DNA from: a virus
Virus record (IMG/VR): IMGVR_UViG_3300042563_003307
Span: 1-64,000 of that record
DNA length: 64,000 nt
Direction: 5' to 3' (one strand)
The position numbers and the translations under genes are program-made. The notes beneath the pieces are model-generated. The model was given only the letters and a program-made list of their open reading frames with translations, made no database searches and was not told the DNA's origin. Position 1 is the first letter of the stretch. Every line of letters begins with the position of its first letter. Shown piece by piece: positions 1-64,000 of this stretch.

Positions 1-10
1 TTCCACAATA

Positions 11-26
11 TTGATTATATTTACAT
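11..26 (+). promoter_or_regulatory. class A promoter (copy 1)
   Basis: TTGATTATATTTACAT followed by ATCTAATTAAAACA, the same core found at nine other sites on the minus strand. It lies 22 bases before the ATG of the RadA-like gene. The TTTTACCG box expected 11 nt further upstream would fall off the left edge of the window. Confidence 0.8.
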
Positions 27-47
27 ATCTAATTAAAACACCACATT

Positions 48-1157
48 ATGAACAGACAATCTTACTTAATCCGCACACAACCTAACGAATTCATCGTTTT
101 AGTAAACACGAAAAACCCAATTGACACCCTCTTAATCGAGCCTGGTCATTCAAAATATACTTGGGTCCAAAACCAAGACGCTAACCGTATTATCAACATC
201 ACCGAAACTGGTAGATGGACAAGTAATAAGGACTATAATAACGATTACGGAACCTCAACATCTAAACAACCTCAATCGGTTAACCCTTGTGCCCCTGTTG
301 AGGTTACACTTACCAAATTAGACGACTTAAATATCGATGATTCCCTATTTACCAGCCTTCCAACTGGAACTATCTTTGACCAGTTTTGTTCAACTGAAGG
401 TGGATTCTTACCTGGAACTAATATAATGGCTGCTGGAGCTCCTGGTGTCGGTAAAACAACAGTGCTATTAGAACTTCTATCTAAGCTATCTGCTCAAGGT
501 AAACGGGTCTTATTTATATCTGCCGAAATGAACCAGATAGATATGGCACGTTACCTTAAAAGATTCCCACACTGGGGACAATTACCTATCCTTTTCCTAT
601 CTGACTACACTGAGTCTTGTCCAAAAGGAGTAATTGAAGGTGTACTTAACCAAGGATGGGACGTTGTCTTAACCGATTCATATACCGAAGTTAACGATAC
701 CATCAAGGAGGAATGTAACATGACCAGAGGTAAAACCGAAAAATGGTTCCTAGACCTAATGACTCAGCATAATAAAGGTGGTAACAAGACGAAAACATAT
801 ACAACCTTCGTAACTATCCTGCAATTATCTAAAGGTGGTAATTTCGTTGGTTCTAATAAACTGAAACACATGACAACTGCGATGATGATGTTGGACTGGG
901 ACGGAAACGAAAACTCAGGTAGAAGGTTCATGGAGTTCTCTAAAAACAGAACAGGTCAAGTCGGTAAAAAACTATATTTCGAATTATCAGATGGTGTTTC
1001 CTTCGACGAAGGCCGATATACAAGAGACCTATTTAACGACGAGGTCCTAGCTGAGGAAAGAAAAGCCCTAACAGGAGAAAGTAATGCCTTCGACAAACTA
1101 TTCGGTTTCGACAAGGATGCCGTACCTGAGGAATTAAAAACCCTGGTAGAACTATAA
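48..1157 (+). CDS. RadA/RecA-like ATPase
   Basis: Predicted RecA-fold ATPase of 369 aa, probably acting in recombination or branch migration of phage DNA. Walker A GAPGVGKTT is at about residues 130-138, followed by RVLFISAEMNQIDMARYLKR, which matches the RadA/Sms type after the P-loop. A Walker B-like strand (WDVVLTDS) and a C-terminal EFSKNRTG that resembles the RadA KNRFG motif support RadA over DnaB or UvsX. The N-terminal 100 residues are not recognised and no zinc finger is seen. It is the only plus-strand gene in the window and has its own class A promoter, as expected for an early DNA-metabolism gene. The fold is clear; the exact subfamily is an inference. Confidence 0.8.
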   Translation: MNRQSYLIRTQPNEFIVLVNTKNPIDTLLIEPGHSKYTWVQNQDANRIINITETGRWTSNKDYNNDYGTSTSKQPQSVNPCAPVEVTLTKLDDLNIDDSLFTSLPTGTIFDQFCSTEGGFLPGTNIMAAGAPGVGKTTVLLELLSKLSAQGKRVLFISAEMNQIDMARYLKRFPHWGQLPILFLSDYTESCPKGVIEGVLNQGWDVVLTDSYTEVNDTIKEECNMTRGKTEKWFLDLMTQHNKGGNKTKTYTTFVTILQLSKGGNFVGSNKLKHMTTAMMMLDWDGNENSGRRFMEFSKNRTGQVGKKLYFELSDGVSFDEGRYTRDLFNDEVLAEERKALTGESNAFDKLFGFDKDAVPEELKTLVEL

Positions 1158-1814
1158 CAAATATACGGCTGGCAGCCGAAACTGCCTTAATTAGATAGAG
1201 ATTTCCGGGAGTGTGGTGTTCCCGGAATTCTTGTATTCCGAGGCTGGCAGTTTCAAAATACCCGCTGGGGCAAGGGACGATTACCAATGGCCGGGCAAGG
1301 CAGAATTGTTTCACCCGCTGCGGCACTAGGAACTGGTAGAAATCTGGTGCTGGGCATGGTTTCGGTTGGTTTTTGTGGTGCCCAGGAGTGTGGAGAGGGT
1401 CCGGAGTGTCTCGGAGGGTGACCCAACTCGACGAGAGGTTTAAGGCCCAATGAGGAACATTGAGGAACATGAAGGGGCCCTTAGAGGAACATTGAGGTGA
1501 CATTGCGAGCTTGGAGTGCCTGCTATATATCATTTTAATAAAAAAGGTAGAACTGGGGTACCTGGTTGGCTGGAGATTGAAAGGGGTTAGGGAGGGTTGG
1601 TAGGACCATAAGGGGCTTAGAATCTGGACAGGTATGGGGGTCAGGAGGGGTAGAAGGGTTCTTTATAGGGGGTTTATATCCTTATACTGTTATTCTTATA
1701 TCTGTATATCTATATAGAGGTTTAGATGTCTTAGATGTTTTTGTTTTAGGTTTATTAGATTTATTTCTTTTTTATTGTGGGGGAGGGGTGGATTCCGGAC
1801 GTGCCGGACCTAAA
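1158..1814. other. structured G-rich strand-switch region
   Basis: About 650 bases between convergent transcription units without a convincing gene. It is far richer in G on the plus strand than its surroundings. It holds CGGCT/AGCCG (1166-1178), a long-range pair GAAACTGCC/GGCAGTTTC (1178-1186 with 1246-1254) enclosing a strong hairpin TTCCGGGA/TCCCGGAA (1203-1227), three copies of GAGGAACAT (1452, 1462, 1484) and several runs of 3-5 G between about 1575 and 1800 that could form quadruplexes. Origin, terminator or non-coding RNA are all possible. Confidence 0.5.
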
Positions 1815-1841
1815 TAAAAAAGAGGACCTTTAGGGTCCTCT
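1815..1841 (-). terminator. rho-independent terminator
   Basis: AGAGGACC - TTTAG - GGTCCTCT hairpin (1821-1841); on the minus strand it is followed by six T. It sits immediately downstream of the last leftward gene (stop at 1848) and closes the leftward virion operon. Confidence 0.85.
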
Positions 1842-1847
1842 GTGTGG

Positions 1848-2093
1848 TTATTTTTGTATGTCTATAATATCGTATTTGTGGAAACCCTTTTCTATGTTCC
1901 GGATGGCAGCATCGATATCAGTATACTTGCCTTTCCACTGGGTTTCAAAATTACCTTTTACTGTAATTCCTTTAAATCCGTCTGGCGATGCACCTTGGAT
2001 TGTTGTAGTGTCAAATGGTTTATCATAGATAATTTCAATTTGGTATTTACTGGATTCATTTAAGAACGCTTCAAAGGGTTTGATATGTTTCAT
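1848..2093 (-). CDS. small leader-tagged protein, putative internal (packaged) protein
   Basis: 81 aa. It starts MKHIKPFEAFLNESS, the shared leader of about a dozen proteins in this window that resembles the capsid-targeting sequence of T4 internal proteins; predicted processing after FLNE would leave a mature protein of about 68 aa. The rest is a small alpha/beta protein I do not recognise. Its start overlaps the stop of the preceding leader-tagged gene, so the two are co-translated. Packaging in the capsid is an inference from the leader. Confidence 0.7.
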   Translation of the reverse strand: MKHIKPFEAFLNESSKYQIEIIYDKPFDTTTIQGASPDGFKGITVKGNFETQWKGKYTDIDAAIRNIEKGFHKYDIIDIQK

Positions 2094-2497
2094 AATTTTA
2101 AGTAGTTTACTTTGAGTTTGGTTTCTCCTAGGGCCCAGGCCTTAGTGAGTCTGTGGTGGCCGTCGTAGATTACAGGTCCTTCTGGGTATTCGATAACATT
2201 TATTGTTTTGACTTTACCCTCTCTAAGTATCATCTCTGTAACCTTACTAGATTGTATATTCCTTTGAGTGATATGTATATCCTTTGGGTTAATGGTTTTA
2301 GGTTTGGCCTTGTCCTCGTTCTCCTCCCATGTTTGGACTATTTCGCTCCAGGGACGGTTACTGATTTGGAAGATACCATCTATTCGTTTTGCATCATCGA
2401 ATATAGAACCCTTTGGAAGTCCTTCTACCTTTTCGATAGCGGCTTCCTGTTTTTTGGATTCATTTAGGAATTGTTCGAATAGTTTTACAAGTTTCAT
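2090..2497 (-). CDS. leader-tagged ParB/sulfiredoxin-like protein
   Basis: 135 aa. The leader MKLVKLFEQFLNESK is followed by a ParB/Srx-like domain: residues about 70-135 contain KPKTINPKDIHITQ, a short helical stretch, VIEYPEGPVIYDGHHRL and a terminal beta strand. DGHHRL corresponds to the ParB-type D-G-x-H-R box that binds nucleotide in CTPases or is catalytic in ParB-like nucleases. This would be an enzyme delivered with the genome if the leader works as in T4. Nuclease, CTPase or Srx-like activity cannot be told apart from sequence. Confidence 0.7.
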   Translation of the reverse strand: MKLVKLFEQFLNESKKQEAAIEKVEGLPKGSIFDDAKRIDGIFQISNRPWSEIVQTWEENEDKAKPKTINPKDIHITQRNIQSSKVTEMILREGKVKTINVIEYPEGPVIYDGHHRLTKAWALGETKLKVNYLKL

Positions 2498-2500
2498 AGA

Positions 2501-3085
2501 TTAATAGTATGATGGTTCTCCTCTTGTTGCGAATAATGCGGTGATGTATGGTTTACCATCATTAGTGATAATTGCATATCCTCTATCATGTAACCAAGTT
2601 CTAAATTCATTGGCAGTTGAGTTAAAATAGGATTTTGAACTATTCCCAATCTTAAGATCGATAATCGGTTCTCCATCTTCTAGTTTTCCTGCCTTTCCGC
2701 CTTTAAGTGGAATATGGATTAAGGGTCTATTAGGTGTTGTATTACTCTTTTCTGGAGTTAATTTAACGTCCCAATCAAATGATTTTTGTAGGTCCTTCAT
2801 TAGGGCACTGAATACTTTTTGTTTTTCAATGTCTTTAATATCAACTACATCATATCCTGCAGCACGGATTCCGTCTTCAAATTCAGCTCTCATTTCTGGA
2901 GTAAAATCAAGTACCTCTAGGTCTTGGTTCCATGCCCATCTAGAGATGAATTTATCAACATCTTGATTTATTGTTACGTATGGCAATCTATCTGTTTTAT
3001 CAGTGGTTGCCTTCTTAATCATTCCTTTGATACTATAACTTTTAGCCTCGTTTACGAATTGTTCGAATAGTTTTATTTTTTTCAT
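2501..3085 (-). CDS. leader-tagged protein, putative internal protein
   Basis: 194 aa beginning MKKIKLFEQFVNEAKS, with predicted cleavage after FVNE. The mature part (about 180 aa) is not recognised; it is mixed alpha/beta with a basic middle section and ends in ATRGEPSYY. It is the first gene of a three-gene run of leader-tagged proteins. Four bases separate it from the next gene. Confidence 0.7.
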   Translation of the reverse strand: MKKIKLFEQFVNEAKSYSIKGMIKKATTDKTDRLPYVTINQDVDKFISRWAWNQDLEVLDFTPEMRAEFEDGIRAAGYDVVDIKDIEKQKVFSALMKDLQKSFDWDVKLTPEKSNTTPNRPLIHIPLKGGKAGKLEDGEPIIDLKIGNSSKSYFNSTANEFRTWLHDRGYAIITNDGKPYITALFATRGEPSYY

Positions 3086-3108
3086 GATGTGGTTTTATTT
3101 TCTTTTAT

Positions 3109-3276
3109 TTATTTGATTTTTAGGTAGAGTTCTATGATTGAACTGTGTGTTAGGTATATTTGCAAATGACGAGAATCAAGTGTCATATTGTGCTTGATTC
3201 TCGTCACTATTTCTTTTATGTATCTTTGAGGTACATATCCAGTGTCAACATACGCTTTCCATTCCTTATTAGTCAT
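3109..3276 (-). CDS. small hypothetical protein (55 aa)
   Basis: Short reading frame of 55 codons starting MTNKEWKAYVDTGYVPQRYI and ending YLKIK. Its ATG overlaps the stop of the upstream PD-(D/E)XK-like gene (GATGACTAA), a coupling typical of this genome, and it fills a gap that would otherwise be empty. It contains a perfect 13-bp inverted repeat (3168-3180 with 3193-3205) inside the coding sequence. No family recognised. Confidence 0.5.
   Translation of the reverse strand: MTNKEWKAYVDTGYVPQRYIKEIVTRIKHNMTLDSRHLQIYLTHSSIIELYLKIK
3168..3205. repeat. 13-bp perfect inverted repeat
   Basis: GACGAGAATCAAG and CTTGATTCTCGTC separated by 12 bases. There is no T-run directly after it on either strand, so it is a weaker terminator candidate than the others; it lies inside the 55-aa reading frame. 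Confidence 0.7.
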
Positions 3277-4444
3277 CTAAATTATGGTCTATTGTAGGGT
3301 CTTTGATGGTTCTCTCTACAAAATATAGAGATGATGTTGATACCTGTGCTGGTACAAAATCTGTTGTGATATTTATTGTATTTTTACGGAAGACGATGTA
3401 AACTAGTCCAGCATGGATTTGGTTTACAGCCTTCTGCATGTCTACTTCTAAGTCTTTTGGATTTCGGACATATTTTAATCGCTTTAATTCTGATAAAACG
3501 TAGGTTGCTGTTTGGTCAGTTTTTGCTACGTGAAATGTAATGGTATCTCCTGTTATTAGAGCAGGGTCTAATAAGTCGATACTCAATTCGATTGGCTTTG
3601 AATTTGGTCCTCTTAGAATAACATTAGTATATCCTTGTAGACTATTTTCAACTTTAGCGGCTTGTTCGTAGAATGCATTAATGTTTTTGAAATCGGTTTT
3701 ATTACATTCACCTGACATAATGGTTCCTTTTCTTCCCATTAGGTAATTTGCTGCTGCCGTCATTTCAGCAGAGAAGTATTTGCTTATATCAAATTTAGGT
3801 TTTCCAGCAGAATATCCTGTTAGTTTATCGATTCTTGATAGCGTATCACTAATCTCTCTCCAAAATTCAAAGTTACTAACTTTTGATTTTACACCAGCTC
3901 TAATCGCTGAATTTCCATTACTATAATCTTTAACTTCAAAAGCATCTTTGTTGTTAATAATAACATCATAGCTCTCTCCACCACCTTGAATTACTGCACC
4001 TTTAATTAACCATGCAATAAGGGCTTCTCCTTTTCCAAGTCCTGTTGGCTTTTGGTCGAATAATTTACCAAGTACTGAATTTCTGTTTGAATACATCGAA
4101 ACGGTTAAGTCCTTTGGTGCAATTGCTGAATATAAATATTTTGCTAGCTCTACTGACTCTTTTGGATTCAGTGATGCAAAATAATTTAGAATGAAAGTTG
4201 TTGGAATTCCATTTGGATAGTTTTTTGCAAACTCTTTATAATCTACAATTTTTCCTTGTGAGTTAATTGCATTAATTAGAGCCATATTTCCATGAAGAGA
4301 ACCTGGATTATCTACCTCTCCTTGCATACTATCTGCATTAACCTTTTCATTTAATGTTAAATCAAAAGAATTCACTATTGCAGAATCTATTGATGTGTTT
4401 AATGCCGCTTCAAAACGGGCTTTAAAATCTCCTACTGTACTCAT
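3269..4444 (-). CDS. PD-(D/E)XK nuclease-like protein in the virion region
   Basis: 391 aa, unrecognised as a whole. Residues about 145-185 read GKGEALIAWLIKGA, then GGGESYDVII and AFEVKDYS. The spacing E...D-x(8-10)-EVK is that of a PD-(D/E)XK nuclease active site, with the upstream helix carrying GKGE as in many restriction-type nucleases. It lies among leader-tagged genes but lacks the leader itself. It could be a structural or packaged nuclease. The assignment rests on one motif block, so the function is tentative; the gene itself is certain. Confidence 0.6.
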   Translation of the reverse strand: MSTVGDFKARFEAALNTSIDSAIVNSFDLTLNEKVNADSMQGEVDNPGSLHGNMALINAINSQGKIVDYKEFAKNYPNGIPTTFILNYFASLNPKESVELAKYLYSAIAPKDLTVSMYSNRNSVLGKLFDQKPTGLGKGEALIAWLIKGAVIQGGGESYDVIINNKDAFEVKDYSNGNSAIRAGVKSKVSNFEFWREISDTLSRIDKLTGYSAGKPKFDISKYFSAEMTAAANYLMGRKGTIMSGECNKTDFKNINAFYEQAAKVENSLQGYTNVILRGPNSKPIELSIDLLDPALITGDTITFHVAKTDQTATYVLSELKRLKYVRNPKDLEVDMQKAVNQIHAGLVYIVFRKNTINITTDFVPAQVSTSSLYFVERTIKDPTIDHNLDD

Positions 4445-4450
4445 AATTTT

Positions 4451-5002
4451 CTAGTGTTTAGCAAGATGTGTCTTGATCGTTGTACCAAGTTCACTCTCTA
4501 GTTGTTTTATTAGTTTTATATTGTTTCTATCGTCGTCGAAGAACGTGATATCCGTGTAACCCTGGTCAATAAACCAGCGCATTGCATCCTGTTTTCTTTG
4601 TTGTATGTTTCCGGTAAGTCCGTGAACTGGGTCATTAACTGCCCAAATTAGTTTTTTATCGATATGGAATCCTAAGTGAAAGCGGAACCATTCATATATC
4701 ATCGATTGATTATCTCTAGCAGTAATAACTCCAATCGCAACTCCATTCTTGTAGTTTGTTGTAAGTACCTTAAAGTATTTATCGATTAATCGCCCAGCTT
4801 TCATAATCTCTAAGGATCTGAATTGGTCAAAGTTAACCAAGTGGTTTTGACCCTTCTCGTAAGAGTTAAACTCTTCTGGAGTCAGTTCAAAGGATTTTCC
4901 GGTCTTGGTATCAGTGACTACGATTTTAGCGGGTGTAATTGCTATTGTATCATCAATATCAAAAATAAGGATTTTATCAGTAGTATACTTTTCGTTTAAC
5001 AT
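4451..5002 (-). CDS. HAD-superfamily phosphatase
   Basis: 183 aa. All HAD motifs are visible: I, LIFDIDDTIA; II, VITARD; III, a lysine in QQRKQDAM; IV, FFDDDRNNI. The size and the large insertion between motifs I and II suit a C1-capped phosphatase similar to the 3'-phosphatase half of T4 PseT, but no kinase domain is present. A GATATATAA element lies 22 nt upstream, so it is probably expressed late with the fibre genes. The substrate is unknown. Confidence 0.7.
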   Translation of the reverse strand: MLNEKYTTDKILIFDIDDTIAITPAKIVVTDTKTGKSFELTPEEFNSYEKGQNHLVNFDQFRSLEIMKAGRLIDKYFKVLTTNYKNGVAIGVITARDNQSMIYEWFRFHLGFHIDKKLIWAVNDPVHGLTGNIQQRKQDAMRWFIDQGYTDITFFDDDRNNIKLIKQLESELGTTIKTHLAKH

Positions 5003-5023
5003 GACATTTGATATTATTTAGTA

Positions 5024-5032
5024 TTATATATC
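5024..5032 (-). promoter_or_regulatory. GATATATAA putative late promoter
   Basis: TTTGATATATAATAC on the minus strand, 21 nt before the HAD gene start. Same element as at eight or more other leftward gene starts. Confidence 0.5.
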
Positions 5033-5047
5033 AAATTTTAGTAATGT

Positions 5048-5278
5048 TTAAGCTTGCAAATCGATATTTGGCTCTTCTAAAAAGTCTTCATTGATATTTT
5101 CAGCGTATTCATTGATATTTTCAATGTATACTATATTAAAAAAAGATAATCTTTGTTTTAATTCATTTAGTGAATTAAAATACTCTAGATGCGGCTGACC
5201 TGTTTCTACTACCTGGCCTTCTAAAAGTTCTCCATAATGAAAAACATCGGTTTCGTTGTGCGCTAAAAAATATCTCAT
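5048..5278 (-). CDS. small hypothetical protein downstream of BspA-repeat fibre
   Basis: 76 aa, acidic, start MRYFLAHNETDVFHYGELL. It overlaps the stop of the BspA-repeat fibre by 4 nt (ATGA), so it is translated with it. A similar short protein after a fibre gene is often a fibre assembly factor in T4-type phages, but nothing in the sequence proves that role here. Confidence 0.6.
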   Translation of the reverse strand: MRYFLAHNETDVFHYGELLEGQVVETGQPHLEYFNSLNELKQRLSFFNIVYIENINEYAENINEDFLEEPNIDLQA

Positions 5279-8070
5279 ATTTGTCCTCCATCTATTATTG
5301 TCCAGTTATTTGGAGCTGATGTTAATATTGCTCTTTCTGGAGCTGCAGCTGCACTATATTTAGTTGTTCCAAAGCTAATTACTTTATTTGCAAGAACTGG
5401 TCTAGATGACCAGCCTTCAAGTAAATTATCGTAGTCTGTAGTTGATAATCCTATTCCATCTGCGAAGGTTTCGTTTAATATAGTAGAAGAATTAAATGAG
5501 GTTACCAATGAAACATTCCAAGAATTAAGATTTTGATTAAAACTAGCAGCGTTATAAAACATAGCAGTCATATCTGTAACTTTAGCAGTATTCCAATTTC
5601 CAATGTTTTGGTTAAACTGGCTTACAGCGTTTCCTGTCTTATTAAAAAACATATATGACATATTAGTAGCCTCCAAAGTGTCCCATGCATTATATGTAGA
5701 AGCTCCAATAGTAACACTAAATGTTCTTAAATTTTGATTAAATAATGGTTGATTTTTAAACATATTTAAAAACGTTTTTACTTTTGATGTGTTAAAATTT
5801 CTAATAGAATTAAATGAAGAATTATTAAATACTCCTTGTGCATCAGAATTTAATAAATTTGCATTAAACATACTCGACATATCTGTTACGTTTAGCGTGT
5901 CCCACGCAGTGTATGTAGAAGCTCCAACTGTTACTTGTTTTGTTCCTACGCTTTTATCATAAAGAATTTGTCCTCTAAACATGCTCTGCATTGTAGTAAC
6001 TTTTGATGTGTTCCAATTATCTATATTCTGATTAAAAATTCCGGTATTACGATAAACACCAAAGACATTAGACATATTCGTTACATTTAATGTGTCCCAT
6101 GCAGTATACGTAACGCCATTAATAGTAGTTACTGTTGTGTTTATATCGCGATTAAATAATGGTTGATTTTGAAACATTGCAGCAAATGTTGTTACTTTTG
6201 ATGTATTCCAATTACCAATAGCTGAACTGCCTCCACTATTAAATACCCCGCTAAGTGTATTTGCTGTAGTATATGCATTAAGCATACCAGACATGTTTGT
6301 TACATTTAATGTGTCCCACGCAGTATACGTAACACCATTAATAGTAGATACCCTTGTTCCAATAGGTTGATTAAATGATTGTTGACAATTAAACAAACTT
6401 GCCATTGTAGTAACCTTTGATGTGTTCCAGTGTTTAATTGAATCGCTTCCACCATTATTAAATGATCCCGCCCGTACTGAGCTATTACTGGTGAAAGCAT
6501 TAGATAAACTCGTAACATTTTCAATATTCCATGCGGTATATGTATTACCGCCAACCGTTACTACTTTGGTTCCAACATCTTGATTAAAAAATGCCTGTCT
6601 TTGACAAAAAGCAACAAGTGTTGTAACTTTAGACGTATTCCAGTTTTTAATACTATTTGAGCCTCCATTATTAAATATCCCAAAAGAATCTGCGGTATTT
6701 AAGAAAGAATTGAACATAAATGACATAGAAGTTACGTTTAACGTGTCCCATGCTGTGTAAGTAACACCATTTACGGTTACTACTTTGGTACCAATATCAT
6801 AATTAAACACTGGATTACCCGAAAACATAGAGTTCATTAATGTTACCTTAGACGTATTCCAATTCTTAATACTGTCTGAACCTCCATTATTAAACTTGCT
6901 AGGAGGTACAGCAACCCCTGTAGCAGCGGCACTTTGGAACATACTACTCATATCAGTTACATTTAAAGTATCCCAGGCAGTATAAGTAACGCCGTTCACG
7001 GTTACAACTTTAGTTCCGATATCTTGATTAAACGCAGTATTTCTTGCAAACATTGCTGACATATTTGTAACTTTAGAAGTATTCCAGTTACTTATTGGCT
7101 GGTTAAATGACGTATAAGTTCCACCTGGCACCGTTCCATCTGCTCCAAACATAAACCTCATAGAAGTTGCGTTTGACGTGTCCCATTTATTAATATCGGG
7201 ACTACCTCCGTTGTTAAACTTAGCAGCGTGTACAAACATTAATTCAAATGTAGTAACATTGGAAGTATTCCAATTACTGATATTGTCATCAAAATTAATA
7301 TTGCCATCAAAGACTGAAAACATGTTTGTAATACTTGATGTATTCCATTCATTAATCCGATTAACTCGTACTAAACGAGTACAAGAGTGAAGCAGTCGAA
7401 AAAAACTCGTCATTCCAGTTGTGTCAAGAACATCTCTTACATTATCCAGCATTAAATTACCACAACCCATAAATATGGCAGTGTTATCTCCTGGTCTTAA
7501 AGGACCCCACCATCCAATTGATAAAATCTTAAGTCTATCTCCAGTATTATTAAATGTCCATCCTGTTACAGTTCCTGCTATATAAACATTATATGTTCCT
7601 GTTGTTGCGTAAGTATGCGTTGTTTGTGCTTGGTCCCAGGTTGTTATTGTATCTGATGTTCCATCGCCCCAATAAACAGTACAATTGTAAGTACCGGTAC
7701 TAACTAATGGTAATTTGAATTGTGCTGCAGTACTACTACCAGTCGATATGTTATCAGTTTTGATTACGAAATTAAAAGAATTTCTAATAGTAAAAAAGTT
7801 ACTTGTAGATTTAACACTACCCTTGGAGTTGGTTGCTTTAACTACACATCTTAATATTCCATTACTAATGTCCGGAAGTGTGTAAGTGTTTGCAGTAGCT
7901 CCTGATATTGGGCTACCCTCTAAAAACCATTGGTATGTATATGTTGATGTTGGACCGTCAAATACACCATCAGTTACAGATAGCACTGAACCAATCGATG
8001 TATTTCCACTTACTACCGGAGCGGCAATAAATTGTCCCTGTTTTTTTCTAGATGATATTATACGTCTCAT
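5275..8070 (-). CDS. BspA/DUF285-repeat tail fibre or adhesin
   Basis: 931 aa. Residues about 15-95 look like an immunoglobulin-like domain (GVFDGPTSTYTYQWFLEG). Residues about 95-180 look like a PKD-type domain with VYWGDGTSD. From about 200 to 900 there are roughly ten units built on WNTSKVTNMSAMF and FNQDIGTKVVTVNGVTYTAW, the DUF285/BspA-like leucine-rich-type repeat found in surface proteins of Bacteroidota, mycoplasmas and other host-associated bacteria. It is a likely receptor-binding fibre. Alternating FNQ/WDT/NMS/MF units give a solenoid. A bacterial surface-protein fold in the phage fibre suggests domain capture from a host-type gene. Confidence 0.85.
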   Translation of the reverse strand: MRRIISSRKKQGQFIAAPVVSGNTSIGSVLSVTDGVFDGPTSTYTYQWFLEGSPISGATANTYTLPDISNGILRCVVKATNSKGSVKSTSNFFTIRNSFNFVIKTDNISTGSSTAAQFKLPLVSTGTYNCTVYWGDGTSDTITTWDQAQTTHTYATTGTYNVYIAGTVTGWTFNNTGDRLKILSIGWWGPLRPGDNTAIFMGCGNLMLDNVRDVLDTTGMTSFFRLLHSCTRLVRVNRINEWNTSSITNMFSVFDGNINFDDNISNWNTSNVTTFELMFVHAAKFNNGGSPDINKWDTSNATSMRFMFGADGTVPGGTYTSFNQPISNWNTSKVTNMSAMFARNTAFNQDIGTKVVTVNGVTYTAWDTLNVTDMSSMFQSAAATGVAVPPSKFNNGGSDSIKNWNTSKVTLMNSMFSGNPVFNYDIGTKVVTVNGVTYTAWDTLNVTSMSFMFNSFLNTADSFGIFNNGGSNSIKNWNTSKVTTLVAFCQRQAFFNQDVGTKVVTVGGNTYTAWNIENVTSLSNAFTSNSSVRAGSFNNGGSDSIKHWNTSKVTTMASLFNCQQSFNQPIGTRVSTINGVTYTAWDTLNVTNMSGMLNAYTTANTLSGVFNSGGSSAIGNWNTSKVTTFAAMFQNQPLFNRDINTTVTTINGVTYTAWDTLNVTNMSNVFGVYRNTGIFNQNIDNWNTSKVTTMQSMFRGQILYDKSVGTKQVTVGASTYTAWDTLNVTDMSSMFNANLLNSDAQGVFNNSSFNSIRNFNTSKVKTFLNMFKNQPLFNQNLRTFSVTIGASTYNAWDTLEATNMSYMFFNKTGNAVSQFNQNIGNWNTAKVTDMTAMFYNAASFNQNLNSWNVSLVTSFNSSTILNETFADGIGLSTTDYDNLLEGWSSRPVLANKVISFGTTKYSAAAAPERAILTSAPNNWTIIDGGQI

Positions 8071-8315
8071 CCAAGTAATGGTGCTAAATAGTCTGCGATT
8101 GCCGCTTCTGTTGCATATGGTACTGCAGCATCATCTTGAAAATCTGTAAAATTTATTATAGTCAGCGTGGAGATATTAGTAACTCCTGTGTGAATTAATG
8201 TAACTGATGTTGCAGTAAACTCTAAAATTGAGTAAAGCGCTGCATTTCCATATGTAGTTGTTCCATCTGTTTCTATTCTTAGTTGATTATCAACCTTCCA
8301 AACTTTTGTTGCCAT
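8067..8315 (-). CDS. small virion-region protein
   Basis: 82 aa, start MATKVWKVDNQLRIETDGTT. Beta-rich, not recognised. Its stop overlaps the start of the BspA-repeat fibre by 4 nt, so it belongs to the same translational unit. A GATATATAA element lies 40 nt upstream. Confidence 0.65.
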   Translation of the reverse strand: MATKVWKVDNQLRIETDGTTTYGNAALYSILEFTATSVTLIHTGVTNISTLTIINFTDFQDDAAVPYATEAAIADYLAPLLG

Positions 8316-8354
8316 CTTTATTGTTTTAAGTATTTTTATAAAGTATTAATTAAC

Positions 8355-8363
8355 TTATATATC
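8355..8363 (-). promoter_or_regulatory. GATATATAA putative late promoter
   Basis: CAGATATATAAG on the minus strand, upstream of the 82-aa gene and the BspA fibre. The 8316-8382 gap holds nothing else visible. Confidence 0.5.
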
Positions 8364-8382
8364 TGTTTAATTCGATGTACGA

Positions 8383-8763
8383 TTATAGTATTATTGCATT
8401 GCGAGGAGGATCAGGCACGGTCACTGTAATAGAAACTGGATTTTTTAGTGCTTCTATTTGATTTGCAATACTAGTTTCTATTGCTAATACCTTCTCTTCT
8501 CCCATTGCTGCTTTTGTCCAAGCAACTGTTTGCTCACTTGTAAGTTCATTAAAAGGTATAAAATCTGCAACGTTTTCTGTATTTAATATTTGCATTCCAA
8601 AACTAGATGCTGTAATTGGTGTTGTTGAGTAATTTATTCCTCCTATTACATTATAATGTACATTGTGTATTACATTAGTGTAATCTCCTAGCGTCGGATA
8701 TATGTCAACCCTATTGCAATTCCAATTGTAGATAATTTCTGAAATTTCGGTTTGTTCTGGCAT
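8383..8763 (-). CDS. DUF7936-like phage protein, paralogue 1
   Basis: 126 aa. It shares the layout of the adjacent 127-aa protein: an N-terminal strand, a D...VIHNVHY segment, F-(I/T)-P-(F/Y)-N, a tryptophan-containing helix and a terminal LKNP-type segment. That pattern matches a small protein common in T4-type phages (DUF7936 type). The C-terminal tail is ITVTVPDPPRNAIIL. Function unknown; probably a virion or assembly protein because it sits among fibre genes. Confidence 0.6.
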   Translation of the reverse strand: MPEQTEISEIIYNWNCNRVDIYPTLGDYTNVIHNVHYNVIGGINYSTTPITASSFGMQILNTENVADFIPFNELTSEQTVAWTKAAMGEEKVLAIETSIANQIEALKNPVSITVTVPDPPRNAIIL

Positions 8764-8773
8764 TTTTGTTTAA

Positions 8774-8782
8774 TTATATATT
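8774..8782 (-). promoter_or_regulatory. AATATATAA putative late promoter overlapping a stop codon
   Basis: The last codons and stop of the upstream gene (AAT ATA TAA) form the element, 10 nt before the start of paralogue 1. Confidence 0.35.
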
Positions 8783-9157
8783 TGATTCTATTATTGGAGA
8801 ACTAAAAAGTGGTCCCATAATTGTGGTAGGACTAATTAATAAAGCTATTTTCCCCTCTAGATTTGTTTTCATCCAATCCAATTTAGATATTTGGGTTTCT
8901 TCTCCTGGTAGAGTTTCTGGTATGGCTCCTAAGATTGATTCTAACCAACCTTCTACATCTGATGTTGTTACATCATTATAAGGAGTAAAGTCTTCAGGAT
9001 TTGGTTCTCCTATTGTGGTTACTCCATACATTTCAGATGTTATTCCATTTTCATCTGTAGCACGGTATCTCCAGTGAATATTTTGGATTACGTCCGATAA
9101 TCCGTCTAGGCTTACAGCTCTTTCTACAGCTGGAATTGTCCAATTAAATGTTATCAT
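8774..9157 (-). CDS. DUF7936-like phage protein, paralogue 2
   Basis: 127 aa, start MITFNWTIPAVERAVSLDGL. It continues VIQNIHWRYRATDENG, a GEPNPEDFTPYNDVT segment and VEGWLESIL, the pattern of the small DUF7936-type proteins of T4-type phages. The second copy lies directly downstream with lower conservation, so this is a tandem duplication. Role unknown. Confidence 0.7.
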   Translation of the reverse strand: MITFNWTIPAVERAVSLDGLSDVIQNIHWRYRATDENGITSEMYGVTTIGEPNPEDFTPYNDVTTSDVEGWLESILGAIPETLPGEETQISKLDWMKTNLEGKIALLISPTTIMGPLFSSPIIESNI

Positions 9158-9175
9158 TTTTATTATTTATTTTTA

Positions 9176-10936
9176 TTAATTAACGTGTGAATATTTGTAA
9201 ATGTCTCCATTATAAACGCAGAAGTATACGTCGTATCCGGTTACAGTTGATACAATACAAGTATCTGTCCAATTTCTAGGTGTTAGTCCTAGGGCAGTAA
9301 ATTGAGGGCCTTGACCACCACTACCAAAATCTCCAGGTCGGTATTGCCTAATGTCTCCAGTAGTTGTGGAACTTGATTCTCCAGTCCACATGTCGGTATT
9401 TGGTGCTATACTAAATCTTTTTGAATATGAAAATATGCTCGCATATTCAAACGTTGATGAAGCTGCTGGTTTTACGTACATTCCGGAACTTCCTGCACTA
9501 ACATATATGTCTCCATTAGCTGCAGTGGCCATACCTTCCCAGTTTCTAATAGTCTGTCCTGTTGTTGTAAATGTTGTTGCTCCAGATGGTTGTTTATAAA
9601 TATCTCCACCATATACACTAGCATAAATATCCCCATTTGGTGTTGCTGTTATACCATTCCAGTTTCTAATAGTCTGTCCTGTTGCAGTAAATGTTGTTGC
9701 TCCACTTGCTTGCTTAAGTATATCTCCAGTATATAGTGCATAATACATGTCTCCATTGGGAGCACCTGCGAAACAACCTGCTCCGGGTATAGTCTGTCCT
9801 GTTGCTATAAATGTGCCACTAGCTGCGGATTTTTTATAGATAGCTCCAGTACTAATGGAAGCATATATATCTCCATTAGCCGCGTCTCCAATAGACGTCC
9901 ATGTTCTAGAAGTTTGACCTAACGGAGAAAGACTTGGAGTACTCCAACTATTTCCTTGTGATATATAAAATGTAGCCGAAGCTGCGGATTCGTTACCTGA
10001 TAAATCAACAGCAGTAACCCACCAAGTAATTGGGGCGCCACCACCAAAACCTCCAAAGAATGTATTGCTAATGCGCATTGCACTTTTTCCAACAAGATAA
10101 GATCCTATGGTATCATAACGCGTCGGAAGAGAAATATTTCTTGGTCTAGTATATTTTCCTAAAGTAGAAAATAGTATAGGGAATATTTTAGGTACAATAT
10201 GAATTGTCTGTACTGTAAAACTTCCAGATTCCCTAACATATAGGTTATAGTGATGCAACATATCATTGTCAGTTGAAGGATCCCATGTAAAATCAATATA
10301 CCTCGTAGTACCTCCAATTATAGACTTTGCTCCCGTAAAGTTAGGAGGTGTTGATGGAGCCACATTAGGACTTTCATAAACTGAAGTATAAATTCCTTGA
10401 ATTATGCTAGATTCGTCTATATAATATATAAGGGGATTTGTCCCTCCTTGTCGTTGATACCATCCTTGAGAATATGTTTCTTCTACTCCAAACCCAGAAG
10501 CACCTCCAGTATTACTACCATATACTATTGAACCTACTACCGGTGGGTTATCTGTTACCCAAAATGATACAAAAAGCGAATCATTTTGAACTAATGGACC
10601 GCCGTAATCGGTATGTTTATAAGAAACGTATTTGGCCACGATTGTATCTGCAACCGTAGAATATATCCATGAATTTGTTGGGTCTATATTTATTCCGTAA
10701 TATACCAATGGAACTCCACTTGCCCAAGCACTTTTAGGAACTAATTGTAAACTCCCATACGTACTTAAATTACTTGCATTAAGGCTATATTTTGCCTGCA
10801 TAGCAGTTTTATCCATACATTGATTAGCCGCAGGAAGTGTTGTAAAATGAGACTGACCCGACAGCAGAGGAATTCCACTCGTCGAGGCATCTAGATAACT
10901 AACCATTTGATTACTTGCAACATCATTCCATGCCAT
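9176..10936 (-). CDS. tail-fibre-like protein with FN3-like and propeller-type repeats
   Basis: 586 aa. The middle (about 190-330) looks fibronectin-like (PPNFTGAKSIIGGTTRYIDF, then SGSFTVQTIHI). The C-terminal half has five to six units of about 45 aa with the core NGDIYASVYGGDIYKQ...TGQTIRNW, the spacing of a beta-propeller or solenoid blade. It starts inside the stop codon region of the S74 fibre (1-nt overlap at 10936) and is therefore coupled to it. Probably an adhesion fibre or a fibre cap; ligand unknown. Confidence 0.7.
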   Translation of the reverse strand: MAWNDVASNQMVSYLDASTSGIPLLSGQSHFTTLPAANQCMDKTAMQAKYSLNASNLSTYGSLQLVPKSAWASGVPLVYYGINIDPTNSWIYSTVADTIVAKYVSYKHTDYGGPLVQNDSLFVSFWVTDNPPVVGSIVYGSNTGGASGFGVEETYSQGWYQRQGGTNPLIYYIDESSIIQGIYTSVYESPNVAPSTPPNFTGAKSIIGGTTRYIDFTWDPSTDNDMLHHYNLYVRESGSFTVQTIHIVPKIFPILFSTLGKYTRPRNISLPTRYDTIGSYLVGKSAMRISNTFFGGFGGGAPITWWVTAVDLSGNESAASATFYISQGNSWSTPSLSPLGQTSRTWTSIGDAANGDIYASISTGAIYKKSAASGTFIATGQTIPGAGCFAGAPNGDMYYALYTGDILKQASGATTFTATGQTIRNWNGITATPNGDIYASVYGGDIYKQPSGATTFTTTGQTIRNWEGMATAANGDIYVSAGSSGMYVKPAASSTFEYASIFSYSKRFSIAPNTDMWTGESSSTTTGDIRQYRPGDFGSGGQGPQFTALGLTPRNWTDTCIVSTVTGYDVYFCVYNGDIYKYSHVN

Positions 10937-13638
10937 TATTTCTCTAATTGTTTTATTCTGTTCTCCAATTCTTGTATCTTTGCAACCAGGACTTCAATGT
11001 AATTTATTGTAAGCATTCCATCATCACCTTTATTAACCTGGTCAGGATATGTTTCTTGAACTTCTTGTGCAACATATCCTATATGTATCTTAGTATCTCG
11101 TCCATCCTTCCAGGTAAATTTAATAGTATCTCCATCTCTTTCAATAATATCTTTTAACCTAGCATCAGATGTATTAAAGAATCCAGGAGATGTAACATTT
11201 GTTGAAAAGTACCCTGCTCCAGTTACATTTAGTTTGTATCCATTTGGGTTTGTATTTCCTATACCTACACCTGTCCCATTATCGTAAATTTGACTATTTG
11301 CTAAACTATATCCATCTGTGTATTTTGATAAATAATTAGCTGTTCCTACTCCTGTAAATGCTACATCTTTAAATGAAGAATATGCTGTTGCAGATCCCCA
11401 TGTCTGTTGCCAGATACGCATTCCTATTGCATCTTTTCTGAACATTACTAGGTTATCATTTCCTCCTGAAGAGTCTTGATATGATCTCAGATGTATGAAA
11501 TCTGCATAAGGTCCAGTATTATTGTTTGCCCAAGAAGTGAATCCAAACTTAAGTCTGTTTGCTGTTGATTCACTTGGTGAAATTGTCCTATTATCCTCTC
11601 CAGTTAGTAGTCCCGAAGTTGTAGCCGTAGCAGAGTTTCCTGTAATATTAATACCCCAATCTCCTGATGCAACGCTTTTTATAGAAATCATCGCATTTGT
11701 AGGAGATACTGAACGATAATAATTATCTCCTTGTTTAGTAATAAATGAACTAATTGATGTTCCACTTCCTGGATTGCCATCATCAGACATATTTATATAG
11801 TTACCATTAATATATCCATTACCATCTCTTACAACAATATAATTTCCTAATGTTGATGTAGATGCATGGTAATTATCAACAGTATCTGCATTAGTTGCAT
11901 TAGTTGCTGTACCTGTTAAGGCTCCTATAAAGGTTGTTGCGGAAATATCTCCAATAATTTCTGTACTTCTCTTCGCAGGTAAGGGATTTGCTGCCCATGC
12001 AATTGATGTAAAACTTGGTACAACTGTTGAATACATATCAAATAAAACATATGGAGTACTTGAATTTGAAGCCCATATATATACTCCTACCCAACCTCCT
12101 ACTACCTCTATATTACCTATTCTTAAGTAATCCGCAGCTGACGCTACTGCTGCGGATAGTCGCGTTTGTCCTGAATTTATTGAAGTTGCGCCGAGTGATG
12201 TATAAATACCGAATTCTATTTCAAGAACTCCCATAATAGGTGCCCAGTTCCAATCACCTCCTACTCGGATTCTACCTCCTGCAAAAGCGGCGCCAGCCGA
12301 AGTATTGTATAATCTTACAAACCATCTACCACTTCCGGCATCGTTTCCAATTCCAGGGTAAGGAAGTACTATTCTTCTAAAATAATGGCCTGTATCTAAT
12401 TTAATACTTCCATGTAATACAGTTTCAACGGTACTTGAAGTACCTAAAACAATTTGATTATTTTTAGTTGTAATTGCCTGGTATCCTATAGCTACACTAT
12501 TAGTAACATTAGCTAACTGCCCAACAATACCTCCTGCCTCTGAACCAATAAAAGTGTTTTGAGACCCACTTATAATAAGCGAGCCTGATAAATTTCCAAT
12601 GGCAGTATTGTTATTTCCTGTAACAATCTTTAAAGATTGATGCCCAATAGCTGTAGTGAAACTACTTCCAGTTGGTGTTTGAGATACTGCTTGATATCCG
12701 AGTACTGTATTTTGATTTCCCGTGTTATCGAGTAATGTATTTAAACCAATTCCTATATTAGTAGCGGCATTATTACCACCTCTCCATATAGTAATTGTAT
12801 TTACTATAATATTATCCGTAAAGTTTTTTAGTCCTGAAAATTGTTGGTTATTTATTGTAATTACTCCTCCAAAAGCGGTTGTAGCTGGTTGCAAGGTTAA
12901 AGTACCACTTATTAATGTAGCACCAGTTGCATTAGATGCCGTTGCTACCGAAGGAATAGGAGCTAGAGTTGATACACTTGGCGCACCTTGTTCTCCCATA
13001 GGTCCAAAAACACAATTCTTTAGTCCATTTATCGATGATACATTAGCAAAACTAGAATCAAGATACAATGGAGCTCCAATTGCTCTTGGTACAATTCTTA
13101 TAGTTACACCATCTTTCAAATATCTTATATTATAACCATCGTATGTAATTGATACTATAGTATCTGTTGTAAATGTAGAAGATGGATTAATGAATACATT
13201 ACTTTCATAGATATACAAAATGTTTTCATTTATAAACCATGCATAATCAATAGATGTGTATGAAGAATTAAGTGTTGGATCACTATTTAATCCAACCATT
13301 AAAGCAAGTCCTATAGTAGTTGTTAATTGAGTTGACATATAACATCCTCTAGCATATCCTTCCGCAGAATATACTTGTCCATCCCATTGACCGGCATTAC
13401 CTGCTGCTTTATAAAAAGCATTTGAATTTTCACCGTAAGTAACACCACCGCTAAATAATGGCGTCCAATTTGAAGTACCTCTAAACCCTTGGAAACCTTG
13501 TACTCCTTGGAAACCTTGGAAACCTCGTACTCCTTGGAAACCTTGGAAACCTCGTACTCCTTGATATCCTTGATATCCTTGATATCCTTGATATCCTTGA
13601 AAACCTTGTGTTAATCCGACGTATGGGTAATGTGCCAT
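10936..13638 (-). CDS. tail fibre with collagen-like stalk and S74 intramolecular chaperone
   Basis: 900 aa. A short Gly-X-Y stalk (about residues 12-52, GYQ/GFQ/GVR triplets) leads into a module (about 54-215) also present twice in the giant fibre next door, then a trimeric head-fibre-like region with repeated NTAIGNLSG/NTFIGSEAG motifs. The C-terminus (about 820-900) reads TSDARLKDIIERDG, HIGYVAQEVQE and VLVAKIQELENRIKQLE: a peptidase S74 autocatalytic chaperone domain with its terminal coiled coil, which trimerises the fibre and then cuts itself off in this family. Confidence 0.85.
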   Translation of the reverse strand: MAHYPYVGLTQGFQGYQGYQGYQGYQGVRGFQGFQGVRGFQGFQGVQGFQGFRGTSNWTPLFSGGVTYGENSNAFYKAAGNAGQWDGQVYSAEGYARGCYMSTQLTTTIGLALMVGLNSDPTLNSSYTSIDYAWFINENILYIYESNVFINPSSTFTTDTIVSITYDGYNIRYLKDGVTIRIVPRAIGAPLYLDSSFANVSSINGLKNCVFGPMGEQGAPSVSTLAPIPSVATASNATGATLISGTLTLQPATTAFGGVITINNQQFSGLKNFTDNIIVNTITIWRGGNNAATNIGIGLNTLLDNTGNQNTVLGYQAVSQTPTGSSFTTAIGHQSLKIVTGNNNTAIGNLSGSLIISGSQNTFIGSEAGGIVGQLANVTNSVAIGYQAITTKNNQIVLGTSSTVETVLHGSIKLDTGHYFRRIVLPYPGIGNDAGSGRWFVRLYNTSAGAAFAGGRIRVGGDWNWAPIMGVLEIEFGIYTSLGATSINSGQTRLSAAVASAADYLRIGNIEVVGGWVGVYIWASNSSTPYVLFDMYSTVVPSFTSIAWAANPLPAKRSTEIIGDISATTFIGALTGTATNATNADTVDNYHASTSTLGNYIVVRDGNGYINGNYINMSDDGNPGSGTSISSFITKQGDNYYRSVSPTNAMISIKSVASGDWGINITGNSATATTSGLLTGEDNRTISPSESTANRLKFGFTSWANNNTGPYADFIHLRSYQDSSGGNDNLVMFRKDAIGMRIWQQTWGSATAYSSFKDVAFTGVGTANYLSKYTDGYSLANSQIYDNGTGVGIGNTNPNGYKLNVTGAGYFSTNVTSPGFFNTSDARLKDIIERDGDTIKFTWKDGRDTKIHIGYVAQEVQETYPDQVNKGDDGMLTINYIEVLVAKIQELENRIKQLEK

Positions 13639-13666
13639 TGTTTATTTTTATTATTTTTAAAAAGAC

Positions 13667-13770
13667 CGGAGGATAGGGAGGGATACGAACATCATTTTTC
13701 CCGAAGGAACAGTTACGAACAACTATGTTCCCAAAGGAACAAGAACGGACTTCTACCTCCCTATCCTCCG
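13667..13770 (-). terminator. long inverted-repeat element between fibre genes
   Basis: CGGAGGATAGGGAGG (13667-13681) is matched exactly by CCTCCCTATCCTCCG (13756-13770). The enclosed 74 nt hold two smaller hairpins: GTTCC-CAAA-GGAAC (13727-13740) and TTCC-CGAA-GGAA near 13698-13709. On the minus strand the outer stem is followed by TTTTT, so it can terminate transcription from the giant fibre gene. Its size and branching are unusual for a plain terminator. Confidence 0.65.
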
Positions 13771-13777
13771 ACTTATA

Positions 13778-16700
13778 TTATGGTAAGTGAGTTTCAAACA
13801 TACATTTTAATACAGTTGGCACATGTAGCGGATTAATAAATGCACATGGATTACCATATAATGCACTTGCGGCATAATCTAACATGAAAGGCGCTTTATG
13901 ATGTATAATTTTAATAACTCTACTTAATGGTCCGGAAACAATTTCACCATAATGTAAACCCGTGACAGGATTAATTGGACCTGCATTTCCATCCCAAGCA
14001 ACATATCTAAATGCAACATACATAGGAATATAAACTGGAGAATATGCAAATCTAGATGTAGGCAGATTCTTCTGGGAACGCTTATTTGCCGATGGTACAT
14101 AAGTATAATAGTCAGCGTCCTGTCCTGATTGATCACGATACTTTACTAAAAACTCTTGCCATCTTCCTGAAATCATCGGAGCTAAATTTATATATTGGTT
14201 ATGACCTGTTACTTCAAAATGATTAGGTCTATCAACTCCTATAAACCCGGTTGTGATATTATTCTGATGATTTCCAGATCGGTTCCAATAGTTATTTCCC
14301 CATGCAGGATATGGAAAACTTCCATTAGGGTACCATGGCGCCGGTACTATATAACCTCCACCTGGACGATAATTTGGTTTCTTATTTTTCTTTCTATAAA
14401 GAACCATTTCTATATATATATTATCATATACATTAAATACTTCCGATGACAAATCTTGTGTAATTGCGTATGGTGCAGAATCTAATGTTAATACGCTTCC
14501 GGCGGAATTAGTTACCATATTAATGGAATTAATTACTATAGGATCACCTAACTTAATTGATGGCACTGGCAAATTTCCTTTACCAATTGTCCCTTTTTCT
14601 CCCATCGGTCCAAAAACCAAATTTATTAACTTTTTGGTTGATGATACGTAATAAAGACTAGAATCAAGATACAATGGAGCTCCAATTACTCTTGATACAG
14701 TTCTTTGTACTACTCCATCTTTCCAATATCTTATATTATAACCATCATATGTTATACTTAATACGGTATTTGCGAAAGTTCCTCCATAAGTTATTGCATC
14801 TCCATTAATATCAACAGTGACACTTCCATTTTCAATTATATAAAGATCACCTGCTGCGCAGTACCAACAATAATCGATACTAGTATAACTACTATTGGCT
14901 GTTGGATCGCTATTTAATCCAACCATAAGTTGTTCACCAGTATTACTTAATTGAGTTGATACATAAGCTCCTCTAGTATATCCTTCTAAAGAATATACTT
15001 GTCCATCCCATTGAGCATCATTACCTGTTGCTTTATAGAAAGTATTTGAATTTTCTGCATAAGTTACTCCGCCATTGAATAATGGTGTCCAATTTGATGA
15101 ACCTCTAAAACCTTGGAAACCTTGGGCTCCTTGTATTCCCTGAGCACCTTGGAAACCTTGAGCACCTTGTATTCCTTGAGCACCTTGGAAACCTTGAGCA
15201 CCTTGGAAACCTTGGGCTCCTCCGAGTGCAATACTACTCCTAAAACCAACAGTCCCATCACTTTCTTTTACAAGAATATCGGTTGTTGTTCCGGCTGGAA
15301 CAGTTGTAATTTTAAGTTTTGCTCCTGTTGTAATGTTTTTGTCACCATCCCAAGTAAACGGTTTTTCAATTTCGCTACCTAGTCCTTGATCACCCCATCT
15401 TGCACTTAAAAGTTTAATTGACGAAATCCGAATTGGAGCCGGAGTTGTAGCTGTAAGTGTTAAACGAGAATATGCATCTCCGCCATACCAATTAACATAA
15501 AACCACGCAGCGATTGCATTATGATTATTTGTCGAAGTATGTCTTACTATCCAATTTATATTATCTGCAGAAGTTTCATATACAACATTTTTTATTGGTG
15601 CTGTAGCTGTATAAGTTGAACCAATAACTAACCATTCTCCTATTGACCACTCCATTCCTGTCCAATTCCATCTTACAGAAGTTACTGTAACTCCATCAGC
15701 AACTTCGATTGTTTGATTTTCTTTTTGCGCAAATACTTCTTTATTAAGCGTTGCTGCATTATATGTTACATTATTAGATGAAGTTGAAAATGTTGGTGAA
15801 AACCTAGAAAATGCAAATAAGTCATGCCATAAATAAGGTGATATTGGTGTTTGAGCTACTTGTGTCGTATCACTTGTTATTACCTTATTTGTTAATGTTC
15901 CGTTTTGTTTAAAATTATCAATTCCAAGTGCTATAATAGAACCAGCTCCATTAACTAGGTCAGTTCCATTAAATGTTAAATTAGCTTCAGCATTAGCAGT
16001 ATTTGTACCACCATCTGAAGTTAAAACTCTATTATCTGATGGGTTTGTTATTGTTGTAAATCCAGGTCCTTGGAAACCTTGAGCGCCTTGGAAACCTTGG
16101 GCTCCTTGGAAACCTTGAGCACCTTGGAAACCTTGGGCTCCTTGTCTACCTTGAGCTCCTTGGAAACCTTGGGCACCTTGGAAACCTTGAGCACCTTGTA
16201 TTCCTTGGGCTCCTTGGAAACCTTGAAAACCCTGGGCTCCTTGTATTCCTTGGGCTCCTTGGAAACCTTGGGCTCCTTGTCTACCTTGAGCTCCTTGGAA
16301 ACCTTGGGCACCTTGGAAACCTTGGGCTCCTTGTATTCCTTGGGCACCTTGGAAACCTTGGGCACCTTGGAAACCTTGAGCACCTTGTATTCCTTGGGCA
16401 CCTTGGAAACCTTGGGCTCCTTGTATTCCTTGGGCTCCTTGTATTCCCTGAGCACCTTGAAATCCTTGGGCACCTTGAAAACCTTGGGCTCCTTGTATTC
16501 CCTGAGCACCTTGAAAACCTTGAACACCTTGGAAACCTTGGGCTCCTTGTATTCCTTGAGCACCTTGAAAACCTTGGAAACCTTGGGCTCCTTGTATTCC
16601 CTGAGCACCTTGTATTCCCTGAGCACCTTGAAAACCTTGGGCACCTTGTATTCCTTGAGCACCTTGGAAACCTTGAGCTCCTTGGAAACCTTGAGCACCT

Positions 16701-19700
16701 TGGAAACCTTGGGCTCCTTGTATTCCTTGGGCTCCTTGTATTCCTTGGGCACCTTGGAAACCTTGTATTCCCTGAGCACCTTGGAAACCTTGGGCTCCTT
16801 GTCTACCTTGGGCACCTTGAAAACCTTGGGCTCCTTGTATTCCTTGGGCTCCTTGGAAACCTTGGGCTCCTTGTATTCCTTGAGCACCTTGAAAACCTTG
16901 GAAACCTTGGGCTCCTTGTGGTCCTTGTTCTCCCATTGGTCCAAAAACAACATTCTTTAAACCATTAGGTGTACCATTAGTATATGATATTGTACGGAAG
17001 AAAGTAGAATCAAAATATAGAGCGTTACCTATTGCCCTTGCAACAGTTCGTTGTAGAATACCATCTTTCCAATATCTTACATTATAACCATCATATGTTA
17101 TTTGTAAAATAGTATCTGATGTATATGCACCTAAAGCAACTATTACACCTCCACTTTCATAGATTTCTACACTATTGTATTCAGTGACATACCATGCATA
17201 ATTAATACCTGGAAAACTAGGCGATGCAGAAGGATTATCACTTAAACCAAATAGTATATAATTAAGATTTGATTGTGGTTGAGCCGATACATAACATCCT
17301 CTAGTATAACCCTCTAATGAATATACTTCAGCATCAAAAATATCATCGTTACCTATTGCTTTATGAAATATATTTGAATTTGCACCATATACTGTGCCAC
17401 CATTAAAAACAGGTGTCCAATTTGCTACTCCTCTAATTCCTTGGAAGCCTTGAGCACCTTGGAAACCTTGGGCTCCTTGTATTCCCTGAGCACCTTGAAA
17501 ACCTTGGGCTCCTTGTATTCCCTGAGCACCTTGAAAACCTTGGGCTCCTTGTATTCCCTGAGCACCTTGAAAACCTTGGGCTCCTTGTATTCCTTGAGCT
17601 CCTTGAAAACCTTGAGCACCTTGAAAACCTTGGGCACCTTGGAAACCTTGAGCACCTTGTATTCCTTGAGCACCTTGAAAACCTTGTGCTCCTTGTCTAC
17701 CTTGTGCTCCTTGTATTCCTTGAGCACCTTGAAAACCTTGAGCACCTTGAAAACCTTGTGCTCCTTGTATTCCTTGAGCACCTTGAAAACCTTGGGCTCC
17801 TTGTATTCCCTGAGCACCTTGGAAGCCTTGAGCACCTTGAAAACCTTGAAAACCTTGGGCACCTTGTATTCCTTGGGCACCTTGAAAACCTTGGGCTCCT
17901 TGTATTCCCTGGGCACCTTGAAAACCTTGGGCTCCTTGTATTCCTTGAGCACCTTGGAAGCCTTGAGCTCCTTGTATTCCTTGAGCACCTTGAAAACCTT
18001 GGGCTCCTTGTATTCCTTGAGCACCTTGGAAGCCTTGAGCACCTTGAAAACCTTGAAAACCTTGGGCACCTTGTCTACCTTGGGCTCCTTGGAAACCTTG
18101 GGCTCCTTGTATTCCCTGAGCACCTTGAAAACCTTGGGCTCCTTGTATTCCTTGGGCACCTTGGATTCCTTGGGCACCTTGTATTCCTTGAGCACCTTGT
18201 ATTCCTTGAGCACCTTGAGCACCTTGGAAACCTTGAGCACCTTGTATTCCTTGGGCACCTTGAGCACCTTGGAAACCTTGAGCACCTTGGAAACCTTGAG
18301 CACCTTGGAAACCTTGTACTCCTTGAGCACCTTGGAAACCTTGGGCACCTTGGAAACCTTGGATTCCTTGGGCACCTTGGATTCCTTGGGCACCTTGTAT
18401 TCCTTGAGCACCTTGTATTCCTTGAGCACCTTGTATTCCTTGAGCACCTTGGAAACCTTGGGCACCTTGGAAACCTTGAGCACCTTGGAAACCTTGGGCA
18501 CCTTGGATTCCTTGGGCACCTTGTATTCCCTGGGCACCTTGTATTCCCTGGGCACCTTGGAAACCTTGGGCACCTTGGATTCCTTGGGCACCTTGGAAAC
18601 CTTGAGCACCTTGTATTCCTTGAGCACCTTGTATTCCTTGAGCACCTTGGATTCCTTGAGCACCTTGTATTCCCTGGGCACCTTGTATTCCTTGGGCACC
18701 TTGGAAACCTTGAGCACCTTGTATTCCCTGGGCACCTTGTATTCCTTGAGCTCCTTGGATTCCTTGAGCACCTTGGATTCCTTGAGCACCTTGGATTCCT
18801 TGAGCACCTTGGATTCCTTGAGCACCTTGGATTCCCTGAGCACCTTGTATTCCTTGGGCACCTTGTATTCCTTGAGCACCTTGAAAACCTTGTGCTCCTT
18901 GTATTCCTTGAGCACCTTGAAAACCTTGAGCACCTTGAAAACCTTGTGCACCTTGAAAACCTTGAACACCTTGGAAACCTTGGGCTCCTTGTATTCCTTG
19001 AGCACCTTGAAAACCTTGGGCTCCTTGTATTCCTTGAGCACCTTGTATTCCTTGAGCACCTTGGAAACCTTGTACTCCTTGAGTTCCTTCAATACCTAAT
19101 GATGTTACAACATAAGAATAGTATTGACTACCTTCTGTATAAAAAGTAACAGGATGATTACCTGAAGATTGATCGACTACATAGACATTAACAATCATTC
19201 TATCCGTAGGATCAATTTGATATGATGCAGGTATTACTAAATCTACGTAATTTTCAACTGGTATAGTGGATTCAATCCAACCTATAAGTACTTGATTTGT
19301 TGATATTGGCGCTGCTGCGTATGGTGTACCGGTACTATCTGCTAGTTGTATAGTACAGAATGTATCTGTATTAAAACCAGTTGCTCCTTTTAAGAAATGT
19401 AAATGAAATTTTTGAGGTCCTGGTGGAATAACATTAACTCCTAATCCACTTGCATCAGTAATATATGTTTGAACTAATACTGGAGTTGTTCCAGTAGTTG
19501 TTACTGTAATAGTTTGAACCGATCCAGTGGTTGGTAATGTACCTATTTGTTTATATTCTAAAGGTGTCTGTGTTACTGATTGATTAAAATAGTATATCTG
19601 TCCGGATGAAACGCCTAATGGACCTTGGTCACCTTGAAAACCTTGAGCTCCTTGTATTCCCTGAGCACCTTGGAAACCTTGGGCACCTTGAAAACCTTGG

Positions 19701-20869
19701 GCACCTTGAAAACCTTGAAATCCTTGGGCTCCTTGTATTCCTTGGGCACCTTGAAAACCTTGGGCACCTTGAAAACCTTGAAATCCTTGGGCACCTTGAA
19801 AACCTTGGGCACCTTGAAAACCTTGAAATCCTTGGGCTCCTTGTATTCCCTGAGCACCTTGGAAACCTTGGGCACCTTGAAAACCTTGGGCACCTTGAAA
19901 ACCTTGGGCACCTTGAAAACCTTGAAAACCTTGGGCACCTTGAAAACCTTGAAAACCTTGGGCTCCTTGTATTCCCTGAGCACCTTGGAAACCTTGGGCT
20001 CCTTGTATTCCCTGAGCTCCTTGTATTCCCTGAGCACCTTGTAATCCTTGGGCTCCTTGAAAACCTTGGGCTCCTTGAAAACCTTGTATTCCCTGAGCAC
20101 CTTGAAAACCTTGGGCACCTTGTATTCCCTGGGCGCCTTGAAATCCTTGAGCACCTTGTATTCCTTGAGCACCTTGTATTCCCTGAGCACCTTGAAAACC
20201 TTGGGCACCTTGGAAACCTTGGGCTCCTTGAAAACCTTGAGCACCTTGAAAACCTTGTATTCCTTGGGCTCCTTGTATTCCCTGAGCACCTTGAAATCCT
20301 TGGGCTCCTTGTATTCCCTGGGCGCCTTGAAATCCTTGAGCACCTTGAAATCCTTGGGCTCCTTGTATTCCCTGAGCACCTTGAAAACCTTGGGCACCTT
20401 GGAAACCTTGGGCTCCTTGTATTCCCTGGGCACCTTGTATTCCTTGGGCTCCTTGTATTCCCTGAGCACCTTGAAAACCTTGGGCACCTTGGAAACCTTG
20501 GGCTCCTTGTATTCCCTGGGCGCCTTGGAAACCTTGAGCACCTTGAAATCCTTGGGCTCCTTGTATTCCTTGGGCACCTTGAAAACCTTGGGCACCTTGA
20601 AAACCTTGGGCGCCTTGGAAACCTTGAGCACCTTGTCTACCTTGGGCACCTTGTATTCCTTGAGCACCTTGAAATCCTTGAGCACCAGTTCCTTGGAAGC
20701 CTTGAGCACCTTGGAAACCCTGAGGACCATTAGCTGGCCCTTGAGGACCTTGAGGTCCTGTGTCAACAGTTCCACCTAGATTTTTTAGTGAACCATATTT
20801 GTCATGGACGAATACCGGACCTAGGTCTGTGCTGGAATTTCCATATTTATCTAGTCTTTGTATGTTCAT
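13778..20869 (-). CDS. giant collagen-like tail fibre (2363 aa)
   Basis: Four Gly-X-Y blocks, nearly all GFQ, GAQ and GIQ: residues about 38-418, 593-1143, 1313-1601 and 1885-1920. Between them are globular parts: a beta-rich domain (about 419-592), a module starting [13 protein letters not shown] (about 1148-1311), a galactose-binding-like domain (about 1603-1885), a second copy of the module (about 1921-2093) and a unique C-terminal domain (about 2094-2363) with [12 protein letters not shown]. Proline is almost absent, and Gln fills most Y positions, as in other bacterial and phage collagens where water and Gln contacts stabilise the helix. The DNA is a near-perfect 9/18-bp tandem repeat. 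It is presumably a very long flexible fibre. Confidence 0.9.
17430..19090 (-). repeat. tandem 9/18-bp repeats encoding collagen block 2
   Basis: About 1.66 kb of units CCTTGAGCACCTTGGAAA/CCTTGTATTCCTTGAGCA (plus strand), mostly coding GFQGAQ and GIQGAQ. Similar tracts lie at 19620-20700, 16065-16930, 15110-15215 and, shorter, in the 23.6-26.3 kb gene. Unequal recombination or slippage could alter fibre length in 9-bp, in-frame steps. Confidence 0.9.
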
Positions 20870-21165
20870 GAAACTTCGGCTGATATGTAGTATGTGGTAT
20901 TGGGTTGTGTAGATTCTAGGTGAATATAATCACCTTTTGCAAATTTATATTGAGTAACATCTCTAACTGAATCTCCATCATTTAAGATAAACTTGTAAAG
21001 AAGCGTTTCAATAGCCCCTGCAGCAGTATCAAGTCGGCTAACTGTAAGATTGTAACTCGCGGTTATATTATTGATAACTAGAAGAGAAATTATCATGCTA
21101 TCGTAGGCGCAATTTATTTGAGTTCCGCCTGGAATATCAATGGTACCTTGAAATACTAAATTCAT
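20866..21165 (-). CDS. small virion-region protein upstream of giant fibre
   Basis: 99 aa, beta-rich, start MNLVFQGTIDIPGGTQINCA, with the pattern of a small beta-sandwich (ALL-type decoration or baseplate protein). It overlaps the giant fibre start by 4 nt and has a GAATATATAA element 17 nt upstream. No family recognised. Confidence 0.6.
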   Translation of the reverse strand: MNLVFQGTIDIPGGTQINCAYDSMIISLLVINNITASYNLTVSRLDTAAGAIETLLYKFILNDGDSVRDVTQYKFAKGDYIHLESTQPNTTYYISAEVS

Positions 21166-21181
21166 AATTTTTTCTTTTTTA

Positions 21182-21190
21182 TTATATATT
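21182..21190 (-). promoter_or_regulatory. AATATATAA putative late promoter
   Basis: ACGAATATATAATAAAA on the minus strand, 17 nt before the 99-aa gene that leads into the giant fibre. Confidence 0.4.
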
Positions 21191-21219
21191 CGTAAATCAG
21201 GAGGGACTCCTTATAAGGG

Positions 21220-21831
21220 TTAAGAGTCTATTGAAGATTTAATTTCTTTTTGTAGGGAATCTACTGTGCTTTTATCCTTTTTTAAGGATTTTACAAGGAT
21301 TCTTTTAATATCAGAATCTGCCATTTTAATAAGTTTTTCAGTGGACTTCATTCTGGCATCAAGTTTAACAGTACTTACGTATTTTTGAAGAGTTTCATTT
21401 TCCTGTCCAATAGCATCCATGTTATCAATGATTGCATTTTCTAGTTCGGTTAATGAATCCTCTTTAAGTTGAAATGCTGCACTACCGCTATTAGTACTAC
21501 TGCTACTATAAGAACTTGGACGTGATGTTTCAGAATATGTATATGGGTCCTCTTCTGCTGAAGCTTCAGCTTCAGCTTGAAGTTCCTCAATTTGGTCTTG
21601 TTCAATTTTTAACTTTCCAAGTTCAACTCTAACGTCAACCAATTTATCTGCTAATTGTCGAAGTTTTCTCTTTTTCATTGGATTTAAAAAAATACCCTTA
21701 ATCCAATCAAAGAAACCCTCATTTATAAGTTGATTGATTTGTTCTTCATTCAGTTCGCCTTCATGAATTCTATGGATTTCTTGAACCATATCGCTCATTT
21801 GGTACTCTTCAAATAATTTAACCTTTTTCAT
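21220..21831 (-). CDS. leader-tagged coiled-coil protein
   Basis: 203 aa. Starts MKKVKLFEEYQMSDMVQEI, a variant of the shared leader, and a second motif LINEGFFDWIKGIFLNP occurs at about 34-50, where cleavage after INE would give a mature start. Long helices follow (about 55-95 and 125-203) with a Ser-rich linker between (SETSRPSSYSSSSTNSGSAA). Candidate internal or scaffold-type protein. It is the only leader-tagged gene lying between the fibre genes. Confidence 0.65.
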   Translation of the reverse strand: MKKVKLFEEYQMSDMVQEIHRIHEGELNEEQINQLINEGFFDWIKGIFLNPMKKRKLRQLADKLVDVRVELGKLKIEQDQIEELQAEAEASAEEDPYTYSETSRPSSYSSSSTNSGSAAFQLKEDSLTELENAIIDNMDAIGQENETLQKYVSTVKLDARMKSTEKLIKMADSDIKRILVKSLKKDKSTVDSLQKEIKSSIDS

Positions 21832-22494
21832 TTAGAATTGTGGAATTGCTCCAATTTTTTTAGCACGTTTTCTCCAAAGATCGACCACTTGTGTTCTCTC
21901 CGGTTGACTTAAACCTTGAGTATCTAAGTATCTATTTAGGGTATTTATCATTATTTCTCCGCGAACTTGAGATTCTAATCGGAGTCCTTCTAGATTTGCA
22001 TCAATTTCTTTGGGTAGGATGAGGTAGGTTGATTGAGGTAAGAGCCCTTGGTGTATCAATTCACGTTCCATAGAATCATCACCAGATGGCTTGCCAGGTA
22101 TGTAGTTTCCAATGCTCTCACCACCTTGGGTTATATGTTCTACTTCATGTCGGACAACATCAATAAGATGGAAATATAGTTCACTAAAGTATTCAGGAAG
22201 CCAAGCGGCTTCGATACCAAAATCAATAATTATAAATGGCGTTTGAGAGTTGTCATCATTGTCAAAGTCTCGACTATCGGCTCCTGTTGAATCAAATGAT
22301 GTGAATCCTAGGATTGGTTGTCCATTAACACTTCCAAAATAAATTGTAGCATCAATGTCGAATTCGGGTCCATTCGCTTTTACTTGTTTAAATAAGGTTG
22401 AATGGGTTTTGCCTAAATGATAGTCCAAATTCCATTGAGCAAAAATATCATTTGCTAACCTTAAAGACATTCGGTCAAGTGTTTTTTGAGTCAT
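21832..22494 (-). CDS. putative zincin metallopeptidase-like protein
   Basis: 220 aa. VVRHEVEHITQ at about 128-138 is an HExxH zinc-binding helix; a glutamate-rich stretch further on (RELIHQGLLPQ, EIDANLEGLRLE) could give the third ligand. Nothing else matches a family I can name. It abuts the leader-tagged coiled-coil gene (start one base after that gene). In a fibre region, a metallopeptidase could process virion proteins or host surface material, but that is an inference. Confidence 0.55.
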   Translation of the reverse strand: MTQKTLDRMSLRLANDIFAQWNLDYHLGKTHSTLFKQVKANGPEFDIDATIYFGSVNGQPILGFTSFDSTGADSRDFDNDDNSQTPFIIIDFGIEAAWLPEYFSELYFHLIDVVRHEVEHITQGGESIGNYIPGKPSGDDSMERELIHQGLLPQSTYLILPKEIDANLEGLRLESQVRGEIMINTLNRYLDTQGLSQPERTQVVDLWRKRAKKIGAIPQF

Positions 22495-22569
22495 ATTCTT
22501 GTTTAATATTATATGAACCCATTCTAAAAAGTTTATCTATATTTTATAAAATTATATACGAAGATATTT

Positions 22570-23628
22570 TTAAAAACCACAGCTCGCACTAGTGTCTCCA
22601 ATAACACCTTCTGTTGATATTTCGTATAAGCCACCGTCCCAATAAGTTCCAGACGCAGGATAGGCTTGAGTTTGATTTAATCCAAAATAAAGACCACCTC
22701 CATTATAAGGAAATGTTAAAAGAGAATTAGTATATACGATATCTCCAGTAGAAAGTGCAGCTAGACTTTTTGCAGCAAAAAGAGGTTCAGTGACTTCATA
22801 CGGAGGAGCGCAGCCTGGGTTAGTTTCAAAAACGTTGTCGGATCCGCCAATGGGAGTCCTATAAAATTGATAAAATGCAGGAACTTCCAGTCGATTAACT
22901 AATTTAATGTTACCTTGAGGCACTGAATTAACCTTGAATGTTGCACCCGGTGATATACTTAATACATATTGTCCTAATCCAGGAGTTCCAGTTTCTACTA
23001 CAAGGTATGGTGCCGTTCCGGAAATGTTCAATGCAGTGTAAAGAATAGAATCAGTAGGTGGCGATAGATATAAATAATCATAATTATAATCTACAAGTGC
23101 AAGTCGGATATCCGGTTGTGTGTTAAACGCATCAATAGCATTGGCATTTAAAGATATAGCATTCCATCCATCGGTTGGAGCTACTGGAGTTGCAATATAA
23201 TCGGTAGTATTACCGCTCATTGATCCACCTGTGTTGTATCCTGATATTTGGAAGAAATCAGCTGCTGAAATATTTGTGGTAGTTGATGGTTTATCTGCCT
23301 GCACTACCATAATATTATTAGCTAGATCTCCTCCAAAGTGTACCCATAATGTTGCAGAAGTGATTTGAGTTGTAAAGCCACTGTCCATTGTAGAAAATGC
23401 CATAAAGTATCTACTAATTGCTGCTCGCCAATTGCCGAATGTGAAATTGTTCCAAGAAGCTCCAATGGAGTCTTGTACATCTTGATTAACTCTAGCAATA
23501 GGAAGGTTACCATATCCATTATCACGGTTAGATAGCCATTGATTTTGGTCAAATTGTTCTCCAAAGGAATCTGAATCTTCAACTAAAATGCTTCCTCTAG
23601 TTGTCGCTGATGTTATATTATATTCCAT
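22570..23628 (-). CDS. virion beta-sandwich protein
   Basis: 352 aa, beta-rich, with an N-terminal half (about 20-215) patterned like a DNRLRE/carbohydrate-binding sandwich (SATLWVHFGG, GWNAISLNANAIDAFN, ALVDYNYDYLYLSPP). The C-terminus is a second beta domain ending DTSASCGF. Its start overlaps the stop of the 878-aa collagen-like gene by 1 nt. Likely a tail-fibre tip or adhesin partner; no close family recognised. Confidence 0.6.
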   Translation of the reverse strand: MEYNITSATTRGSILVEDSDSFGEQFDQNQWLSNRDNGYGNLPIARVNQDVQDSIGASWNNFTFGNWRAAISRYFMAFSTMDSGFTTQITSATLWVHFGGDLANNIMVVQADKPSTTTNISAADFFQISGYNTGGSMSGNTTDYIATPVAPTDGWNAISLNANAIDAFNTQPDIRLALVDYNYDYLYLSPPTDSILYTALNISGTAPYLVVETGTPGLGQYVLSISPGATFKVNSVPQGNIKLVNRLEVPAFYQFYRTPIGGSDNVFETNPGCAPPYEVTEPLFAAKSLAALSTGDIVYTNSLLTFPYNGGGLYFGLNQTQAYPASGTYWDGGLYEISTEGVIGDTSASCGF

Positions 23629-26264
23629 TATTCTAAAATTGATGATATTAGTTCAACCCAAGTTTGATCTGGATTAAAATAGATTGTTGATGTATTATCT
23701 ATATTATGTCCAATAATTCTAACTACATTACCTGAAGCAGTTGGGGCTGTTGCTGTAAATAATCCATCACTGGTAGACATGTATAGGGTTGATCCTGATA
23801 TTGAAGTAGTGTATGATGCTGCATTATATCTAGCATATCCTCTTATTAACATACCAGCTGCTGGATTTGTTCCGAGTGCTATAGCAAGCATTCCTAACGA
23901 ATGCGTAGTTGATGTTGAATTTGTTAATGTCCATGTTAATGATGAATTTAGGTAATATAATGATCCTGGCGTAAATCCTTGAGCACCAGTTCCAAAATAT
24001 GCAATTTCACCAGATGATGCAGGAGCAGCAGCAGGAGGTACATAATTTCCTCCGGTTCCTTGATAGCCTTGATATCCTTGAAAACCTTGAGCACCTTGGA
24101 ATCCTTGAGCACCTTGGAAACCTTGAGCACCAGTTCCTTGGGCACCTTGGAAGCCTTGAGCACCTTGGAAGCCTTGAGCACCTTGGAAACCTTGAGCACC
24201 TTGGAATCCTTGAGCACCAGTTCCTTGAGCACCTTGGAAACCTTGAGCACCAGTTCCTTGAGCACCTTGGAAGCCTTGAGCACCTTGGAATCCTTGAGCA
24301 CCTTGGAAACCTTGAGCACCAGTTCCTTGAGCACCTTGGAATCCTTGAGCACCAGTTCCTTGAGCACCTTGGAATCCTTGAGCACCAGTTCCTTGGGCAC
24401 CTTGGAATCCTTGGAAACCTCGATCACCTCGATCACCGGCTCTACTAAATGTAACCATTGCTCCTGTTCCTGGTACCATGGTACCAATACCTCCTATATA
24501 ACTAACAGTTATGTAACCCATATTACTTACGCTAGTAGAAAGTATTTGATAATCTGCGTAATCGGAGGTTCTTCCTAAACGGCTAATTCGTAAATTACCT
24601 TTAATTGGGTTCGTACTAGTACCCAATGCAGTTACCCAGCTAGTGGAACTTGCACCATCAGCATCAAAATTACTAGTAAAGATAGTTGTTGTAGTTGCAA
24701 ATGTAGTGCCATTAAATCCAATACCCCCGGGCGGTGGAGATTGAAAAGTACCATAAAAATTAACAACAAACCTTAAACTATCTCCTCCATAATTTCCAAA
24801 ACTTCCTTGTATTCCCTGAAAACCTTGGGCTCCTTGGAATCCTTGATCACCTTGGAAACCTTGGGCTCCTTGTATTCCTTGAGCACCTTGATATCCTTGA
24901 TATCCTCGATCTCCAATGTCTCCTGTTCTTTGGAACGTAATATAAGCACGTTGGTCTGGAGGTGCAGTTCCACCAACAGGGCTAGAAATAAATGCAATTG
25001 GAACGTCGAAATGGTCATTATGTTCAGTATGGTTACCTGTTATATTAAAAAGTGCATAAAGTAGAGGGTCAGTATATGAGGTTATTTTAAACGTACCTTT
25101 AATTTGAGAAGATGAGTCATCAATTGTCTGTAAGAATGATTGGATATCCACTGAGTTATAGTCTAAATATGAAATATACATCATTGTACCAAATTCATTG
25201 ATTCTTACATGTCCTGCAGTCAAATTTGTAGGATCAGTTGTAATATCATCATAATAAAACTCAAACGTTGCTCCACCAAAAGATCCTGGTTCACCTTGGT
25301 CTCCTTGTGTTCCTTGAAATCCTTGTACACCTTGTGCACCTTGAAATCCTTGAAATCCTCGAGGACCTGTTTTTGCATATGATACTATAAGTTCAGTACC
25401 TACAGGCCAAGTTGTTCCAATAGCAGATACAGTTCCTCCAACGTATGATAATTCAATAGTACTATAAGTTCCAGTGCTTCCACCAGTTATTGTATAGTCT
25501 AAATATTCAGTTGTTCTGCCTGGTTTGGTAATTCTTAAACTTCCTCCAAGTGCAATCATTGAAGTAAACCATGCAGTTGCATTTGCATTATCATCATCCG
25601 TATTGCTTGCAATAATAGTAAGAGTTGGGCTAGGAAGTGTTGTTGTATTACTAAATGTAATTGCTCCAAATCCCGCAGTAACTCCATTATAACTTCCTAC
25701 TAAAAATCTTAAACTATCTCCACCATAATTTCCTACTGATCCTACAGATCCTTGATGTCCTTGTCTACCTTGAAAACCTTGATAACCTTGATAACCTTGG
25801 GCTCCAGGAGTTCCAGGGCTTCCAGGTGTACCTACAGCTGAAGCTCCTTGTGTTCCTTGAAAACCTTGCGTTCCTTGTCGACCTTGAGCACCTTGAAAAC
25901 CTTGGAAACCTTGTCTACCTTGAGCTCCTTGTCGACCTTGAAATCCTTGGTCTCCTGTAGTTGTAGCAACTGCAGTAGGTACCCATACCCTGTCGCCAAC
26001 GAGTGCTCCAGCTAGGATTAAAGCAGTATCACCCGAGGTTACAATATATAATTTAAGTACCTTTTCAACATCATTATCAATATCGATAGTTCCATCATTA
26101 TTAGTTCCCATTACTCTGAATCCATGAATAACTTGTCCAATTAAGTCCAAGTTGTAATCCATTTCTGGGTGAAATAAGGCTCTTCCAAGTTCTCCTGGAT
26201 ATAAAGGGTTATATTTACCCAATGGTCCTCGTTCTTCAGAATTTTGTAAATTATCTTGTGGCAT
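23628..26264 (-). CDS. collagen-like virion protein with three repeated beta modules
   Basis: 878 aa. N-terminal about 105 aa (PLYPGELGRALFHPEMDYN) is probably the virion anchor. Then Gly-X-Y segments alternate with three related modules of about 110 aa: two share GNYGGDSLRF...TAWFTSM/TSWVTAL...LRISRLGRTSDY, and the third (ATFEFYYDDITTDPTN) is a more distant copy. The longest Gly-X-Y run (about residues 600-735) uses [11 protein letters not shown] units. The C-terminal domain (about 740-878) is beta-rich. Probably a second long fibre. Confidence 0.85.
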   Translation of the reverse strand: MPQDNLQNSEERGPLGKYNPLYPGELGRALFHPEMDYNLDLIGQVIHGFRVMGTNNDGTIDIDNDVEKVLKLYIVTSGDTALILAGALVGDRVWVPTAVATTTGDQGFQGRQGAQGRQGFQGFQGAQGRQGTQGFQGTQGASAVGTPGSPGTPGAQGYQGYQGFQGRQGHQGSVGSVGNYGGDSLRFLVGSYNGVTAGFGAITFSNTTTLPSPTLTIIASNTDDDNANATAWFTSMIALGGSLRITKPGRTTEYLDYTITGGSTGTYSTIELSYVGGTVSAIGTTWPVGTELIVSYAKTGPRGFQGFQGAQGVQGFQGTQGDQGEPGSFGGATFEFYYDDITTDPTNLTAGHVRINEFGTMMYISYLDYNSVDIQSFLQTIDDSSSQIKGTFKITSYTDPLLYALFNITGNHTEHNDHFDVPIAFISSPVGGTAPPDQRAYITFQRTGDIGDRGYQGYQGAQGIQGAQGFQGDQGFQGAQGFQGIQGSFGNYGGDSLRFVVNFYGTFQSPPPGGIGFNGTTFATTTTIFTSNFDADGASSTSWVTALGTSTNPIKGNLRISRLGRTSDYADYQILSTSVSNMGYITVSYIGGIGTMVPGTGAMVTFSRAGDRGDRGFQGFQGAQGTGAQGFQGAQGTGAQGFQGAQGTGAQGFQGAQGFQGAQGFQGAQGTGAQGFQGAQGTGAQGFQGAQGFQGAQGFQGAQGFQGAQGTGAQGFQGAQGFQGAQGFQGYQGYQGTGGNYVPPAAAPASSGEIAYFGTGAQGFTPGSLYYLNSSLTWTLTNSTSTTHSLGMLAIALGTNPAAGMLIRGYARYNAASYTTSISGSTLYMSTSDGLFTATAPTASGNVVRIIGHNIDNTSTIYFNPDQTWVELISSILE

Positions 26265-26269
26265 ACGTT

Positions 26270-26779
26270 TTATTTATATTTATAGTATAGTTTCTTTAAT
26301 TTTTCTACAGAATCTTGAAAATAGATTGAAATATATCCGCATTCAATATAGTTATATTGCAGTAAAATATATTCATTAAGTTTAAAACTATCAAAAAGTT
26401 CTTTAACTTCTATCATGTCAATTAAATATCCTTTATTTAGGTTTAAAATTGAAATTTTATTAACATTTGAAGTTTTTGTTACAAATTCTTCTCCTGAATT
26501 ATAGACTAAATTTTTATCTGTATCATTTTTATCAAAACTAAATGATTTTAATTCAAAAAGATTAAGTGACTTACAATCCAGATTTTCAAATCCTGAAGGA
26601 CTTGCCCATCGCTCAATAAATGCTATTAGAACATCAATGTTCTCAAATTTAACAGTTTTAGTAATGTTGGTATGATGTTCCCTCATAGAAAAAAGCATGT
26701 TAAAAACTGGACCTTCATTCTGTTGAATTTGGTCTAAGTATTTTAGGGCAATATTGAGAGATATTCTGTCAAGTATCAT
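26270..26779 (-). CDS. hypothetical protein
   Basis: 169 aa, start MILDRISLNIALKYLDQIQQ. Its stop lies 5 nt before the collagen-like gene and its start abuts the coiled-coil membrane protein. Alpha/beta, aromatic and Asn/Lys-rich, no motif recognised. Position suggests a virion or assembly role. Confidence 0.6.
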   Translation of the reverse strand: MILDRISLNIALKYLDQIQQNEGPVFNMLFSMREHHTNITKTVKFENIDVLIAFIERWASPSGFENLDCKSLNLFELKSFSFDKNDTDKNLVYNSGEEFVTKTSNVNKISILNLNKGYLIDMIEVKELFDSFKLNEYILLQYNYIECGYISIYFQDSVEKLKKLYYKYK

Positions 26780-27172
26780 TTATACGAAATATTTTCTCAT
26801 TAGAAATGTAACTATTGCTCCACTTGCTGTTAATAAGGCAATAAGTACTTTAACAACTCCATTTTTCCATCTGACAAGAGATTTATGTTCTTCAATTAAT
26901 TTATCACGCTCAACCTTCCATTCCTCTTGTTCTTGTCTAAATTCTGAATTCTTTTTATTTTCTACAATCACACCATCAAAGGGATTCAGGAGTTGTTTTT
27001 TCAATCCTCTAATCTCTTCTTTCATTTCATTTTGATTCTCCATCAATTTTTCTAATGTGTTCTCTATTTGAATATAATTAGGGTCTTCAATTCGTCTTTT
27101 GAATGAAGAAAATAAATCATACAGTTCAAGAATCATTTCTTGTGGGCTTTGGTCTTGCTTCATATACAGCAT
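26780..27172 (-). CDS. coiled-coil protein with C-terminal membrane anchor
   Basis: 130 aa. Long charged helices (about 15-100) followed by a single membrane segment at about 105-125 (VLIALLTASGAIVTFLM) and a basic tail RKYFV. The ATG at 27172 sits in the arm of a 16-bp inverted repeat, and a second ATG three codons later (27163, MKQDQSPQEM) is equally possible. Tail-anchored topology; function unknown. Confidence 0.6.
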   Translation of the reverse strand: MLYMKQDQSPQEMILELYDLFSSFKRRIEDPNYIQIENTLEKLMENQNEMKEEIRGLKKQLLNPFDGVIVENKKNSEFRQEQEEWKVERDKLIEEHKSLVRWKNGVVKVLIALLTASGAIVTFLMRKYFV

Positions 27173-27218
27173 TGGGTCTTTTTAGTCTATAATATATATC
27201 AAACTAAAAAGACCCAAT
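27171..27218. repeat. 16-bp inverted repeat with late-promoter-like loop
   Basis: ATTGGGTCTTTTTAGT (27171-27186) and its exact complement ACTAAAAAGACCCAAT (27203-27218), with a 16-nt loop containing TTGATATATATTATAG on the minus strand. Each arm can act as a hairpin, with a T/A run inside the stem. The nearest start codon (27172) overlaps one arm, so the loop element would be the promoter for the leftward gene. Confidence 0.6.
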
Positions 27219-27244
27219 GTGGGTTTTACTATGTATTTATAGGA

Positions 27245-27715
27245 TTATTTATATAACTTTGCAGTAAAGTTACGGGCTCCTCTTGGAAGATTCTCGCCGT
27301 GAGGTCCTTTTGCTTTATAATCTTGTAGTAATTTAATGGCCTCTTCAGGTGATGTTGCTTCAACTTCCCAATCCCATTCCATTCCATTCGTATCATCGAA
27401 AAATACTGTGTAAATACTTTTCTTTGCTTCATCTATTCCAGAGCCAATTTCAGGAGTTCCATAGTGTGCAATCCATTCTTCTCTAGTCATGTTAGCAGCT
27501 TGAGCCTGCATTCCTAAGAAATCATATTCATGCATAATTGTTTCAGATTCTGTAACTTTATCATAAAGTTCAGTATCTCCATTCCATTTCCAATCAGCAG
27601 CATCAAAATCTTTAAGTTTCTTAGCTTTTTGATATTCTGAAGACGATAAATGGTCAGCATTAAGATTTATAGCACCTTCGCCAATAAACTCTTCGAATAA
27701 TTTTACTTTTTTCAT
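27245..27715 (-). CDS. leader-tagged protein, putative internal protein
   Basis: 156 aa starting MKKVKLFEEFIGEGAINL, with predicted cleavage after FIGE. The C-terminal half (about 95-145, SIYTVFFDDTNGMEWDWEVE...SPEEAIKLLQDYKA) looks like a small ferredoxin-type alpha/beta domain. This is the last gene of a leftward run of seven leader-tagged genes (27.2-31.2 kb). Confidence 0.7.
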   Translation of the reverse strand: MKKVKLFEEFIGEGAINLNADHLSSSEYQKAKKLKDFDAADWKWNGDTELYDKVTESETIMHEYDFLGMQAQAANMTREEWIAHYGTPEIGSGIDEAKKSIYTVFFDDTNGMEWDWEVEATSPEEAIKLLQDYKAKGPHGENLPRGARNFTAKLYK

Positions 27716-27722
27716 ATCTTTA

Positions 27723-28529
27723 TTAATTTTTTGGCCAGATCATTAGAGTTCCTGGATCGTTCCATTCTAACCACCAACCTGTTTTTTCAACTGTTGTTCT
27801 AAACTGTTTTAGTACTCCATTAGCATATTTTGATGAGTTGCTATAGTAATCAAAAATTGGATTACCTCCAAGTTCTTCTCCATTATCACCTGCGATCCAA
27901 ATTCCTTCAGTTTGTCCGTTGAATTCTTCAGAAGTTCGGACAGTTCTAAGTTTGTATTTAGTTTCTAATAGGTTCATCAATTCGTCTCTAGTAGAATCTT
28001 TTGCCTCATTCATAAATGATTCTGTAAGATTACCATCCTTGTCTATGGCATCTGAATAAAGATATTCTCCTTTGCCATTGTAAGTAACTGTTTTTGCTAC
28101 ATATTCTTTTGTCTCAGGATTCCAATAATGAGTTTTACCACCAGGTTCTGTCATTTTTTTCAGGACTCCATTTCTAGCATTACTAATTAGTGTTGCATTA
28201 ACCTTTGCAGTTAAGGTGTCGTGATTTGTTAATTTATCTTGGGAGGCTGCTGCTAAGGCTTCATTAGTAACTGATTCATTCCAAACAACCTGTCCTCCAG
28301 CATCTTCAATATGAAACTTGGCTCTTGGAAATTCTTTTTTAAGGGCTTCATATTTTGCAGGGATCAAGTCTTGAATTTTAATATTGTTCGACTGTCCAAC
28401 TACTTTATTATACTCAATGGCTACAATCGACCATGGTCCACCATCTCCGGCTCTAACGCCTTTCATCATTTTACCCCAAGAAGTTGTGGCTTCTGCGATA
28501 TATTGTTCAAATAATTTTACTTTTTTCAT
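27723..28529 (-). CDS. leader-tagged multi-domain protein with internal leader-like motifs
   Basis: 268 aa. Leader MKKVKLFEQYIAEATTS, then two internal copies of the same kind of site: WNESVTNEALAAA (about 107-120) and LTESFMNEAKDS (about 168-180). Each precedes what looks like a new domain: about 15-106, 118-168 and 180-268. The last domain (YKLRTVRTSEEFNGQTEGIW) resembles a short single-strand-nucleic-acid-binding fold only loosely. Cleavage after each NE would release three mature peptides. Domain functions unknown. Confidence 0.7.
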   Translation of the reverse strand: MKKVKLFEQYIAEATTSWGKMMKGVRAGDGGPWSIVAIEYNKVVGQSNNIKIQDLIPAKYEALKKEFPRAKFHIEDAGGQVVWNESVTNEALAAASQDKLTNHDTLTAKVNATLISNARNGVLKKMTEPGGKTHYWNPETKEYVAKTVTYNGKGEYLYSDAIDKDGNLTESFMNEAKDSTRDELMNLLETKYKLRTVRTSEEFNGQTEGIWIAGDNGEELGGNPIFDYYSNSSKYANGVLKQFRTTVEKTGWWLEWNDPGTLMIWPKN

Positions 28530-28891
28530 AGTGAATAAAAAGGTCCTTTGTTTATTTTTTTAAGATATGTCATTTCAGAGTCAGTCAATTTAGATGCAAT
28601 TAACTTTTGCCATTGTCCTCTTTGTTTTGTACGAGGTAGTAATAAAAATTGTTTAATGTCCTCATCACTTTCTAGACGTGAAACAATTTTAGTAACGGCA
28701 GCATCCGATTTCCATTTTTTATATTGGTCTTTCCAAGACGTTGAGTTTTGAAAGTCTTGTCCTGCGTCAGTTCCTAACCACATTGCAAAAATCCATGGAG
28801 AAAACCATGTAAGTCCCCAAGCAACTGGTAAAAGAGTATCTATTAGATTAGCCTCGTTAACAAATTCTTCGTATAGTTTTACATGTTTCAT
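28526..28891 (-). CDS. leader-tagged small membrane-like protein
   Basis: 121 aa if started at MKHVKLYEEFVNEANLI, the start that aligns with the other leaders and overlaps the upstream stop as ATGA; a start six bases earlier is also possible. The segment after the leader (about 20-38, LLPVAWGLTWFSPWIFAMWL) is strongly hydrophobic, so the mature protein would have an N-terminal membrane-inserting helix. The rest is helical and basic. Candidate injected membrane-active protein. Confidence 0.7.
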   Translation of the reverse strand: MKHVKLYEEFVNEANLIDTLLPVAWGLTWFSPWIFAMWLGTDAGQDFQNSTSWKDQYKKWKSDAAVTKIVSRLESDEDIKQFLLLPRTKQRGQWQKLIASKLTDSEMTYLKKINKGPFYSL

Positions 28892-29655
28892 TTCCATTTT
28901 AAGTTTAATTCATCAGTCATTGCATCCATTAAATCATTAAATTTAGACGGATCTTTCATTACTGCTTTTATCTTAGTTTTTATCTCATCATCAGATAGTT
29001 TCAAATTTCTTACCCAACCTTTAGCATCAGCTAGATTCATTGGGTCTTTAAAGAAATCTTTTATATTGGTAGATTCGTTAACTGTAGATTCATGAACACC
29101 TGGTCCATTTTCTATTTTCTCTAATGAAACCCAATATACTTTATCATTTCCGTAATTGTCTACAAAACTGGATTCTACGCCTGTCCATCTTTTAATAAAT
29201 TTACCTAAACCTGATTGAGGTCCTCCGTATTTATCGTCTTTTACTTTAACCATTAAATATTCCTCATTACTTGAGGGTCTCTTTGATGGGGCCTTAAACT
29301 CTACAACATTGAATTGTTTTCTGATTAAAGTTTCCAGTTTTTTAATATCGCTATCAATTCCATTATTAGATTCCTTAATTGGAATTTCCGGCATGTATTT
29401 ATATTTTTGGTATTGATTGTTTGAAAGCTCTGTAGCCTTAATGTACTTTTCTAACTGATCGACTGTATTAAATATACGTCCACCTGCATCAATATCATAA
29501 CCTTTGTAGTATTGGTTATATTTGGCAGCAAGTTTTCCACCATTCATTTTCTCCCATTCTTTCTTAAAAAGAATTTGGTCGTTTCCAACAATTTCATTTG
29601 GAAATACATCCTTACCTTCAGTAATGTACTGCTCGAATAATTTTACTTTTTTCAT
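28888..29655 (-). CDS. leader-tagged two-domain protein
   Basis: 255 aa. Leader MKKVKLFEQYITEGKDV. A second site GVHESTVNESTNIKDFF occurs at about residues 186-202 and precedes a short helical domain (about 200-255). The first domain (about 14-185) has a GGRIF...LEKYIKATE segment and a beta-rich part with LGKFIKRWTGVES. Neither is recognised. Confidence 0.7.
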   Translation of the reverse strand: MKKVKLFEQYITEGKDVFPNEIVGNDQILFKKEWEKMNGGKLAAKYNQYYKGYDIDAGGRIFNTVDQLEKYIKATELSNNQYQKYKYMPEIPIKESNNGIDSDIKKLETLIRKQFNVVEFKAPSKRPSSNEEYLMVKVKDDKYGGPQSGLGKFIKRWTGVESSFVDNYGNDKVYWVSLEKIENGPGVHESTVNESTNIKDFFKDPMNLADAKGWVRNLKLSDDEIKTKIKAVMKDPSKFNDLMDAMTDELNLKWK

Positions 29656-29664
29656 ACTAATGAA

Positions 29665-30039
29665 TTATACTCGAGAAACCCAAGTATATATGTTTTTGTT
29701 AGGAACTCCTAATAGAGTATCTCGAACTTCCATTCTAATTAAATAATCTTTATCTGTTTTACCATCAATAAACTTACAAGTGATTACATCACCGGTTTTA
29801 GCTTTTGATAGGTCCAAAGATGCAATGTCTCTAACACTGAATCCTGCTGATTCAGGTGATTTACCTTTCTCCCAGAAACTAACTAATGCCTGTGCCGCTT
29901 TAGTTGAATCATTATTTGCTTTTACAGTATTGTTTGAACCAATACTTGGTATGGTAACTTCTTCCCAGTAGGTTGCACCACTCATTTTCTCTTTTTTTGA
30001 TTCATTTACAAATCCTTCGAATGTAGATATGTGTTTCAT
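29665..30039 (-). CDS. leader-tagged protein, putative internal protein
   Basis: 124 aa from the MKHISTFEGFVNESKKEK start, which aligns with the other leaders and follows the upstream stop at 30041; an upstream in-frame ATG at 30126 lies inside the previous gene and would hide the leader. Mature domain beta-rich (DLSKAKTGDVITCKFIDG), like a small SH3/OB-type fold. Confidence 0.7.
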   Translation of the reverse strand: MKHISTFEGFVNESKKEKMSGATYWEEVTIPSIGSNNTVKANNDSTKAAQALVSFWEKGKSPESAGFSVRDIASLDLSKAKTGDVITCKFIDGKTDKDYLIRMEVRDTLLGVPNKNIYTWVSRV

Positions 30040-30040
30040 A

Positions 30041-30511
30041 TTATTGTACTTGTATATTTGTTCTAATTGATAATCCTGAATAACCATTCCAGATTCCAAT
30101 GTTAAAGTCTGGTATAATTTTTTCAATTTTCTTTAAATTACCAATATGTATTGCGGTCATTGGTAATTCTATAAACCAAACTCCATAATTTGTAGTTGCA
30201 GTTAATTGATATTTTTTCATACCAATTCCAATAAGACTATCAATTATCTTTTGAACCTCTTCTGGATATACTTCAGACTTTGCCTCGTTTGTAAGACTTT
30301 CATTTTCATTCCAAATAGTTTGTAACCAAGCCTCTAAACTTTTGAGTTCTTTAACTGACTTTGGTTTGCCATATTCGTCCATAAAAGCCTTTCTGAATCC
30401 CGTGAAAGAATCTGCCTCTTGAGCCATGATATGAATATCTCCAATACTGGATTCATAAATAAAGGATTGAGACTCTCCTAAGAACTCGTTAAATAGTTGC
30501 ATATGTTTCAT
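30041..30511 (-). CDS. leader-tagged protein with one internal site
   Basis: 156 aa. Leader MKHMQLFNEFLGESQS; an internal ENESLTNEAKSEVYPEEV (about 69-86) separates a helical first part (GFRKAFMDEYGKP) from a C-terminal alpha/beta domain (about 85-156). No family recognised. Confidence 0.7.
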   Translation of the reverse strand: MKHMQLFNEFLGESQSFIYESSIGDIHIMAQEADSFTGFRKAFMDEYGKPKSVKELKSLEAWLQTIWNENESLTNEAKSEVYPEEVQKIIDSLIGIGMKKYQLTATTNYGVWFIELPMTAIHIGNLKKIEKIIPDFNIGIWNGYSGLSIRTNIQVQ

Positions 30512-30513
30512 GA

Positions 30514-31200
30514 TTATTCTATTGATGTTACATCTTTTTCTAAGTTTTCAGTTGAAAACTCGATAGGTAATGAAACGTAACTCTTTTTAGTATCGCCATA
30601 AGGGGCTGCAAAAATCTTTCCGGAAGAGATTCCAGAAGTTTTAGTAACTTTCCATGTTTCACCATCTTTAAAGTTTAGAATAGTACCAACTTTAATGTCT
30701 TTAACATTGATTCCTTCGCTAACTTCTGATTCATTAACTTCAAATCCATCTGATTGGATTGCTTTCTTAGCCTTACGCAATTCAACTGCATTTTTGGCTT
30801 TAACCATCATCTCTTCAGAATCTATTCCAGGCTCTGCAATCGCATCAACTCCAGCATCATGTAAAATGTTTTGAACGTATTCTACGTCATCCTCATCGGT
30901 ATTGTAATTAAAAGAGAATGAATATTCTTTAGCTTCATTTAAGTTTCTTTCAAAGATTAAACCCGGGTCTTGTAATGCACTACTACCAGAAATATTTTTG
31001 GCAATAGCCATAATAACATCTTCATATCTTTTTTTAGTTAATGATTCGCTATGTTCTGTATTTAATACAGGTGCAATCTGTTTAACTAATTTATCTATTA
31101 AAGATGTATCAATTTTAGACTTCCTTGAATTAATACTTTTATTAGAAACTGATATCATAGCTTCATTTAAGAATTCTTCGAATAATTGTGTATATTTCAT
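30514..31200 (-). CDS. leader-tagged multi-domain protein, first gene of the cluster
   Basis: 228 aa. Leader MKYTQLFEEFLNEAMIS. Internal sites FERNLNEAKEYSF (about 88-100) and FEVNESEVSEGIN (about 155-167). The middle domain (about 98-150) reads YNTDEDDVEYVQNILHDAGV...MMVKAKNAVELRKAKKAI, an ACT-like or ferredoxin-like unit; the last domain (about 165-228) is a small beta barrel (VGTILNFKDGETWKVTK). A GATATATAA element lies 24 nt upstream. Confidence 0.7.
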   Translation of the reverse strand: MKYTQLFEEFLNEAMISVSNKSINSRKSKIDTSLIDKLVKQIAPVLNTEHSESLTKKRYEDVIMAIAKNISGSSALQDPGLIFERNLNEAKEYSFSFNYNTDEDDVEYVQNILHDAGVDAIAEPGIDSEEMMVKAKNAVELRKAKKAIQSDGFEVNESEVSEGINVKDIKVGTILNFKDGETWKVTKTSGISSGKIFAAPYGDTKKSYVSLPIEFSTENLEKDVTSIE

Positions 31201-31223
31201 ATTATTAATATATTATATTTTGT

Positions 31224-31232
31224 TTATATATC
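31224..31232 (-). promoter_or_regulatory. GATATATAA putative late promoter made from a gene end
   Basis: The last codons of the nucleotidase gene, CTT GAT ATA TAA (L-D-I-stop), form the element; it precedes the run of seven leader-tagged genes. Confidence 0.55.
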
Positions 31233-31679
31233 AAGATTTTCAAGATAGTTTATAATCTCGGTCCAATCCTCAAATCCTGGTTGTCCAAACTGAATCCATT
31301 CTCCACGGAATTCGGCAGCGCCATTATTTGGACGGTCGTCGATTAAGAAATCACCAATACAAAGGTCTTTACGATGTGAGATAATTAACCTCTTGTGCGC
31401 ATATTTACCAAGATTCTTTTGTACCCATCTTCTTTTAGATGAGAAACTTGTTGGATTGCTCCAAGGTGCAGTTGTTAGGAAATAGATGTCAAATTTATCC
31501 CATAGGTATTTGACTGCTTCAATAGCACCTGGAATAGGTTCTGGTTCTTCAAAAAGTTCTTTGTCAATTGAAGTTAACCTCCCAAGTTTTTCAACGGCAT
31601 TGGGTCCATGTCTCTTGATTGCATGACTCTCTAAGTCTACCATTACTCCATCAAGGTCAATATAAAGTATTTTTTTCAT
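31224..31679 (-). CDS. 5'(3')-deoxyribonucleotidase-like HAD protein
   Basis: 151 aa. HAD motifs: I, YIDLDGVMVDL; II, FLTTAPWSNP; III, RLIISHRKDL; IV, LIDDRPNNG. The size and the PGAIEAVKYL and APWSNP signatures match 5'(3')-deoxyribonucleotidases (NT5C type), which dephosphorylate dNMPs. Phages use them for pool control or to handle modified or host-derived nucleotides. It is the first gene behind class A promoter copy 2. Confidence 0.75.
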   Translation of the reverse strand: MKKILYIDLDGVMVDLESHAIKRHGPNAVEKLGRLTSIDKELFEEPEPIPGAIEAVKYLWDKFDIYFLTTAPWSNPTSFSSKRRWVQKNLGKYAHKRLIISHRKDLCIGDFLIDDRPNNGAAEFRGEWIQFGQPGFEDWTEIINYLENLDI

Positions 31680-31694
31680 AGTGTTTTAATTATA

Positions 31695-31710
31695 ATGTAA
31701 ATATAAACAA
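31695..31710 (-). promoter_or_regulatory. class A promoter (copy 2)
   Basis: TTGTTTATATTTACAT on the minus strand, with TTTTACCG 11 nt upstream (31722-31729). It reads into the nucleotidase gene. Confidence 0.8.
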
Positions 31711-31712
31711 AA

Positions 31713-31738
31713 AACCTGACACGGTAAAATGTCAGGTT
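31713..31738 (-). terminator. terminator hairpin containing the class A box
   Basis: AACCTGACA-TTTTACCG-TGTCAGGTT followed by TTTTT on the minus strand. The loop is exactly the upstream promoter box, so one element ends the incoming transcript and starts the next: a PeSL-like cassette. Confidence 0.75.
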
Positions 31739-31757
31739 AATTATTTTTGTTAAAGTT

Positions 31758-32000
31758 TTAATATTTATCGTTACGTCTTCTTTCGTCTCTTTTATACAAT
31801 CTTCGAAAAACCATAGATAGCCCAAAGAATGATCCCGCAATACAATACAAAGCGAAATTCGCCCATAGCAAACTTCCAGTCATCCCTATCAGCCAATATT
31901 GGACGGCGTCGAACCCCAAAGGGTTGAAAAACAGGGCTAACATCATGCACCATGTCGCCAGGTTTGATTTGGTTATTTTTATTTTTTGTATAAGTTTCAC
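31758..32000 (-). CDS. small two-helix membrane protein
   Basis: 80 aa read from a GTG start. Two membrane segments: about 17-36 (WCMMLALFFNPLGFDAVQYW) and 45-63 (LWANFALYCIAGSFFGLSM), then a basic tail RRLYKRDERRRNDKY. The hydrophobic pattern makes this the real frame; a competing frame (31792-32013) from an ATG covers the same DNA. The start could also be an internal ATG (about codon 19). Role unknown. Confidence 0.55.
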   Translation of the reverse strand: MKLIQKIKITKSNLATWCMMLALFFNPLGFDAVQYWLIGMTGSLLWANFALYCIAGSFFGLSMVFRRLYKRDERRRNDKY

Positions 32001-32042
32001 TATCGGGGTCCATAATTATTAATTTAGTTAAAATACTGAATA

Positions 32043-32537
32043 TTAAACGAAATATATTTCTTCGAAGTGAAGAACATCAAGTTTATTATTAACATTAATT
32101 AATTCTAATGCATTAATTAAGTCAGAATATTCAATAACAGAATCTGTTTGAATTTGTCTAAAACCTTGTAAGAAATCAAAGGTTGCCAAATCAATTGCAA
32201 AAATTGATTGAGAATCTTTCATATATTTATTAAAAAGGTCCAGTTCTAATTGGTAAGCTTTTTCAACAATATCAACTAGACTTGTAAATTTAAAATTAGG
32301 TTCAACCTTTGGTAAGGCAGGAACACAATTCCAATCTACTAAATACTTTTGTAATTTTTGAGCATGTTCTAATTCTGATGCAGTTTCACCAGCAAAGAAA
32401 GCTGTTGCATTTTTGTAGTTTTTATCAGCACACCAGTTGTGAGCAGCGTTGTAAAAATAATGTGCAGTGTACTCATCACCAATTCGGGCATTAAGAGTAT
32501 TTACTACCACGTCACTAAGAGTCATTGGATTTACCAT
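32043..32537 (-). CDS. ferritin
   Basis: 164 aa, the length of bacterial non-haem ferritin. Helices carry the ferroxidase ligands: E22 in GDEYTAHYFYNAA, E55 and H58 in GETASELEHAQKL, a Glu in the third helix (YQLELDLFNKY) and FRQIQTDSVIEYSDLI in the fourth. A complete ferroxidase centre predicts iron oxidation and storage in a 24-mer cage. GATATATAA lies 25 nt upstream, so it is probably made late, alongside the lysis gene. Phage ferritins are rare. Confidence 0.8.
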   Translation of the reverse strand: MVNPMTLSDVVVNTLNARIGDEYTAHYFYNAAHNWCADKNYKNATAFFAGETASELEHAQKLQKYLVDWNCVPALPKVEPNFKFTSLVDIVEKAYQLELDLFNKYMKDSQSIFAIDLATFDFLQGFRQIQTDSVIEYSDLINALELINVNNKLDVLHFEEIYFV

Positions 32538-32561
32538 AAAATTTATTATATTTTTTATAGG

Positions 32562-32570
32562 TTATATATC
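32562..32570 (-). promoter_or_regulatory. GATATATAA putative late promoter
   Basis: TGGATATATAACC on the minus strand, 25 nt before the ferritin start and directly after the stop of the glucosaminidase gene. Confidence 0.5.
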
Positions 32571-32572
32571 CA

Positions 32573-33142
32573 TTAATTAAAAAGTTTCTTTAGGCTACGA
32601 CTTTCTACAATTTGTTTAACTTTATTAACATACCCAGGGTCTTCTGCATAACTTGCATCCAAATATTGATAGTACTCCGATTCACTTTTAATATTTCCTA
32701 AGTACCTACTCTGATAGAATGCATAATCATAGACACTTTCTCTCCACGAATTATATTCAGCATGGTTAAGATTGGTCCCAATTGATGTGGTTATCCTGGA
32801 TTTGGCCTCTCGCATACCAAAGAGATTATTGTTCTCAAGGAAAACTTCGCTCTTCCATTGGCCAGTTTCTATCATCGATTGTGCCATAGGAATCCATGGA
32901 TATCTTACGTTTAAGTCAGCAAGCATAGTAGCCATCTTCTCTTTACTAAATGCATCCTTTTCATTAATGAGGGTGATTCTCTCCTCTGATGTTAAATTTT
33001 GAATAGAATTACTGAGTCCAATCTGGTACGCGATAAAACTCGCGCTAATAAACATAATTAAAAAGATGGTTCCAATCTTAAAATAAATAGATGTTCTAAT
33101 CCTTTTAAATGCTAAAGAATCTTTGCAATAAGTGTAAATCAT
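32573..33142 (-). CDS. membrane-anchored glucosaminidase (GH73/FlgJ-Bax type)
   Basis: 189 aa. A signal-anchor segment lies at about 21-44 (YFKIGTIFLIMFISASFIAY). The catalytic domain (about 80-189) carries the GH73 core MAQSMIETGQWKSEVFLENN, with Glu as general acid, NNLFGM, and YAFYQSRYLG...YLDASYAEDPGYV. It should cleave the glycan strand of peptidoglycan from the membrane outward: a lysis or entry enzyme. Behind class A promoter copy 3. Confidence 0.8.
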   Translation of the reverse strand: MIYTYCKDSLAFKRIRTSIYFKIGTIFLIMFISASFIAYQIGLSNSIQNLTSEERITLINEKDAFSKEKMATMLADLNVRYPWIPMAQSMIETGQWKSEVFLENNNLFGMREAKSRITTSIGTNLNHAEYNSWRESVYDYAFYQSRYLGNIKSESEYYQYLDASYAEDPGYVNKVKQIVESRSLKKLFN

Positions 33143-33163
33143 AATTTAGTGTTTAATATTAAT

Positions 33164-33179
33164 ATGTAAATATAAACAA
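33164..33179 (-). promoter_or_regulatory. class A promoter (copy 3)
   Basis: TTGTTTATATTTACAT with TTTTACCG at 33191-33198, spacing 11 nt. CCTGACA on one side of the box is conserved from copy 2, but the matching right arm of the hairpin has been lost. Confidence 0.8.
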
Positions 33180-33199
33180 AAAACCTGACACGGTAAAAC

Positions 33200-33248
33200 T
33201 TTTATTGAATTATTTTCAATAAAAAAAGCGTACCATAAGATACGCTTT
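33200..33248 (-). terminator. tandem terminator hairpins
   Basis: TTTTATTGAA/TTCAATAAAA (about 33200-33225) and AAAGCGTA-CCATAAGA-TACGCTTT (33225-33248). On the minus strand the second is followed by a T run. They end the transcript of the 55-aa gene and shield class A promoter copy 3. Confidence 0.75.
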
Positions 33249-33255
33249 AATTCTT

Positions 33256-33423
33256 TTAACCCGGACCGCCAACTCCAAACATTACCAAGTCTTCCGATTC
33301 ATAGTAATCTAAATCAAAATAATCGCAGTCAAAACGGACTACTTCATTAATTTGATCCTCGTTAATCTTTTCTTTAACCCTTGGAATGTCTATCAAAGTG
33401 GCTTCTGCTTCGATAAACTCCAT
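33256..33423 (-). CDS. small acidic protein (55 aa)
   Basis: 55 codons, MEFIEAEATLIDIPRVKEKI to a C-terminus FGVGGPG, with a very acidic DCDYFDLDYYESED stretch. It is flanked by a GATATATAA element upstream (33456-33464) and a terminator directly downstream, so it is an independent unit. No family recognised. Confidence 0.6.
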   Translation of the reverse strand: MEFIEAEATLIDIPRVKEKINEDQINEVVRFDCDYFDLDYYESEDLVMFGVGGPG

Positions 33424-33455
33424 TGTATTAAGATATTTTAGGTTTTAGTACCAGT

Positions 33456-33464
33456 TTATATATC
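33456..33464 (-). promoter_or_regulatory. GATATATAA putative late promoter made from a gene end
   Basis: The end of the preceding gene, GGC GAT ATA TAA (G-D-I-stop), is the element; 33 nt before the 55-aa gene. Confidence 0.5.
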
Positions 33465-33650
33465 GCCTTTAATTCGGTCTTCCCAGTAAGATGCATAATC
33501 TGCAACAGTTCCTTTGAATTGTCGAATTTTTACCAGTCTTGGGTCTTCGCCATCTCCTGGTTCGACTGGATTAATTTCATTATTAGGTTGAATATCCTCT
33601 AAGCCGATTGTTTTGGCCTCGTCAATTGTAAATTCTTTAAATGTTTTCAT
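33456..33650 (-). CDS. small leader-tagged protein with T4-like leader
   Basis: 64 aa starting MKTFKEFTIDEAKTIGL. This is the leader closest to the T4 internal-protein targeting sequence (MKTYQEFIAEA). The mature part of about 52 aa contains EINPVEPGDGEDPRL and a helical C-terminus. Isolated from the main cluster, among membrane and metabolic genes. GATATATAA ends only 4 nt before the ATG. Confidence 0.65.
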   Translation of the reverse strand: MKTFKEFTIDEAKTIGLEDIQPNNEINPVEPGDGEDPRLVKIRQFKGTVADYASYWEDRIKGDI

Positions 33651-33653
33651 TAA

Positions 33654-33662
33654 TTATATATC
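33654..33662 (-). promoter_or_regulatory. GATATATAA element adjacent to a start codon
   Basis: CGTGATATATAATTA followed directly by ATG (33650). Too close to be the promoter of this gene unless the mRNA is nearly leaderless; may be chance or a promoter whose start lies within the gene. Confidence 0.3.
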
Positions 33663-33978
33663 ACGATATGTAATTTAATAAAATGTAACTTAATTTATAT
33701 CCTACAAAGGCTCCAATCGCTGATGGTATTGGAAACACTATTAGTTTTCCAAAATCTGTAACATATTTAGGTCTATTTAAAATCTTACCCATAAAAGAAT
33801 AGTATGTCAAATAACCTAGTATAACTGCAATGTCGGTTTTGGTTGCAATAAATACTACTAAGGTGGCTCCAATAAAAGCAAATATAAAGTTATCTCTGAC
33901 CCCTTCCCAAATTTCTTTATTGGTGGCTTCTTTCCACTCCTTAACTATTTTACGGACTTTTGCTTTATGTTCTTTCAT
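33661..33978 (-). CDS. small membrane protein
   Basis: 105 aa with an N-terminal basic helix (KEHKAKVRKIVKEWKEA) and three hydrophobic segments at about 30-47, 52-66 and 82-102. No family recognised. Preceded by a 66-aa gene after one base. Confidence 0.6.
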   Translation of the reverse strand: MKEHKAKVRKIVKEWKEATNKEIWEGVRDNFIFAFIGATLVVFIATKTDIAVILGYLTYYSFMGKILNRPKYVTDFGKLIVFPIPSAIGAFVGYKLSYILLNYIS

Positions 33979-33979
33979 A

Positions 33980-34180
33980 CTATGGATGATAATTGTAGTT
34001 AGTATAATCAGTAGTAGTAGTGGCTTGATAACTTAAATTTATGTTTTCTTCCATTTTTAATATCATACCTACTAAAGTTTCAGGTTGTTCCTTGATTAGT
34101 TTAATTAAAGTTTTTGATGTAATGTTTTCAAAGATTTGAACACCATTGTCAGATTTTGCCTTAAGTTCATATACTACCAT
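33980..34180 (-). CDS. hypothetical protein
   Basis: 66 aa, MVVYELKAKSDNGVQIFENI, with a polar Thr/Tyr/Asn tail (YQATTTTDYTNYNYHP). Directly downstream of thymidylate synthase by 3 nt; likely the same operon. Not recognised. Confidence 0.55.
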   Translation of the reverse strand: MVVYELKAKSDNGVQIFENITSKTLIKLIKEQPETLVGMILKMEENINLSYQATTTTDYTNYNYHP

Positions 34181-34183
34181 AAA

Positions 34184-35401
34184 TTAGTTACTTAGTGGTG
34201 CTTTAATTTCTGCGTGTGATTGATAGTTCTCAACAGTAAAATCACCTCTATCATATGTGAATATTCCGCCACCTATTCTCATTTTATTGTTTGGGTTTAT
34301 TTTTAACGTCGGTAATGGAAAAGGTTCACTAGTACTGTATGGAATGTTATAAGTTTCAAAATACTCACTCATACCCCCACCAAATGGCATTAATTCATCA
34401 ACTGCTTTATTGTATTGTTCCTCACCCATTTTGTCTTTTAGCATTTCTGCCCTTTCTGGGAATTTTAATTCTCTTCCTATTTGTTTCTTTGCTTGTTCAA
34501 TATGATTTGAATAAAGGTGAACATCGCCAAGATTTCCAATTAACTGATCAGGAACCATATTGACCTCTTTTGCCAAGATTTCTAATAGGAGTCCATAACT
34601 TGTAATGTTGAATGGTAAACCTAAGAATGTATCTACTGAACGTTGATTCCACATTAGGGAGATTGCTCTGGTTGGGATTCCAGTTAAATCATTACCTTCC
34701 ATATTTACTGAATCATAACCATATCTTTTCCAATATAAATCTTCTCTTTCACCTTCACTCAACTCTCTTGTATAAACTTGAATTCCATAATGACAAGGTG
34801 GAAGAACCATTTGGTCTAATTCTCCAACATTCCAAGCATTGACCATTAATCGTCTTGAGTCTGGATTTGTTTTAAGATCGTTGATTAGATTTTGGATTTG
34901 GTCTACCCATACGTTCCCAATAAAGATTTCACCTGTTTCTGAGTTCATGGTAGGTTTTACATCCCATTTTCTCCATTGCTTACCATAAATAGGCCCCAAC
35001 TCACCCCACATCTTTCCAAACTCATTATCTGTTTTAATTTTGTTGATGAACTCTTCTTGCGTTAATGATTCTACCTGACCAGTCATTCCCATTGTAATTG
35101 AATATCTCTTATAACAGTCTCCATCCCAAATATGGCAATTATTATCAACCAAATACTTAATATTTGTATCACCTCGTAAGAACCAAAGAAGTTCTGTTAC
35201 GATTGTTTTGAATGGCATCTTTTTAGTTGTAAGTAGTGGAAACCCTTCGGACATTTTGTGTCTTATTTGGCGTCCAAAAACTGAGACCGTTCCTGTACCT
35301 GTCCTGTCACCTTTAACTACTCCATTGTCTAATATGTCTTGGAGCAGGTTGGTGTATTGCTTGTCTAAAGTATTATTTTTTATCGCATTTATTTTTTCCA
35401 T
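34184..35401 (-). CDS. thyA: thymidylate synthase
   Basis: 405 aa from the METMEKINAIKN-type ATG at 35401 (codon M-E-K); a longer frame to 35458 lies inside the homing-endonuclease gene and is unlikely. Makes dTMP from dUMP with methylene-tetrahydrofolate. Signatures: KGDRTGTGTVSVFG, ELLWFLRGDTNIKYL, SRRLMVNAWN, the catalytic cysteine in LPPCHYGIQVY, LPFNITSYGLL and GDVHLYSNHIEQ. It is longer than the 264-aa E. coli enzyme because of insertions near GMTGQVESLTQEE and LSEGEREDLYWKR. The GIY-YIG gene overlapping its start is typical of T4-type phages. Confidence 0.95.
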   Translation of the reverse strand: MEKINAIKNNTLDKQYTNLLQDILDNGVVKGDRTGTGTVSVFGRQIRHKMSEGFPLLTTKKMPFKTIVTELLWFLRGDTNIKYLVDNNCHIWDGDCYKRYSITMGMTGQVESLTQEEFINKIKTDNEFGKMWGELGPIYGKQWRKWDVKPTMNSETGEIFIGNVWVDQIQNLINDLKTNPDSRRLMVNAWNVGELDQMVLPPCHYGIQVYTRELSEGEREDLYWKRYGYDSVNMEGNDLTGIPTRAISLMWNQRSVDTFLGLPFNITSYGLLLEILAKEVNMVPDQLIGNLGDVHLYSNHIEQAKKQIGRELKFPERAEMLKDKMGEEQYNKAVDELMPFGGGMSEYFETYNIPYSTSEPFPLPTLKINPNNKMRIGGGIFTYDRGDFTVENYQSHAEIKAPLSN

Positions 35402-35933
35402 GGTCTCTACTAATAACGGTTTTTGTTGTAAATTTTCCACATATACTACATGTAGCACAGTTTTTTTCTTTATTTTTTGGTTTTTTTAGTGACTCTATAT
35501 GTGTATTACTTAAAGGTTTTCCTTTTTTAGTTTTTGAAGTTGATTCACTTCTTTTTTTAATTCTTTCAGGTGAATCTTTTTGTTTACTTCTAGCAATACT
35601 TAATTTTTTTCTGTGCTCGTCTGTAAATATAACACCTTTTTTAAAACCTCCAGTATTACCTCCATCTCCTTGCTCAGGTATTAAATTTGCAAATTCTTTA
35701 CTATTAACAACATCCCATAATTTTGAATAATACAAACCCATTTGTATTAATTTTTCTTTATCTTCAGTTTCAAATAAAATTGTTGTTTTTATATCATTAG
35801 ATGATATGTTATGTGTTTTTAAATGTCTTTTCCATACGGTGCCACTTCCCTTATATTTATAAGGATCGGTATTTACACATTTTCCTAGATATTTTAAACC
35901 TAATGGTGATTCTTTTAAATATAATATTATCAT
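35373..35933 (-). CDS. GIY-YIG homing endonuclease
   Basis: 186 aa. N-terminal GIY-YIG domain in a variant form (IILYLKESPLGLKYLGKCVN, then KYKGSGTVWKRH and a Glu in LIPEQGDGGNTGGF), then basic helical repeats of NUMOD type (TDEHRKKLSIARSKQ) and a C-terminal CxxC...H pattern (CATCSICGKF). Free-standing endonuclease inserted just upstream of thyA and overlapping its start by 29 nt, so expression of the two is linked. It has its own GATATATAA promoter. Confidence 0.8.
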   Translation of the reverse strand: MIILYLKESPLGLKYLGKCVNTDPYKYKGSGTVWKRHLKTHNISSNDIKTTILFETEDKEKLIQMGLYYSKLWDVVNSKEFANLIPEQGDGGNTGGFKKGVIFTDEHRKKLSIARSKQKDSPERIKKRSESTSKTKKGKPLSNTHIESLKKPKNKEKNCATCSICGKFTTKTVISRDHGKNKCDKK

Positions 35934-35948
35934 GATAAATTGTTTTAT

Positions 35949-35957
35949 TTATATATC
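35949..35957 (-). promoter_or_regulatory. GATATATAA putative late promoter
   Basis: CGTGATATATAAATAAA, 15 nt before the first homing endonuclease start. Confidence 0.5.
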
Positions 35958-35982
35958 ACGATAATATTATCTAAATTGTTCA

Positions 35983-36381
35983 TTACAATATGTCTTTATA
36001 TGAATCTGTTTCTTTTAATATTGCGTCAAATGAGATTAAATTATCAACCCTAACTGTATTATCTTCAAGGACATGTCCTATCATCCTAGGTCTAAATACA
36101 ATATCATCTAATAGAGTTTTTAACTCCTTTCCCCTGGGCGTATCGAGGACTTTGATTTCTGCAAAAAGAGTATCTCCTTCCACTTGAAGGTTTTCGACTT
36201 GATGCGAAACTCTTTCTAAAGAGGTAAAAGAAGTACTTTCAGGATAACCAAGTTCTCCAAACATTTGAACTCCATTCGAAACTTTCTGTTTAAATTGAGC
36301 AACCATTTGTTCTAAACATTCATCAGTGTACATTCTACCATTAAGATTAACCGTGTTGGATTTTAATACTGATGTTTTCAT
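35983..36381 (-). CDS. S80 prohead-protease-like protein without the catalytic His
   Basis: 132 aa. Matches the S80 (T4 gp21-type) prohead protease signature: NTVNLNGRMYTDECLEQ, MFGELGYPESTS, ERVSHQVENL, EGDTLFAEIKVLDTPRGKEL. But the catalytic His of GEL(D/G)HPE is Tyr, and the GxSSRG serine motif is replaced by VFRPRMIGHV. It therefore looks like an inactive relative, with possible scaffolding or regulatory work in head assembly. An active protease for the leader-tagged proteins would have to lie outside the window. Confidence 0.6.
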   Translation of the reverse strand: MKTSVLKSNTVNLNGRMYTDECLEQMVAQFKQKVSNGVQMFGELGYPESTSFTSLERVSHQVENLQVEGDTLFAEIKVLDTPRGKELKTLLDDIVFRPRMIGHVLEDNTVRVDNLISFDAILKETDSYKDIL

Positions 36382-37092
36382 TCATTTAACTATTTGAGTT
36401 GGAAGTTCTAATTTAAGAAATTTGTAAAGTGCCTCTTGAGATGGTCTGGCATTCTCATGTTGGTGTGGTATAATCCAAGCCTTTCCGTCATAATTAACAA
36501 TAGGCTTTGGCGTAATCATATACTCTAAAATTCCAACAGCATTTGTAGTAACTACGTCTTGATGCTTTTCATTAACAATTGTAAATCTACCATCCAGTAA
36601 ATCATACACTCTGAAAAGGTCACCTTCAAAGTTTAAGAGACTTAAACGAGGACAGTGCGTCGTATGCACATAATTGGCCTTTGATTTATCAAGTTCTTTG
36701 ATTTTAGTTGCAACTTTTAATATTGCTGAATTGATATGCTTTTGCTTTTCTTCATACATTTTTACAATATCTTCACGTCTTCCATCATCAAGAAGGGTTT
36801 TAAAAACTAATTTTTCAATCTTGCTAATTAACTTTGATTTGATGCTCATTGGAGCCGATTCTACTGGAAGGAATATCAATTCCTCAATTTCGTATTTGTC
36901 AAATTTAAGTTTGAATTTAACCGAACGTGAGTATTTTTCAATAACTTCTAAATCAACGTTCATATAAACTACAGGGCCAAGTTTAACCCACAACACCCTT
37001 CCACCTTCTTGGGGTTTTGGCAATTGAACCTTTACACTAGAACCAATAACATTGTCTAGCATAAATTCAATATATTTCTTATTTAGTTCCAT
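36382..37092 (-). CDS. hypothetical protein
   Basis: 236 aa, MELNKKYIEFMLDNVIGSSV. Two parts: a beta-rich N-terminal 90 aa with PKPQEGGRVLWVKLG and a helical middle (VKMYEEKQKHINSAILKVAT), then a small C-terminal beta part ending LELPTQIVK. Start overlaps the TAG stop of the preceding gene. No family recognised. Confidence 0.6.
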   Translation of the reverse strand: MELNKKYIEFMLDNVIGSSVKVQLPKPQEGGRVLWVKLGPVVYMNVDLEVIEKYSRSVKFKLKFDKYEIEELIFLPVESAPMSIKSKLISKIEKLVFKTLLDDGRREDIVKMYEEKQKHINSAILKVATKIKELDKSKANYVHTTHCPRLSLLNFEGDLFRVYDLLDGRFTIVNEKHQDVVTTNAVGILEYMITPKPIVNYDGKAWIIPHQHENARPSQEALYKFLKLELPTQIVK

Positions 37093-37308
37093 CTAGCTAT
37101 TGATTTGCTCGTTGTCAGTCCCTTTGTCAAATCTTCCTAAGAAGTACTTATATGCTTTGTACCCGCAATACGCAAACCATGAAACAATAAAGAATTCTAT
37201 TGCAGGACCTGGGTAATTTGTAAATACCCATAGAAAGGCACTAACTATGAACATTAAGACTCCAATAGAGCCAATTGCGGCAAAGATTGCCTTGATTTTG
37301 TTAATCAT
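37093..37308 (-). CDS. small membrane protein
   Basis: 71 aa with two membrane segments (about 5-30, IKAIFAAIGSIGVLMFIVSAFLWVF shortened, and 36-53 AIEFFIVSWFAYCGYKAY). It ends in a TAG stop overlapping the next ATG, evidence that TAG is a true stop in this phage. Holin-like size, no further support. Confidence 0.55.
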   Translation of the reverse strand: MINKIKAIFAAIGSIGVLMFIVSAFLWVFTNYPGPAIEFFIVSWFAYCGYKAYKYFLGRFDKGTDNEQINS

Positions 37309-37325
37309 TATATAAAGTTTTAAAA

Positions 37326-37634
37326 TTAAACACTCTCGTTATCGGTAAAATCTTTTAGGTCTTTGATTTCTTGTTGCAATTCAGTTACTCTCCATTCATA
37401 ATCAAAAAGTTCATCTGTAGTAATCTTGCCATGTTTGCATAATTTTCTTGCAGCAGCAAGTTCCTTTTTTGCAGATTGTAGCATTTTATATAGATGAGAA
37501 TCTGATTGCTTGTAAGATTCAGTGTCCTTATTAACTTTAATAATTTCAGGAGTCTTTTCTTTATTAATTACATTAAATGAAAATTGTTTGAAGCAACTTA
37601 AGAATTCTTTGACGGTAGTTTTAATGCTGTCCAT
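37326..37634 (-). CDS. coiled-coil protein
   Basis: 102 aa, basic N-terminus and a C-terminal helical hairpin (about 45-95, LYKMLQSAKKELAAARKLCK and DYEWRVTELQQEIKDLKDF). Possible assembly or anti-host factor; not recognised. Confidence 0.55.
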   Translation of the reverse strand: MDSIKTTVKEFLSCFKQFSFNVINKEKTPEIIKVNKDTESYKQSDSHLYKMLQSAKKELAAARKLCKHGKITTDELFDYEWRVTELQQEIKDLKDFTDNESV

Positions 37635-37702
37635 TCGTTAGATTTATAATTTATATAGGTTTGGTCCTATTTGTTTCATTATATTTATTAACGATTTAAA
37701 AA

Positions 37703-37730
37703 CAAAAAAGACCTTAATTACTTAAGGTCT
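37703..37730 (-). terminator. rho-independent terminator
   Basis: AGACCTTAA-TTAC-TTAAGGTCT followed by TTTTTT on the minus strand, 26 nt after the stop of the 94-aa gene. Confidence 0.85.
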
Positions 37731-37756
37731 CCTAAAAATCTAATCCGGTCTGATTC

Positions 37757-38041
37757 TTATATAGAACCAGGCTGTAGTACTGAAATTGCTTTAGCAATCA
37801 TAACTGAATCTCTTACAGTAAGAGCTCCAGAAGATTGTGCCATTTGAGCAGCTTGGATTAATACATTTACTGCACCATTTTGGTCCATACCTTCAATTTG
37901 ATCGAAGATTGGGATGATTTCTTCAACACCAAGTCCATTTGTTGGGTTCTCAGCTTGAGGTCCTTCATTTACTAGAGCTGAATCTGGTCCAAATACTCTT
38001 TCAGATTCTGGATTTTGGTCTAATACACTTTGTTTTTCCAT
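37757..38041 (-). CDS. hypothetical acidic protein
   Basis: 94 aa, MEKQSVLDQNPESERVFGPD, disordered first 40 residues then helices (IIPIFDQIEGMDQNGAVNVL, SGALTVRDSVMIAKAISVLQ). Sits alone before a terminator. No family recognised; the abundance of Gln/Asn and lack of motifs fit a small structural protein. Confidence 0.6.
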   Translation of the reverse strand: MEKQSVLDQNPESERVFGPDSALVNEGPQAENPTNGLGVEEIIPIFDQIEGMDQNGAVNVLIQAAQMAQSSGALTVRDSVMIAKAISVLQPGSI

Positions 38042-38096
38042 TTTGATTTGTTTTGATTTAAAATTATTATATAATATTTTTTAGGTTTGTTTCACC

Positions 38097-38993
38097 CTAT
38101 AGTGATTTTAACATTTTAATTAATTCCGGCTGCGGTGACATGTCAGTCTTGTCGCGTCTTGTGTTTGTATGAGTCAACATCCCTTTCACCTTTCCGGCCC
38201 ATGCATCTTTATTAAATTCAAATGCTTCATTTGGTGTTTTAGTGGTTAACCATTCAACAAGTCCTTTTTTGATATTAATACCATTACGGTCTTTAATGAA
38301 TAGTATAAGTTCTCTAAGTGCCTCGATTTGAGCCTCTGAATATTTATGGTGATATTGTGAACCTCTAAATTTGAATCCTAAGTCACAAACCTGGTCTGGA
38401 TGTACAATTGTTCCAACATAAGTTTTAAATACATTTCCAACCTTTGTTAAAGGTCCAAAGTTACATACTTCAATCCCAACTGAATTATTATGCATACTTT
38501 GAGAACCATTATCTCCTAAGTGGGCTGCAAATCCTCCATCTGGCATGCATTTTACAATAACACCATCGTATTTTGTACTTTTACCATTAACTGAAGGTCC
38601 TCCAATTAAAAACTCTGTTGCAATTTTACCTCTAGTATCATCATTCCATTGGTCTACTACGGCAATTGGATTTTCTCCTCCGGCAGTATGATGCAGGAAT
38701 AAGTACTCAGGTTTATTAGGACCTGCATGGTACTCATCTTTGTCAAGATAATAAATATCGAAGGCATTTAATGTAATTTCACTGTCCAAATGTTTTTCAA
38801 GTTCAGCACCAAAAATTAATTTCTGCGTGGTTGGACCAACGAGTCCATCAATTGCCAATCCATGGCTCCCTTGAAAGTTCTTAACTGCTAAATCTGTTCC
38901 AGGTCCAAAGGTTCCATCAACTTTAACACCTAAGGCTTTTTGTAGCAACTTAACGTCTTCGCCACTATCTCCTCTTTTTAATAAATTTCTCAT
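38097..38993 (-). CDS. endolysin: peptidoglycan-binding domain plus amidase_2
   Basis: 298 aa. Residues 1-65 are a PG_binding_1 domain (LLKRGDSGEDVKLLQKALGV, DGTFGPGTDLAVKNFQ, DGLVGPTTQKLIFG). Residues about 85-290 are an N-acetylmuramoyl-L-alanine amidase of the PGRP/amidase_2 fold: YLFLHHTAGG (first zinc His), NNSVGIEVCN and HTNTRRDKTDMSPQPE (second zinc site region). It cuts the MurNAc-L-Ala bond at lysis. No signal peptide, so it needs a holin or the membrane proteins nearby. Confidence 0.85.
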   Translation of the reverse strand: MRNLLKRGDSGEDVKLLQKALGVKVDGTFGPGTDLAVKNFQGSHGLAIDGLVGPTTQKLIFGAELEKHLDSEITLNAFDIYYLDKDEYHAGPNKPEYLFLHHTAGGENPIAVVDQWNDDTRGKIATEFLIGGPSVNGKSTKYDGVIVKCMPDGGFAAHLGDNGSQSMHNNSVGIEVCNFGPLTKVGNVFKTYVGTIVHPDQVCDLGFKFRGSQYHHKYSEAQIEALRELILFIKDRNGINIKKGLVEWLTTKTPNEAFEFNKDAWAGKVKGMLTHTNTRRDKTDMSPQPELIKMLKSL

Positions 38994-39415
38994 TCTAATA
39001 TGTTTTTTAAATTATCTATACATTCTTGTACTTGGTTATAAATTGCATCAGGATTCTTATGTTCAAAAATACATCTATAAACTGTTTTATTAGACATAAG
39101 ATGAACTAATTCACATCTCATAATAAACTTTGGTTTTTTAAGTAGAAGTGGCTGTAAGTGAATTACATTCCAAATTTGGCTCTTGGCCTCTCCAATAAAT
39201 CCACACTCAGTTACAACATTTGCAGTTAGTAAATACTCGTCACTTGATATTGAAGCAAATTTCTGAAGTTCTTTAATACCATTTGCAATTAAATAAAGCC
39301 TATATGCAGTTTGATAGGTTGAATCAAGAACTGCACGTAATGTTGTTGCATCTATTTTCTTACTAATGTATGGTTTTGGTAGTTTTACTTTTTCAAATAG
39401 GACTTCAATTAGCAT
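38990..39415 (-). CDS. hypothetical protein
   Basis: 141 aa, MLIEVLFEKVKLPKPYISKK. Mixed alpha/beta with ANVVTECGFIGEAKSQIWNV and a helical tail VQECIDNLKNIL. Overlaps the endolysin start by 4 nt, so co-translated with it. Role in lysis is only suggested by position. Confidence 0.55.
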   Translation of the reverse strand: MLIEVLFEKVKLPKPYISKKIDATTLRAVLDSTYQTAYRLYLIANGIKELQKFASISSDEYLLTANVVTECGFIGEAKSQIWNVIHLQPLLLKKPKFIMRCELVHLMSNKTVYRCIFEHKNPDAIYNQVQECIDNLKNILE

Positions 39416-40212
39416 ACATTTTTTTCTTTAATAGATACAAAGTTTCTATGCGCGTTGTCATACACTTGCATAACATCAGGTGCGGTTACTGCTCGGGTTT
39501 CTCCAGTTCTAGCTATTAATCCGGATTCATCATTAACAATTATACGATCGATTTCGATAGGAGCACCTACTATTCCGTCGTACACATCTTCAATTAAATC
39601 CTCTTCATCAATAAAATCTTCAAGAGAAGCCCTTTCCCATTCATCCATCTCTTCTTGTAAGTCATCATAAGATTCTACAACATTTCTCATTGATTCAACC
39701 TGCTCTTCTACACTAACCTCTTCATGAAGTACTTCTAAGTCTTCAACCTGGGTTGGTGTTGTGACATCCTCTGGTTTAATATAGTCTACCAATGATTTTA
39801 TAAACCCAAGTGCTACAAGCGGTAAGATTGCTCCAGAAACACCTGCAAGTAATCTTTTTTGTGCTATAGGTTCCCATTCTACGAGGTTAAATAATTCTAC
39901 CCATCCCTGATAATCTTTAATGTTTGTATATGCGTAGTACATATTTCCTTGCATTTGCATTCCAGTGATTAAAATAAATAGACCCCATACTATGGTTTTA
40001 TTCATTTTATCTAAGGTAATTAATGCAGCTAGAGATGCAGCAGCTCCTAATTCAAATCCAACTGCTAATGATATTGCTAACCATTCTGGATTTGATAGCC
40101 TAAAAAAGTCAACTACGTGTATTGTTGATATAATACTCACTAATAAATAAAGTGAAACGAATGTTCCAATTATAAATGTGTTAACTGTCTTGCTCTTTGT
40201 TGATTTCATCAT
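39409..40212 (-). CDS. membrane protein with acidic cytoplasmic tail
   Basis: 267 aa. Four predicted membrane segments in the first 145 residues (TFIIGTFVSLYLLVSIIST, LAISLAVGFELGAAASLAAL, IVWGLFILITGMQMQGN, LLAGVSGAILPLVALGFI), then a highly acidic soluble tail of about 120 aa (YDDLQEEMDEWERASLEDF, DEEDLIEDVYDG). Conserved-looking phage membrane protein; function not recognised. Confidence 0.65.
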   Translation of the reverse strand: MMKSTKSKTVNTFIIGTFVSLYLLVSIISTIHVVDFFRLSNPEWLAISLAVGFELGAAASLAALITLDKMNKTIVWGLFILITGMQMQGNMYYAYTNIKDYQGWVELFNLVEWEPIAQKRLLAGVSGAILPLVALGFIKSLVDYIKPEDVTTPTQVEDLEVLHEEVSVEEQVESMRNVVESYDDLQEEMDEWERASLEDFIDEEDLIEDVYDGIVGAPIEIDRIIVNDESGLIARTGETRAVTAPDVMQVYDNAHRNFVSIKEKNVC

Positions 40213-40405
40213 CTTCTTGTTTTTTATAAAAAATCTTATTAACTAAAAGATCCGGATTATCTAAGGTCTCAGCTCGACCGGCACATCCACAATCTTCATA
40301 ACCCAGGGCCTTTGCAATCCTGTCGGCTGCAATGTCGGCTCTAACAAACCTGGCAGCTTTTGACAGGTCAGTTCCGAATCCGTGGGTTTTTTTCTCGATA
40401 GCCAT
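40181..40405 (-). CDS. small conserved phage protein with CxCxGR motif
   Basis: 74 aa; KALGYEDCGCAGRAETLDNP is a motif seen in small T4-type phage proteins of unknown function. Ends inside the start of the membrane protein (overlap) and begins one base after the next gene's stop. Confidence 0.6.
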   Translation of the reverse strand: MAIEKKTHGFGTDLSKAARFVRADIAADRIAKALGYEDCGCAGRAETLDNPDLLVNKIFYKKQEDDEINKEQDS

Positions 40406-40695
40406 TACTTAGATTTCTGCAATACTTCTATTTCTGCTTCGATTTGATTTTGTCTTTGAACATCCAGAATTTTTCTATCCGTTGCTTGTATCATTCGCTT
40501 CTCAGCGTTTAATCCTTCAATTTTAACATCTTTTGATGTTGGAAGTTGATTGATAATTTCAGTGTTTGCCTTATTAACTTTCTTTAAGGTTGTTACCTCA
40601 GAGTCAATACTACATGATTTAAAATATACAAGTACTAGTAGCACTGCAATAACTTTAAGACCATGTGTTGCAAAAAATTGATTAATTTTGTTCAT
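40405..40695 (-). CDS. single-pass membrane protein, possible spanin-type
   Basis: 96 aa. N-terminal anchor at about 11-28 (LKVIAVLLVLVYFKSCSI) followed by a charged coiled coil to the end (TEIINQLPTSKDVKIEGL, RNQIEAEIEVLQKSK). The topology matches an inner-membrane spanin; the lysis-gene neighbourhood supports it weakly. A partner lipoprotein is not adjacent (a candidate lies at 60.3 kb). Confidence 0.5.
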   Translation of the reverse strand: MNKINQFFATHGLKVIAVLLVLVYFKSCSIDSEVTTLKKVNKANTEIINQLPTSKDVKIEGLNAEKRMIQATDRKILDVQRQNQIEAEIEVLQKSK

Positions 40696-40768
40696 AATTG
40701 TTAATTTTGTTATTTATTATTTATCTCTTTTATTTTTGCAGGAGTTAGGGATTATATTAAGAATCGGT

Positions 40769-41443
40769 CTATTGTTTCTTTTTACAATTGTCAAAATGCC
40801 ATCTAACCATTGCTGCTTTATTGCCAATTCTATTACAATGTATGCATTTTGCAGTTTTCACAATTGATTGACCTTTAATCCAACCTTTAGGTACTTCATC
40901 AATATTTTTGAATCTCCTATTCTCTTTGGTATTTGGGTCATGATAAACATTTACTCCTGTATTTAATTCTCTTAAATATTCTTTAAACTCTTCAGAGGGT
41001 TTATAATCAAACTCTAATTGTTTTTTCTTGATTTTAGCTTTGGTTTCTTCAGACATTTTATTTCCCTTACAATAAGTATTTCCAAGATGTGCTTGCCTTA
41101 ACTTTTCTCTAGTTTCTAATGAATATGGGCCATTCCAATCAAATCCGGAGCTTGTTTGCTTTGATTTATTGTAAAAAGATTCATTTATTCCTACATTAAA
41201 TTTAGTATGTAGTTTAATCTCAAGTTGCATTGCTTCTTTTCGTGAATTAAACACAGAGACAATAACATATTTATAATCTTGAGGATTGTTCTTCTGGTCA
41301 TTTCTGAATTCTTTGTCTGATGCGCTTGAAAAATACTTGACACCTAAATCTTTACATGGCTCTATATTTGAACTCCTTGTGCCGTAATAATGTTTGTTGA
41401 GTTTTGTGTTGGTAATCCTATACACATAGTGATATTTGTTCAT
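40769..41443 (-). CDS. GIY-YIG homing endonuclease with NUMOD3
   Basis: 224 aa. GIY-YIG domain: YHYVYRITNTKLNKHYYGTR, catalytic-region KYVIVSVFNSRKEAMQLE and a later Glu. NUMOD3 DNA-binding repeats: SLETREKLRQAHLGN and MSEETKAKIKKKQLE. C-terminal CIHCNRIGNKAAMVRWHFDN is a zinc-finger-like CxxC...H..H/C. Free-standing mobile endonuclease with its own GATATATAT element; sits next to the M42 peptidase. Confidence 0.85.
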   Translation of the reverse strand: MNKYHYVYRITNTKLNKHYYGTRSSNIEPCKDLGVKYFSSASDKEFRNDQKNNPQDYKYVIVSVFNSRKEAMQLEIKLHTKFNVGINESFYNKSKQTSSGFDWNGPYSLETREKLRQAHLGNTYCKGNKMSEETKAKIKKKQLEFDYKPSEEFKEYLRELNTGVNVYHDPNTKENRRFKNIDEVPKGWIKGQSIVKTAKCIHCNRIGNKAAMVRWHFDNCKKKQ

Positions 41444-41470
41444 AATTTTAAAATATATTTAGTCGTTATA

Positions 41471-41479
41471 ATATATATC
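41471..41479 (-). promoter_or_regulatory. GATATATAT putative late promoter
   Basis: AAAGATATATATTATAAC upstream of the second homing endonuclease. Confidence 0.4.
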
Positions 41480-41499
41480 TTTATTTTTTATGAAGCTTA

Positions 41500-41573
41500 A
41501 AAGAAAGGTCCTTGGATATGAACATGAAATAAGAGAACGACCAAATATATCTTTCTACCAAAGACCTTATAAA
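41500..41573 (-). terminator. terminator-like hairpin after aminopeptidase gene
   Basis: AAGGTCTTTGG and CCAAGGACCTT form an 11-bp stem with one T-G pair and a loop of about 34 nt, followed by TTCTTTT on the minus strand, between the M42 peptidase stop and the homing endonuclease. Confidence 0.5.
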
Positions 41574-42680
41574 TTATTTGTTATTTATTTCTTTTATCTT
41601 TTCAGGTGTTAATGCCTTTAAGAATTCAACATATAATCGTATGGCATATTTAACATCGTTCTTGTGACACATTTCTACAGTGGTATGCATGTATCTTAGT
41701 GGAGTTGCCAAGATTGCAGTTGGTGTACCCTCTAAAAAGAAGGACATTGTATCATTACCCATTGAACCGACTGTTAATTGAACTGGAATCTTAGCCTCTT
41801 TTGCAACCTCTCTTAACATTTTGTTAATTTTTCGGTGATTTTGTGCAGTGTACTCTAAACATGGACCTTCTCCACCTTTATTATCTCCATCTTTTGCTTT
41901 ATCTATTTTAGGAGTATCAGTTGCATGGCAAACATCATGCACTAGGGCCAAATCAGCTTTAAGTGTTTTTGCAATTAAAGTGGCTCCATGTAATCCTACC
42001 TCCTCTTGAACTGAATTAACTACATATAAATCATAAGGTAAATATGCATCCTCTTCTACCAGTTTTCTTAGGGCTTCAGCAATAATATAACCACCAATCT
42101 TGTTGTCTAATGAACGTCCAACATAATAGTTTCCAATCTCTTCTAATTGAGTGTCAAATGTGATTAAGTTTCCAATTTCAACTCCAGCTTTTACAACAGC
42201 CTCCTTGTCTTTAAGACCCATATCAACCCATAGTTCCTCTGGACTGTAACCCATCGAAGTGTATTCTTTTCGGGTATGAATTGCTGGCCATCCAAAAAGT
42301 CCTCTTAATTTTCTACCATCATGAGTGTGTATCATTACCGTTTTAGAAGGTGCAATCATATTGTCGCTTCCACCATGTCTTTTTACCCGGATCATTCCAT
42401 CACTGTCGATGTTTGTAATAATCCATGCAATTTCATCACAATGCGCTTCAATTACAACTTTAGGAGTCCATGGCTCTAAACCTTGTCCAGATTTTGTTTT
42501 TCCGCGGAAGACTGCATAAGCCGTACCATACGCATCAATTTTTACATTTCCATTTACTAATGGTCTAACATAATCCAACCAGATCTTTTGACCCTCTCCT
42601 TCTTGGGCTACTGGAGCGTACGCATTAAGGTAGTTATATAAGAACTCCTTATTTTTCTTCAATTGTTTTGTTTTCTTCAT
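41574..42680 (-). CDS. M42-family aminopeptidase
   Basis: 368 aa, the full length of the M42 glutamyl/deblocking aminopeptidase family. All metal and catalytic positions are visible: VIEAHCDEIAW (His, Asp), VGRSLDNKIGGYI (bridging Asp), VVNSVQEEVGLHGA (catalytic Glu, Glu ligand), ALVHDVCHATDTP (Asp), PLRYMHTTVEM (His). These are dodecameric cytosolic di-metal exopeptidases, normally cellular. An intact copy in a phage is unusual. It overlaps the end of the upstream nuclease gene by 32 nt. Possible roles: recycling peptides or destroying a host defence peptide. Confidence 0.9.
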   Translation of the reverse strand: MKKTKQLKKNKEFLYNYLNAYAPVAQEGEGQKIWLDYVRPLVNGNVKIDAYGTAYAVFRGKTKSGQGLEPWTPKVVIEAHCDEIAWIITNIDSDGMIRVKRHGGSDNMIAPSKTVMIHTHDGRKLRGLFGWPAIHTRKEYTSMGYSPEELWVDMGLKDKEAVVKAGVEIGNLITFDTQLEEIGNYYVGRSLDNKIGGYIIAEALRKLVEEDAYLPYDLYVVNSVQEEVGLHGATLIAKTLKADLALVHDVCHATDTPKIDKAKDGDNKGGEGPCLEYTAQNHRKINKMLREVAKEAKIPVQLTVGSMGNDTMSFFLEGTPTAILATPLRYMHTTVEMCHKNDVKYAIRLYVEFLKALTPEKIKEINNK

Positions 42681-43413
42681 TATATTGATTTAATCGTTTC
42701 ATAAATTCTTTAAAGTAATGTTTTATGTCACTTTGTGTTAGTGTAAATATTTGGGGTTTGTCTTCTAGTTCATTAGCAATCCATACTTCTCCTCCACTCG
42801 GTACATTTCCAGTACGTTCCCAAAATGCGATTGCATATCCTGCGACTTGAAGGAAATAATCTTCTATCCACTCGTCCCGTTTAGGCTTTCGACTATTCTT
42901 ATAGTCTATGATTAAGATTTTGTTTCCAACCATTTCGGAAGCATTATCAAGAGTTCCGGCGTAACCTCGGCCTGACCATATAAATTTCTCAGCGGCAAGT
43001 ACCTTAACAACCCTATCAAAAAAATCAGGATGGTGTGTCCAGAACTTCAGAAAGAATTCCCAACCAGCCTTCAACCATGTTTCCCCTAAGGGATCCTCAT
43101 TGAACTGGTTGACTTCAATATCCGTCTTTGATATGAATATCAATTGAGATAGTCGTTGATTCGGTGTACCTTGGAGTCCTTTGTATAATTCTAGAAGACG
43201 GTGCATTATAGTTCCTCGATTCATCGATAGATTTGAGATTCTATCTGCTTCCTCATGTCCAATCTTGTTTCGCCATTCATCAAGTCCACTTTGGTCTTTT
43301 GTATTTCCAAGAATTGTCGTCATACTTGGATAGGTTCCAAGTACAAGTCCATTTGTGGTTACTCTGTAATATCTACGGCCATTGATTTCTACCCGTTCAA
43401 TAGATTCTTCCAT
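42649..43413 (-). CDS. PD-(D/E)XK exonuclease (RecB/Cas4-like)
   Basis: 254 aa from MEESIERVEINGRRYYRV, whose ATG overlaps the upstream stop as TAATG. PD-(D/E)XK motifs: RGTIMHRLLELY (RecB-type Gly-His helix), YAGTLDNAS, KILIIDYKNSRKPK (D...D-Y-K), then QVAGYAIAFWE. Matches the RecB/Cas4-type exonuclease family used in phage DNA processing or recombination. A longer frame to 43500 runs into the preceding gene. Confidence 0.8.
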   Translation of the reverse strand: MEESIERVEINGRRYYRVTTNGLVLGTYPSMTTILGNTKDQSGLDEWRNKIGHEEADRISNLSMNRGTIMHRLLELYKGLQGTPNQRLSQLIFISKTDIEVNQFNEDPLGETWLKAGWEFFLKFWTHHPDFFDRVVKVLAAEKFIWSGRGYAGTLDNASEMVGNKILIIDYKNSRKPKRDEWIEDYFLQVAGYAIAFWERTGNVPSGGEVWIANELEDKPQIFTLTQSDIKHYFKEFMKRLNQYNEENKTIEEK

Positions 43414-43835
43414 TAAAACATGGAAATTATCCAATTGATAAAATATCCAACTCCTGTTAGGATTCCGGCAAATAATAAGTTTCTGACAACGGCAGTCCAT
43501 GTAAAGTAATCATTGTCAGGATACAGTACAACAAGATACTGTGCACTTCCTTCAATTTTACTTATTTCAGGGTATGAAAGGTCTGAAAGTCCGTATTTGA
43601 TTAGAATATCATTGATAGGTCCCAATTGTTGAAATACTATCGATTGTTGTACCAAGTCTGGTTGACCTAAAAACTCATTTTGAATTTCTACAACACCATA
43701 GATTCGACCAATCATGTCAACTCTAAGTCCGGCAGCGGTAAGTTCTGGCTCAACGGCCTTAACTGCTTTATAAAATTTTCTTGTAATCCATGCCTCTTTA
43801 AAGAATCGAGGCCAATATAATAGTGCATTTTTCAT
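43413..43835 (-). CDS. hypothetical protein with C-terminal membrane segment
   Basis: 140 aa, amphipathic N-terminal half (PRFFKEAWITRKFYKAVKAV) and one hydrophobic segment near the C-terminus (about 114-138, AVVRNLLFAGILTGVGYFIN). TAATG-coupled to the PD-(D/E)XK nuclease. Not recognised. Confidence 0.55.
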   Translation of the reverse strand: MKNALLYWPRFFKEAWITRKFYKAVKAVEPELTAAGLRVDMIGRIYGVVEIQNEFLGQPDLVQQSIVFQQLGPINDILIKYGLSDLSYPEISKIEGSAQYLVVLYPDNDYFTWTAVVRNLLFAGILTGVGYFINWIISMF

Positions 43836-43884
43836 AGTGCTAATTTTTATATTTATATTCTATATTTTAGATTTGTTTCTAAAT

Positions 43885-43914
43885 TAAAAAAGGGACCCTT
43901 TACAGAGTCCCTTT
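43885..43914 (-). terminator. rho-independent terminator
   Basis: AAAGGGAC (43889-43896) pairs with GTCCCTTT (43907-43914); TTTTT follows on the minus strand. Ends the transcript carrying the HC1-like gene and tRNA-Leu. Confidence 0.8.
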
Positions 43915-44157
43915 AGTTTTGGGTAGGTCAGAGGCCTTCTGCCTACCGAGACCTTGTCGTTGCCACAACAGCAGAGCGTACCAAGACACTTTGTTTTTAG
44001 AAGGTCACCAACATCACCTTCAGTGGTAGCTTTAGGAATACTTATCTATTCCAAGGTTTCGAATTCTTTTATGTCTTGTTCTGAAAGACTCAACGACTGT
44101 TTCATCGTTACCGCACGCCACTACTTGATACCTCAACGCGAACTGGTTTTAAGATTG
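43915..44157 (-). other. unassigned transcribed region between tRNA-Leu and terminator
   Basis: About 240 nt downstream of tRNA-Leu and upstream of the terminator. A strong hairpin, GGTAGGCAGA...TCTGACCTACC, ends it (about 43922-43947). Two reading frames interrupted by stops and one frameshift would give a protein with two CGND motifs (VACGNDETVVESF and LCCCGNDKVSVG). It may be a decayed gene or a structured RNA. Confidence 0.35.
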
Positions 44158-44236
44158 TAGGCCGAAAGGGAGTCGAACCCTCACGCATAAGCGTCACCGT
44201 TTAAGGATGATGTGTCTACCATTCCACCACCGGCCT
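44158..44236 (-). tRNA. tRNA-Leu(UAA)
   Basis: 79 nt without CCA. Acceptor AGGCCGG/TCGGCCT with discriminator A; D-arm GTGGAATGGTAGACAC; anticodon stem TCATC/GGTGA with 7-nt loop CTTAAAC (anticodon TAA); variable stem CGC/GCG; T-arm GAGGG-TTCGACT-CCCTT. A fully regular class II tRNA, unlike the tRNA-like genes 3 kb to the right. No encoded CCA, so it depends on a CCA-adding enzyme. Confidence 0.88.
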
Positions 44237-44314
44237 AAATTTACAGGATAACTGTTTGTTTGAATTACAGTCAAAGTTTTTTAGTTTGCTGAACGTATCC
44301 TTTAAAATATTGTT

Positions 44315-44491
44315 TTAAGCATTTTTAGCTTCAGAGATATGAGTTCTCACATCTTGAGCCAAAGTCTTAATAGTTTGCATTGCTTTACGAACTCTTGTTC
44401 CAGCAGCGCCATTTTGTTTTTCTTCAAATTTAGCAGCATCTACTCTAATAGAATCAACAGCCTCTACGATTTGATTTAATAAATCTTCCAT
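44315..44491 (-). CDS. HC1-like histone/DNA-binding protein
   Basis: 58 aa. Pattern MEDLLNQIVEAVDSIRVDAA then NGAAGTRVRKAMQTIKTLAQ and a short C-terminal helix ISEAKNA matches the small Hc1-like histone proteins of Bacteroidota and Chlamydia (GNKAAGTRARKALLELKKL type), which bind and compact DNA. The lysine-rich tail of longer members is missing. GATATATAA lies 25 nt upstream, so it would be made late, in time for genome condensation or packaging. The first gene of the operon with tRNA-Leu. Confidence 0.7.
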   Translation of the reverse strand: MEDLLNQIVEAVDSIRVDAAKFEEKQNGAAGTRVRKAMQTIKTLAQDVRTHISEAKNA

Positions 44492-44515
44492 TGTTATAGT
44501 TTTTAAATTTAGATG

Positions 44516-44524
44516 TTATATATC
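44516..44524 (-). promoter_or_regulatory. GATATATAA putative late promoter
   Basis: GGGATATATAACATC, 25 nt before the HC1-like gene. Confidence 0.55.
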
Positions 44525-44540
44525 CCTTTTAAATAATGTT

Positions 44541-44753
44541 TCAAAAATTAGATGGTTTTCCATCAACTAAGATTGAAATAACCGGCTCATCGCTATTTGA
44601 TGTTATGTATTTAACATAGGCCTTTGGGTTCTTAATGTTATCATACACTTTAATTCTGGTTGCATAATGAACCTCAACTACACTTCCACCTGGGATGGCT
44701 GATTGCGGGTTAGTTCGGAATTCTTGTCCGACAAATACTTTATTCTTTTCCAT
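44541..44753 (-). CDS. hypothetical protein
   Basis: 70 aa, beta-rich, starting MEKNKVFVGQEFRTNPQSAI and ending VDGKPSNF. Overlaps the next gene upstream by 14 nt. Not recognised. Confidence 0.5.
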   Translation of the reverse strand: MEKNKVFVGQEFRTNPQSAIPGGSVVEVHYATRIKVYDNIKNPKAYVKYITSNSDEPVISILVDGKPSNF

Positions 44754-44982
44754 TTATTACTACTTTTCTAATTCTGTTAAATAATTTTTCAAGGTCTTCT
44801 ATAGAATCTACTGACCATTTTTTGGTTTTAAGGACAAAGAAACAATCATTATCTCGGTCAATTCCAAGACTTGAACGGGCTTCGATTTCTAGGAATTCAA
44901 ACTCATCAGGGTCAGATATACAATTACCATCTTGTGAGAAACGGAATGATGCCTCTTCTAATATTAATCCTTGTTCTTCCAT
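44740..44982 (-). CDS. hypothetical protein
   Basis: 80 aa, acidic, MEEQGLILEEASFRFSQDGN with WSVDSIEDLEKLFNRIRKVV at the C-terminus, a pattern seen in small phage early proteins. Function unknown. Confidence 0.5.
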   Translation of the reverse strand: MEEQGLILEEASFRFSQDGNCISDPDEFEFLEIEARSSLGIDRDNDCFFVLKTKKWSVDSIEDLEKLFNRIRKVVINGKE

Positions 44983-44983
44983 G

Positions 44984-45199
44984 TTATTTCTTTTGTTTTA
45001 ATTTCATGCTCTTAGGCTCACTAATAATTTTTAGGTATGATGCCTTGTCTTTTAGACACTTTGTACAATAAGGCGCATAATATTCGTCATGATTATCTTC
45101 GACTCCTCGATGCGATTTCCTGGAAACTGTGTAAAGGTCCTTGCTAGGAAAATCATCCAAGCAGTTTGTACATATTGTAAGTGATACTTCTCTTGCCAT
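44984..45199 (-). CDS. zinc-ribbon-like small protein
   Basis: 71 aa with two CxxC pairs: CTNCLDDFPSKDLYT and PYCTKCLKDK, about 35 residues apart. A zinc-ribbon-type binding protein (nucleic acid or protein contacts); no family named. Confidence 0.6.
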   Translation of the reverse strand: MAREVSLTICTNCLDDFPSKDLYTVSRKSHRGVEDNHDEYYAPYCTKCLKDKASYLKIISEPKSMKLKQKK

Positions 45200-45200
45200 A

Positions 45201-45533
45201 TTATTCGGTATAAAATGATTTAACTTTCTTTACATATCCTTGTTTGTAGCCAACAATAGTTCCTTCATCGTTTTCCTCATAACTCCAAGTAGGAACAGGT
45301 TCGGTGTTGAGATATGAACGTAGGTCTCGATGATGTACCTTTCCATGAATTGCATTATGCGCCGGATGTGACTCAATGAATGCTCCATCCATACGATTCC
45401 AAAATACTTTAGATTGGTGTGGACTTCCAGTCTCCCAAGGTAACCAAACCTCAACAGTATCTCCATCATAAATCATTTTGCCAAAAGAATCTCTTCCTAT
45501 CCAATATGCTTTCTTATAGTGTCTAATTGTCAT
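45201..45533 (-). CDS. YopX-type phage protein
   Basis: 110 aa. GKMIYDGDTVEVWLPWETGS is the G-x(4)-D-x-V element of the YopX-like phage family (beta barrel, unknown function). Only moderate similarity can be judged by eye. Confidence 0.55.
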   Translation of the reverse strand: MTIRHYKKAYWIGRDSFGKMIYDGDTVEVWLPWETGSPHQSKVFWNRMDGAFIESHPAHNAIHGKVHHRDLRSYLNTEPVPTWSYEENDEGTIVGYKQGYVKKVKSFYTE

Positions 45534-45538
45534 CTTAA

Positions 45539-45784
45539 TTATTTTGCATAGTTACGGTCTAAAAGGTCATGCCATGTTAGTACTCCAACCAAATGCGGAA
45601 GTGAATATGAATCAGTGTTCATTTCCCAATTTCCATCAAAATTAGTGAATTGAACCATATAACAGTCCTCTAGAATTGTTATTAAACATTTATCGTTGGC
45701 CCATTTATTAGGACCAACATTCTTAAATGAGTTTCTCTCTAAGAAACGTTCCGCGTAAGGATTAACAATCTCTTCCATTTTCAT
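45539..45784 (-). CDS. hypothetical protein
   Basis: 81 aa, MKMEEIVNPYAERFLERNSF, with FKNVGPNKWANDKCLITILE and a Trp-rich C-terminus (GVLTWHDLLDRNYAK). Its start lies inside the DNA-ligase C-terminus (23-nt overlap). Not recognised. Confidence 0.5.
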   Translation of the reverse strand: MKMEEIVNPYAERFLERNSFKNVGPNKWANDKCLITILEDCYMVQFTNFDGNWEMNTDSYSLPHLVGVLTWHDLLDRNYAK

Positions 45785-47051
45785 ATATTGCTTTTACGGT
45801 TGGAAATCTTAAAGATATTCCGCCATTTTGATTTTTTGTCTCTTCGAAGTACTGAACTGTTATTTGTTTTCCAAGAATTTCGTTAGGATTCTCGAAGTAG
45901 AATCTTTTTTGTTCGTGAGAGAACCCACTACCAACTTGAACTCTATAACCTTTATGCTCAATTACAACATTTCGCATCATCATCTCTGCAACCTCTTTAC
46001 CATCTACGATAACTCTATTGACTGCATATTCGATGTCAACTACAACATATTCTGCATCGTAGAATTGTTTTACCTTAAGTACATCGTTACTACGTTTTCC
46101 TTGGTAAGGAGCATCTTTACGTAACATTAGTCCTTCCCATCCATTTTCTTTTGCCTGAACTACATGATACGTTAGCATTCTCTCATCTAATAAGATAGTC
46201 TGGGGTAGGTAGTCAATTTTGGTAAATTCTCTTTGAAAGAAAAGGTTATCCAATTGAACATTTCGGATTCCAAAGGTTGTAGTACCTTCTTTGTTAATGA
46301 ATTCCTCCATGGTTAAAAGGTCAAACATATAAAAGAATGGATTTTCAATTGTATGGTCTTTACGTTTGATTTCTTTAATGATACCTTGGAAGTTTTCATT
46401 TCCATTAGCATCCAATATACAGATTTCTCCATCAATAACCATATTCTTTAGGCCTAATGAGATAATCTCAGCGTCCAGGTTCTTAAGAGTCATAAACTCA
46501 TTTCCAGCTCTAGAGAAATATGTAGGTTCTCCATCTTCATTAATGATACAAATACATCTACATCCGTCCAATTTACGACTTACAAACCAAATATCATCAA
46601 AGTCTACCTTCTTTGCCGTTTTCTCATCGTAAGAATTAGCCAATGCAACATCGAATGTAGGAATCAACCCTGGAATCACTTTGTTAATCATAGATGTTGT
46701 CGAACGGGTCTTAAGGTTTCTATCAATTATATTAAAAATCAACTCCTCGTAATCCCTATTTGCTTCGATGAACCCATTAACACAACTAATTGCAGTATGT
46801 CCGGTAATGTTACGGTCATTCAAATCATCAAGCAATTGTGATAGGTTCGGATAGTTTTGTTTTACCAAGTTAGAATTCTTTTTGCAATTCTCTGAGGAGA
46901 CACCATACTGTTTAAAAGTATTATAGGTGTAATTAAGAGCAAGAAGTACTGAATCGTTTTTGGCATACTTTTTAAGTACGTTTAATTTGTCAGTATTAGA
47001 GTTAGTTTGATTCGACTCAGTAACGAAATCTTGAATGTCTTGTAAGTTCAT
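45762..47051 (-). CDS. ATP-dependent DNA ligase
   Basis: 429 aa from MNLQDIQDFVTESNQ at 47051, the start that directly follows the class A promoter region. Seals nicks with ATP. Adenylation motif VSRKLDGCRCICI (lysine nucleophile), motif III YMFDLLT, motif IV WEGLMLRK, motif V DVLKVK, then an OB-fold. The N-terminal 150 aa resemble the T4 gp30-type helical DNA-binding domain. Expressed from class A promoter copy 10. Confidence 0.85.
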   Translation of the reverse strand: MNLQDIQDFVTESNQTNSNTDKLNVLKKYAKNDSVLLALNYTYNTFKQYGVSSENCKKNSNLVKQNYPNLSQLLDDLNDRNITGHTAISCVNGFIEANRDYEELIFNIIDRNLKTRSTTSMINKVIPGLIPTFDVALANSYDEKTAKKVDFDDIWFVSRKLDGCRCICIINEDGEPTYFSRAGNEFMTLKNLDAEIISLGLKNMVIDGEICILDANGNENFQGIIKEIKRKDHTIENPFFYMFDLLTMEEFINKEGTTTFGIRNVQLDNLFFQREFTKIDYLPQTILLDERMLTYHVVQAKENGWEGLMLRKDAPYQGKRSNDVLKVKQFYDAEYVVVDIEYAVNRVIVDGKEVAEMMMRNVVIEHKGYRVQVGSGFSHEQKRFYFENPNEILGKQITVQYFEETKNQNGGISLRFPTVKAIYENGRDC

Positions 47052-47068
47052 ATTTGTTTTAATTAGAT

Positions 47069-47084
47069 ATGTAAATATAATCAA
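47069..47084 (-). promoter_or_regulatory. class A promoter (copy 10)
   Basis: TTGATTATATTTACAT on the minus strand, 18 nt before the ligase start, with TTTTACCG at 47096-47103 (11-nt spacer). Confidence 0.8.
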
Positions 47085-47132
47085 TATATTTCAATCGGTA
47101 AAACTTTTTGATAAAAAGTTATTAACAATTTG

Positions 47133-47198
47133 TAGTCAGGACAGGAATCGAACCTGCAACGCGAAACTTAATTCGTCTTAGCCTACTTTCACCTGACT
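47133..47198 (-). tRNA. tRNA-like gene A, isotype undetermined
   Basis: 66 nt. Acceptor AGTCAGG/CCTGACT with discriminator A and a perfect T-arm GCAGG-TTCGATT-CCTGT. The rest is short: no regular D-arm, and the anticodon-side hairpin is CGAA-TTAAGT-TTCG (4 bp, 6-nt loop). No CCA encoded. Confidence 0.45.
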
Positions 47199-47256
47199 TC
47201 CGTTCTAATGGAGGCATCGCACCTCAAAGACTGTTCATAAACTAGTTTAATTAGCG

Positions 47257-47342
47257 TAGTCAGGACAGGATTCGAACCTGTATGAGTTTCTTTCACCTCC
47301 ACTCCATATAGAGTTGCGTCTCTCCAATTCCGCCACCTGACC
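47257..47342 (-). tRNA. tRNA-like gene B, class II, probably Leu type
   Basis: 86 nt. Acceptor GGTCAGG/CCTGACT with a G-T first pair; D-arm GCGGAATTGGAGAGACGC as in tRNA-Leu; long variable arm; T-arm ACAGG-TTCGAAT-CCTGT. The anticodon hairpin reads ACTC-TATATG-GAGT, 4 bp with a 6-nt loop, so the anticodon cannot be assigned in the normal way. Confidence 0.5.
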
Positions 47343-47503
47343 TTTTGCAATTATGGTTGATTAGACCTCATGAAGTTTATTGCCCTCCAAGCCCAGTTTC
47401 CGTAACGGCGCAACTGAATTTCAAAACCCGCTCTTGCCTCACGCCCAAGAGTATGTCGGTACGTTTTATAGATACGCACATCATCTGAGTAATCAACTCA
47501 TTG

Positions 47504-47570
47504 TGGTCAGTGTAGGATTCGAACCTACAAGTAATGGAAGTTCCTCAACCTCTCCTCTATGTTCAGTGAC
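47504..47570 (-). tRNA. tRNA-like gene C, 5' end uncertain
   Basis: A clear 3' half: T-arm GTAGG-TTCGAAT-CCTAC, acceptor ACTGACC, discriminator A. A 5' partner GGTCAGT is not found at the normal distance; the nearest are GTCACTG (67 nt away) and AGTCAGG (118 nt away). Truncated or interrupted. Confidence 0.3.
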
Positions 47571-47778
47571 TTTGCGTCCTGCCCTTTGTTTTATACTTTG
47601 GTGCCATTTCTCCACCTGACTCCTTCGCTAATGTTAAAAACTGATCCAATCCTCCTAAAAATCATTAACTTGCTACTTACTCTATAATAGGCTCGCCCGT
47701 CCCGTTTTAAATATAAGTTTACCTGAAACTTCAGTGAGTTGTTGATTGACCACTCCCACCTACTCAAGTAGTTTTTAG

Positions 47779-47837
47779 TAGAGAGGGAAGATTCGAACTT
47801 CCTGTGTTGGCACTGCCCACTTTAACCAGACCTCTCC
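47779..47837 (-). tRNA. tRNA-like gene D, very short
   Basis: 59 nt. Acceptor GGAGAGG/CCTCTCT with G-T first pair, T-arm GAAG-TTCGAAT-CTTC, D-region TGGTTAAAG. The anticodon arm is reduced to TGG-GCAGTG-CCA. Discriminator A; no CCA. Confidence 0.4.
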
Positions 47838-47865
47838 TAGCTCTGCAGAGCCGTTTTATTTTTGA

Positions 47866-47948
47866 AATCGGTAAGGGATTCGAACCCCTATCCGGACTTA
47901 CCGTCCATGTTAACCCTAGCAGGAATACTCCTGTTACACCAACCGATT
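47866..47948 (-). tRNA. tRNA-like gene E
   Basis: 83 nt. Acceptor AATCGGT/ACCGATT; D-arm GTGT-AACAGGA-GTAT; T-arm AGGGG-TTCGAAT-CCCTT. Hairpin TGGA-CGGTAAG-TCCG could be a variable arm, or an anticodon arm with GTA (Tyr) and a 16-nt insertion before it. Isotype undetermined. Confidence 0.45.
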
Positions 47949-48170
47949 AATTTACCAACCTTGGTCTTTCTTATTAACTAACAGGATTTCTCACATTAGA
48001 AGAACAAGAGCAGGGTTACTGATTGAGTGCAATGGGCGACGTCTTCCTACTGTTAACCCTTGTTCGGAAATTATGCGCTCTACCTCTCAATTAACAGCGA
48101 GCATTGGTAAATCTAAAGAACCTGACCTGACCTTCCAGATAGTACATGTCACAATTAATTTGGCGCCGTG
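47949..48170 (-). other. tRNA-half-like sequence and unassigned RNA region
   Basis: Contains GCTC...GGTAGAGC (about 48070-48106 on the minus strand), the D-arm pattern of a tRNA 5' half but with an enlarged loop, and an inverted pair AGGGTTA/TAACCCT. No T-arm belongs to it. No protein gene visible. Confidence 0.3.
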
Positions 48171-48386
48171 TTATGTAGCAGGTTCTTCATTATCCATGGA
48201 TTCAATTAACTCATCATACTTGCCTGAGTGATAATCTTCTACCATTTGTTGAATTCTTAAATCTCTTGATTCAACACCTTTTCTTAGTTTTTCAAGCTGT
48301 TCCGGTGTTGGATTGTTATTTACTGTATAGATAACACCAATATCATCTAATTTATCAGTAATTTCCTTAGCATCAAACTTTTTCAT
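48171..48386 (-). CDS. hypothetical protein
   Basis: 71 aa, MKKFDAKEITDKLDDIGVIY, helical and acidic (LRKGVESRDLRIQQMVEDYH). First protein gene to the right of the tRNA-like cluster. Not recognised. Confidence 0.5.
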   Translation of the reverse strand: MKKFDAKEITDKLDDIGVIYTVNNNPTPEQLEKLRKGVESRDLRIQQMVEDYHSGKYDELIESMDNEEPAT

Positions 48387-48398
48387 ATCTCTTTTCTA

Positions 48399-48980
48399 TT
48401 ATATCATTACATCAACAAATTGTTTCTTCCAATCTAACCAAGGTTCAGAGGTTACTCCGAAGTGAGTTAAATATTTCCAATGCATAAACAATTTGCGTTC
48501 ATTCCAATCTTTATAATTCTTAATCAAGGCATCCTGTCTGTCCAATTCTTGTTTATATGCTTCTGATTTTTTTGCAAGAGCCGTAAAACTGCTATCAAGT
48601 TTTGCAAGACGTTTTACCACTTTCTCGGTTGGAAGACCCTGTACTGCTAGAGTTACTATCAATTCCTTCAAGTTAACAATTTTATCCACCATTGAATTAA
48701 GGGTCGGAACTGTTGCATTATAAGAGGTCTTTGCAGATTCTCTTGACCTTTGAAACCCTTCAAAGTTTCTTTGTAATTCTCCGTCTTCAATGTCTTCGTT
48801 TATCAGGGCTTCTGGGTCGATTCCATAGAATTGATCGAATTGTTCTCCTCCAGGAAGAGGTGCCTTTGATGCATGTTCAGCAACTTCTATTGATTTGGCT
48901 GCTGAAAGAACTGCAACGTAACAATTAGCTCTTTGAGTTTCTAAAAGCTCTTTGACTTGTTTTTCTGTGAATAGTTTCAT
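48399..48980 (-). CDS. helical hypothetical protein
   Basis: 193 aa. Almost entirely helical; starts MKLFTEKQVKELLETQRANC, a form seen at the N-terminus of several small phage proteins, and has a coiled coil at about 105-165. Role unknown. Confidence 0.55.
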   Translation of the reverse strand: MKLFTEKQVKELLETQRANCYVAVLSAAKSIEVAEHASKAPLPGGEQFDQFYGIDPEALINEDIEDGELQRNFEGFQRSRESAKTSYNATVPTLNSMVDKIVNLKELIVTLAVQGLPTEKVVKRLAKLDSSFTALAKKSEAYKQELDRQDALIKNYKDWNERKLFMHWKYLTHFGVTSEPWLDWKKQFVDVMI

Positions 48981-48981
48981 A

Positions 48982-49317
48982 TTATTTTCTTAAATATTTT
49001 CGGAAATTTGTAGTTGCTCTAACGATTATATCGATTCTGCTCTCAGGGTTCATTTCCATAATACGTTCAACACAATCATAAAATTTACCAGGAGTGTATG
49101 TTGATTCTCTTTTGACCTTTCTAGTTTTGTTCAATTGATATATTGTACTTTGTCCATATCCACGATAACTTAAACCAGAATATTTACGGCGGACATATCC
49201 ACTTTCATAACTTAAATAATCACACCCAGTAATTGGGTCATGAAAACATTGAGTTCCATTATTTGCCTGTCTTTCGGTTGTTAATTCAATTAGCCCGATT
49301 GCTGATGTTTTTGTCAT
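48982..49317 (-). CDS. hypothetical protein
   Basis: 111 aa, basic, Tyr-rich, YVRRKYSGLSYRGYGQSTIY, possibly nucleic-acid binding. Not recognised. Confidence 0.5.
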   Translation of the reverse strand: MTKTSAIGLIELTTERQANNGTQCFHDPITGCDYLSYESGYVRRKYSGLSYRGYGQSTIYQLNKTRKVKRESTYTPGKFYDCVERIMEMNPESRIDIIVRATTNFRKYLRK

Positions 49318-49323
49318 GATATA

Positions 49324-49626
49324 TTATTTTAAGTTAAAAAATCTTTTAAATCTGTTTTGGATTGAATAGTACTCTGGTGTTTCTGTTTCAATAACGAATC
49401 TTCTTTTTTTCTTATCTGATAAATTATCAAAATCCATCCAGTTACTAATCATATCAGCCATTTCGCATATACCAGCGCTCTTAGCTCTTATTGTAAGTAA
49501 TTTGTAGAAGTCTTCAGGACTTGTTTTTGTATAATCCACTAGTGTAGAAATCTTAGGTTCTTTAGCAACATAAGGTTTTTGATTTCTTAATAATTGTGAA
49601 GCGGCAATTGCAGAATATGGAAACAT
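49324..49626 (-). CDS. hypothetical protein
   Basis: 100 aa, MFPYSAIAASQLLRNQKPYV, helical with a basic C-terminus. First gene behind class A promoter copy 4. Not recognised. Confidence 0.5.
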   Translation of the reverse strand: MFPYSAIAASQLLRNQKPYVAKEPKISTLVDYTKTSPEDFYKLLTIRAKSAGICEMADMISNWMDFDNLSDKKKRRFVIETETPEYYSIQNRFKRFFNLK

Positions 49627-49650
49627 AATAGTTCTTTGTTTTAATTAGAT

Positions 49651-49666
49651 ATGTAAATATAATCAA
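49651..49666 (-). promoter_or_regulatory. class A promoter (copy 4)
   Basis: TTGATTATATTTACAT with box variant GTTTCCGG at 49678-49685 (11-nt spacer), 24 nt upstream of the 100-aa gene. Confidence 0.75.
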
Positions 49667-49700
49667 TAGTTTTGAATCCGGAAACTATTTTGTGTTAAAT

Positions 49701-50141
49701 TTATGTTAAAATTTCACAATATGTTTCGTAGTCAATATTCTTAGAAGTGTGCGAAATCTTTTTCATAGTTCGGGCTCTTTCCAAGATTCGTGCAACAATT
49801 AATTGATCAGCCTCTTGGTCTTCCGGCCAGTCATTGTATAACCATTTGAACTCCTTTATTTCGTCTAACTGCCATTCAATTGTGGCATTCATCCCTCGAT
49901 TAATCAGTTCACTTCTAAGAGCATTAAACCTGAGATGGATATACAACAATTTGTCATAAAAGAATGTAACGTGTCCACTTCCAAGTGTAAAAGATTGTTG
50001 AATATTACCTAACATCGACTTTCCCTCTTTCCTGGCCCTTTTAATTGCAAGAGCATTAGTCCTCAGGATTTCTCGATACTCTGCAACAAGGTGCTGGTCG
50101 CATAATTTTATCGGTCGGATATGTGCATTAATTCGTGTCAT
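49701..50141 (-). CDS. denV: pyrimidine-dimer DNA glycosylase (endonuclease V)
   Basis: 146 aa (T4 DenV 138). Strong match to DenV: MTRINAHIRPIKLCDQHLVA, AEYREILRTN with the catalytic Glu, and the FTLGSGHVTFFYDKL core, then YIHLRFNALRSELINRGMN. Thr2 becomes the N-terminal nucleophile after Met removal; Glu at about position 22 is the active-site acid. Excises UV pyrimidine dimers from phage DNA. Its stop is embedded in the promoter cassette (copy 4) that follows. Confidence 0.92.
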   Translation of the reverse strand: MTRINAHIRPIKLCDQHLVAEYREILRTNALAIKRARKEGKSMLGNIQQSFTLGSGHVTFFYDKLLYIHLRFNALRSELINRGMNATIEWQLDEIKEFKWLYNDWPEDQEADQLIVARILERARTMKKISHTSKNIDYETYCEILT

Positions 50142-50142
50142 A

Positions 50143-50379
50143 TTAATCTCCTGAATCTACAGTATGAATTACAGTGTAGGTCTGGTCTTCAATAAGGACA
50201 TCAAACCCATACTCATTATAACATCTGCCTAAGTTTCTTTGAGTTCCCGAACCAGGTACTTTGAATTCTTGCAGGGCTCGATAATCTTCACCCGTTTGTT
50301 TGTTCCATCCATTTGCGGTGCCTAAATTAATTACACCATCTTTTGCCTGTTTTACTAATTGTAGTTGTTGGTAGTTCAT
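50143..50379 (-). CDS. hypothetical protein
   Basis: 78 aa, MNYQQLQLVKQAKDGVINLG. Directly behind class A promoter copy 5 and 1 nt before denV. Not recognised. Confidence 0.5.
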   Translation of the reverse strand: MNYQQLQLVKQAKDGVINLGTANGWNKQTGEDYRALQEFKVPGSGTQRNLGRCYNEYGFDVLIEDQTYTVIHTVDSGD

Positions 50380-50398
50380 ATTTTTGGTTTTAATTATA

Positions 50399-50414
50399 GT
50401 GTAAATATAAACAA
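50399..50414 (-). promoter_or_regulatory. class A promoter (copy 5) with stem-loop
   Basis: TTGTTTATATTTACAC; the box position holds TTTTTTAG (50426-50433), in the loop of CCAGA...TCTGG (50421-50438). Flanked by the conserved AACTTTAACATAATTTTAAC tract. Confidence 0.7.
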
Positions 50415-50464
50415 AAAACCCCAGACTAAAAAATCTGGAGTGTTAAAATTATGTTAAAGTTTTG

Positions 50465-50629
50465 TTAACCTAAAAATTCTTCGTCTTCATCGAAATCAAG
50501 AAGATTATCCGTCTTAGTCTCTTTTTTAATCTCATTTCCATTATCATCTAAATGAGGAGCCCTATGTAATTCGTATGCTACATATATACCTACAATTACA
50601 AAATAAATTATAACTGCTAGTCCCACCAT
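50465..50629 (-). CDS. small membrane protein (54 aa)
   Basis: 54 codons: one N-terminal membrane segment (MVGLAVIIYFVIVGIYVAYE), then an acidic tail (DNGNEIKKETKTDNLLDFDE). The ATG overlaps the end of the upstream gene, giving tight coupling. Its stop lies in front of the class A cassette copy 5. No family recognised. Confidence 0.6.
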   Translation of the reverse strand: MVGLAVIIYFVIVGIYVAYELHRAPHLDDNGNEIKKETKTDNLLDFDEDEEFLG

Positions 50630-51252
50630 CGTTCGATATTTTGTTCCATTAATTTGAATAACAATTTTCTTGCTCGGTCATGATTAATGTGTCCGATGTT
50701 CATTGCAATTATTTGTTTGTCCTCTTCGCGACCCTTTCTACCAAAAACTCCTTCTCCGTTTAGAACCTTTTTATAAATCAGTGGATATTTCTTAAAGTAG
50801 TCATCAAAGTTCTCTTCTAATAATTTGGACTCCCAAGAAGATAGGGTTGGTTTGTCCGGAACAGGTTCAAACCAATGTTTTGTTTTGTGATAGTCGGAGT
50901 ACTCAGAACTATAAAACTCGTCTTGAACCAGTCCCATTAACTTAACGCATAATCTCATAGTACGGGCATCCTCTTGGGCTCTGGTATGTAAATCTCTACG
51001 ACCAATGTAATCAGCCTGTGCTGAAATTTTATGTTTCATTATCTCAAAGATATAGTGAGAATCCCAGTGACGGTCCTTCCAAATAATAGGCAACCAATAC
51101 CAAACGCTTTTTATTCCTCGTTTAAATGTTGTATGCATATACCTACCATCATGATTCCACCAAATCGGAATGTATCGAAGTTTTTTTACAATCCAAGGTT
51201 TTTTGGCTCTTTCATCTGCCCATTGGTCAAAAATGTCTAATTCTGGTTCCAT
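50617..51252 (-). CDS. conserved phage hypothetical protein
   Basis: 211 aa. YWLPIIWKDRHWDSHYIFEI with a following helical region is a pattern shared by a widespread family of uncharacterised T4-type and other phage proteins. Ends with a TAG stop overlapping the 54-aa gene. Role unknown. Confidence 0.6.
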   Translation of the reverse strand: MEPELDIFDQWADERAKKPWIVKKLRYIPIWWNHDGRYMHTTFKRGIKSVWYWLPIIWKDRHWDSHYIFEIMKHKISAQADYIGRRDLHTRAQEDARTMRLCVKLMGLVQDEFYSSEYSDYHKTKHWFEPVPDKPTLSSWESKLLEENFDDYFKKYPLIYKKVLNGEGVFGRKGREEDKQIIAMNIGHINHDRARKLLFKLMEQNIERWWD

Positions 51253-51256
51253 ATCT

Positions 51257-51685
51257 TTATATTAATTTTAGTGCTTCAAATAATCCTTCCTCAAGGGCAT
51301 CTTCCCATTTTCGGTGAAGTCCCCAATCAACTCCATTTGGAAGATTCTGCCAATCCCATTCCTCAGCTGCTAAATTCATTGGATTGCCAATAAATCTACT
51401 AATCATGTAGCAAAATTTAGGAGCGGAGGTCTGGTCAATATCTACGTCTACATAGATTTGATGTACTTTTCGCAACCATTTTTGCAATAAGGCCTGAGTC
51501 GGCGCAGAATATCTTAAAGAATCATAATCAATATGGTCATCTTCATAATCAAATGGAGACTCGTTAACAATATCGTAATAATTGCCAAATTCTCCTTTTA
51601 AATCATAAGCATTATTAACAGGTACATTAAATCCCTTTTCTTTAGATAATTGGGCTACTTCGAATGTTATATATTGTTCTTCCAT
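51257..51685 (-). CDS. conserved phage hypothetical protein
   Basis: 142 aa from MEEQYITFEVAQLSKEKGFN, with the start overlapping the upstream stop (TAATG). A conserved C-terminal KWEDALEEGLFEALKLI and the internal SAPTQALLQKWLRKVHQIYV are characteristic of a common phage early protein of unknown function. A TTG two codons earlier is also in frame. Confidence 0.65.
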   Translation of the reverse strand: MEEQYITFEVAQLSKEKGFNVPVNNAYDLKGEFGNYYDIVNESPFDYEDDHIDYDSLRYSAPTQALLQKWLRKVHQIYVDVDIDQTSAPKFCYMISRFIGNPMNLAAEEWDWQNLPNGVDWGLHRKWEDALEEGLFEALKLI

Positions 51686-51879
51686 TACCAATCCTCTTCG
51701 TGACTTATATCTAATGTTGTTCCAGTTTTATGGCTCTTAACCACTACTCCCATACCCATTCCATACGGGGTGAATGTATAATCATAGTGACCGTACTCTC
51801 CAAAGAGTTCTTTAATCTTTGCTTGCCATTCTTGGAGTTCCGCCTCCTGTCTTTCGGTTAATGTAAAACTTCTTGTCAT
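51685..51879 (-). CDS. hypothetical protein
   Basis: 64 aa, MTRSFTLTERQEAELQEWQA. Helical N-terminus, beta C-terminus (GMGVVVKSHKTGTTLDISHE). Similar short proteins occur in many phages. Coupled to both neighbours by overlaps. Confidence 0.55.
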   Translation of the reverse strand: MTRSFTLTERQEAELQEWQAKIKELFGEYGHYDYTFTPYGMGMGVVVKSHKTGTTLDISHEEDW

Positions 51880-52556
51880 AGCTCATAACACGTTCTAAGT
51901 AACATTACTACATCCATTGCATCTTCGACTGCATTGTGAGTTACCACACCATCGATTCCTGCACGTTTTTTACATTCGTCCAATCCTGGAACGCTCTCAT
52001 CGTTAATCCAATCAACAAATAGGATTCCTGGGTCCAATACTCTACTACGAATTGAAAAGACTTGTTTCCATCTTGGAAGTTTCTCTAAGAATTTCTTGTC
52101 AAATCCTGCAAAGTTTTTACCAGCACATGTCAAGTAGGTTTTTACCATATTTGAACCTAAAATTGGATATGGAATACCATCGACTATTTTCATTTGTTTA
52201 TTTAAAAAGTTAGGGTCTAAATCAACCAAACCATTTCTATAACAAAATTGATATAGTGCCTCTACTACCTCATCTTCATGATAAAACTTGGCTCCAAATG
52301 ATTCCTCAACCAGTTTCTTTTCATCTTCGGTACGGGCTTCAGAATAGTCCTTCATCGCCTGAATTAAATCCTTGTTTAAATTTAAGGCAAAGATACTACC
52401 ATAAACACTTTCGCGTTTTATAACCGCGTGGAATTTTGGTAGGTCTTCGAATGGAAGTTGATTTAAAGTGTCTTCAATCACTGCTCCTATTGAAAGGATT
52501 TGATTAAATTCAGAGTCTAATCCTGTAGTTTCGATATCGATGGAAATGTACTTCAT
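51876..52556 (-). CDS. DEDDh 3'-5' exonuclease
   Basis: 226 aa. DnaQ/RNase T-type catalytic residues: ISIDIETTGLD (Asp, Glu), a middle Asp in GKNFAGFDKKFLEKL and HNAVEDAMDVVMLL (His and last Asp). Single-strand DNA or RNA 3' end trimming. Coupled to the 64-aa gene by a 4-nt overlap. Confidence 0.85.
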   Translation of the reverse strand: MKYISIDIETTGLDSEFNQILSIGAVIEDTLNQLPFEDLPKFHAVIKRESVYGSIFALNLNKDLIQAMKDYSEARTEDEKKLVEESFGAKFYHEDEVVEALYQFCYRNGLVDLDPNFLNKQMKIVDGIPYPILGSNMVKTYLTCAGKNFAGFDKKFLEKLPRWKQVFSIRSRVLDPGILFVDWINDESVPGLDECKKRAGIDGVVTHNAVEDAMDVVMLLRTCYEL

Positions 52557-52768
52557 AATCCTTTTTCTTTTTTATATATTTCTAATAGTTTTTTATAAGA
52601 ATAGTTAGGAGATTTATTTACCTCATTAAATATACACCATTCTGCAAACTCAATAGCAAATTCACCTGCTAGCCTTTCATGTTCAATAGCAACTTCCTCT
52701 ACAGTACCTTCATAATGCTCTTCAACATCATTAATAAACCATTGTTGGAATCTTTCGTTTAGTGTCAT
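52553..52768 (-). CDS. hypothetical protein
   Basis: 71 aa, acidic, helical, MTLNERFQQWFINDVEEHYE. Overlaps the exonuclease start by 4 nt. Not recognised. Confidence 0.5.
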   Translation of the reverse strand: MTLNERFQQWFINDVEEHYEGTVEEVAIEHERLAGEFAIEFAEWCIFNEVNKSPNYSYKKLLEIYKKEKGL

Positions 52769-52777
52769 AATTATATC

Positions 52778-53140
52778 TTAAATTCGTGAAAAGTTTACAA
52801 ATTCTGTCGCCTTTCTGGCATCATTGAATATCTTTAAGGCACTTTTCATGCTTACTTTTCTACCTGTTCTGGTAGTTAATAGTTCGAATCCTGACTCTTC
52901 GAATCGGTCATCAACTCCCCAAAATAAATAATAGTTCGATACCTTTTGGCCAGTCTTCTTATTATAAGAAGTCTTGTAGGTTGTTTTTTCAAACCTACCC
53001 CATTTTGGTGAAACGTATGGTCTTTGTGTTGATGCTCCAAGCGCAATTACACTTGGAAGTTCTTTGCCATCTTCTAATCGCTGGAAGCTCATTAAGATTT
53101 CTACCGTTTTAAGGTCTTTATGTACTATGAAATTTCCCAT
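52778..53140 (-). CDS. hypothetical protein
   Basis: 120 aa, MGNFIVHKDLKTVEILMSFQ, basic and beta-rich (KWGRFEKTTYKTSYNKKTGQ). Possible nucleic-acid-binding or anti-host protein. Not recognised. Confidence 0.5.
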   Translation of the reverse strand: MGNFIVHKDLKTVEILMSFQRLEDGKELPSVIALGASTQRPYVSPKWGRFEKTTYKTSYNKKTGQKVSNYYLFWGVDDRFEESGFELLTTRTGRKVSMKSALKIFNDARKATEFVNFSRI

Positions 53141-53141
53141 C

Positions 53142-53363
53142 TTATTCCTCTAGTTTTACAAATTCATATGTACCCTTAATCAAACTGTTTAGGGCAATTC
53201 CTTGCGATTCGGCGTTCGCAAATTCTTGATAGACCCCTGCAGGTACCTCAATATATCTGTAAGTCGCATGGCCAAAAACCACATAAAGGTTTTTACTCTC
53301 ATACTCGTATGTCGATGCTTTAATCGTGGACGAATCATAAATGTTTGTTTGTGTTTTAATCAT
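53142..53363 (-). CDS. KTSC-domain-like protein
   Basis: 73 aa. YDSSTIKASTYEYESKNLYV, HATYRYIEVPAGVYQEF and AESQGIALNSLIKG match the KTSC domain (Y-D..T-I..Y-E..L-V-F..G..Y-x-Y-x-x-V-P..Y..A-x-S-x-G). Found in phages and near RNA-related genes; function not settled. Confidence 0.65.
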   Translation of the reverse strand: MIKTQTNIYDSSTIKASTYEYESKNLYVVFGHATYRYIEVPAGVYQEFANAESQGIALNSLIKGTYEFVKLEE

Positions 53364-53550
53364 TTTCTTGTTCTTTTGCTACTAAATTTCTATGTTTTTC
53401 AGTAAGTGTCACTACTAATTCTTTGTAGGTGTCGACCGCGTCGTTTGCATTAACTGTTTTAGCTCTGATCAAGTCTAATGTCTTAGCATCTTTAATCATG
53501 ATTGTGTCTACACTTAATTCTACCAAAATACTTCCAATTACTGTTTTCAT
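53356..53550 (-). CDS. hypothetical protein
   Basis: 64 aa, MKTVIGSILVELSVDTIMIK. First gene behind class A promoter copy 6. Not recognised. Confidence 0.5.
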   Translation of the reverse strand: MKTVIGSILVELSVDTIMIKDAKTLDLIRAKTVNANDAVDTYKELVVTLTEKHRNLVAKEQEND

Positions 53551-53583
53551 GTGATTTGTTTTTAAATTGTTGTTTTAATTATA

Positions 53584-53599
53584 ATGTAAATATAATCAA
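53584..53599 (-). promoter_or_regulatory. class A promoter (copy 6)
   Basis: TTGATTATATTTACAT with TTTTCCGG at 53611-53618 (11-nt spacer), and the AACTTTAACATAATTTTAAC tract from the stop of the amidotransferase gene. Confidence 0.8.
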
Positions 53600-53638
53600 T
53601 ATGTATGATTCCGGAAAATCAGGAGTGTTAAAATTATG

Positions 53639-54229
53639 TTAAAGTTTATTGAGTGGATATTCATTGTTCTCGCATTCGTCCCGTTCAGGGTGCCACTGAA
53701 CTGCCCAAATCCTCTTCTCTAAGTCTTGAAATCCTTCAACAGTACCATCAGTAGCCCTGTGGGTAATCTCAAAGTTCAATGGAACCCAACGACAGTGCTG
53801 GTGGTGACGTGAATTAACGGTCTTTGAATCTCCATCAATATCATATATTTGATGAAACTGGGATAGTCTAAATGAATGATCGTCATCGTCGTCAAATGTA
53901 TCATTGAGATGATTTTCAGTAAGATGTTCGGATATATTTTCAACCTCTCCGCCAAAGTAAACATTTAAGAGTTGCATTCCTCGACAAATTCCAATAATTG
54001 GTTGGCCATTTTCAAGGGCACTAGTAATCCATTCGGTTTCTCTAGCATCTCTTTTAGGACTTTTACCAATATCTCCACCTCCGCAAAGTATTAATGGAGC
54101 ATCGATGTTTTTACATTCGGTTCCTAAGAAATATGGTTTAAAACCATTTTCAATTAACCATTCGCGGTACATCTGCTTTTCAAGTTCTCCATATGGCGGA
54201 GCCACTAATACTTTAGGTGTTTTAATCAT
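53639..54229 (-). CDS. class I glutamine amidotransferase (C26 type)
   Basis: 196 aa. Nucleophile elbow GICRGMQLLN, and the catalytic His/Glu in IWAVQWHPERDE; oxyanion loop CGGGDIGKSP. These define the C26 (PuuD/gamma-glutamyl hydrolase-like) subfamily that removes or transfers a gamma-glutamyl group. There is no synthetase domain. Rare in phages; a role in nucleotide, folate or polyamine chemistry or in removing a glutamyl mark is conceivable. Ends inside class A cassette 6. Confidence 0.8.
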   Translation of the reverse strand: MIKTPKVLVAPPYGELEKQMYREWLIENGFKPYFLGTECKNIDAPLILCGGGDIGKSPKRDARETEWITSALENGQPIIGICRGMQLLNVYFGGEVENISEHLTENHLNDTFDDDDDHSFRLSQFHQIYDIDGDSKTVNSRHHQHCRWVPLNFEITHRATDGTVEGFQDLEKRIWAVQWHPERDECENNEYPLNKL

Positions 54230-54633
54230 TAAAATGTGTTATTATAAACCTGTCGGCCTTCAGCATGTTCATCACATAGGGTTGCAAGCCAACTTCCACC
54301 TCTGAGTTCTCCTAGTTCTCCGCACTTTTCACAAGTAATATATGAGGCATCTTCAGCCAAACGGATTCGACTGTAAACATCTTCACTAACTCCATTTGTA
54401 TAGAATCGTAGTCCTCCAAACTTTTCTTTAACTTGACAAATCTGTTTGTCCCATCCAAGTTCAATAAGGTCTACTATAAGTCTCTTTAAGATTCCTAGCC
54501 AACCATTATCTACGGCAAAGTAACCTCTAGCAGTAATGGGATCCCGTCCAGTGTAGTAACCATTTTCAAGTCCTCCGATGCCTTTTAAAAAAGCCTCAAA
54601 GTCCTCATCGGTCATATAGTTATTGTTCTTCAT
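54229..54633 (-). CDS. conserved protein with KEKFGGLRFYT motif and zinc site
   Basis: 134 aa. ICQVKEKFGGLRFYTNGVSE is a signature of a family widespread in phages and bacteria; CEKCGELGELRGGSWLATLC is a zinc-ribbon-like CxxC...C..H. Function unknown. Joined to neighbours by 1-nt overlaps. Confidence 0.7.
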   Translation of the reverse strand: MKNNNYMTDEDFEAFLKGIGGLENGYYTGRDPITARGYFAVDNGWLGILKRLIVDLIELGWDKQICQVKEKFGGLRFYTNGVSEDVYSRIRLAEDASYITCEKCGELGELRGGSWLATLCDEHAEGRQVYNNTF

Positions 54634-55004
54634 TATTTTATTTGGCTATAAAGTTTGGTTAATATTGTCTCTTTTTTACCACGGATTACCTCTTCAAGGT
54701 CTGTTCGCTGTTTCGATACTTCCTCTCTGATTCTTTTAACAGCTCTTTCCGTTACTTTTGCATTCAGATTTAATGGATAGATTTGTTTTGTGTTAACAAT
54801 TTCTGCCTTTTCGGCATCGATAATTAGGTCAAGGTGAAGCGATGGTACTTGGATATAAAATTTTGCCACATCCGGATCTTTAAGAGGTGTTTCAGCCTTA
54901 GGGTGATACAACAACTTTAGAATATTTCGGTAACCTCTTAAGTCTTCCGAAGATAATTCTTGTCTAAATTTTTTAGCAAATTTAATCTTAGTTCTTCTAA
55001 ACAT
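54633..55004 (-). CDS. hypothetical protein
   Basis: 123 aa, MFRRTKIKFAKKFRQELSSE, basic N-terminus, C-terminal helix pair (ERAVKRIREEVSKQRTDLEE). Not recognised. Confidence 0.5.
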   Translation of the reverse strand: MFRRTKIKFAKKFRQELSSEDLRGYRNILKLLYHPKAETPLKDPDVAKFYIQVPSLHLDLIIDAEKAEIVNTKQIYPLNLNAKVTERAVKRIREEVSKQRTDLEEVIRGKKETILTKLYSQIK

Positions 55005-55010
55005 AACCTT

Positions 55011-55586
55011 TTATTTTAAAAATTGTAAAATCTTTTCTTTAACACCTTGCTGTTTAATTCCTTCTGCCATTTTTGGAGTATTAACAAAGTTAGATAGTCC
55101 CCATACTTGTTCCTTTCCATGAGAATCCGCTTCTCCTAATTCTAAGTCATCAACGCAAACCCAATTGGTAATTTCTGGATGATCGGTTAGATATTGTCGA
55201 ACTTCGATAGAACGCTGCTGTTCGTACATTGTTCTTCGGGTCCATTCAAATTCATCTGGTTTATCACAACCAATATATCTTTTAGTGAATGCGATAGGTT
55301 TCTTTAAGATTCCCTGTGATTCGTAGTATTCTCCAATTTCCTCTAAGTTTGCATGTAACCTCCAGTCGGAACTTACTACTATTTCGGCACAAGTCTCTTC
55401 CAAGATTTGGTTTAATACCTTAATTGCTTTTTTATCAAAGTTGTCAAATCGTATGTCAACCGGAGCTATAGTATCGCTAGTCGCTTCAGGATTAAGTTTT
55501 TTGTACTTAGCCCATTTCTTTGAACGACCTCCCCAGTTATTATCTAGGCATATTACTCCGTCATTGTCTAAAAATATTACTTTCAT
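55011..55586 (-). CDS. HAD domain protein of the RNA-repair (Swiss-Army-knife) type
   Basis: 191 aa. HAD motif I VIFLDNDGVIC, motif II IVVSSDWRLH, then ITNWVCVDDLELG as motif IV. The VVSSDWR form and the size are those of stand-alone HAD domains linked to Swiss-Army-knife RNA-repair systems. The distance to the cREC gene (436 nt) suggests a functional set for treating RNA ends. Phosphatase action on a 3'- or 2'-phosphate is an inference. Confidence 0.7.
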   Translation of the reverse strand: MKVIFLDNDGVICLDNNWGGRSKKWAKYKKLNPEATSDTIAPVDIRFDNFDKKAIKVLNQILEETCAEIVVSSDWRLHANLEEIGEYYESQGILKKPIAFTKRYIGCDKPDEFEWTRRTMYEQQRSIEVRQYLTDHPEITNWVCVDDLELGEADSHGKEQVWGLSNFVNTPKMAEGIKQQGVKEKILQFLK

Positions 55587-55587
55587 C

Positions 55588-55812
55588 CTAGTTTCTAATT
55601 AATTCTATTTTTGTATTCTTGTAGTGCTCTACTAGTTTATCTTTAAGATGTCTTTTAACTTCCCAACTTAAATCTGTTTGGGTTGAAAGCCATTTATGGT
55701 ACAAATCTATTAAATTTCTGGAACGAATTATCTGTTGCATTGTAGTGCATGAATTAATCGTTTTAACTATCCATTCCTCGATTTCCATTGGTGTATTTCC
55801 TTCTGCTGCCAT
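55588..55812 (-). CDS. hypothetical protein
   Basis: 74 aa, helical, MAAEGNTPMEIEEWIVKTIN. Between the HAD and cREC genes. Not recognised. Confidence 0.5.
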   Translation of the reverse strand: MAAEGNTPMEIEEWIVKTINSCTTMQQIIRSRNLIDLYHKWLSTQTDLSWEVKRHLKDKLVEHYKNTKIELIRN

Positions 55813-55813
55813 A

Positions 55814-56020
55814 CTATAATTTTGTTAGTGGTACCCATTGTCCGTCTTTAAACTTATGTGGGATTCCGTTAATAGTTCTGAATTGTGAATGAGGGTCTAC
55901 ATTGATTTCCTCTTTCTTGAGTTTTCCAAGTACGTTTTCAAAGTCCTCTTGGGATGTCCTCCGTCTTACCGTACTTGGGTCAACTTTCTTCTTTCTACGA
56001 GGTCCATTATAATATGCCAT
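55814..56020 (-). CDS. small basic hypothetical protein
   Basis: 68 aa from MAYYNGPRRKKKVDPSTVRR at 56020; a longer frame to 56056 lies in the preceding gene. Strongly basic N-terminus and FRTINGIPHKFKDGQWVPL at the end. Might bind nucleic acid; not recognised. Confidence 0.55.
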   Translation of the reverse strand: MAYYNGPRRKKKVDPSTVRRRTSQEDFENVLGKLKKEEINVDPHSQFRTINGIPHKFKDGQWVPLTKL

Positions 56021-56022
56021 AG

Positions 56023-56427
56023 TTATACAGTATGTTCGATTCTTACACGGATGCAATTCTGAGGCAATCTATGAATATGTCTATAGTTATTAATATAACC
56101 CATCATATTTGCACTACCAACTGCATTTGCAGAGTGTATTACAACATCAACAACATTAGCTCCATCCAACCATTGATTGACCAACCATTTAGTGCAATCC
56201 ATTCCAGTCTTTTCTGTAATATTATCATAGTTCAATTCGTAATTGTGGTACACATTTTTATGCCATTCGGCCATTGCAGTGTCTCCTAGGTCATGGTCTA
56301 ATGAAATCAAGTCAATATTTTCAAGTCCAATTTCGGTAACTTTTTCTACAAATTCATCGTAACTTCTAACAACAACCCAGTCTTTTTCAACCGGTGTTCT
56401 TACGTCATCTAAATATACTCTAATCAT
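56023..56427 (-). CDS. cyclic-phosphate-processing receiver (cREC) protein
   Basis: 134 aa. IRVYLDDVRTPVEKDWVVVR, IDLISLDHDLGDTAMAEW and VVIHSANAVGSANMMGYINN are the cREC signature: receiver-like fold with LDDxR and LDHDLG acids and a distal HS-A-N-x-G. Such proteins are predicted to open or remove 2',3'-cyclic phosphates at RNA ends. Behind class A promoter copy 7. With the HAD protein, a predicted RNA-end processing pair; the activity has not been demonstrated from sequence. Confidence 0.75.
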   Translation of the reverse strand: MIRVYLDDVRTPVEKDWVVVRSYDEFVEKVTEIGLENIDLISLDHDLGDTAMAEWHKNVYHNYELNYDNITEKTGMDCTKWLVNQWLDGANVVDVVIHSANAVGSANMMGYINNYRHIHRLPQNCIRVRIEHTV

Positions 56428-56449
56428 TTTGCGTTTGTTTTAATTTGAT

Positions 56450-56465
56450 ATGTAAATATAATCAA
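56450..56465 (-). promoter_or_regulatory. class A promoter (copy 7)
   Basis: TTGATTATATTTACAT with TTTTCCCG at 56477-56484 (11-nt spacer), 22 nt before the cREC gene start. Confidence 0.8.
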
Positions 56466-56504
56466 TAAGTTTGAATCGGGAAAACTTTAACTGTTAAAAT
56501 TATG

Positions 56505-57740
56505 TTAAAGTTTTAATTTTGTAAGTATTCCTAAACCGTGAGATTCTTCATAATTATAGAAATTAAGATTGTATTTAATACTTAAATCTTCGCATGCCTT
56601 ATACACTTCTGGAAAGGACAAGGTATCATGAAAAACGGTAATTTCTGCATGTTGAACACACCATTCCCCGCACTTGTAAGTATCTTCGTATGTGTGTATA
56701 ATATCAACATGAGCCATATTATATACTTCAGGATTATCTTTAATATAATCCTCGTATGAACTTCTAATAAGATTTATATTTGTAAATTCCGCAAGATTTG
56801 ATTTAGTAGCCTCAAGCATATCTTCTCTTAATCCAGCGTGTATGTCTCCAACGAAGGTATCGACCCCGTCTACTGTATTAAAGTAATTTGCAAAGGCAGA
56901 TGTTGAATATCCAAATTCAACGCCGAATTCGATCGCTTTTTCTGTTTTTATACCTGATCTTTTTATTAAATCTTGCAAGATTGTTGGTATATTTCCCCAA
57001 GCTGTTGGTTGTTGGGTTGCCAACTTTGGCCATTCTCTAGTTTGAGGAGTAAAAATAGTGTGCATACTTTTGTTTTTTATATATTTATTAATAGTTGTTT
57101 CAATTAGCGGAGGATATACCGATCCACATTCGAATGTAGATTCAAAGTTTGCTTCTACGGAACCTATCCAAAATTCTTCTAGGTATATATTGGTAGTATC
57201 GATTAAAAAATCAGCATTTAAGTTTCTTAAATGCTTATGGGTTGCCCACCAATAATTTCCACTAAAATGTGGATCATACCCTTCGTCATGTCGTCTGTAA
57301 TTAGGGCCAATAGCGTCATATCCATCGTCTAGCATTTGGATATTAGGTAGCCAGTCGCAAAATGTAACCCAGTCACATGAATTTCTCCAATCATCTTGAA
57401 ATATTTCGCGGGTAGTAACGCCCTTTGAATGAAAATAGCAATAATATCCTTCAACTTCATCTGCCATTTTTTTAAGATTTAGCAGTGTTATTTTAGATTC
57501 TCGATAATCACTTGGATATTGTGATTTATCAATTTCAATGACAGTTGGAATTATCTTTTTATAGTCTTTAACAATATCTAAAAGCCATTGAATTCTGTCT
57601 CCATGTGGCGATGCTATATGCAATTGTATTGAATCGCATGCATCGTATAAACCACCTAAAAATAACTTAGTCAATTGGTCTTGGATTATACTTTTGTAAT
57701 TACCATCTAGATATGTGTGATAAAAAACAATTTTTTTCAT
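56505..57740 (-). CDS. glycosyltransferase-like / methyltransferase fusion
   Basis: 411 aa. N-terminal about 240 aa resemble an alpha-glycan synthesis or GT-A-like domain (VEGYYCYFHSKGVTTREIFQ, DAIGPNYRRH, GNYWWATHKHLRNL). C-terminal about 160 aa are a Rossmann methyltransferase of type 24: KAIEFGVEFGYSTSAFANYF, VDTFVGDIH and VDIIHTYEDTYKCG. It could glycosylate and methylate a sugar, or modify a surface or DNA-linked sugar. The fusion is unusual. Confidence 0.75.
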   Translation of the reverse strand: MKKIVFYHTYLDGNYKSIIQDQLTKLFLGGLYDACDSIQLHIASPHGDRIQWLLDIVKDYKKIIPTVIEIDKSQYPSDYRESKITLLNLKKMADEVEGYYCYFHSKGVTTREIFQDDWRNSCDWVTFCDWLPNIQMLDDGYDAIGPNYRRHDEGYDPHFSGNYWWATHKHLRNLNADFLIDTTNIYLEEFWIGSVEANFESTFECGSVYPPLIETTINKYIKNKSMHTIFTPQTREWPKLATQQPTAWGNIPTILQDLIKRSGIKTEKAIEFGVEFGYSTSAFANYFNTVDGVDTFVGDIHAGLREDMLEATKSNLAEFTNINLIRSSYEDYIKDNPEVYNMAHVDIIHTYEDTYKCGEWCVQHAEITVFHDTLSFPEVYKACEDLSIKYNLNFYNYEESHGLGILTKLKL

Positions 57741-58024
57741 TTCTTTAAATCTTTTAAATAGTTAACAAGTTCTTGTAGTTTGTCGGCATCTTTTGGATTA
57801 AATATAAATTCATCGAATGCTCCGTAGTTGCATTGTCTTCCAAAAATGTATTTTAATCCGTACTTAACTCGTTCCAAAAATGGTCTTTTAGTTAAATGTA
57901 TATGAAAGTAACATGTTGGATATCTGTGTCCTTCAACCTCATCCTCATCATATAAGATAATAAGTTGATGGTCAGTCGAGTGACATGCACATATTAAAAT
58001 TTCTTTGTCTTCAAGTTGTTTCAT
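57737..58024 (-). CDS. hypothetical protein
   Basis: 95 aa with CACHSTDHQLIILYDEDEVE, a form that recurs in small phage proteins (CxCHS-x-x-H near the start). Overlaps the fusion gene by 4 nt. Function unknown. Confidence 0.55.
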   Translation of the reverse strand: MKQLEDKEILICACHSTDHQLIILYDEDEVEGHRYPTCYFHIHLTKRPFLERVKYGLKYIFGRQCNYGAFDEFIFNPKDADKLQELVNYLKDLKK

Positions 58025-58043
58025 AAGTATTATATTTAAAAAA

Positions 58044-58298
58044 CTAGTTTTGTTTATAAACTCTTTTGTAAGCTCCGTAAATCCAACTATAGATTATCAT
58101 GATTGCACAGAAAGAATCTAAGATCGCTATAATCCATTTTACAAAGTCTGGTGTTGGGAATGTATCTGGACCTAACAATATTAATACACCAAACCCGGTA
58201 AATACCCAAACTAATCCTAGAAAACCGGCAACTATTCCTGCGATAAACGTAACTGTCGGTCCAACCAATTCCCAAATAAATTCTAAAAACTTTTTCAT
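58044..58298 (-). CDS. two-helix membrane protein
   Basis: 84 aa with hydrophobic segments at about 10-42 and 54-75 (VGPTVTFIAGIVAGFLGLVW; WIIAILDSFCAIMIIYSWIY). A basic tail GAYKRVYKQN. Not recognised. It sits directly after the CCA-adding enzyme gene in the same direction of transcription. Confidence 0.55.
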   Translation of the reverse strand: MKKFLEFIWELVGPTVTFIAGIVAGFLGLVWVFTGFGVLILLGPDTFPTPDFVKWIIAILDSFCAIMIIYSWIYGAYKRVYKQN

Positions 58299-58300
58299 AA

Positions 58301-59041
58301 TTATATTTTTTCAAAAGTTGGTTTCAGCCACATCCCATTTTTAAAGATTAAATCTAAGAATCCTGGAATATCTTGGTCAACGTCAGCAAGTAGTCTAAAA
58401 CTTCTTGGAGTATCATGTTTCATCATTTTTATGATTTCCTCTCTGATTCTCTCTCCACTTACAGTTTGTTCTAGTTTCTGTAAAATGTTTGGTTGCTTCA
58501 TCGCATTCCAAATATCAGCGTGCATTTGAAAATCTTTAGTGATAGTAAATCTTAGTGCTCTTAGCAAACGAAGTGGGTCATCCATTAGGGTAGCGCTAGC
58601 GTGCATCGGAGTTCTTAAAATTCCAGCCTTTAAGTCCTCTACTCCACCGAATAGGTCAATAAGATTACCATCAACATCTTCTGCAAGGGCGTTTAGGGTA
58701 AAATCTCTACGAATTAAATCGTCTTCCAATGTTCCAAGTTCTAGGATAGGTCTACGGGTTCCTTCAACATATCCAACCTCTTTACGGGCCATTACAAAAT
58801 CTGCAACCAGTCCGGCGAACTGATGGTCTTTTGGAAACTTAGCACGAATCGTAAAACAATCTGGAGTACTTAAGAAGATTTCAAAACCTTGGTCCGTCAT
58901 CCAGTTTGTCATGATTTGAAAACCATCCTCAACCGTAAAACCTTTAGTATCTTCCAACACGAAAGTGAAATCTATATCTTTAGAGTCCAATCCAAGGAAT
59001 TTATCTCGAATACATCCTCCAACACGGTAAATCTTTGCCAT
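58301..59041 (-). CDS. CCA-adding tRNA nucleotidyltransferase (class II)
   Basis: 246 aa. Pol-beta-type nucleotidyltransferase: IYRVGGCIRDKFLG, KDIDFTFVLE (catalytic Asp pair), then LIRRDFTLNALAEDVDG and DDPLRLLRALRFTIT, all typical of class II CCA-adding/poly(A) polymerases. Shorter than bacterial enzymes (about 400 aa): the C-terminal domain is largely missing. Adds or repairs CCA on tRNAs, and the phage tRNAs in this window encode none. Behind class A promoter copy 8. Confidence 0.85.
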   Translation of the reverse strand: MAKIYRVGGCIRDKFLGLDSKDIDFTFVLEDTKGFTVEDGFQIMTNWMTDQGFEIFLSTPDCFTIRAKFPKDHQFAGLVADFVMARKEVGYVEGTRRPILELGTLEDDLIRRDFTLNALAEDVDGNLIDLFGGVEDLKAGILRTPMHASATLMDDPLRLLRALRFTITKDFQMHADIWNAMKQPNILQKLEQTVSGERIREEIIKMMKHDTPRSFRLLADVDQDIPGFLDLIFKNGMWLKPTFEKI

Positions 59042-59062
59042 AATTTGTTTGTTTTAATTATA

Positions 59063-59078
59063 ATGTAAATATAAACAA
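59063..59078 (-). promoter_or_regulatory. class A promoter (copy 8) with stem-loop
   Basis: TTGTTTATATTTACAT with TTTTACGG at 59090-59097, in the loop of CTCCAGA...TCTGGAG (59083-59104), 22 nt before the CCA-adding enzyme gene. Best example of the promoter-in-hairpin form. Confidence 0.8.
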
Positions 59079-59082
59079 AAAA

Positions 59083-59104
59083 CTCCAGACCGTAAAATCT
59101 GGAG
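59083..59104 (-). terminator. terminator hairpin in class A cassette
   Basis: CTCCAGA-TTTTACGG-TCTGGAG, followed by TTTTTTG on the minus strand, a few nt after the stop of the deoxyribosyltransferase-like gene. Confidence 0.7.
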
Positions 59105-59117
59105 TGTTAAAATTATG

Positions 59118-59585
59118 TTAAAGTTTTTGATTAATCTTTGTGGTTAGTGCGCCAATCGCATCGTCTAGATTTTCAAAGATTGGAATGTTATATCGAGTAC
59201 ATACAATGTCGACATTTCCTTTTCGCCAAAACCCTTTAGGACAACATACGATAATATTATCTCTGACATGTAAACCTAATTCTAGGAGACTAATTGGACT
59301 CTTAGTTTCTGGAGAGAAGTACATGAAGATTATATCTGCATTTTCAAGACTATTCATTTCCCAGTTTACTTGTTGGTTAAATTGAGGATTTGATTGTTCT
59401 TGAGTCCAGCTAGCATCCCAATCATCACGTCTTGGATTGTAAAGTGTTACATTGGTATTAATGTAATTGTTCTCGATTCTCTTTTGCCAATCTTCTGCCT
59501 TTCCCATTTCTATAGAACCGGCTAAAAATACTGAACATTTATTTTCTTGGTTTTGGTACCTGCTATTTGGTTTAATTACTTGCAT
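59118..59585 (-). CDS. nucleoside 2-deoxyribosyltransferase-like protein
   Basis: 155 aa. CSVFLAGSIEMGKAEDWQKR, NPRRDDWDASWTQEQ, QVNWEMNSLENADIIFMYFS and SLLELGLHV are the pattern of the nucleoside 2-deoxyribosyltransferase-like phage family (NDT fold). These proteins exchange or hydrolyse the base of deoxynucleosides or related nucleotides; a hydrolase for a nucleotide signal or NAD-like compound is another possibility. Substrate unproven. Confidence 0.75.
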   Translation of the reverse strand: MQVIKPNSRYQNQENKCSVFLAGSIEMGKAEDWQKRIENNYINTNVTLYNPRRDDWDASWTQEQSNPQFNQQVNWEMNSLENADIIFMYFSPETKSPISLLELGLHVRDNIIVCCPKGFWRKGNVDIVCTRYNIPIFENLDDAIGALTTKINQKL

Positions 59586-59587
59586 AC

Positions 59588-60301
59588 TTATATTATTTTA
59601 ATTGCGTTGTGTTTTTTAATTTTAAATGATTGTCGAAGTTTTTCCTCTTCTTCATTATAATGGTAACCCCATCCCAGTTTTATGTTATCTTCCGATAGTC
59701 TTGAACGGAATAGACGGTATCGATTAACCATATAGTCCTCTCCAATATATTTATAATGCAGTAGGTTATATTGATTTAATGAATATGTAACATCACCCCG
59801 AGGGGCTGCCTCATGGCATCCTGGATAGAAATTGATTTCAGAGATTTTGCTTTTATCAAATGCAATACTTTTATTATAATAATGAGTATACTCACCATAT
59901 TGTAAGGTATCAATGCTAATATCTGCTGGGTCTTCGGACATATTAACCATATTCCAACCGGTAAATTTTATTATTGATGTTCCCAGTCCAGATTCATATT
60001 CTAATTGTTCTCTAGTAATGAGACCAAGTTCATCAGCATCACAGACAATATTCCAGTCGGTTTTTGAATCTTTCCAGCAATTGTTTTTAATTTCTAGATT
60101 TTTTCTATCAGAAAAATTATCTCCAGTGTCGTATTGAATAACCTCACAATTAAATTCTTTTGCAATTTCTACAGTTCTGTCCGTTGATTGGTTATTGTAT
60201 ACAACAATTCGGCAGTCCGGAAATGATGCTCTATAATGTTTAATAAAAAACGGTAGCATAAGTTCTTCATTATATGCTACCGTGTAAATTGTTATTTGCA
60301 T
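59588..60301 (-). CDS. family-2 glycosyltransferase
   Basis: 237 aa. GT2 fold: ITIYTVAYNEELMLPFFIKH, IVVYNNQSTDRTVEIAKEFN and DWNIVCDADELG (DxD). A C-terminal part with YPGCHEAAPRGD and HYKYIGED. Transfers a sugar from a nucleotide sugar, target unknown (DNA base, surface or cofactor). It overlaps the lipoprotein gene by 10 nt. Confidence 0.8.
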   Translation of the reverse strand: MQITIYTVAYNEELMLPFFIKHYRASFPDCRIVVYNNQSTDRTVEIAKEFNCEVIQYDTGDNFSDRKNLEIKNNCWKDSKTDWNIVCDADELGLITREQLEYESGLGTSIIKFTGWNMVNMSEDPADISIDTLQYGEYTHYYNKSIAFDKSKISEINFYPGCHEAAPRGDVTYSLNQYNLLHYKYIGEDYMVNRYRLFRSRLSEDNIKLGWGYHYNEEEEKLRQSFKIKKHNAIKII

Positions 60302-60567
60302 TCGTGTATTGGATTTTTACAATTTCCTTTATGTGAACCCCATCGAGAACTTCCCGAACCTGCAACTATATACTCGCAACCTTCAAGAGTATAAACTCTA
60401 TAGCGTTGATCGTAATATTTTGAAGTACTATCTAATTCGTAACGACTAGCACTAGTATTTTGATGTGGGTCTTTATAATTATCTGGTTTGCAACTAGTAA
60501 CCATAAAGATTACTAGTGCAGCCAAAATTACTATTATTAAAGGTACTGGTGAGTACTGTCTATTCAT
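60292..60567 (-). CDS. lipoprotein
   Basis: 91 aa. Signal segment PLIIVILAALVIFMVTSC with the lipobox V-T-S-C (Cys at about 26), then a short polar mature part with GCEYIVAGSGSS. Possible outer-membrane lipoprotein or spanin-like partner. Starts 1 nt before the NAMPT stop; same operon. Confidence 0.6.
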   Translation of the reverse strand: MNRQYSPVPLIIVILAALVIFMVTSCKPDNYKDPHQNTSASRYELDSTSKYYDQRYRVYTLEGCEYIVAGSGSSRWGSHKGNCKNPIHECK

Positions 60568-62096
60568 TATAGATTAGTTAAACGTTTTCTAATTTCTGTA
60601 AGAGTTGTTTGGTTTTCAAATTGACCATTCAAATAGATAGTTTTTAACAATCCAGACTTTTCATCTTCCCAAGTACATTGGTCTTCTAGTATGTAGAAAT
60701 TATCTTCTACAGCTCCAGCAACTCTTAATAAACCTTTTGCAGATTTTTTAACTCCATCATCAGTGATTGGGTCTTTAAAGATTTCTCTTCCAACTCCATC
60801 AACTTCTACATAGGTGGCTTTCATTGCAAAACCAAAAGTATCTCTAGTGTTATATTGGTATGTAAAACTTCCAACACCTAATACAATGTTTGTACTTGCA
60901 AAACCTTTTGCCTCTAATCTTGTGAAGATTTGTTCAGCACGGTCTAATGTAATACTGTCTCCGTAGATTGCTCCAATATGAGGGTCTAATACTTTATAAC
61001 CTTGGTCGTTAATAGTTCCACCGAATACATCCCAAAGTAATTCAATAACACCTTTTACTTCTGGTTTGTTTAAATATTCATCAGTAGGATTAACTTCTGC
61101 TACTCCACCTAAGTAAGCAACTACGTCATTATCGCTATGAACATTTGTTTTGATTATATTAGCACCGCAAATAATATCTACAGGGTCTCCTGAGTCAGGA
61201 CGAATAACTAATTTACCATCTCTTGCAAGGATTTCCTCTTTTAAGGTAACGATATGTTCAGTACAAACTTTCCATAAGTCCCATGTGTCAGAAACTACTG
61301 AAAGAATTCCTGTTGGATATGTCTCCAATAATCTACGGAAGGTTCCAATCTCATCATCTTTACTTCCAGCACACATTACTGAGTGCTCTGTTGCATTTAC
61401 CGAACCAGATACAAATCCAGTTTCATTGTAATATTTACGGGCTCCAAAGATTGCAGGTAAACTATCTGAACCAGAGAAACTTGTTAAGTGTCCTAATCCT
61501 GAAGAGATTGTAGCATCTATAGAGTCCATACCTCTCATTGAGAAATCATGGGCTTGCCAATCTACGAACCAACCTTTTTCGGCATCAGTTTTTAATTGCC
61601 ATTCTGTAAATAATTTACGGTAAGCATGGGAAATAGTTGCACTTGTCATTGGTTTCCATAACAAGTTAGAAATAACTGTCTCCAAGTAATTGGTAATCCA
61701 ATAGAAATCTGGATGTGTGTTGTAAATTGTCAAGACAGGTACTCTCATTGGTACTGTAGCTCCTTCCTCAATCGATTTAACTGCGATTGGTAGGTAACCC
61801 AAATCATGTAGGGCTTCAAAGTGGCTAACATCGTAGTCAGTATTTAAGTACATTGACAATTCGTTTTTCATTTCGCCACAAACTTTGTCTTTTGGTTTGC
61901 TAAAGAAATCTTTGTCAAAAGCCTCGTGGATTTGTTTCATTACCATTTGTTGGCCGAAACTTACTAGTTGGTTGCAACCTTTAGGAGCATATTTATTACT
62001 ACGAGGAGTAAAGTTCGAATAGACCAACGTAGTCCCTTTTGGATATTGTTGGTGATGTCCTGTTTTGTAACCGTCTGTTAAAAATAATGGGTTCAT
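60567..62096 (-). CDS. nadV: nicotinamide phosphoribosyltransferase (NAMPT/NadV)
   Basis: 509 aa, full length for NAMPT. LTDGYKTGHHQQYPKGTTLV, the conserved HDFSMRGMDSIDATI, VSDTWDLWKV, IRPDSGDPVDI (the ribose-phosphate binding Asp/Ser) and GDSITLDRAEQI are all present. Makes NMN from nicotinamide and PRPP, the key salvage step to NAD; NadV-type phage enzymes are known. It lies with a macro-domain gene and behind class A promoter copy 9. In anti-defence settings NAMPT is part of phage NAD-rebuilding pathways. Confidence 0.92.
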   Translation of the reverse strand: MNPLFLTDGYKTGHHQQYPKGTTLVYSNFTPRSNKYAPKGCNQLVSFGQQMVMKQIHEAFDKDFFSKPKDKVCGEMKNELSMYLNTDYDVSHFEALHDLGYLPIAVKSIEEGATVPMRVPVLTIYNTHPDFYWITNYLETVISNLLWKPMTSATISHAYRKLFTEWQLKTDAEKGWFVDWQAHDFSMRGMDSIDATISSGLGHLTSFSGSDSLPAIFGARKYYNETGFVSGSVNATEHSVMCAGSKDDEIGTFRRLLETYPTGILSVVSDTWDLWKVCTEHIVTLKEEILARDGKLVIRPDSGDPVDIICGANIIKTNVHSDNDVVAYLGGVAEVNPTDEYLNKPEVKGVIELLWDVFGGTINDQGYKVLDPHIGAIYGDSITLDRAEQIFTRLEAKGFASTNIVLGVGSFTYQYNTRDTFGFAMKATYVEVDGVGREIFKDPITDDGVKKSAKGLLRVAGAVEDNFYILEDQCTWEDEKSGLLKTIYLNGQFENQTTLTEIRKRLTNL

Positions 62097-62100
62097 AGTA

Positions 62101-62346
62101 TTAATATTTAGATATTGTTCTTAAATAAATTGCTTGTTGTCTAATTCCATACTCTCGGGTAAGTAAGCGGTCTGCATAATCATCACGCATAACAACCATA
62201 ACATTATTAGACATTTCAGTTGCATCATGAAAACTATCTCTTCCTAGTATCATTCCTAAAGAATCTGCAAAGGATAGAATTAAATCTGCTAATTGTTTTG
62301 CATTTTTACATTGATTAACTGCTTCCCATTTTTGTAATTCTGTCAT
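62101..62346 (-). CDS. hypothetical protein
   Basis: 81 aa, MTELQKWEAVNQCKNAKQLA. First gene behind class A promoter copy 9 and 4 nt before NAMPT; helical and acidic. Not recognised. Confidence 0.5.
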   Translation of the reverse strand: MTELQKWEAVNQCKNAKQLADLILSFADSLGMILGRDSFHDATEMSNNVMVVMRDDYADRLLTREYGIRQQAIYLRTISKY

Positions 62347-62367
62347 AGTGTATCTGTTTTAATTATA

Positions 62368-62383
62368 ATGTAAATATAATCAA
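62368..62383 (-). promoter_or_regulatory. class A promoter (copy 9)
   Basis: TTGATTATATTTACAT with TTTTACCG at 62395-62402 (11-nt spacer); followed by the conserved AACATAATTTTAAC tract into the preceding gene end. Confidence 0.8.
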
Positions 62384-62422
62384 TAGTTTTAAATCGGTAA
62401 AATTGGGAGTGTTAAAATTATG

Positions 62423-62617
62423 TTAAATTTCTTCAGGGTCTGGTAAACCTTCTACAATTGTAAACATAATTGGAAATGCCCATGCAAGCCTATTGGTTGC
62501 TCCATAATCTCCAGTCCAAAAGCAATAAGAACTATGTTCAATTGTCATTTCTCGGCATTCAATTTTTTGTATGGTAGTATTACCATCGTGCTTGTGTATT
62601 ACTTTATAATTTCTCAT
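62423..62617 (-). CDS. hypothetical protein
   Basis: 64 aa, MRNYKVIHKHDGNTTIQKIE, with a tryptophan-rich middle (CFWTGDYGATNRLAWAFP). 4-nt overlap with the macro-domain gene. Not recognised. Confidence 0.5.
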   Translation of the reverse strand: MRNYKVIHKHDGNTTIQKIECREMTIEHSSYCFWTGDYGATNRLAWAFPIMFTIVEGLPDPEEI

Positions 62618-63252
62618 GGTTTATAAATTACAACTGACACTTGCATGTCCCTTAATTCTGTTTGAATAATGTTTTTAATCCTGTTCCAATCTCCACCAGC
62701 CAGTCCGGCTCCAATTTTTGGAAGTCCAATACGTTTACCTGCAAAAGTCTTATTGATTTTACGTAGACAAAGCGCAAGTGCCTCATAATCAATTGGCTTG
62801 GCAACACCATCTTTATGGTTAGCACCATAATTGTACTGTGTGTATGAATTCACAACTATAATATCTTTAACACCTGGTTGACCTGATGACTTTGAGTTCA
62901 TTGGAACTGCAACTCCGGGTTCTGTAACCGATGGATGCTTAAACCATAGATATTGGTGTTGATAATCAATAGTACCAAGTTTATTAATGTCTCCACGATT
63001 TTTGGTTTTTACCAAATGCTCGTAACCCTCGTCGTCATACTCAATATATTGAGTTAGTTCCATTTCAAATTCATCGCATCCAAACGCATCTGCCATTTGA
63101 GGCGCTATTCCGGCGCCCATAGTACAAAAACAATTACACCCATGGGTGATTACATCAAATGTACCCTGTTTTGCCAAACGGATTAGGTCACCTTGGATTT
63201 CTTGATAGTTTGTTCCCATCGCTGATACTATTTGTTCGTTCAAATATCCCAT
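62614..63252 (-). CDS. macro-domain protein (ADP-ribose-phosphate processing)
   Basis: 212 aa. Macro-domain motifs: IQGDLIRLAKQGTFDVITHG, NCFCTMGAGIAPQMADAF (the G-A-G-I ligand loop), PKIGAGLAGGDWNRI (second loop). Phage and yeast Poa1-like members act on ADP-ribose 1''-phosphate, a product of 2'-phosphate removal during tRNA repair. Others hydrolyse ADP-ribose adducts. Adjacent to NAMPT, so it fits an NAD/ADP-ribose cycle. Confidence 0.8.
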   Translation of the reverse strand: MGYLNEQIVSAMGTNYQEIQGDLIRLAKQGTFDVITHGCNCFCTMGAGIAPQMADAFGCDEFEMELTQYIEYDDEGYEHLVKTKNRGDINKLGTIDYQHQYLWFKHPSVTEPGVAVPMNSKSSGQPGVKDIIVVNSYTQYNYGANHKDGVAKPIDYEALALCLRKINKTFAGKRIGLPKIGAGLAGGDWNRIKNIIQTELRDMQVSVVIYKP

Positions 63253-63755
63253 TATGCAAATCTAAATTGTTTAAGGAAATCTCTTAGGAATATGATTTGG
63301 TCTGCTTCCTCTTCAGTTTCGGCAAAATTCATCTTCCATTCATAAAATTGTTTTTCAAGACTTCTACCTCCTAGTTTTTCTTCTATAGCATCTCCTTCAT
63401 AATCTGGCCAAGCAACTTTATCATATACTCTATCATCAACTAAGAAAACTACGGCAGTTAATTGGTCTCCCAAATCTGGTTCGTGGAATTCTCCAATACG
63501 GATGCATTGGTCATATAATGTAAAATAATGATTGTTAAGAGTTCCTTTGATAAAAGCCGTATTGTTAGTAGTACCTCCATTTAGAATTATAAAGGTCTTG
63601 TCTCTTCGGGCCCATGTCTGGTACTCTGGAGTCTCTGAGAATTCAAGTCCGTATTCAACAACAGCATGACCGAACTGGATGCCTTGCTGAATTGGACTAA
63701 TATTGTAAGGAACTAGTCCGTACATTCTAAATTCTCTATTGTCTCTATTGTTCAT
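63252..63755 (-). CDS. Pth2-like protein
   Basis: 167 aa. MYGLVPYNISPIQQGIQFGH and HAVVEYGLEFSETPEY resemble the N-terminal strand-helix of peptidyl-tRNA hydrolase 2, including the QG-x-x-x-x-H turn, and are seen in phage proteins of that fold. The remainder (FIILNGGTTNNTAFIKG) is consistent but less clear. Possible role: releasing tRNA from peptidyl-tRNA or clearing stalled products. Unproven. Confidence 0.5.
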   Translation of the reverse strand: MNNRDNREFRMYGLVPYNISPIQQGIQFGHAVVEYGLEFSETPEYQTWARRDKTFIILNGGTTNNTAFIKGTLNNHYFTLYDQCIRIGEFHEPDLGDQLTAVVFLVDDRVYDKVAWPDYEGDAIEEKLGGRSLEKQFYEWKMNFAETEEEADQIIFLRDFLKQFRFA

Positions 63756-63939
63756 CAGTTGCTTTCTTAATTTCTTCAGTTAATATCCTTTCTAGTTCGG
63801 TAGTTGCATCAATTCCAAGATGCTGAAAGAATTCTGATTCTACTACTTCTACCGTTTGTAGTTCATATTTAGAGCCTAAAATTGGGTCCTGAACTAATAC
63901 TAATTGCTCTACAAATATTGTTTTTGGTTTTTTTGACAT
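63745..63939 (-). CDS. hypothetical protein
   Basis: 64 aa, MSKKPKTIFVEQLVLVQDPI. Overlaps the Pth2-like gene by 11 nt. Not recognised. Confidence 0.5.
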   Translation of the reverse strand: MSKKPKTIFVEQLVLVQDPILGSKYELQTVEVVESEFFQHLGIDATTELERILTEEIKKATDEQ

Positions 63940-63940
63940 G

Positions 63941-64000
63941 TTATATTACGTTAAATTGTGTTGTGTTTGTTTTTTGTTCATATTCATTATCTGCAACATT
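63941..64000 (-). CDS. C-terminus of an upstream leftward gene (partial)
   Basis: The last 19 residues, ADNEYEQKTNTTQFNVI, are open to the right edge and end with TAA 1 nt before the 64-aa gene. The rest of the gene lies outside the window. Confidence 0.4.
   Translation of the reverse strand, partial: NVADNEYEQKTNTTQFNVI

Follow-up and report, generated by a model that had tools for sequence, protein, structure and literature searches.

The question raised by this locus is how many proteins a phage might send into its own capsid behind one leader, and in what form. The window, a stretch of 64,000 nucleotides, covers positions 1–64,000 of IMGVR_UViG_3300042563_003307, the 234-kb record of a T4-superfamily phage. 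A first-pass annotation had listed twelve genes in it (Table 1, named by their lower coordinate) that were said to share a T4-like capsid-targeting leader in front of unrelated bodies.

The leader in the window, the record and its relatives

When the twelve genes were searched with the strict expression MKxxx[LFTP][FY][EN]x[FY][LVIT]xE[ASG], ten of them matched (1848, 2090, 2501, 27245, 27723, 28526, 28888, 29665, 30041 and 30514, with the ATG of 28526 at position 28891 and that of 29665 at 30039). These were the ten matches among 506 ATG starts of window ORFs of at least 40 aa, and shuffling residues 2–20 of every such ORF in 200 rounds gave no strict match. The two other genes carry variants: 21220 begins MKKVKLFEEY with no E/[ASG] there (the slash marks the candidate cut), its next site being LINE/G at residues 35–39, and 33456 reads MKTFKEFTIDE/A, near the start of T4 IPI (MKTFKEFT). 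The shared leader was confirmed, in full in ten of the twelve genes and in variant form in the other two, as was the almost T4-like form of the copy in 33456.

The set proved larger than the annotated twelve. In the whole record the strict DNA pattern of the leader occurs 21 times, always on the minus strand (reversed control 0); a less strict scan of the proteins yielded 29 rows, which after removal of 58301 and 222992 (not leaders) and addition of 33456 leave 28 leader genes. The E/[ASG] step lies exactly between residues 13 and 14 in 16 of these and is missing there from 12, seven with that Glu followed by K, R or I (some read NE/K) and five with the Glu elsewhere; judged by the T4-type form, hydrophobic-x-E before a small residue, 16/28 are strict and 12 variant. 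The strict leader was found in 29 of 36 records searched (reversed-pattern control 0) and was absent from seven, LR756501, MA9V-2 and T4 among these. A consensus of 85 leader proteins is mostly 13 residues long, with I, L or V at P3 in 81/85 and mostly I or V at position 4, where T4 IPIII has Y. A DNA search of the phage collection with window positions 20000–34000, and tblastn with 30514 and with the leader protein 151428, returned no matches.

Table 1. Leader genes of the window and candidate cleavage sites within them
Feature	Position	Strand	Length (aa)	Leader or site	Remark
Leader gene	1848..2093	-	81	MKHIKPFEAFLNE/S	
Leader gene	2090..2497	-	135	MKLVKLFEQFLNE/S	Weak ParB-like match
Leader gene	2501..3085	-	194	MKKIKLFEQFVNE/A	
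Gene with partial leader	21220..21831	-	203	MKKVKLFEEY	
Candidate cleavage site in 21220	21715..21729	-		LINE/G	
Leader gene	27245..27715	-	156	MKKVKLFEEFIGE/G	
Looser internal site in 27245	27545..27556	-		VTE/S	Adjoins module junction
Looser internal site in 27245	27425..27436	-		IDE/A	
Leader gene	27723..28529	-	268	MKKVKLFEQYIAE/A	Three modules
Internal site in 27723	28258..28277	-		ESVTNE/A	
Internal site in 27723	28003..28022	-		ESFMNE/A	
Leader gene	28526..28891	-	121	MKHVKLYEEFVNE/A	
Leader gene	28888..29655	-	255	MKKVKLFEQYITE/G	At least two modules
Internal site in 28888	29071..29091	-		ESTVNE/S	Exactly on module junction
Leader gene	29665..30039	-	124	MKHISTFEGFVNE/S	
Leader gene	30041..30511	-	156	MKHMQLFNEFLGE/S	At least two modules
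Internal site in 30041	30282..30301	-		ESLTNE/A	
Leader gene	30514..31200	-	228	MKYTQLFEEFLNE/A	Three modules
Internal site in 30514	30931..30951	-		ERNLNE/A	Exactly on module junction
Internal site in 30514	30712..30732	-		ESEVSE/G	Adjoins start of the model's confident part
Gene with variant leader	33456..33650	-	64	MKTFKEFTIDE/A	

Internal sites and module junctions

The cleavage end of the leader recurs inside several leader proteins at module boundaries, typically as ESxVNE/[ASG], and nine internal copies are found in a 1029-aa leader protein outside the window. Using expressions written after the internal motif had been noticed, 27 internal sites were counted across 72 leader proteins of relatives (12,575 aa), as against a shuffled mean of 0.7 (maximum 3) and one site for the reversed motif; the relatives are a biased sample because many were fetched with module queries. 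Among the phage's own leader proteins the broad site, hydrophobic-x-E/[ASG], is barely enriched (10 sites; shuffled mean 5.9, maximum 14) and the fuller site ES..[NTSG]E/[ASG] is enriched (5 against 0.19, maximum 3).

The bodies, annotated as unrelated, are so only in part, since across relatives they are rearrangements of modules, the same module occurring behind the leader in some places and behind an internal site in others. Several modules per protein are seen among the leader proteins, residues 164–228 of 30514 forming one such module, and few of the modules have a recognised function; the clusters were built by single linkage and some (M1) join unlike segments, making the counts a rough guide. 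In an earlier edge test with the strict expression, 1/30 edges lay within 5 residues of a site (expected 1.6), 11/30 within 10 (expected 3.0) and 12/30 within 15 (expected 4.4), a weak test because the alignments extended into the leader and the expression missed variant sites. The test relied on here, which left out the leaders and defined the site more broadly, placed 10/17 junctions exactly on E/[ASG] (random mean 0.34, maximum 3 in 2000) and 14/17 within 2 residues (random mean 1.6), the remaining three lying 7 to 17 residues away. The leader cut position is reached in 13 of 21 alignment rows, all 13 having E/[ASG]; the other eight start further downstream and have no Glu at the extrapolated position. 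In the protein L035 two leader genes are fused in frame with the second leader whole, and dN was lower than dS in all 12 module comparisons.

Judged from sequence, several leader proteins look like polyproteins, strings of modules joined by candidate head-protease sites, so that several cargo proteins could be delivered from a single gene.

Head genes, proposed cargo and known systems

The record encodes, at positions 118398–120320, a gp21-type head protease (PHROG 207 match at 1.5e-40; BLASTP against T4 gp21, 6e-11) and a gp23-type capsid protein. The catalytic domain of the protease itself is closed by V-N-E/[AS] in 59/62 sequences; the capsid protein, where D or E comes after KLYE in 57/61 sequences, does not decide the cleavage rule. 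Gene 120391, immediately upstream of the protease, has a leader-like start and occupies the same place as T4 genes 67/68. Ribosomal protein S21 was searched for in the record and not found, and no link to the bS21 phages (PMC9723584) is therefore drawn.

As to the cargo, the leader gene at genome position 84671, outside the window, matches the anti-CBASS protein Acb1, and counter-defence delivered with the DNA is therefore a testable idea. PADLOC gave no matches for 10 proteins, a PDB sequence search with 30514, 2090 and 84671 gave nothing useful, and no Foldseek match reached E 0.001. AlphaFold2 produced confident islands only, both for the 1029-aa protein (6 sequences, mean pLDDT 41) and for 30514 (9 sequences, mean pLDDT 51).

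The T4 capsid-targeting sequence is outlined in PMC9026906 as having F7, a hydrophobic P3 and Glu at P1. Like T4 IPI, IPII and IPIII, whose leader is cut by gp21, the proteins studied here combine a short N-terminal leader (MK start, F7, hydrophobic P3, Glu P1, small P1') with diverse bodies and a homologous protease in the same phage. The annotated capsid-targeting reading is supported in part, by this likeness at F7, P3 and P1 and by the protease and capsid genes; what it had not reported were the multi-module members with internal sites. A diverse protein set with only the leader in common has already been described (PMC3012670), and compared with the T4 internal proteins the difference lies in the exchangeable modules into which internal copies of the putative site divide the bodies, and in the presence of 28 genes in one record with a leader of mostly 13 residues.

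The phages phiKZ, 201phi2-1 and SPN3US, with their ejection proteins, offer a parallel to the cleavage proposed here: a gp21-like protease processes many of their head proteins on the C-terminal side of Glu, some of them in several places (PMC9026906, PMC10052503). However, as far as these accounts go, the extra cuts of phiKZ-like phages lie in removed propeptides, whereas the pieces between sites here are modules also found as separate genes, and the S/A-x-E motif and long propeptides given in PMC9026906 differ from the P3 and the length of the present leader. The multi-module proteins may also resemble polyvalent proteins, which in phages and conjugative elements carry several functionally different domains on a single chain presumed to enter the recipient cell along with the DNA, but the part of PMC5512222 that deals with them describes no prohead-protease sites between domains and ascribes processing to their own metallopeptidase domains. 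DarB of P1 has an N-terminal capsid-targeting signal that suffices to package a reporter (PMC9024508); its likeness to the present leader is one of description, and DarB belongs to another phage group and is a single 250-kDa protein.

Explanations and meaning

We consider it likely that these genes combine T4-type capsid targeting with cargo strung like beads and cut in the prohead, where packaging, cleavage and injection are inferred from the sequences. The proteins would be drawn by the leader into the core of the prohead and cut by the gp21-type protease behind the Glu of the leader, and their mature bodies would remain in the head as internal proteins, probably to be ejected with the DNA and to serve in counter-defence or takeover. 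One leader may bring in a string of modules, which the same protease would then separate at the internal sites; such sites could arise by in-frame fusion of neighbouring leader genes and then act as joints for module exchange between genes and phages.

It is rather unlikely that the proteins with several sites belong to the head core as a degradable scaffold, chopped so that the pieces can exit the prohead, with the simple leader proteins as the only cargo. T4 gp22 and, in phiKZ-like phages, the long propeptides are given as precedents, T4 core proteins being cut into several fragments most of which leave the head (PMC9026906) and SPN3US propeptides being cut several times (PMC10052503), and no recognised enzyme domain was found in the 1029-aa and 913-aa proteins. 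Against this, in relatives these modules also occur singly after a leader, in the position of cargo, one polyprotein of a relative contains a DUF5856 domain, and the modules have dN lower than dS, a pattern that a scaffold could also give. That the proteins enter the head and reach the host intact, in the manner of polyvalent proteins, with internal E/[ASG] as uncut linkers or recombination joints from gene fusion, seems improbable to us: the joints keep Glu and a small next residue, the same form as at the leader end and the protease-domain end, and are unlikely to be mere scars because a scar would decay. The leader retained inside L035 speaks for whole delivery, as does the injection of large uncut multidomain proteins elsewhere, the N4 virion RNA polymerase being packaged unprocessed according to PMC5512222. 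The likeness to the T4 leader, the leader-like start at the place of T4 67/68 and the V-N-E/[AS] end of the protease domain make it very improbable that the leader is unrelated to the capsid and sends proteins elsewhere in the infected cell, even though its link to heads is one of sequence likeness, the T4 IPIII leader is three residues shorter, and NE/K occurs in some leader genes.

For the clade as a whole, the balance tips towards an uncultured group of jumbo T4-like phages in which as many as ten or so small effector modules would enter the head behind a single leader and be released from one another there by the prohead protease, the repeated cut site serving also as a recombination joint for reassorting the arsenal. 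If capsid targeting with cut cargo strings is true, a phage head protease treats cargo as polyprotein proteases do in other viruses, and the leader together with the internal site would give a sequence handle on the packaged cargo of a large uncultured phage group.

Occurrence of the leader and comparison with T4

The window spans bases 1–64,000 of a virus record of 234,066 bases, and PHROG profiles revealed T4 superfamily core genes in it: head maturation protease (PHROG 207, 1.5e-40), major head protein (PHROG 138, 5.7e-41), large terminase and tail sheath. Alignment of T4 gp21 with the phage protease gave an E value of 6e-11, and the protease motifs GELDHP, ISSRAAG and DLVADPG are each conserved in 60 of 62 sequences. 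When the phage collection was searched by protease no close record appeared among the best 40 of 1133 records, where identity peaked at 38.8%, the top matches being unannotated uncultured phages of 462–735 kb, and the protease of Chryseobacterium phage MA9V-2 showed 29% identity. A protease 71% identical over residues 3–376 is encoded on CAJJCY010000001.1, a 606,700-base contig in a SAR324 bacterium bin, which may be a misfiled huge phage.

The first-pass annotation proposed that twelve genes of the window (named here by start coordinate) share a T4-like capsid-targeting leader; it is complete in ten of them and occurs as variants in the other two, and shuffled N-termini gave no leader match in 200 rounds. 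Every one of the 28 leader genes counted in the whole record lies on the minus strand, and additional variant-leader genes were found by eye at 153007, 158135, 160319 and 211437. Three strict matches seemingly inside proteins proved to be the leader genes 28526, 29665 and 159982, whose first-pass starts were over-long. Among 85 distinct leader proteins the majority letters are M-K-[HKY]-[IV]-K-L-[FY]-E-[QE]-F-[ILV]-N-E-[ASKG]. The strict leader DNA pattern was present in 29 of 36 records (reversed control 0), two of these 29 being near-identical to the window's own record, and absent in seven (four IMG/VR records, LR756501, MA9V-2 and T4).

Diverse internal proteins with a common leader are already known in T-even phages, as described in a section of PMC3012670. 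For T4 IPIII, passages of PMC9026906 state that the first ten residues suffice for head incorporation, that residues 4 and 7 weigh most in targeting and residues 8 and 10 in processing, and that L/I-x-E is the motif after which gp21 cuts. IPIII starts with MKTYQEFIAEA and IPI with MKTFKEFTSTTTPVSTITEA, the cut place in both being deduced from the motif. In favour of a capsid-targeting role, the phage leader, like these, retains F or Y at position 7, a hydrophobic P3 and Glu at P1, whereas position 4 is mostly I or V instead of the Y or F of T4. Gene 120391, directly upstream of the protease, in the place of T4 genes 67/68, starts with MKIIKTFEEF.

Internal sites and exchange of modules

Copies of the cleavage end of the leader, ES..[NTSG]E↓[ASG] (arrow, candidate cut), were found five times among the leader proteins of the window: 27723 has two, and 28888, 30041 and 30514 have one apiece, with looser forms in 30514, 27245 and 21220. 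Outside the window, a 1029-aa protein contains nine internal sites and a 913-aa protein one by this regex and three by DNA pattern, with further variants by eye. In 72 leader proteins of relatives (loci L031–L156), which total 12,575 aa, 27 sites were counted, a rate of 2.15 per 1000 residues; shuffling gave 0.7 on average (max 3) and the reversed motif 1. Other ORFs of at least 150 aa, 244,618 aa altogether, gave 97 sites; leaving out 11 ORFs with two or more sites, which by eye are ten leader-like polyproteins and one protease, lowers this to 60 in 237,270 aa. The site DNA pattern occurs in 24 of 37 records; its reverse gave four matches in total, three of which come from this record and its near-identical counterparts. 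In a cytidylyltransferase-like protein the C terminus carries a site followed by the leader-like stretch VTESVTNEIMTFEQFINKDI.

The segments between sites recur in other arrangements. GKSFxFSFNYNTDEDDVEY lies behind an internal site in 30514, directly behind the leader in three loci (L035, L036 and L038) and within a 655-aa polyprotein in L153, while DVFPNEIVGNDQ follows the leader in 28888 and an internal KRFIKQFVNE↓S in L036, where STNIKDFFKDPMN, the final module of 28888, is a leader gene of its own. By eye, window gene 33456 and two single leader genes of this phage, 137760 and 157666, look like modules of proteins in loci L142 and L144. An 831-aa protein in L142 ends in a module that is 59% identical over 98 residues to the first module of 153007. 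L035 also shows an in-frame fusion of two leader genes with the second leader intact. One polyprotein of record G007 (L191:199-2181) contains two tandem copies of an 82-aa module, and the site repeats at an exact spacing of 246 bases: a recent duplication of the module. Rough clustering of 99 proteins gave 67 architectures, and eight module clusters were found in both positions, after a leader as well as after another cluster.

To compare module edges with sites, junctions were taken where a module lying inside one protein comes first in another, the subjects' leaders having been stripped. Of 17 distinct junctions 10 coincided with a site, 13 lay at most one residue away and 14 at most two, a count unchanged at five, the remaining three being 7, 7 and 17 residues away; random positions in the same proteins (2000 draws) gave means of 0.34, 1.0, 1.6 and 3.2 and maxima of 3, 5, 7 and 9, respectively.

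That the modules are functionless spacers is disfavoured, since dN was below dS all 12 times that window modules were compared with relatives (from 0.007 vs 0.51 to 0.061 vs 0.19), a result that fits cargo and core proteins equally. The structure models are weak, with few relatives for input; in that of 30514 the confident part begins at residue 164, adjoining the SE↓G site at 162/163, and the 1029-aa protein shows better islands at roughly 408–465, 886–936 and 949–1029, separated by low-confidence stretches containing sites 471, 883 and 946, its other six sites lying in regions modelled too poorly to judge.

Sites in the protease and other genes

Of 62 protease sequences, 59 have V-N-E↓[AS] at the end of the catalytic domain by one regex and 61 have the broader hydrophobic-x-E↓[ASG] there, a likely self-cleavage site. 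The capsid protein, in which 57 of 61 sequences have D or E after KLYE, is less telling as evidence for the cleavage motif.

Very long collagen-like repeats (QGFQGAQG) are found in putative tail-fibre proteins, the largest of 2363 aa, and the homing-endonuclease-like ORF overlaps the start of thymidylate synthase. The nicotinamide phosphoribosyltransferase hints at NAD metabolism during infection.

Coordinates of features in the window and elsewhere in the record
Feature	Position	Strand	Remark
Putative tail-fibre proteins, collagen-like repeats	13778-20869	-	
Same	10936-13638, 23628-26264		
Ferritin-like candidate	32043-32537	-	by eye
Thymidylate synthase (PHROG 160) and homing-endonuclease-like ORF (PHROG 314)	34184-35458 and 35373-35933	-	
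Nicotinamide phosphoribosyltransferase	60567-62096	-	PHROG 448, 4.5e-191
Acb1-like leader gene 84671	84671-85213 (L023:1672-2213)		outside window
913-aa protein	153007-155748		outside window
Cytidylyltransferase-like protein	155773-157644 (L026:15774-17644)		outside window
1029-aa protein	160319-163408		outside window

Candidate cargo

Most bodies of the window leader proteins gave no match above the curated cut-off, 2090 showing a weak ParB-like match. Elsewhere in the record leader gene 84671, whose leader reads NE↓K, matches Acb1 above the cut-off (1.9e-7), and 85715 (ATP-grasp-like) and 137366 (Lcl_C-like) match below it. In a relative, a module of L144 is DUF5856, above cut-off. The Acb1-like anti-CBASS candidate is adjoined by two more leader genes. 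In the open-licence literature searched, no description was found of cargo polyproteins in which cut sites repeat and modules can be exchanged. We infer cleavage and delivery of the leader proteins: such a polyprotein would be imported by one leader and its modules separated by the gp21-type prohead protease of the phage.
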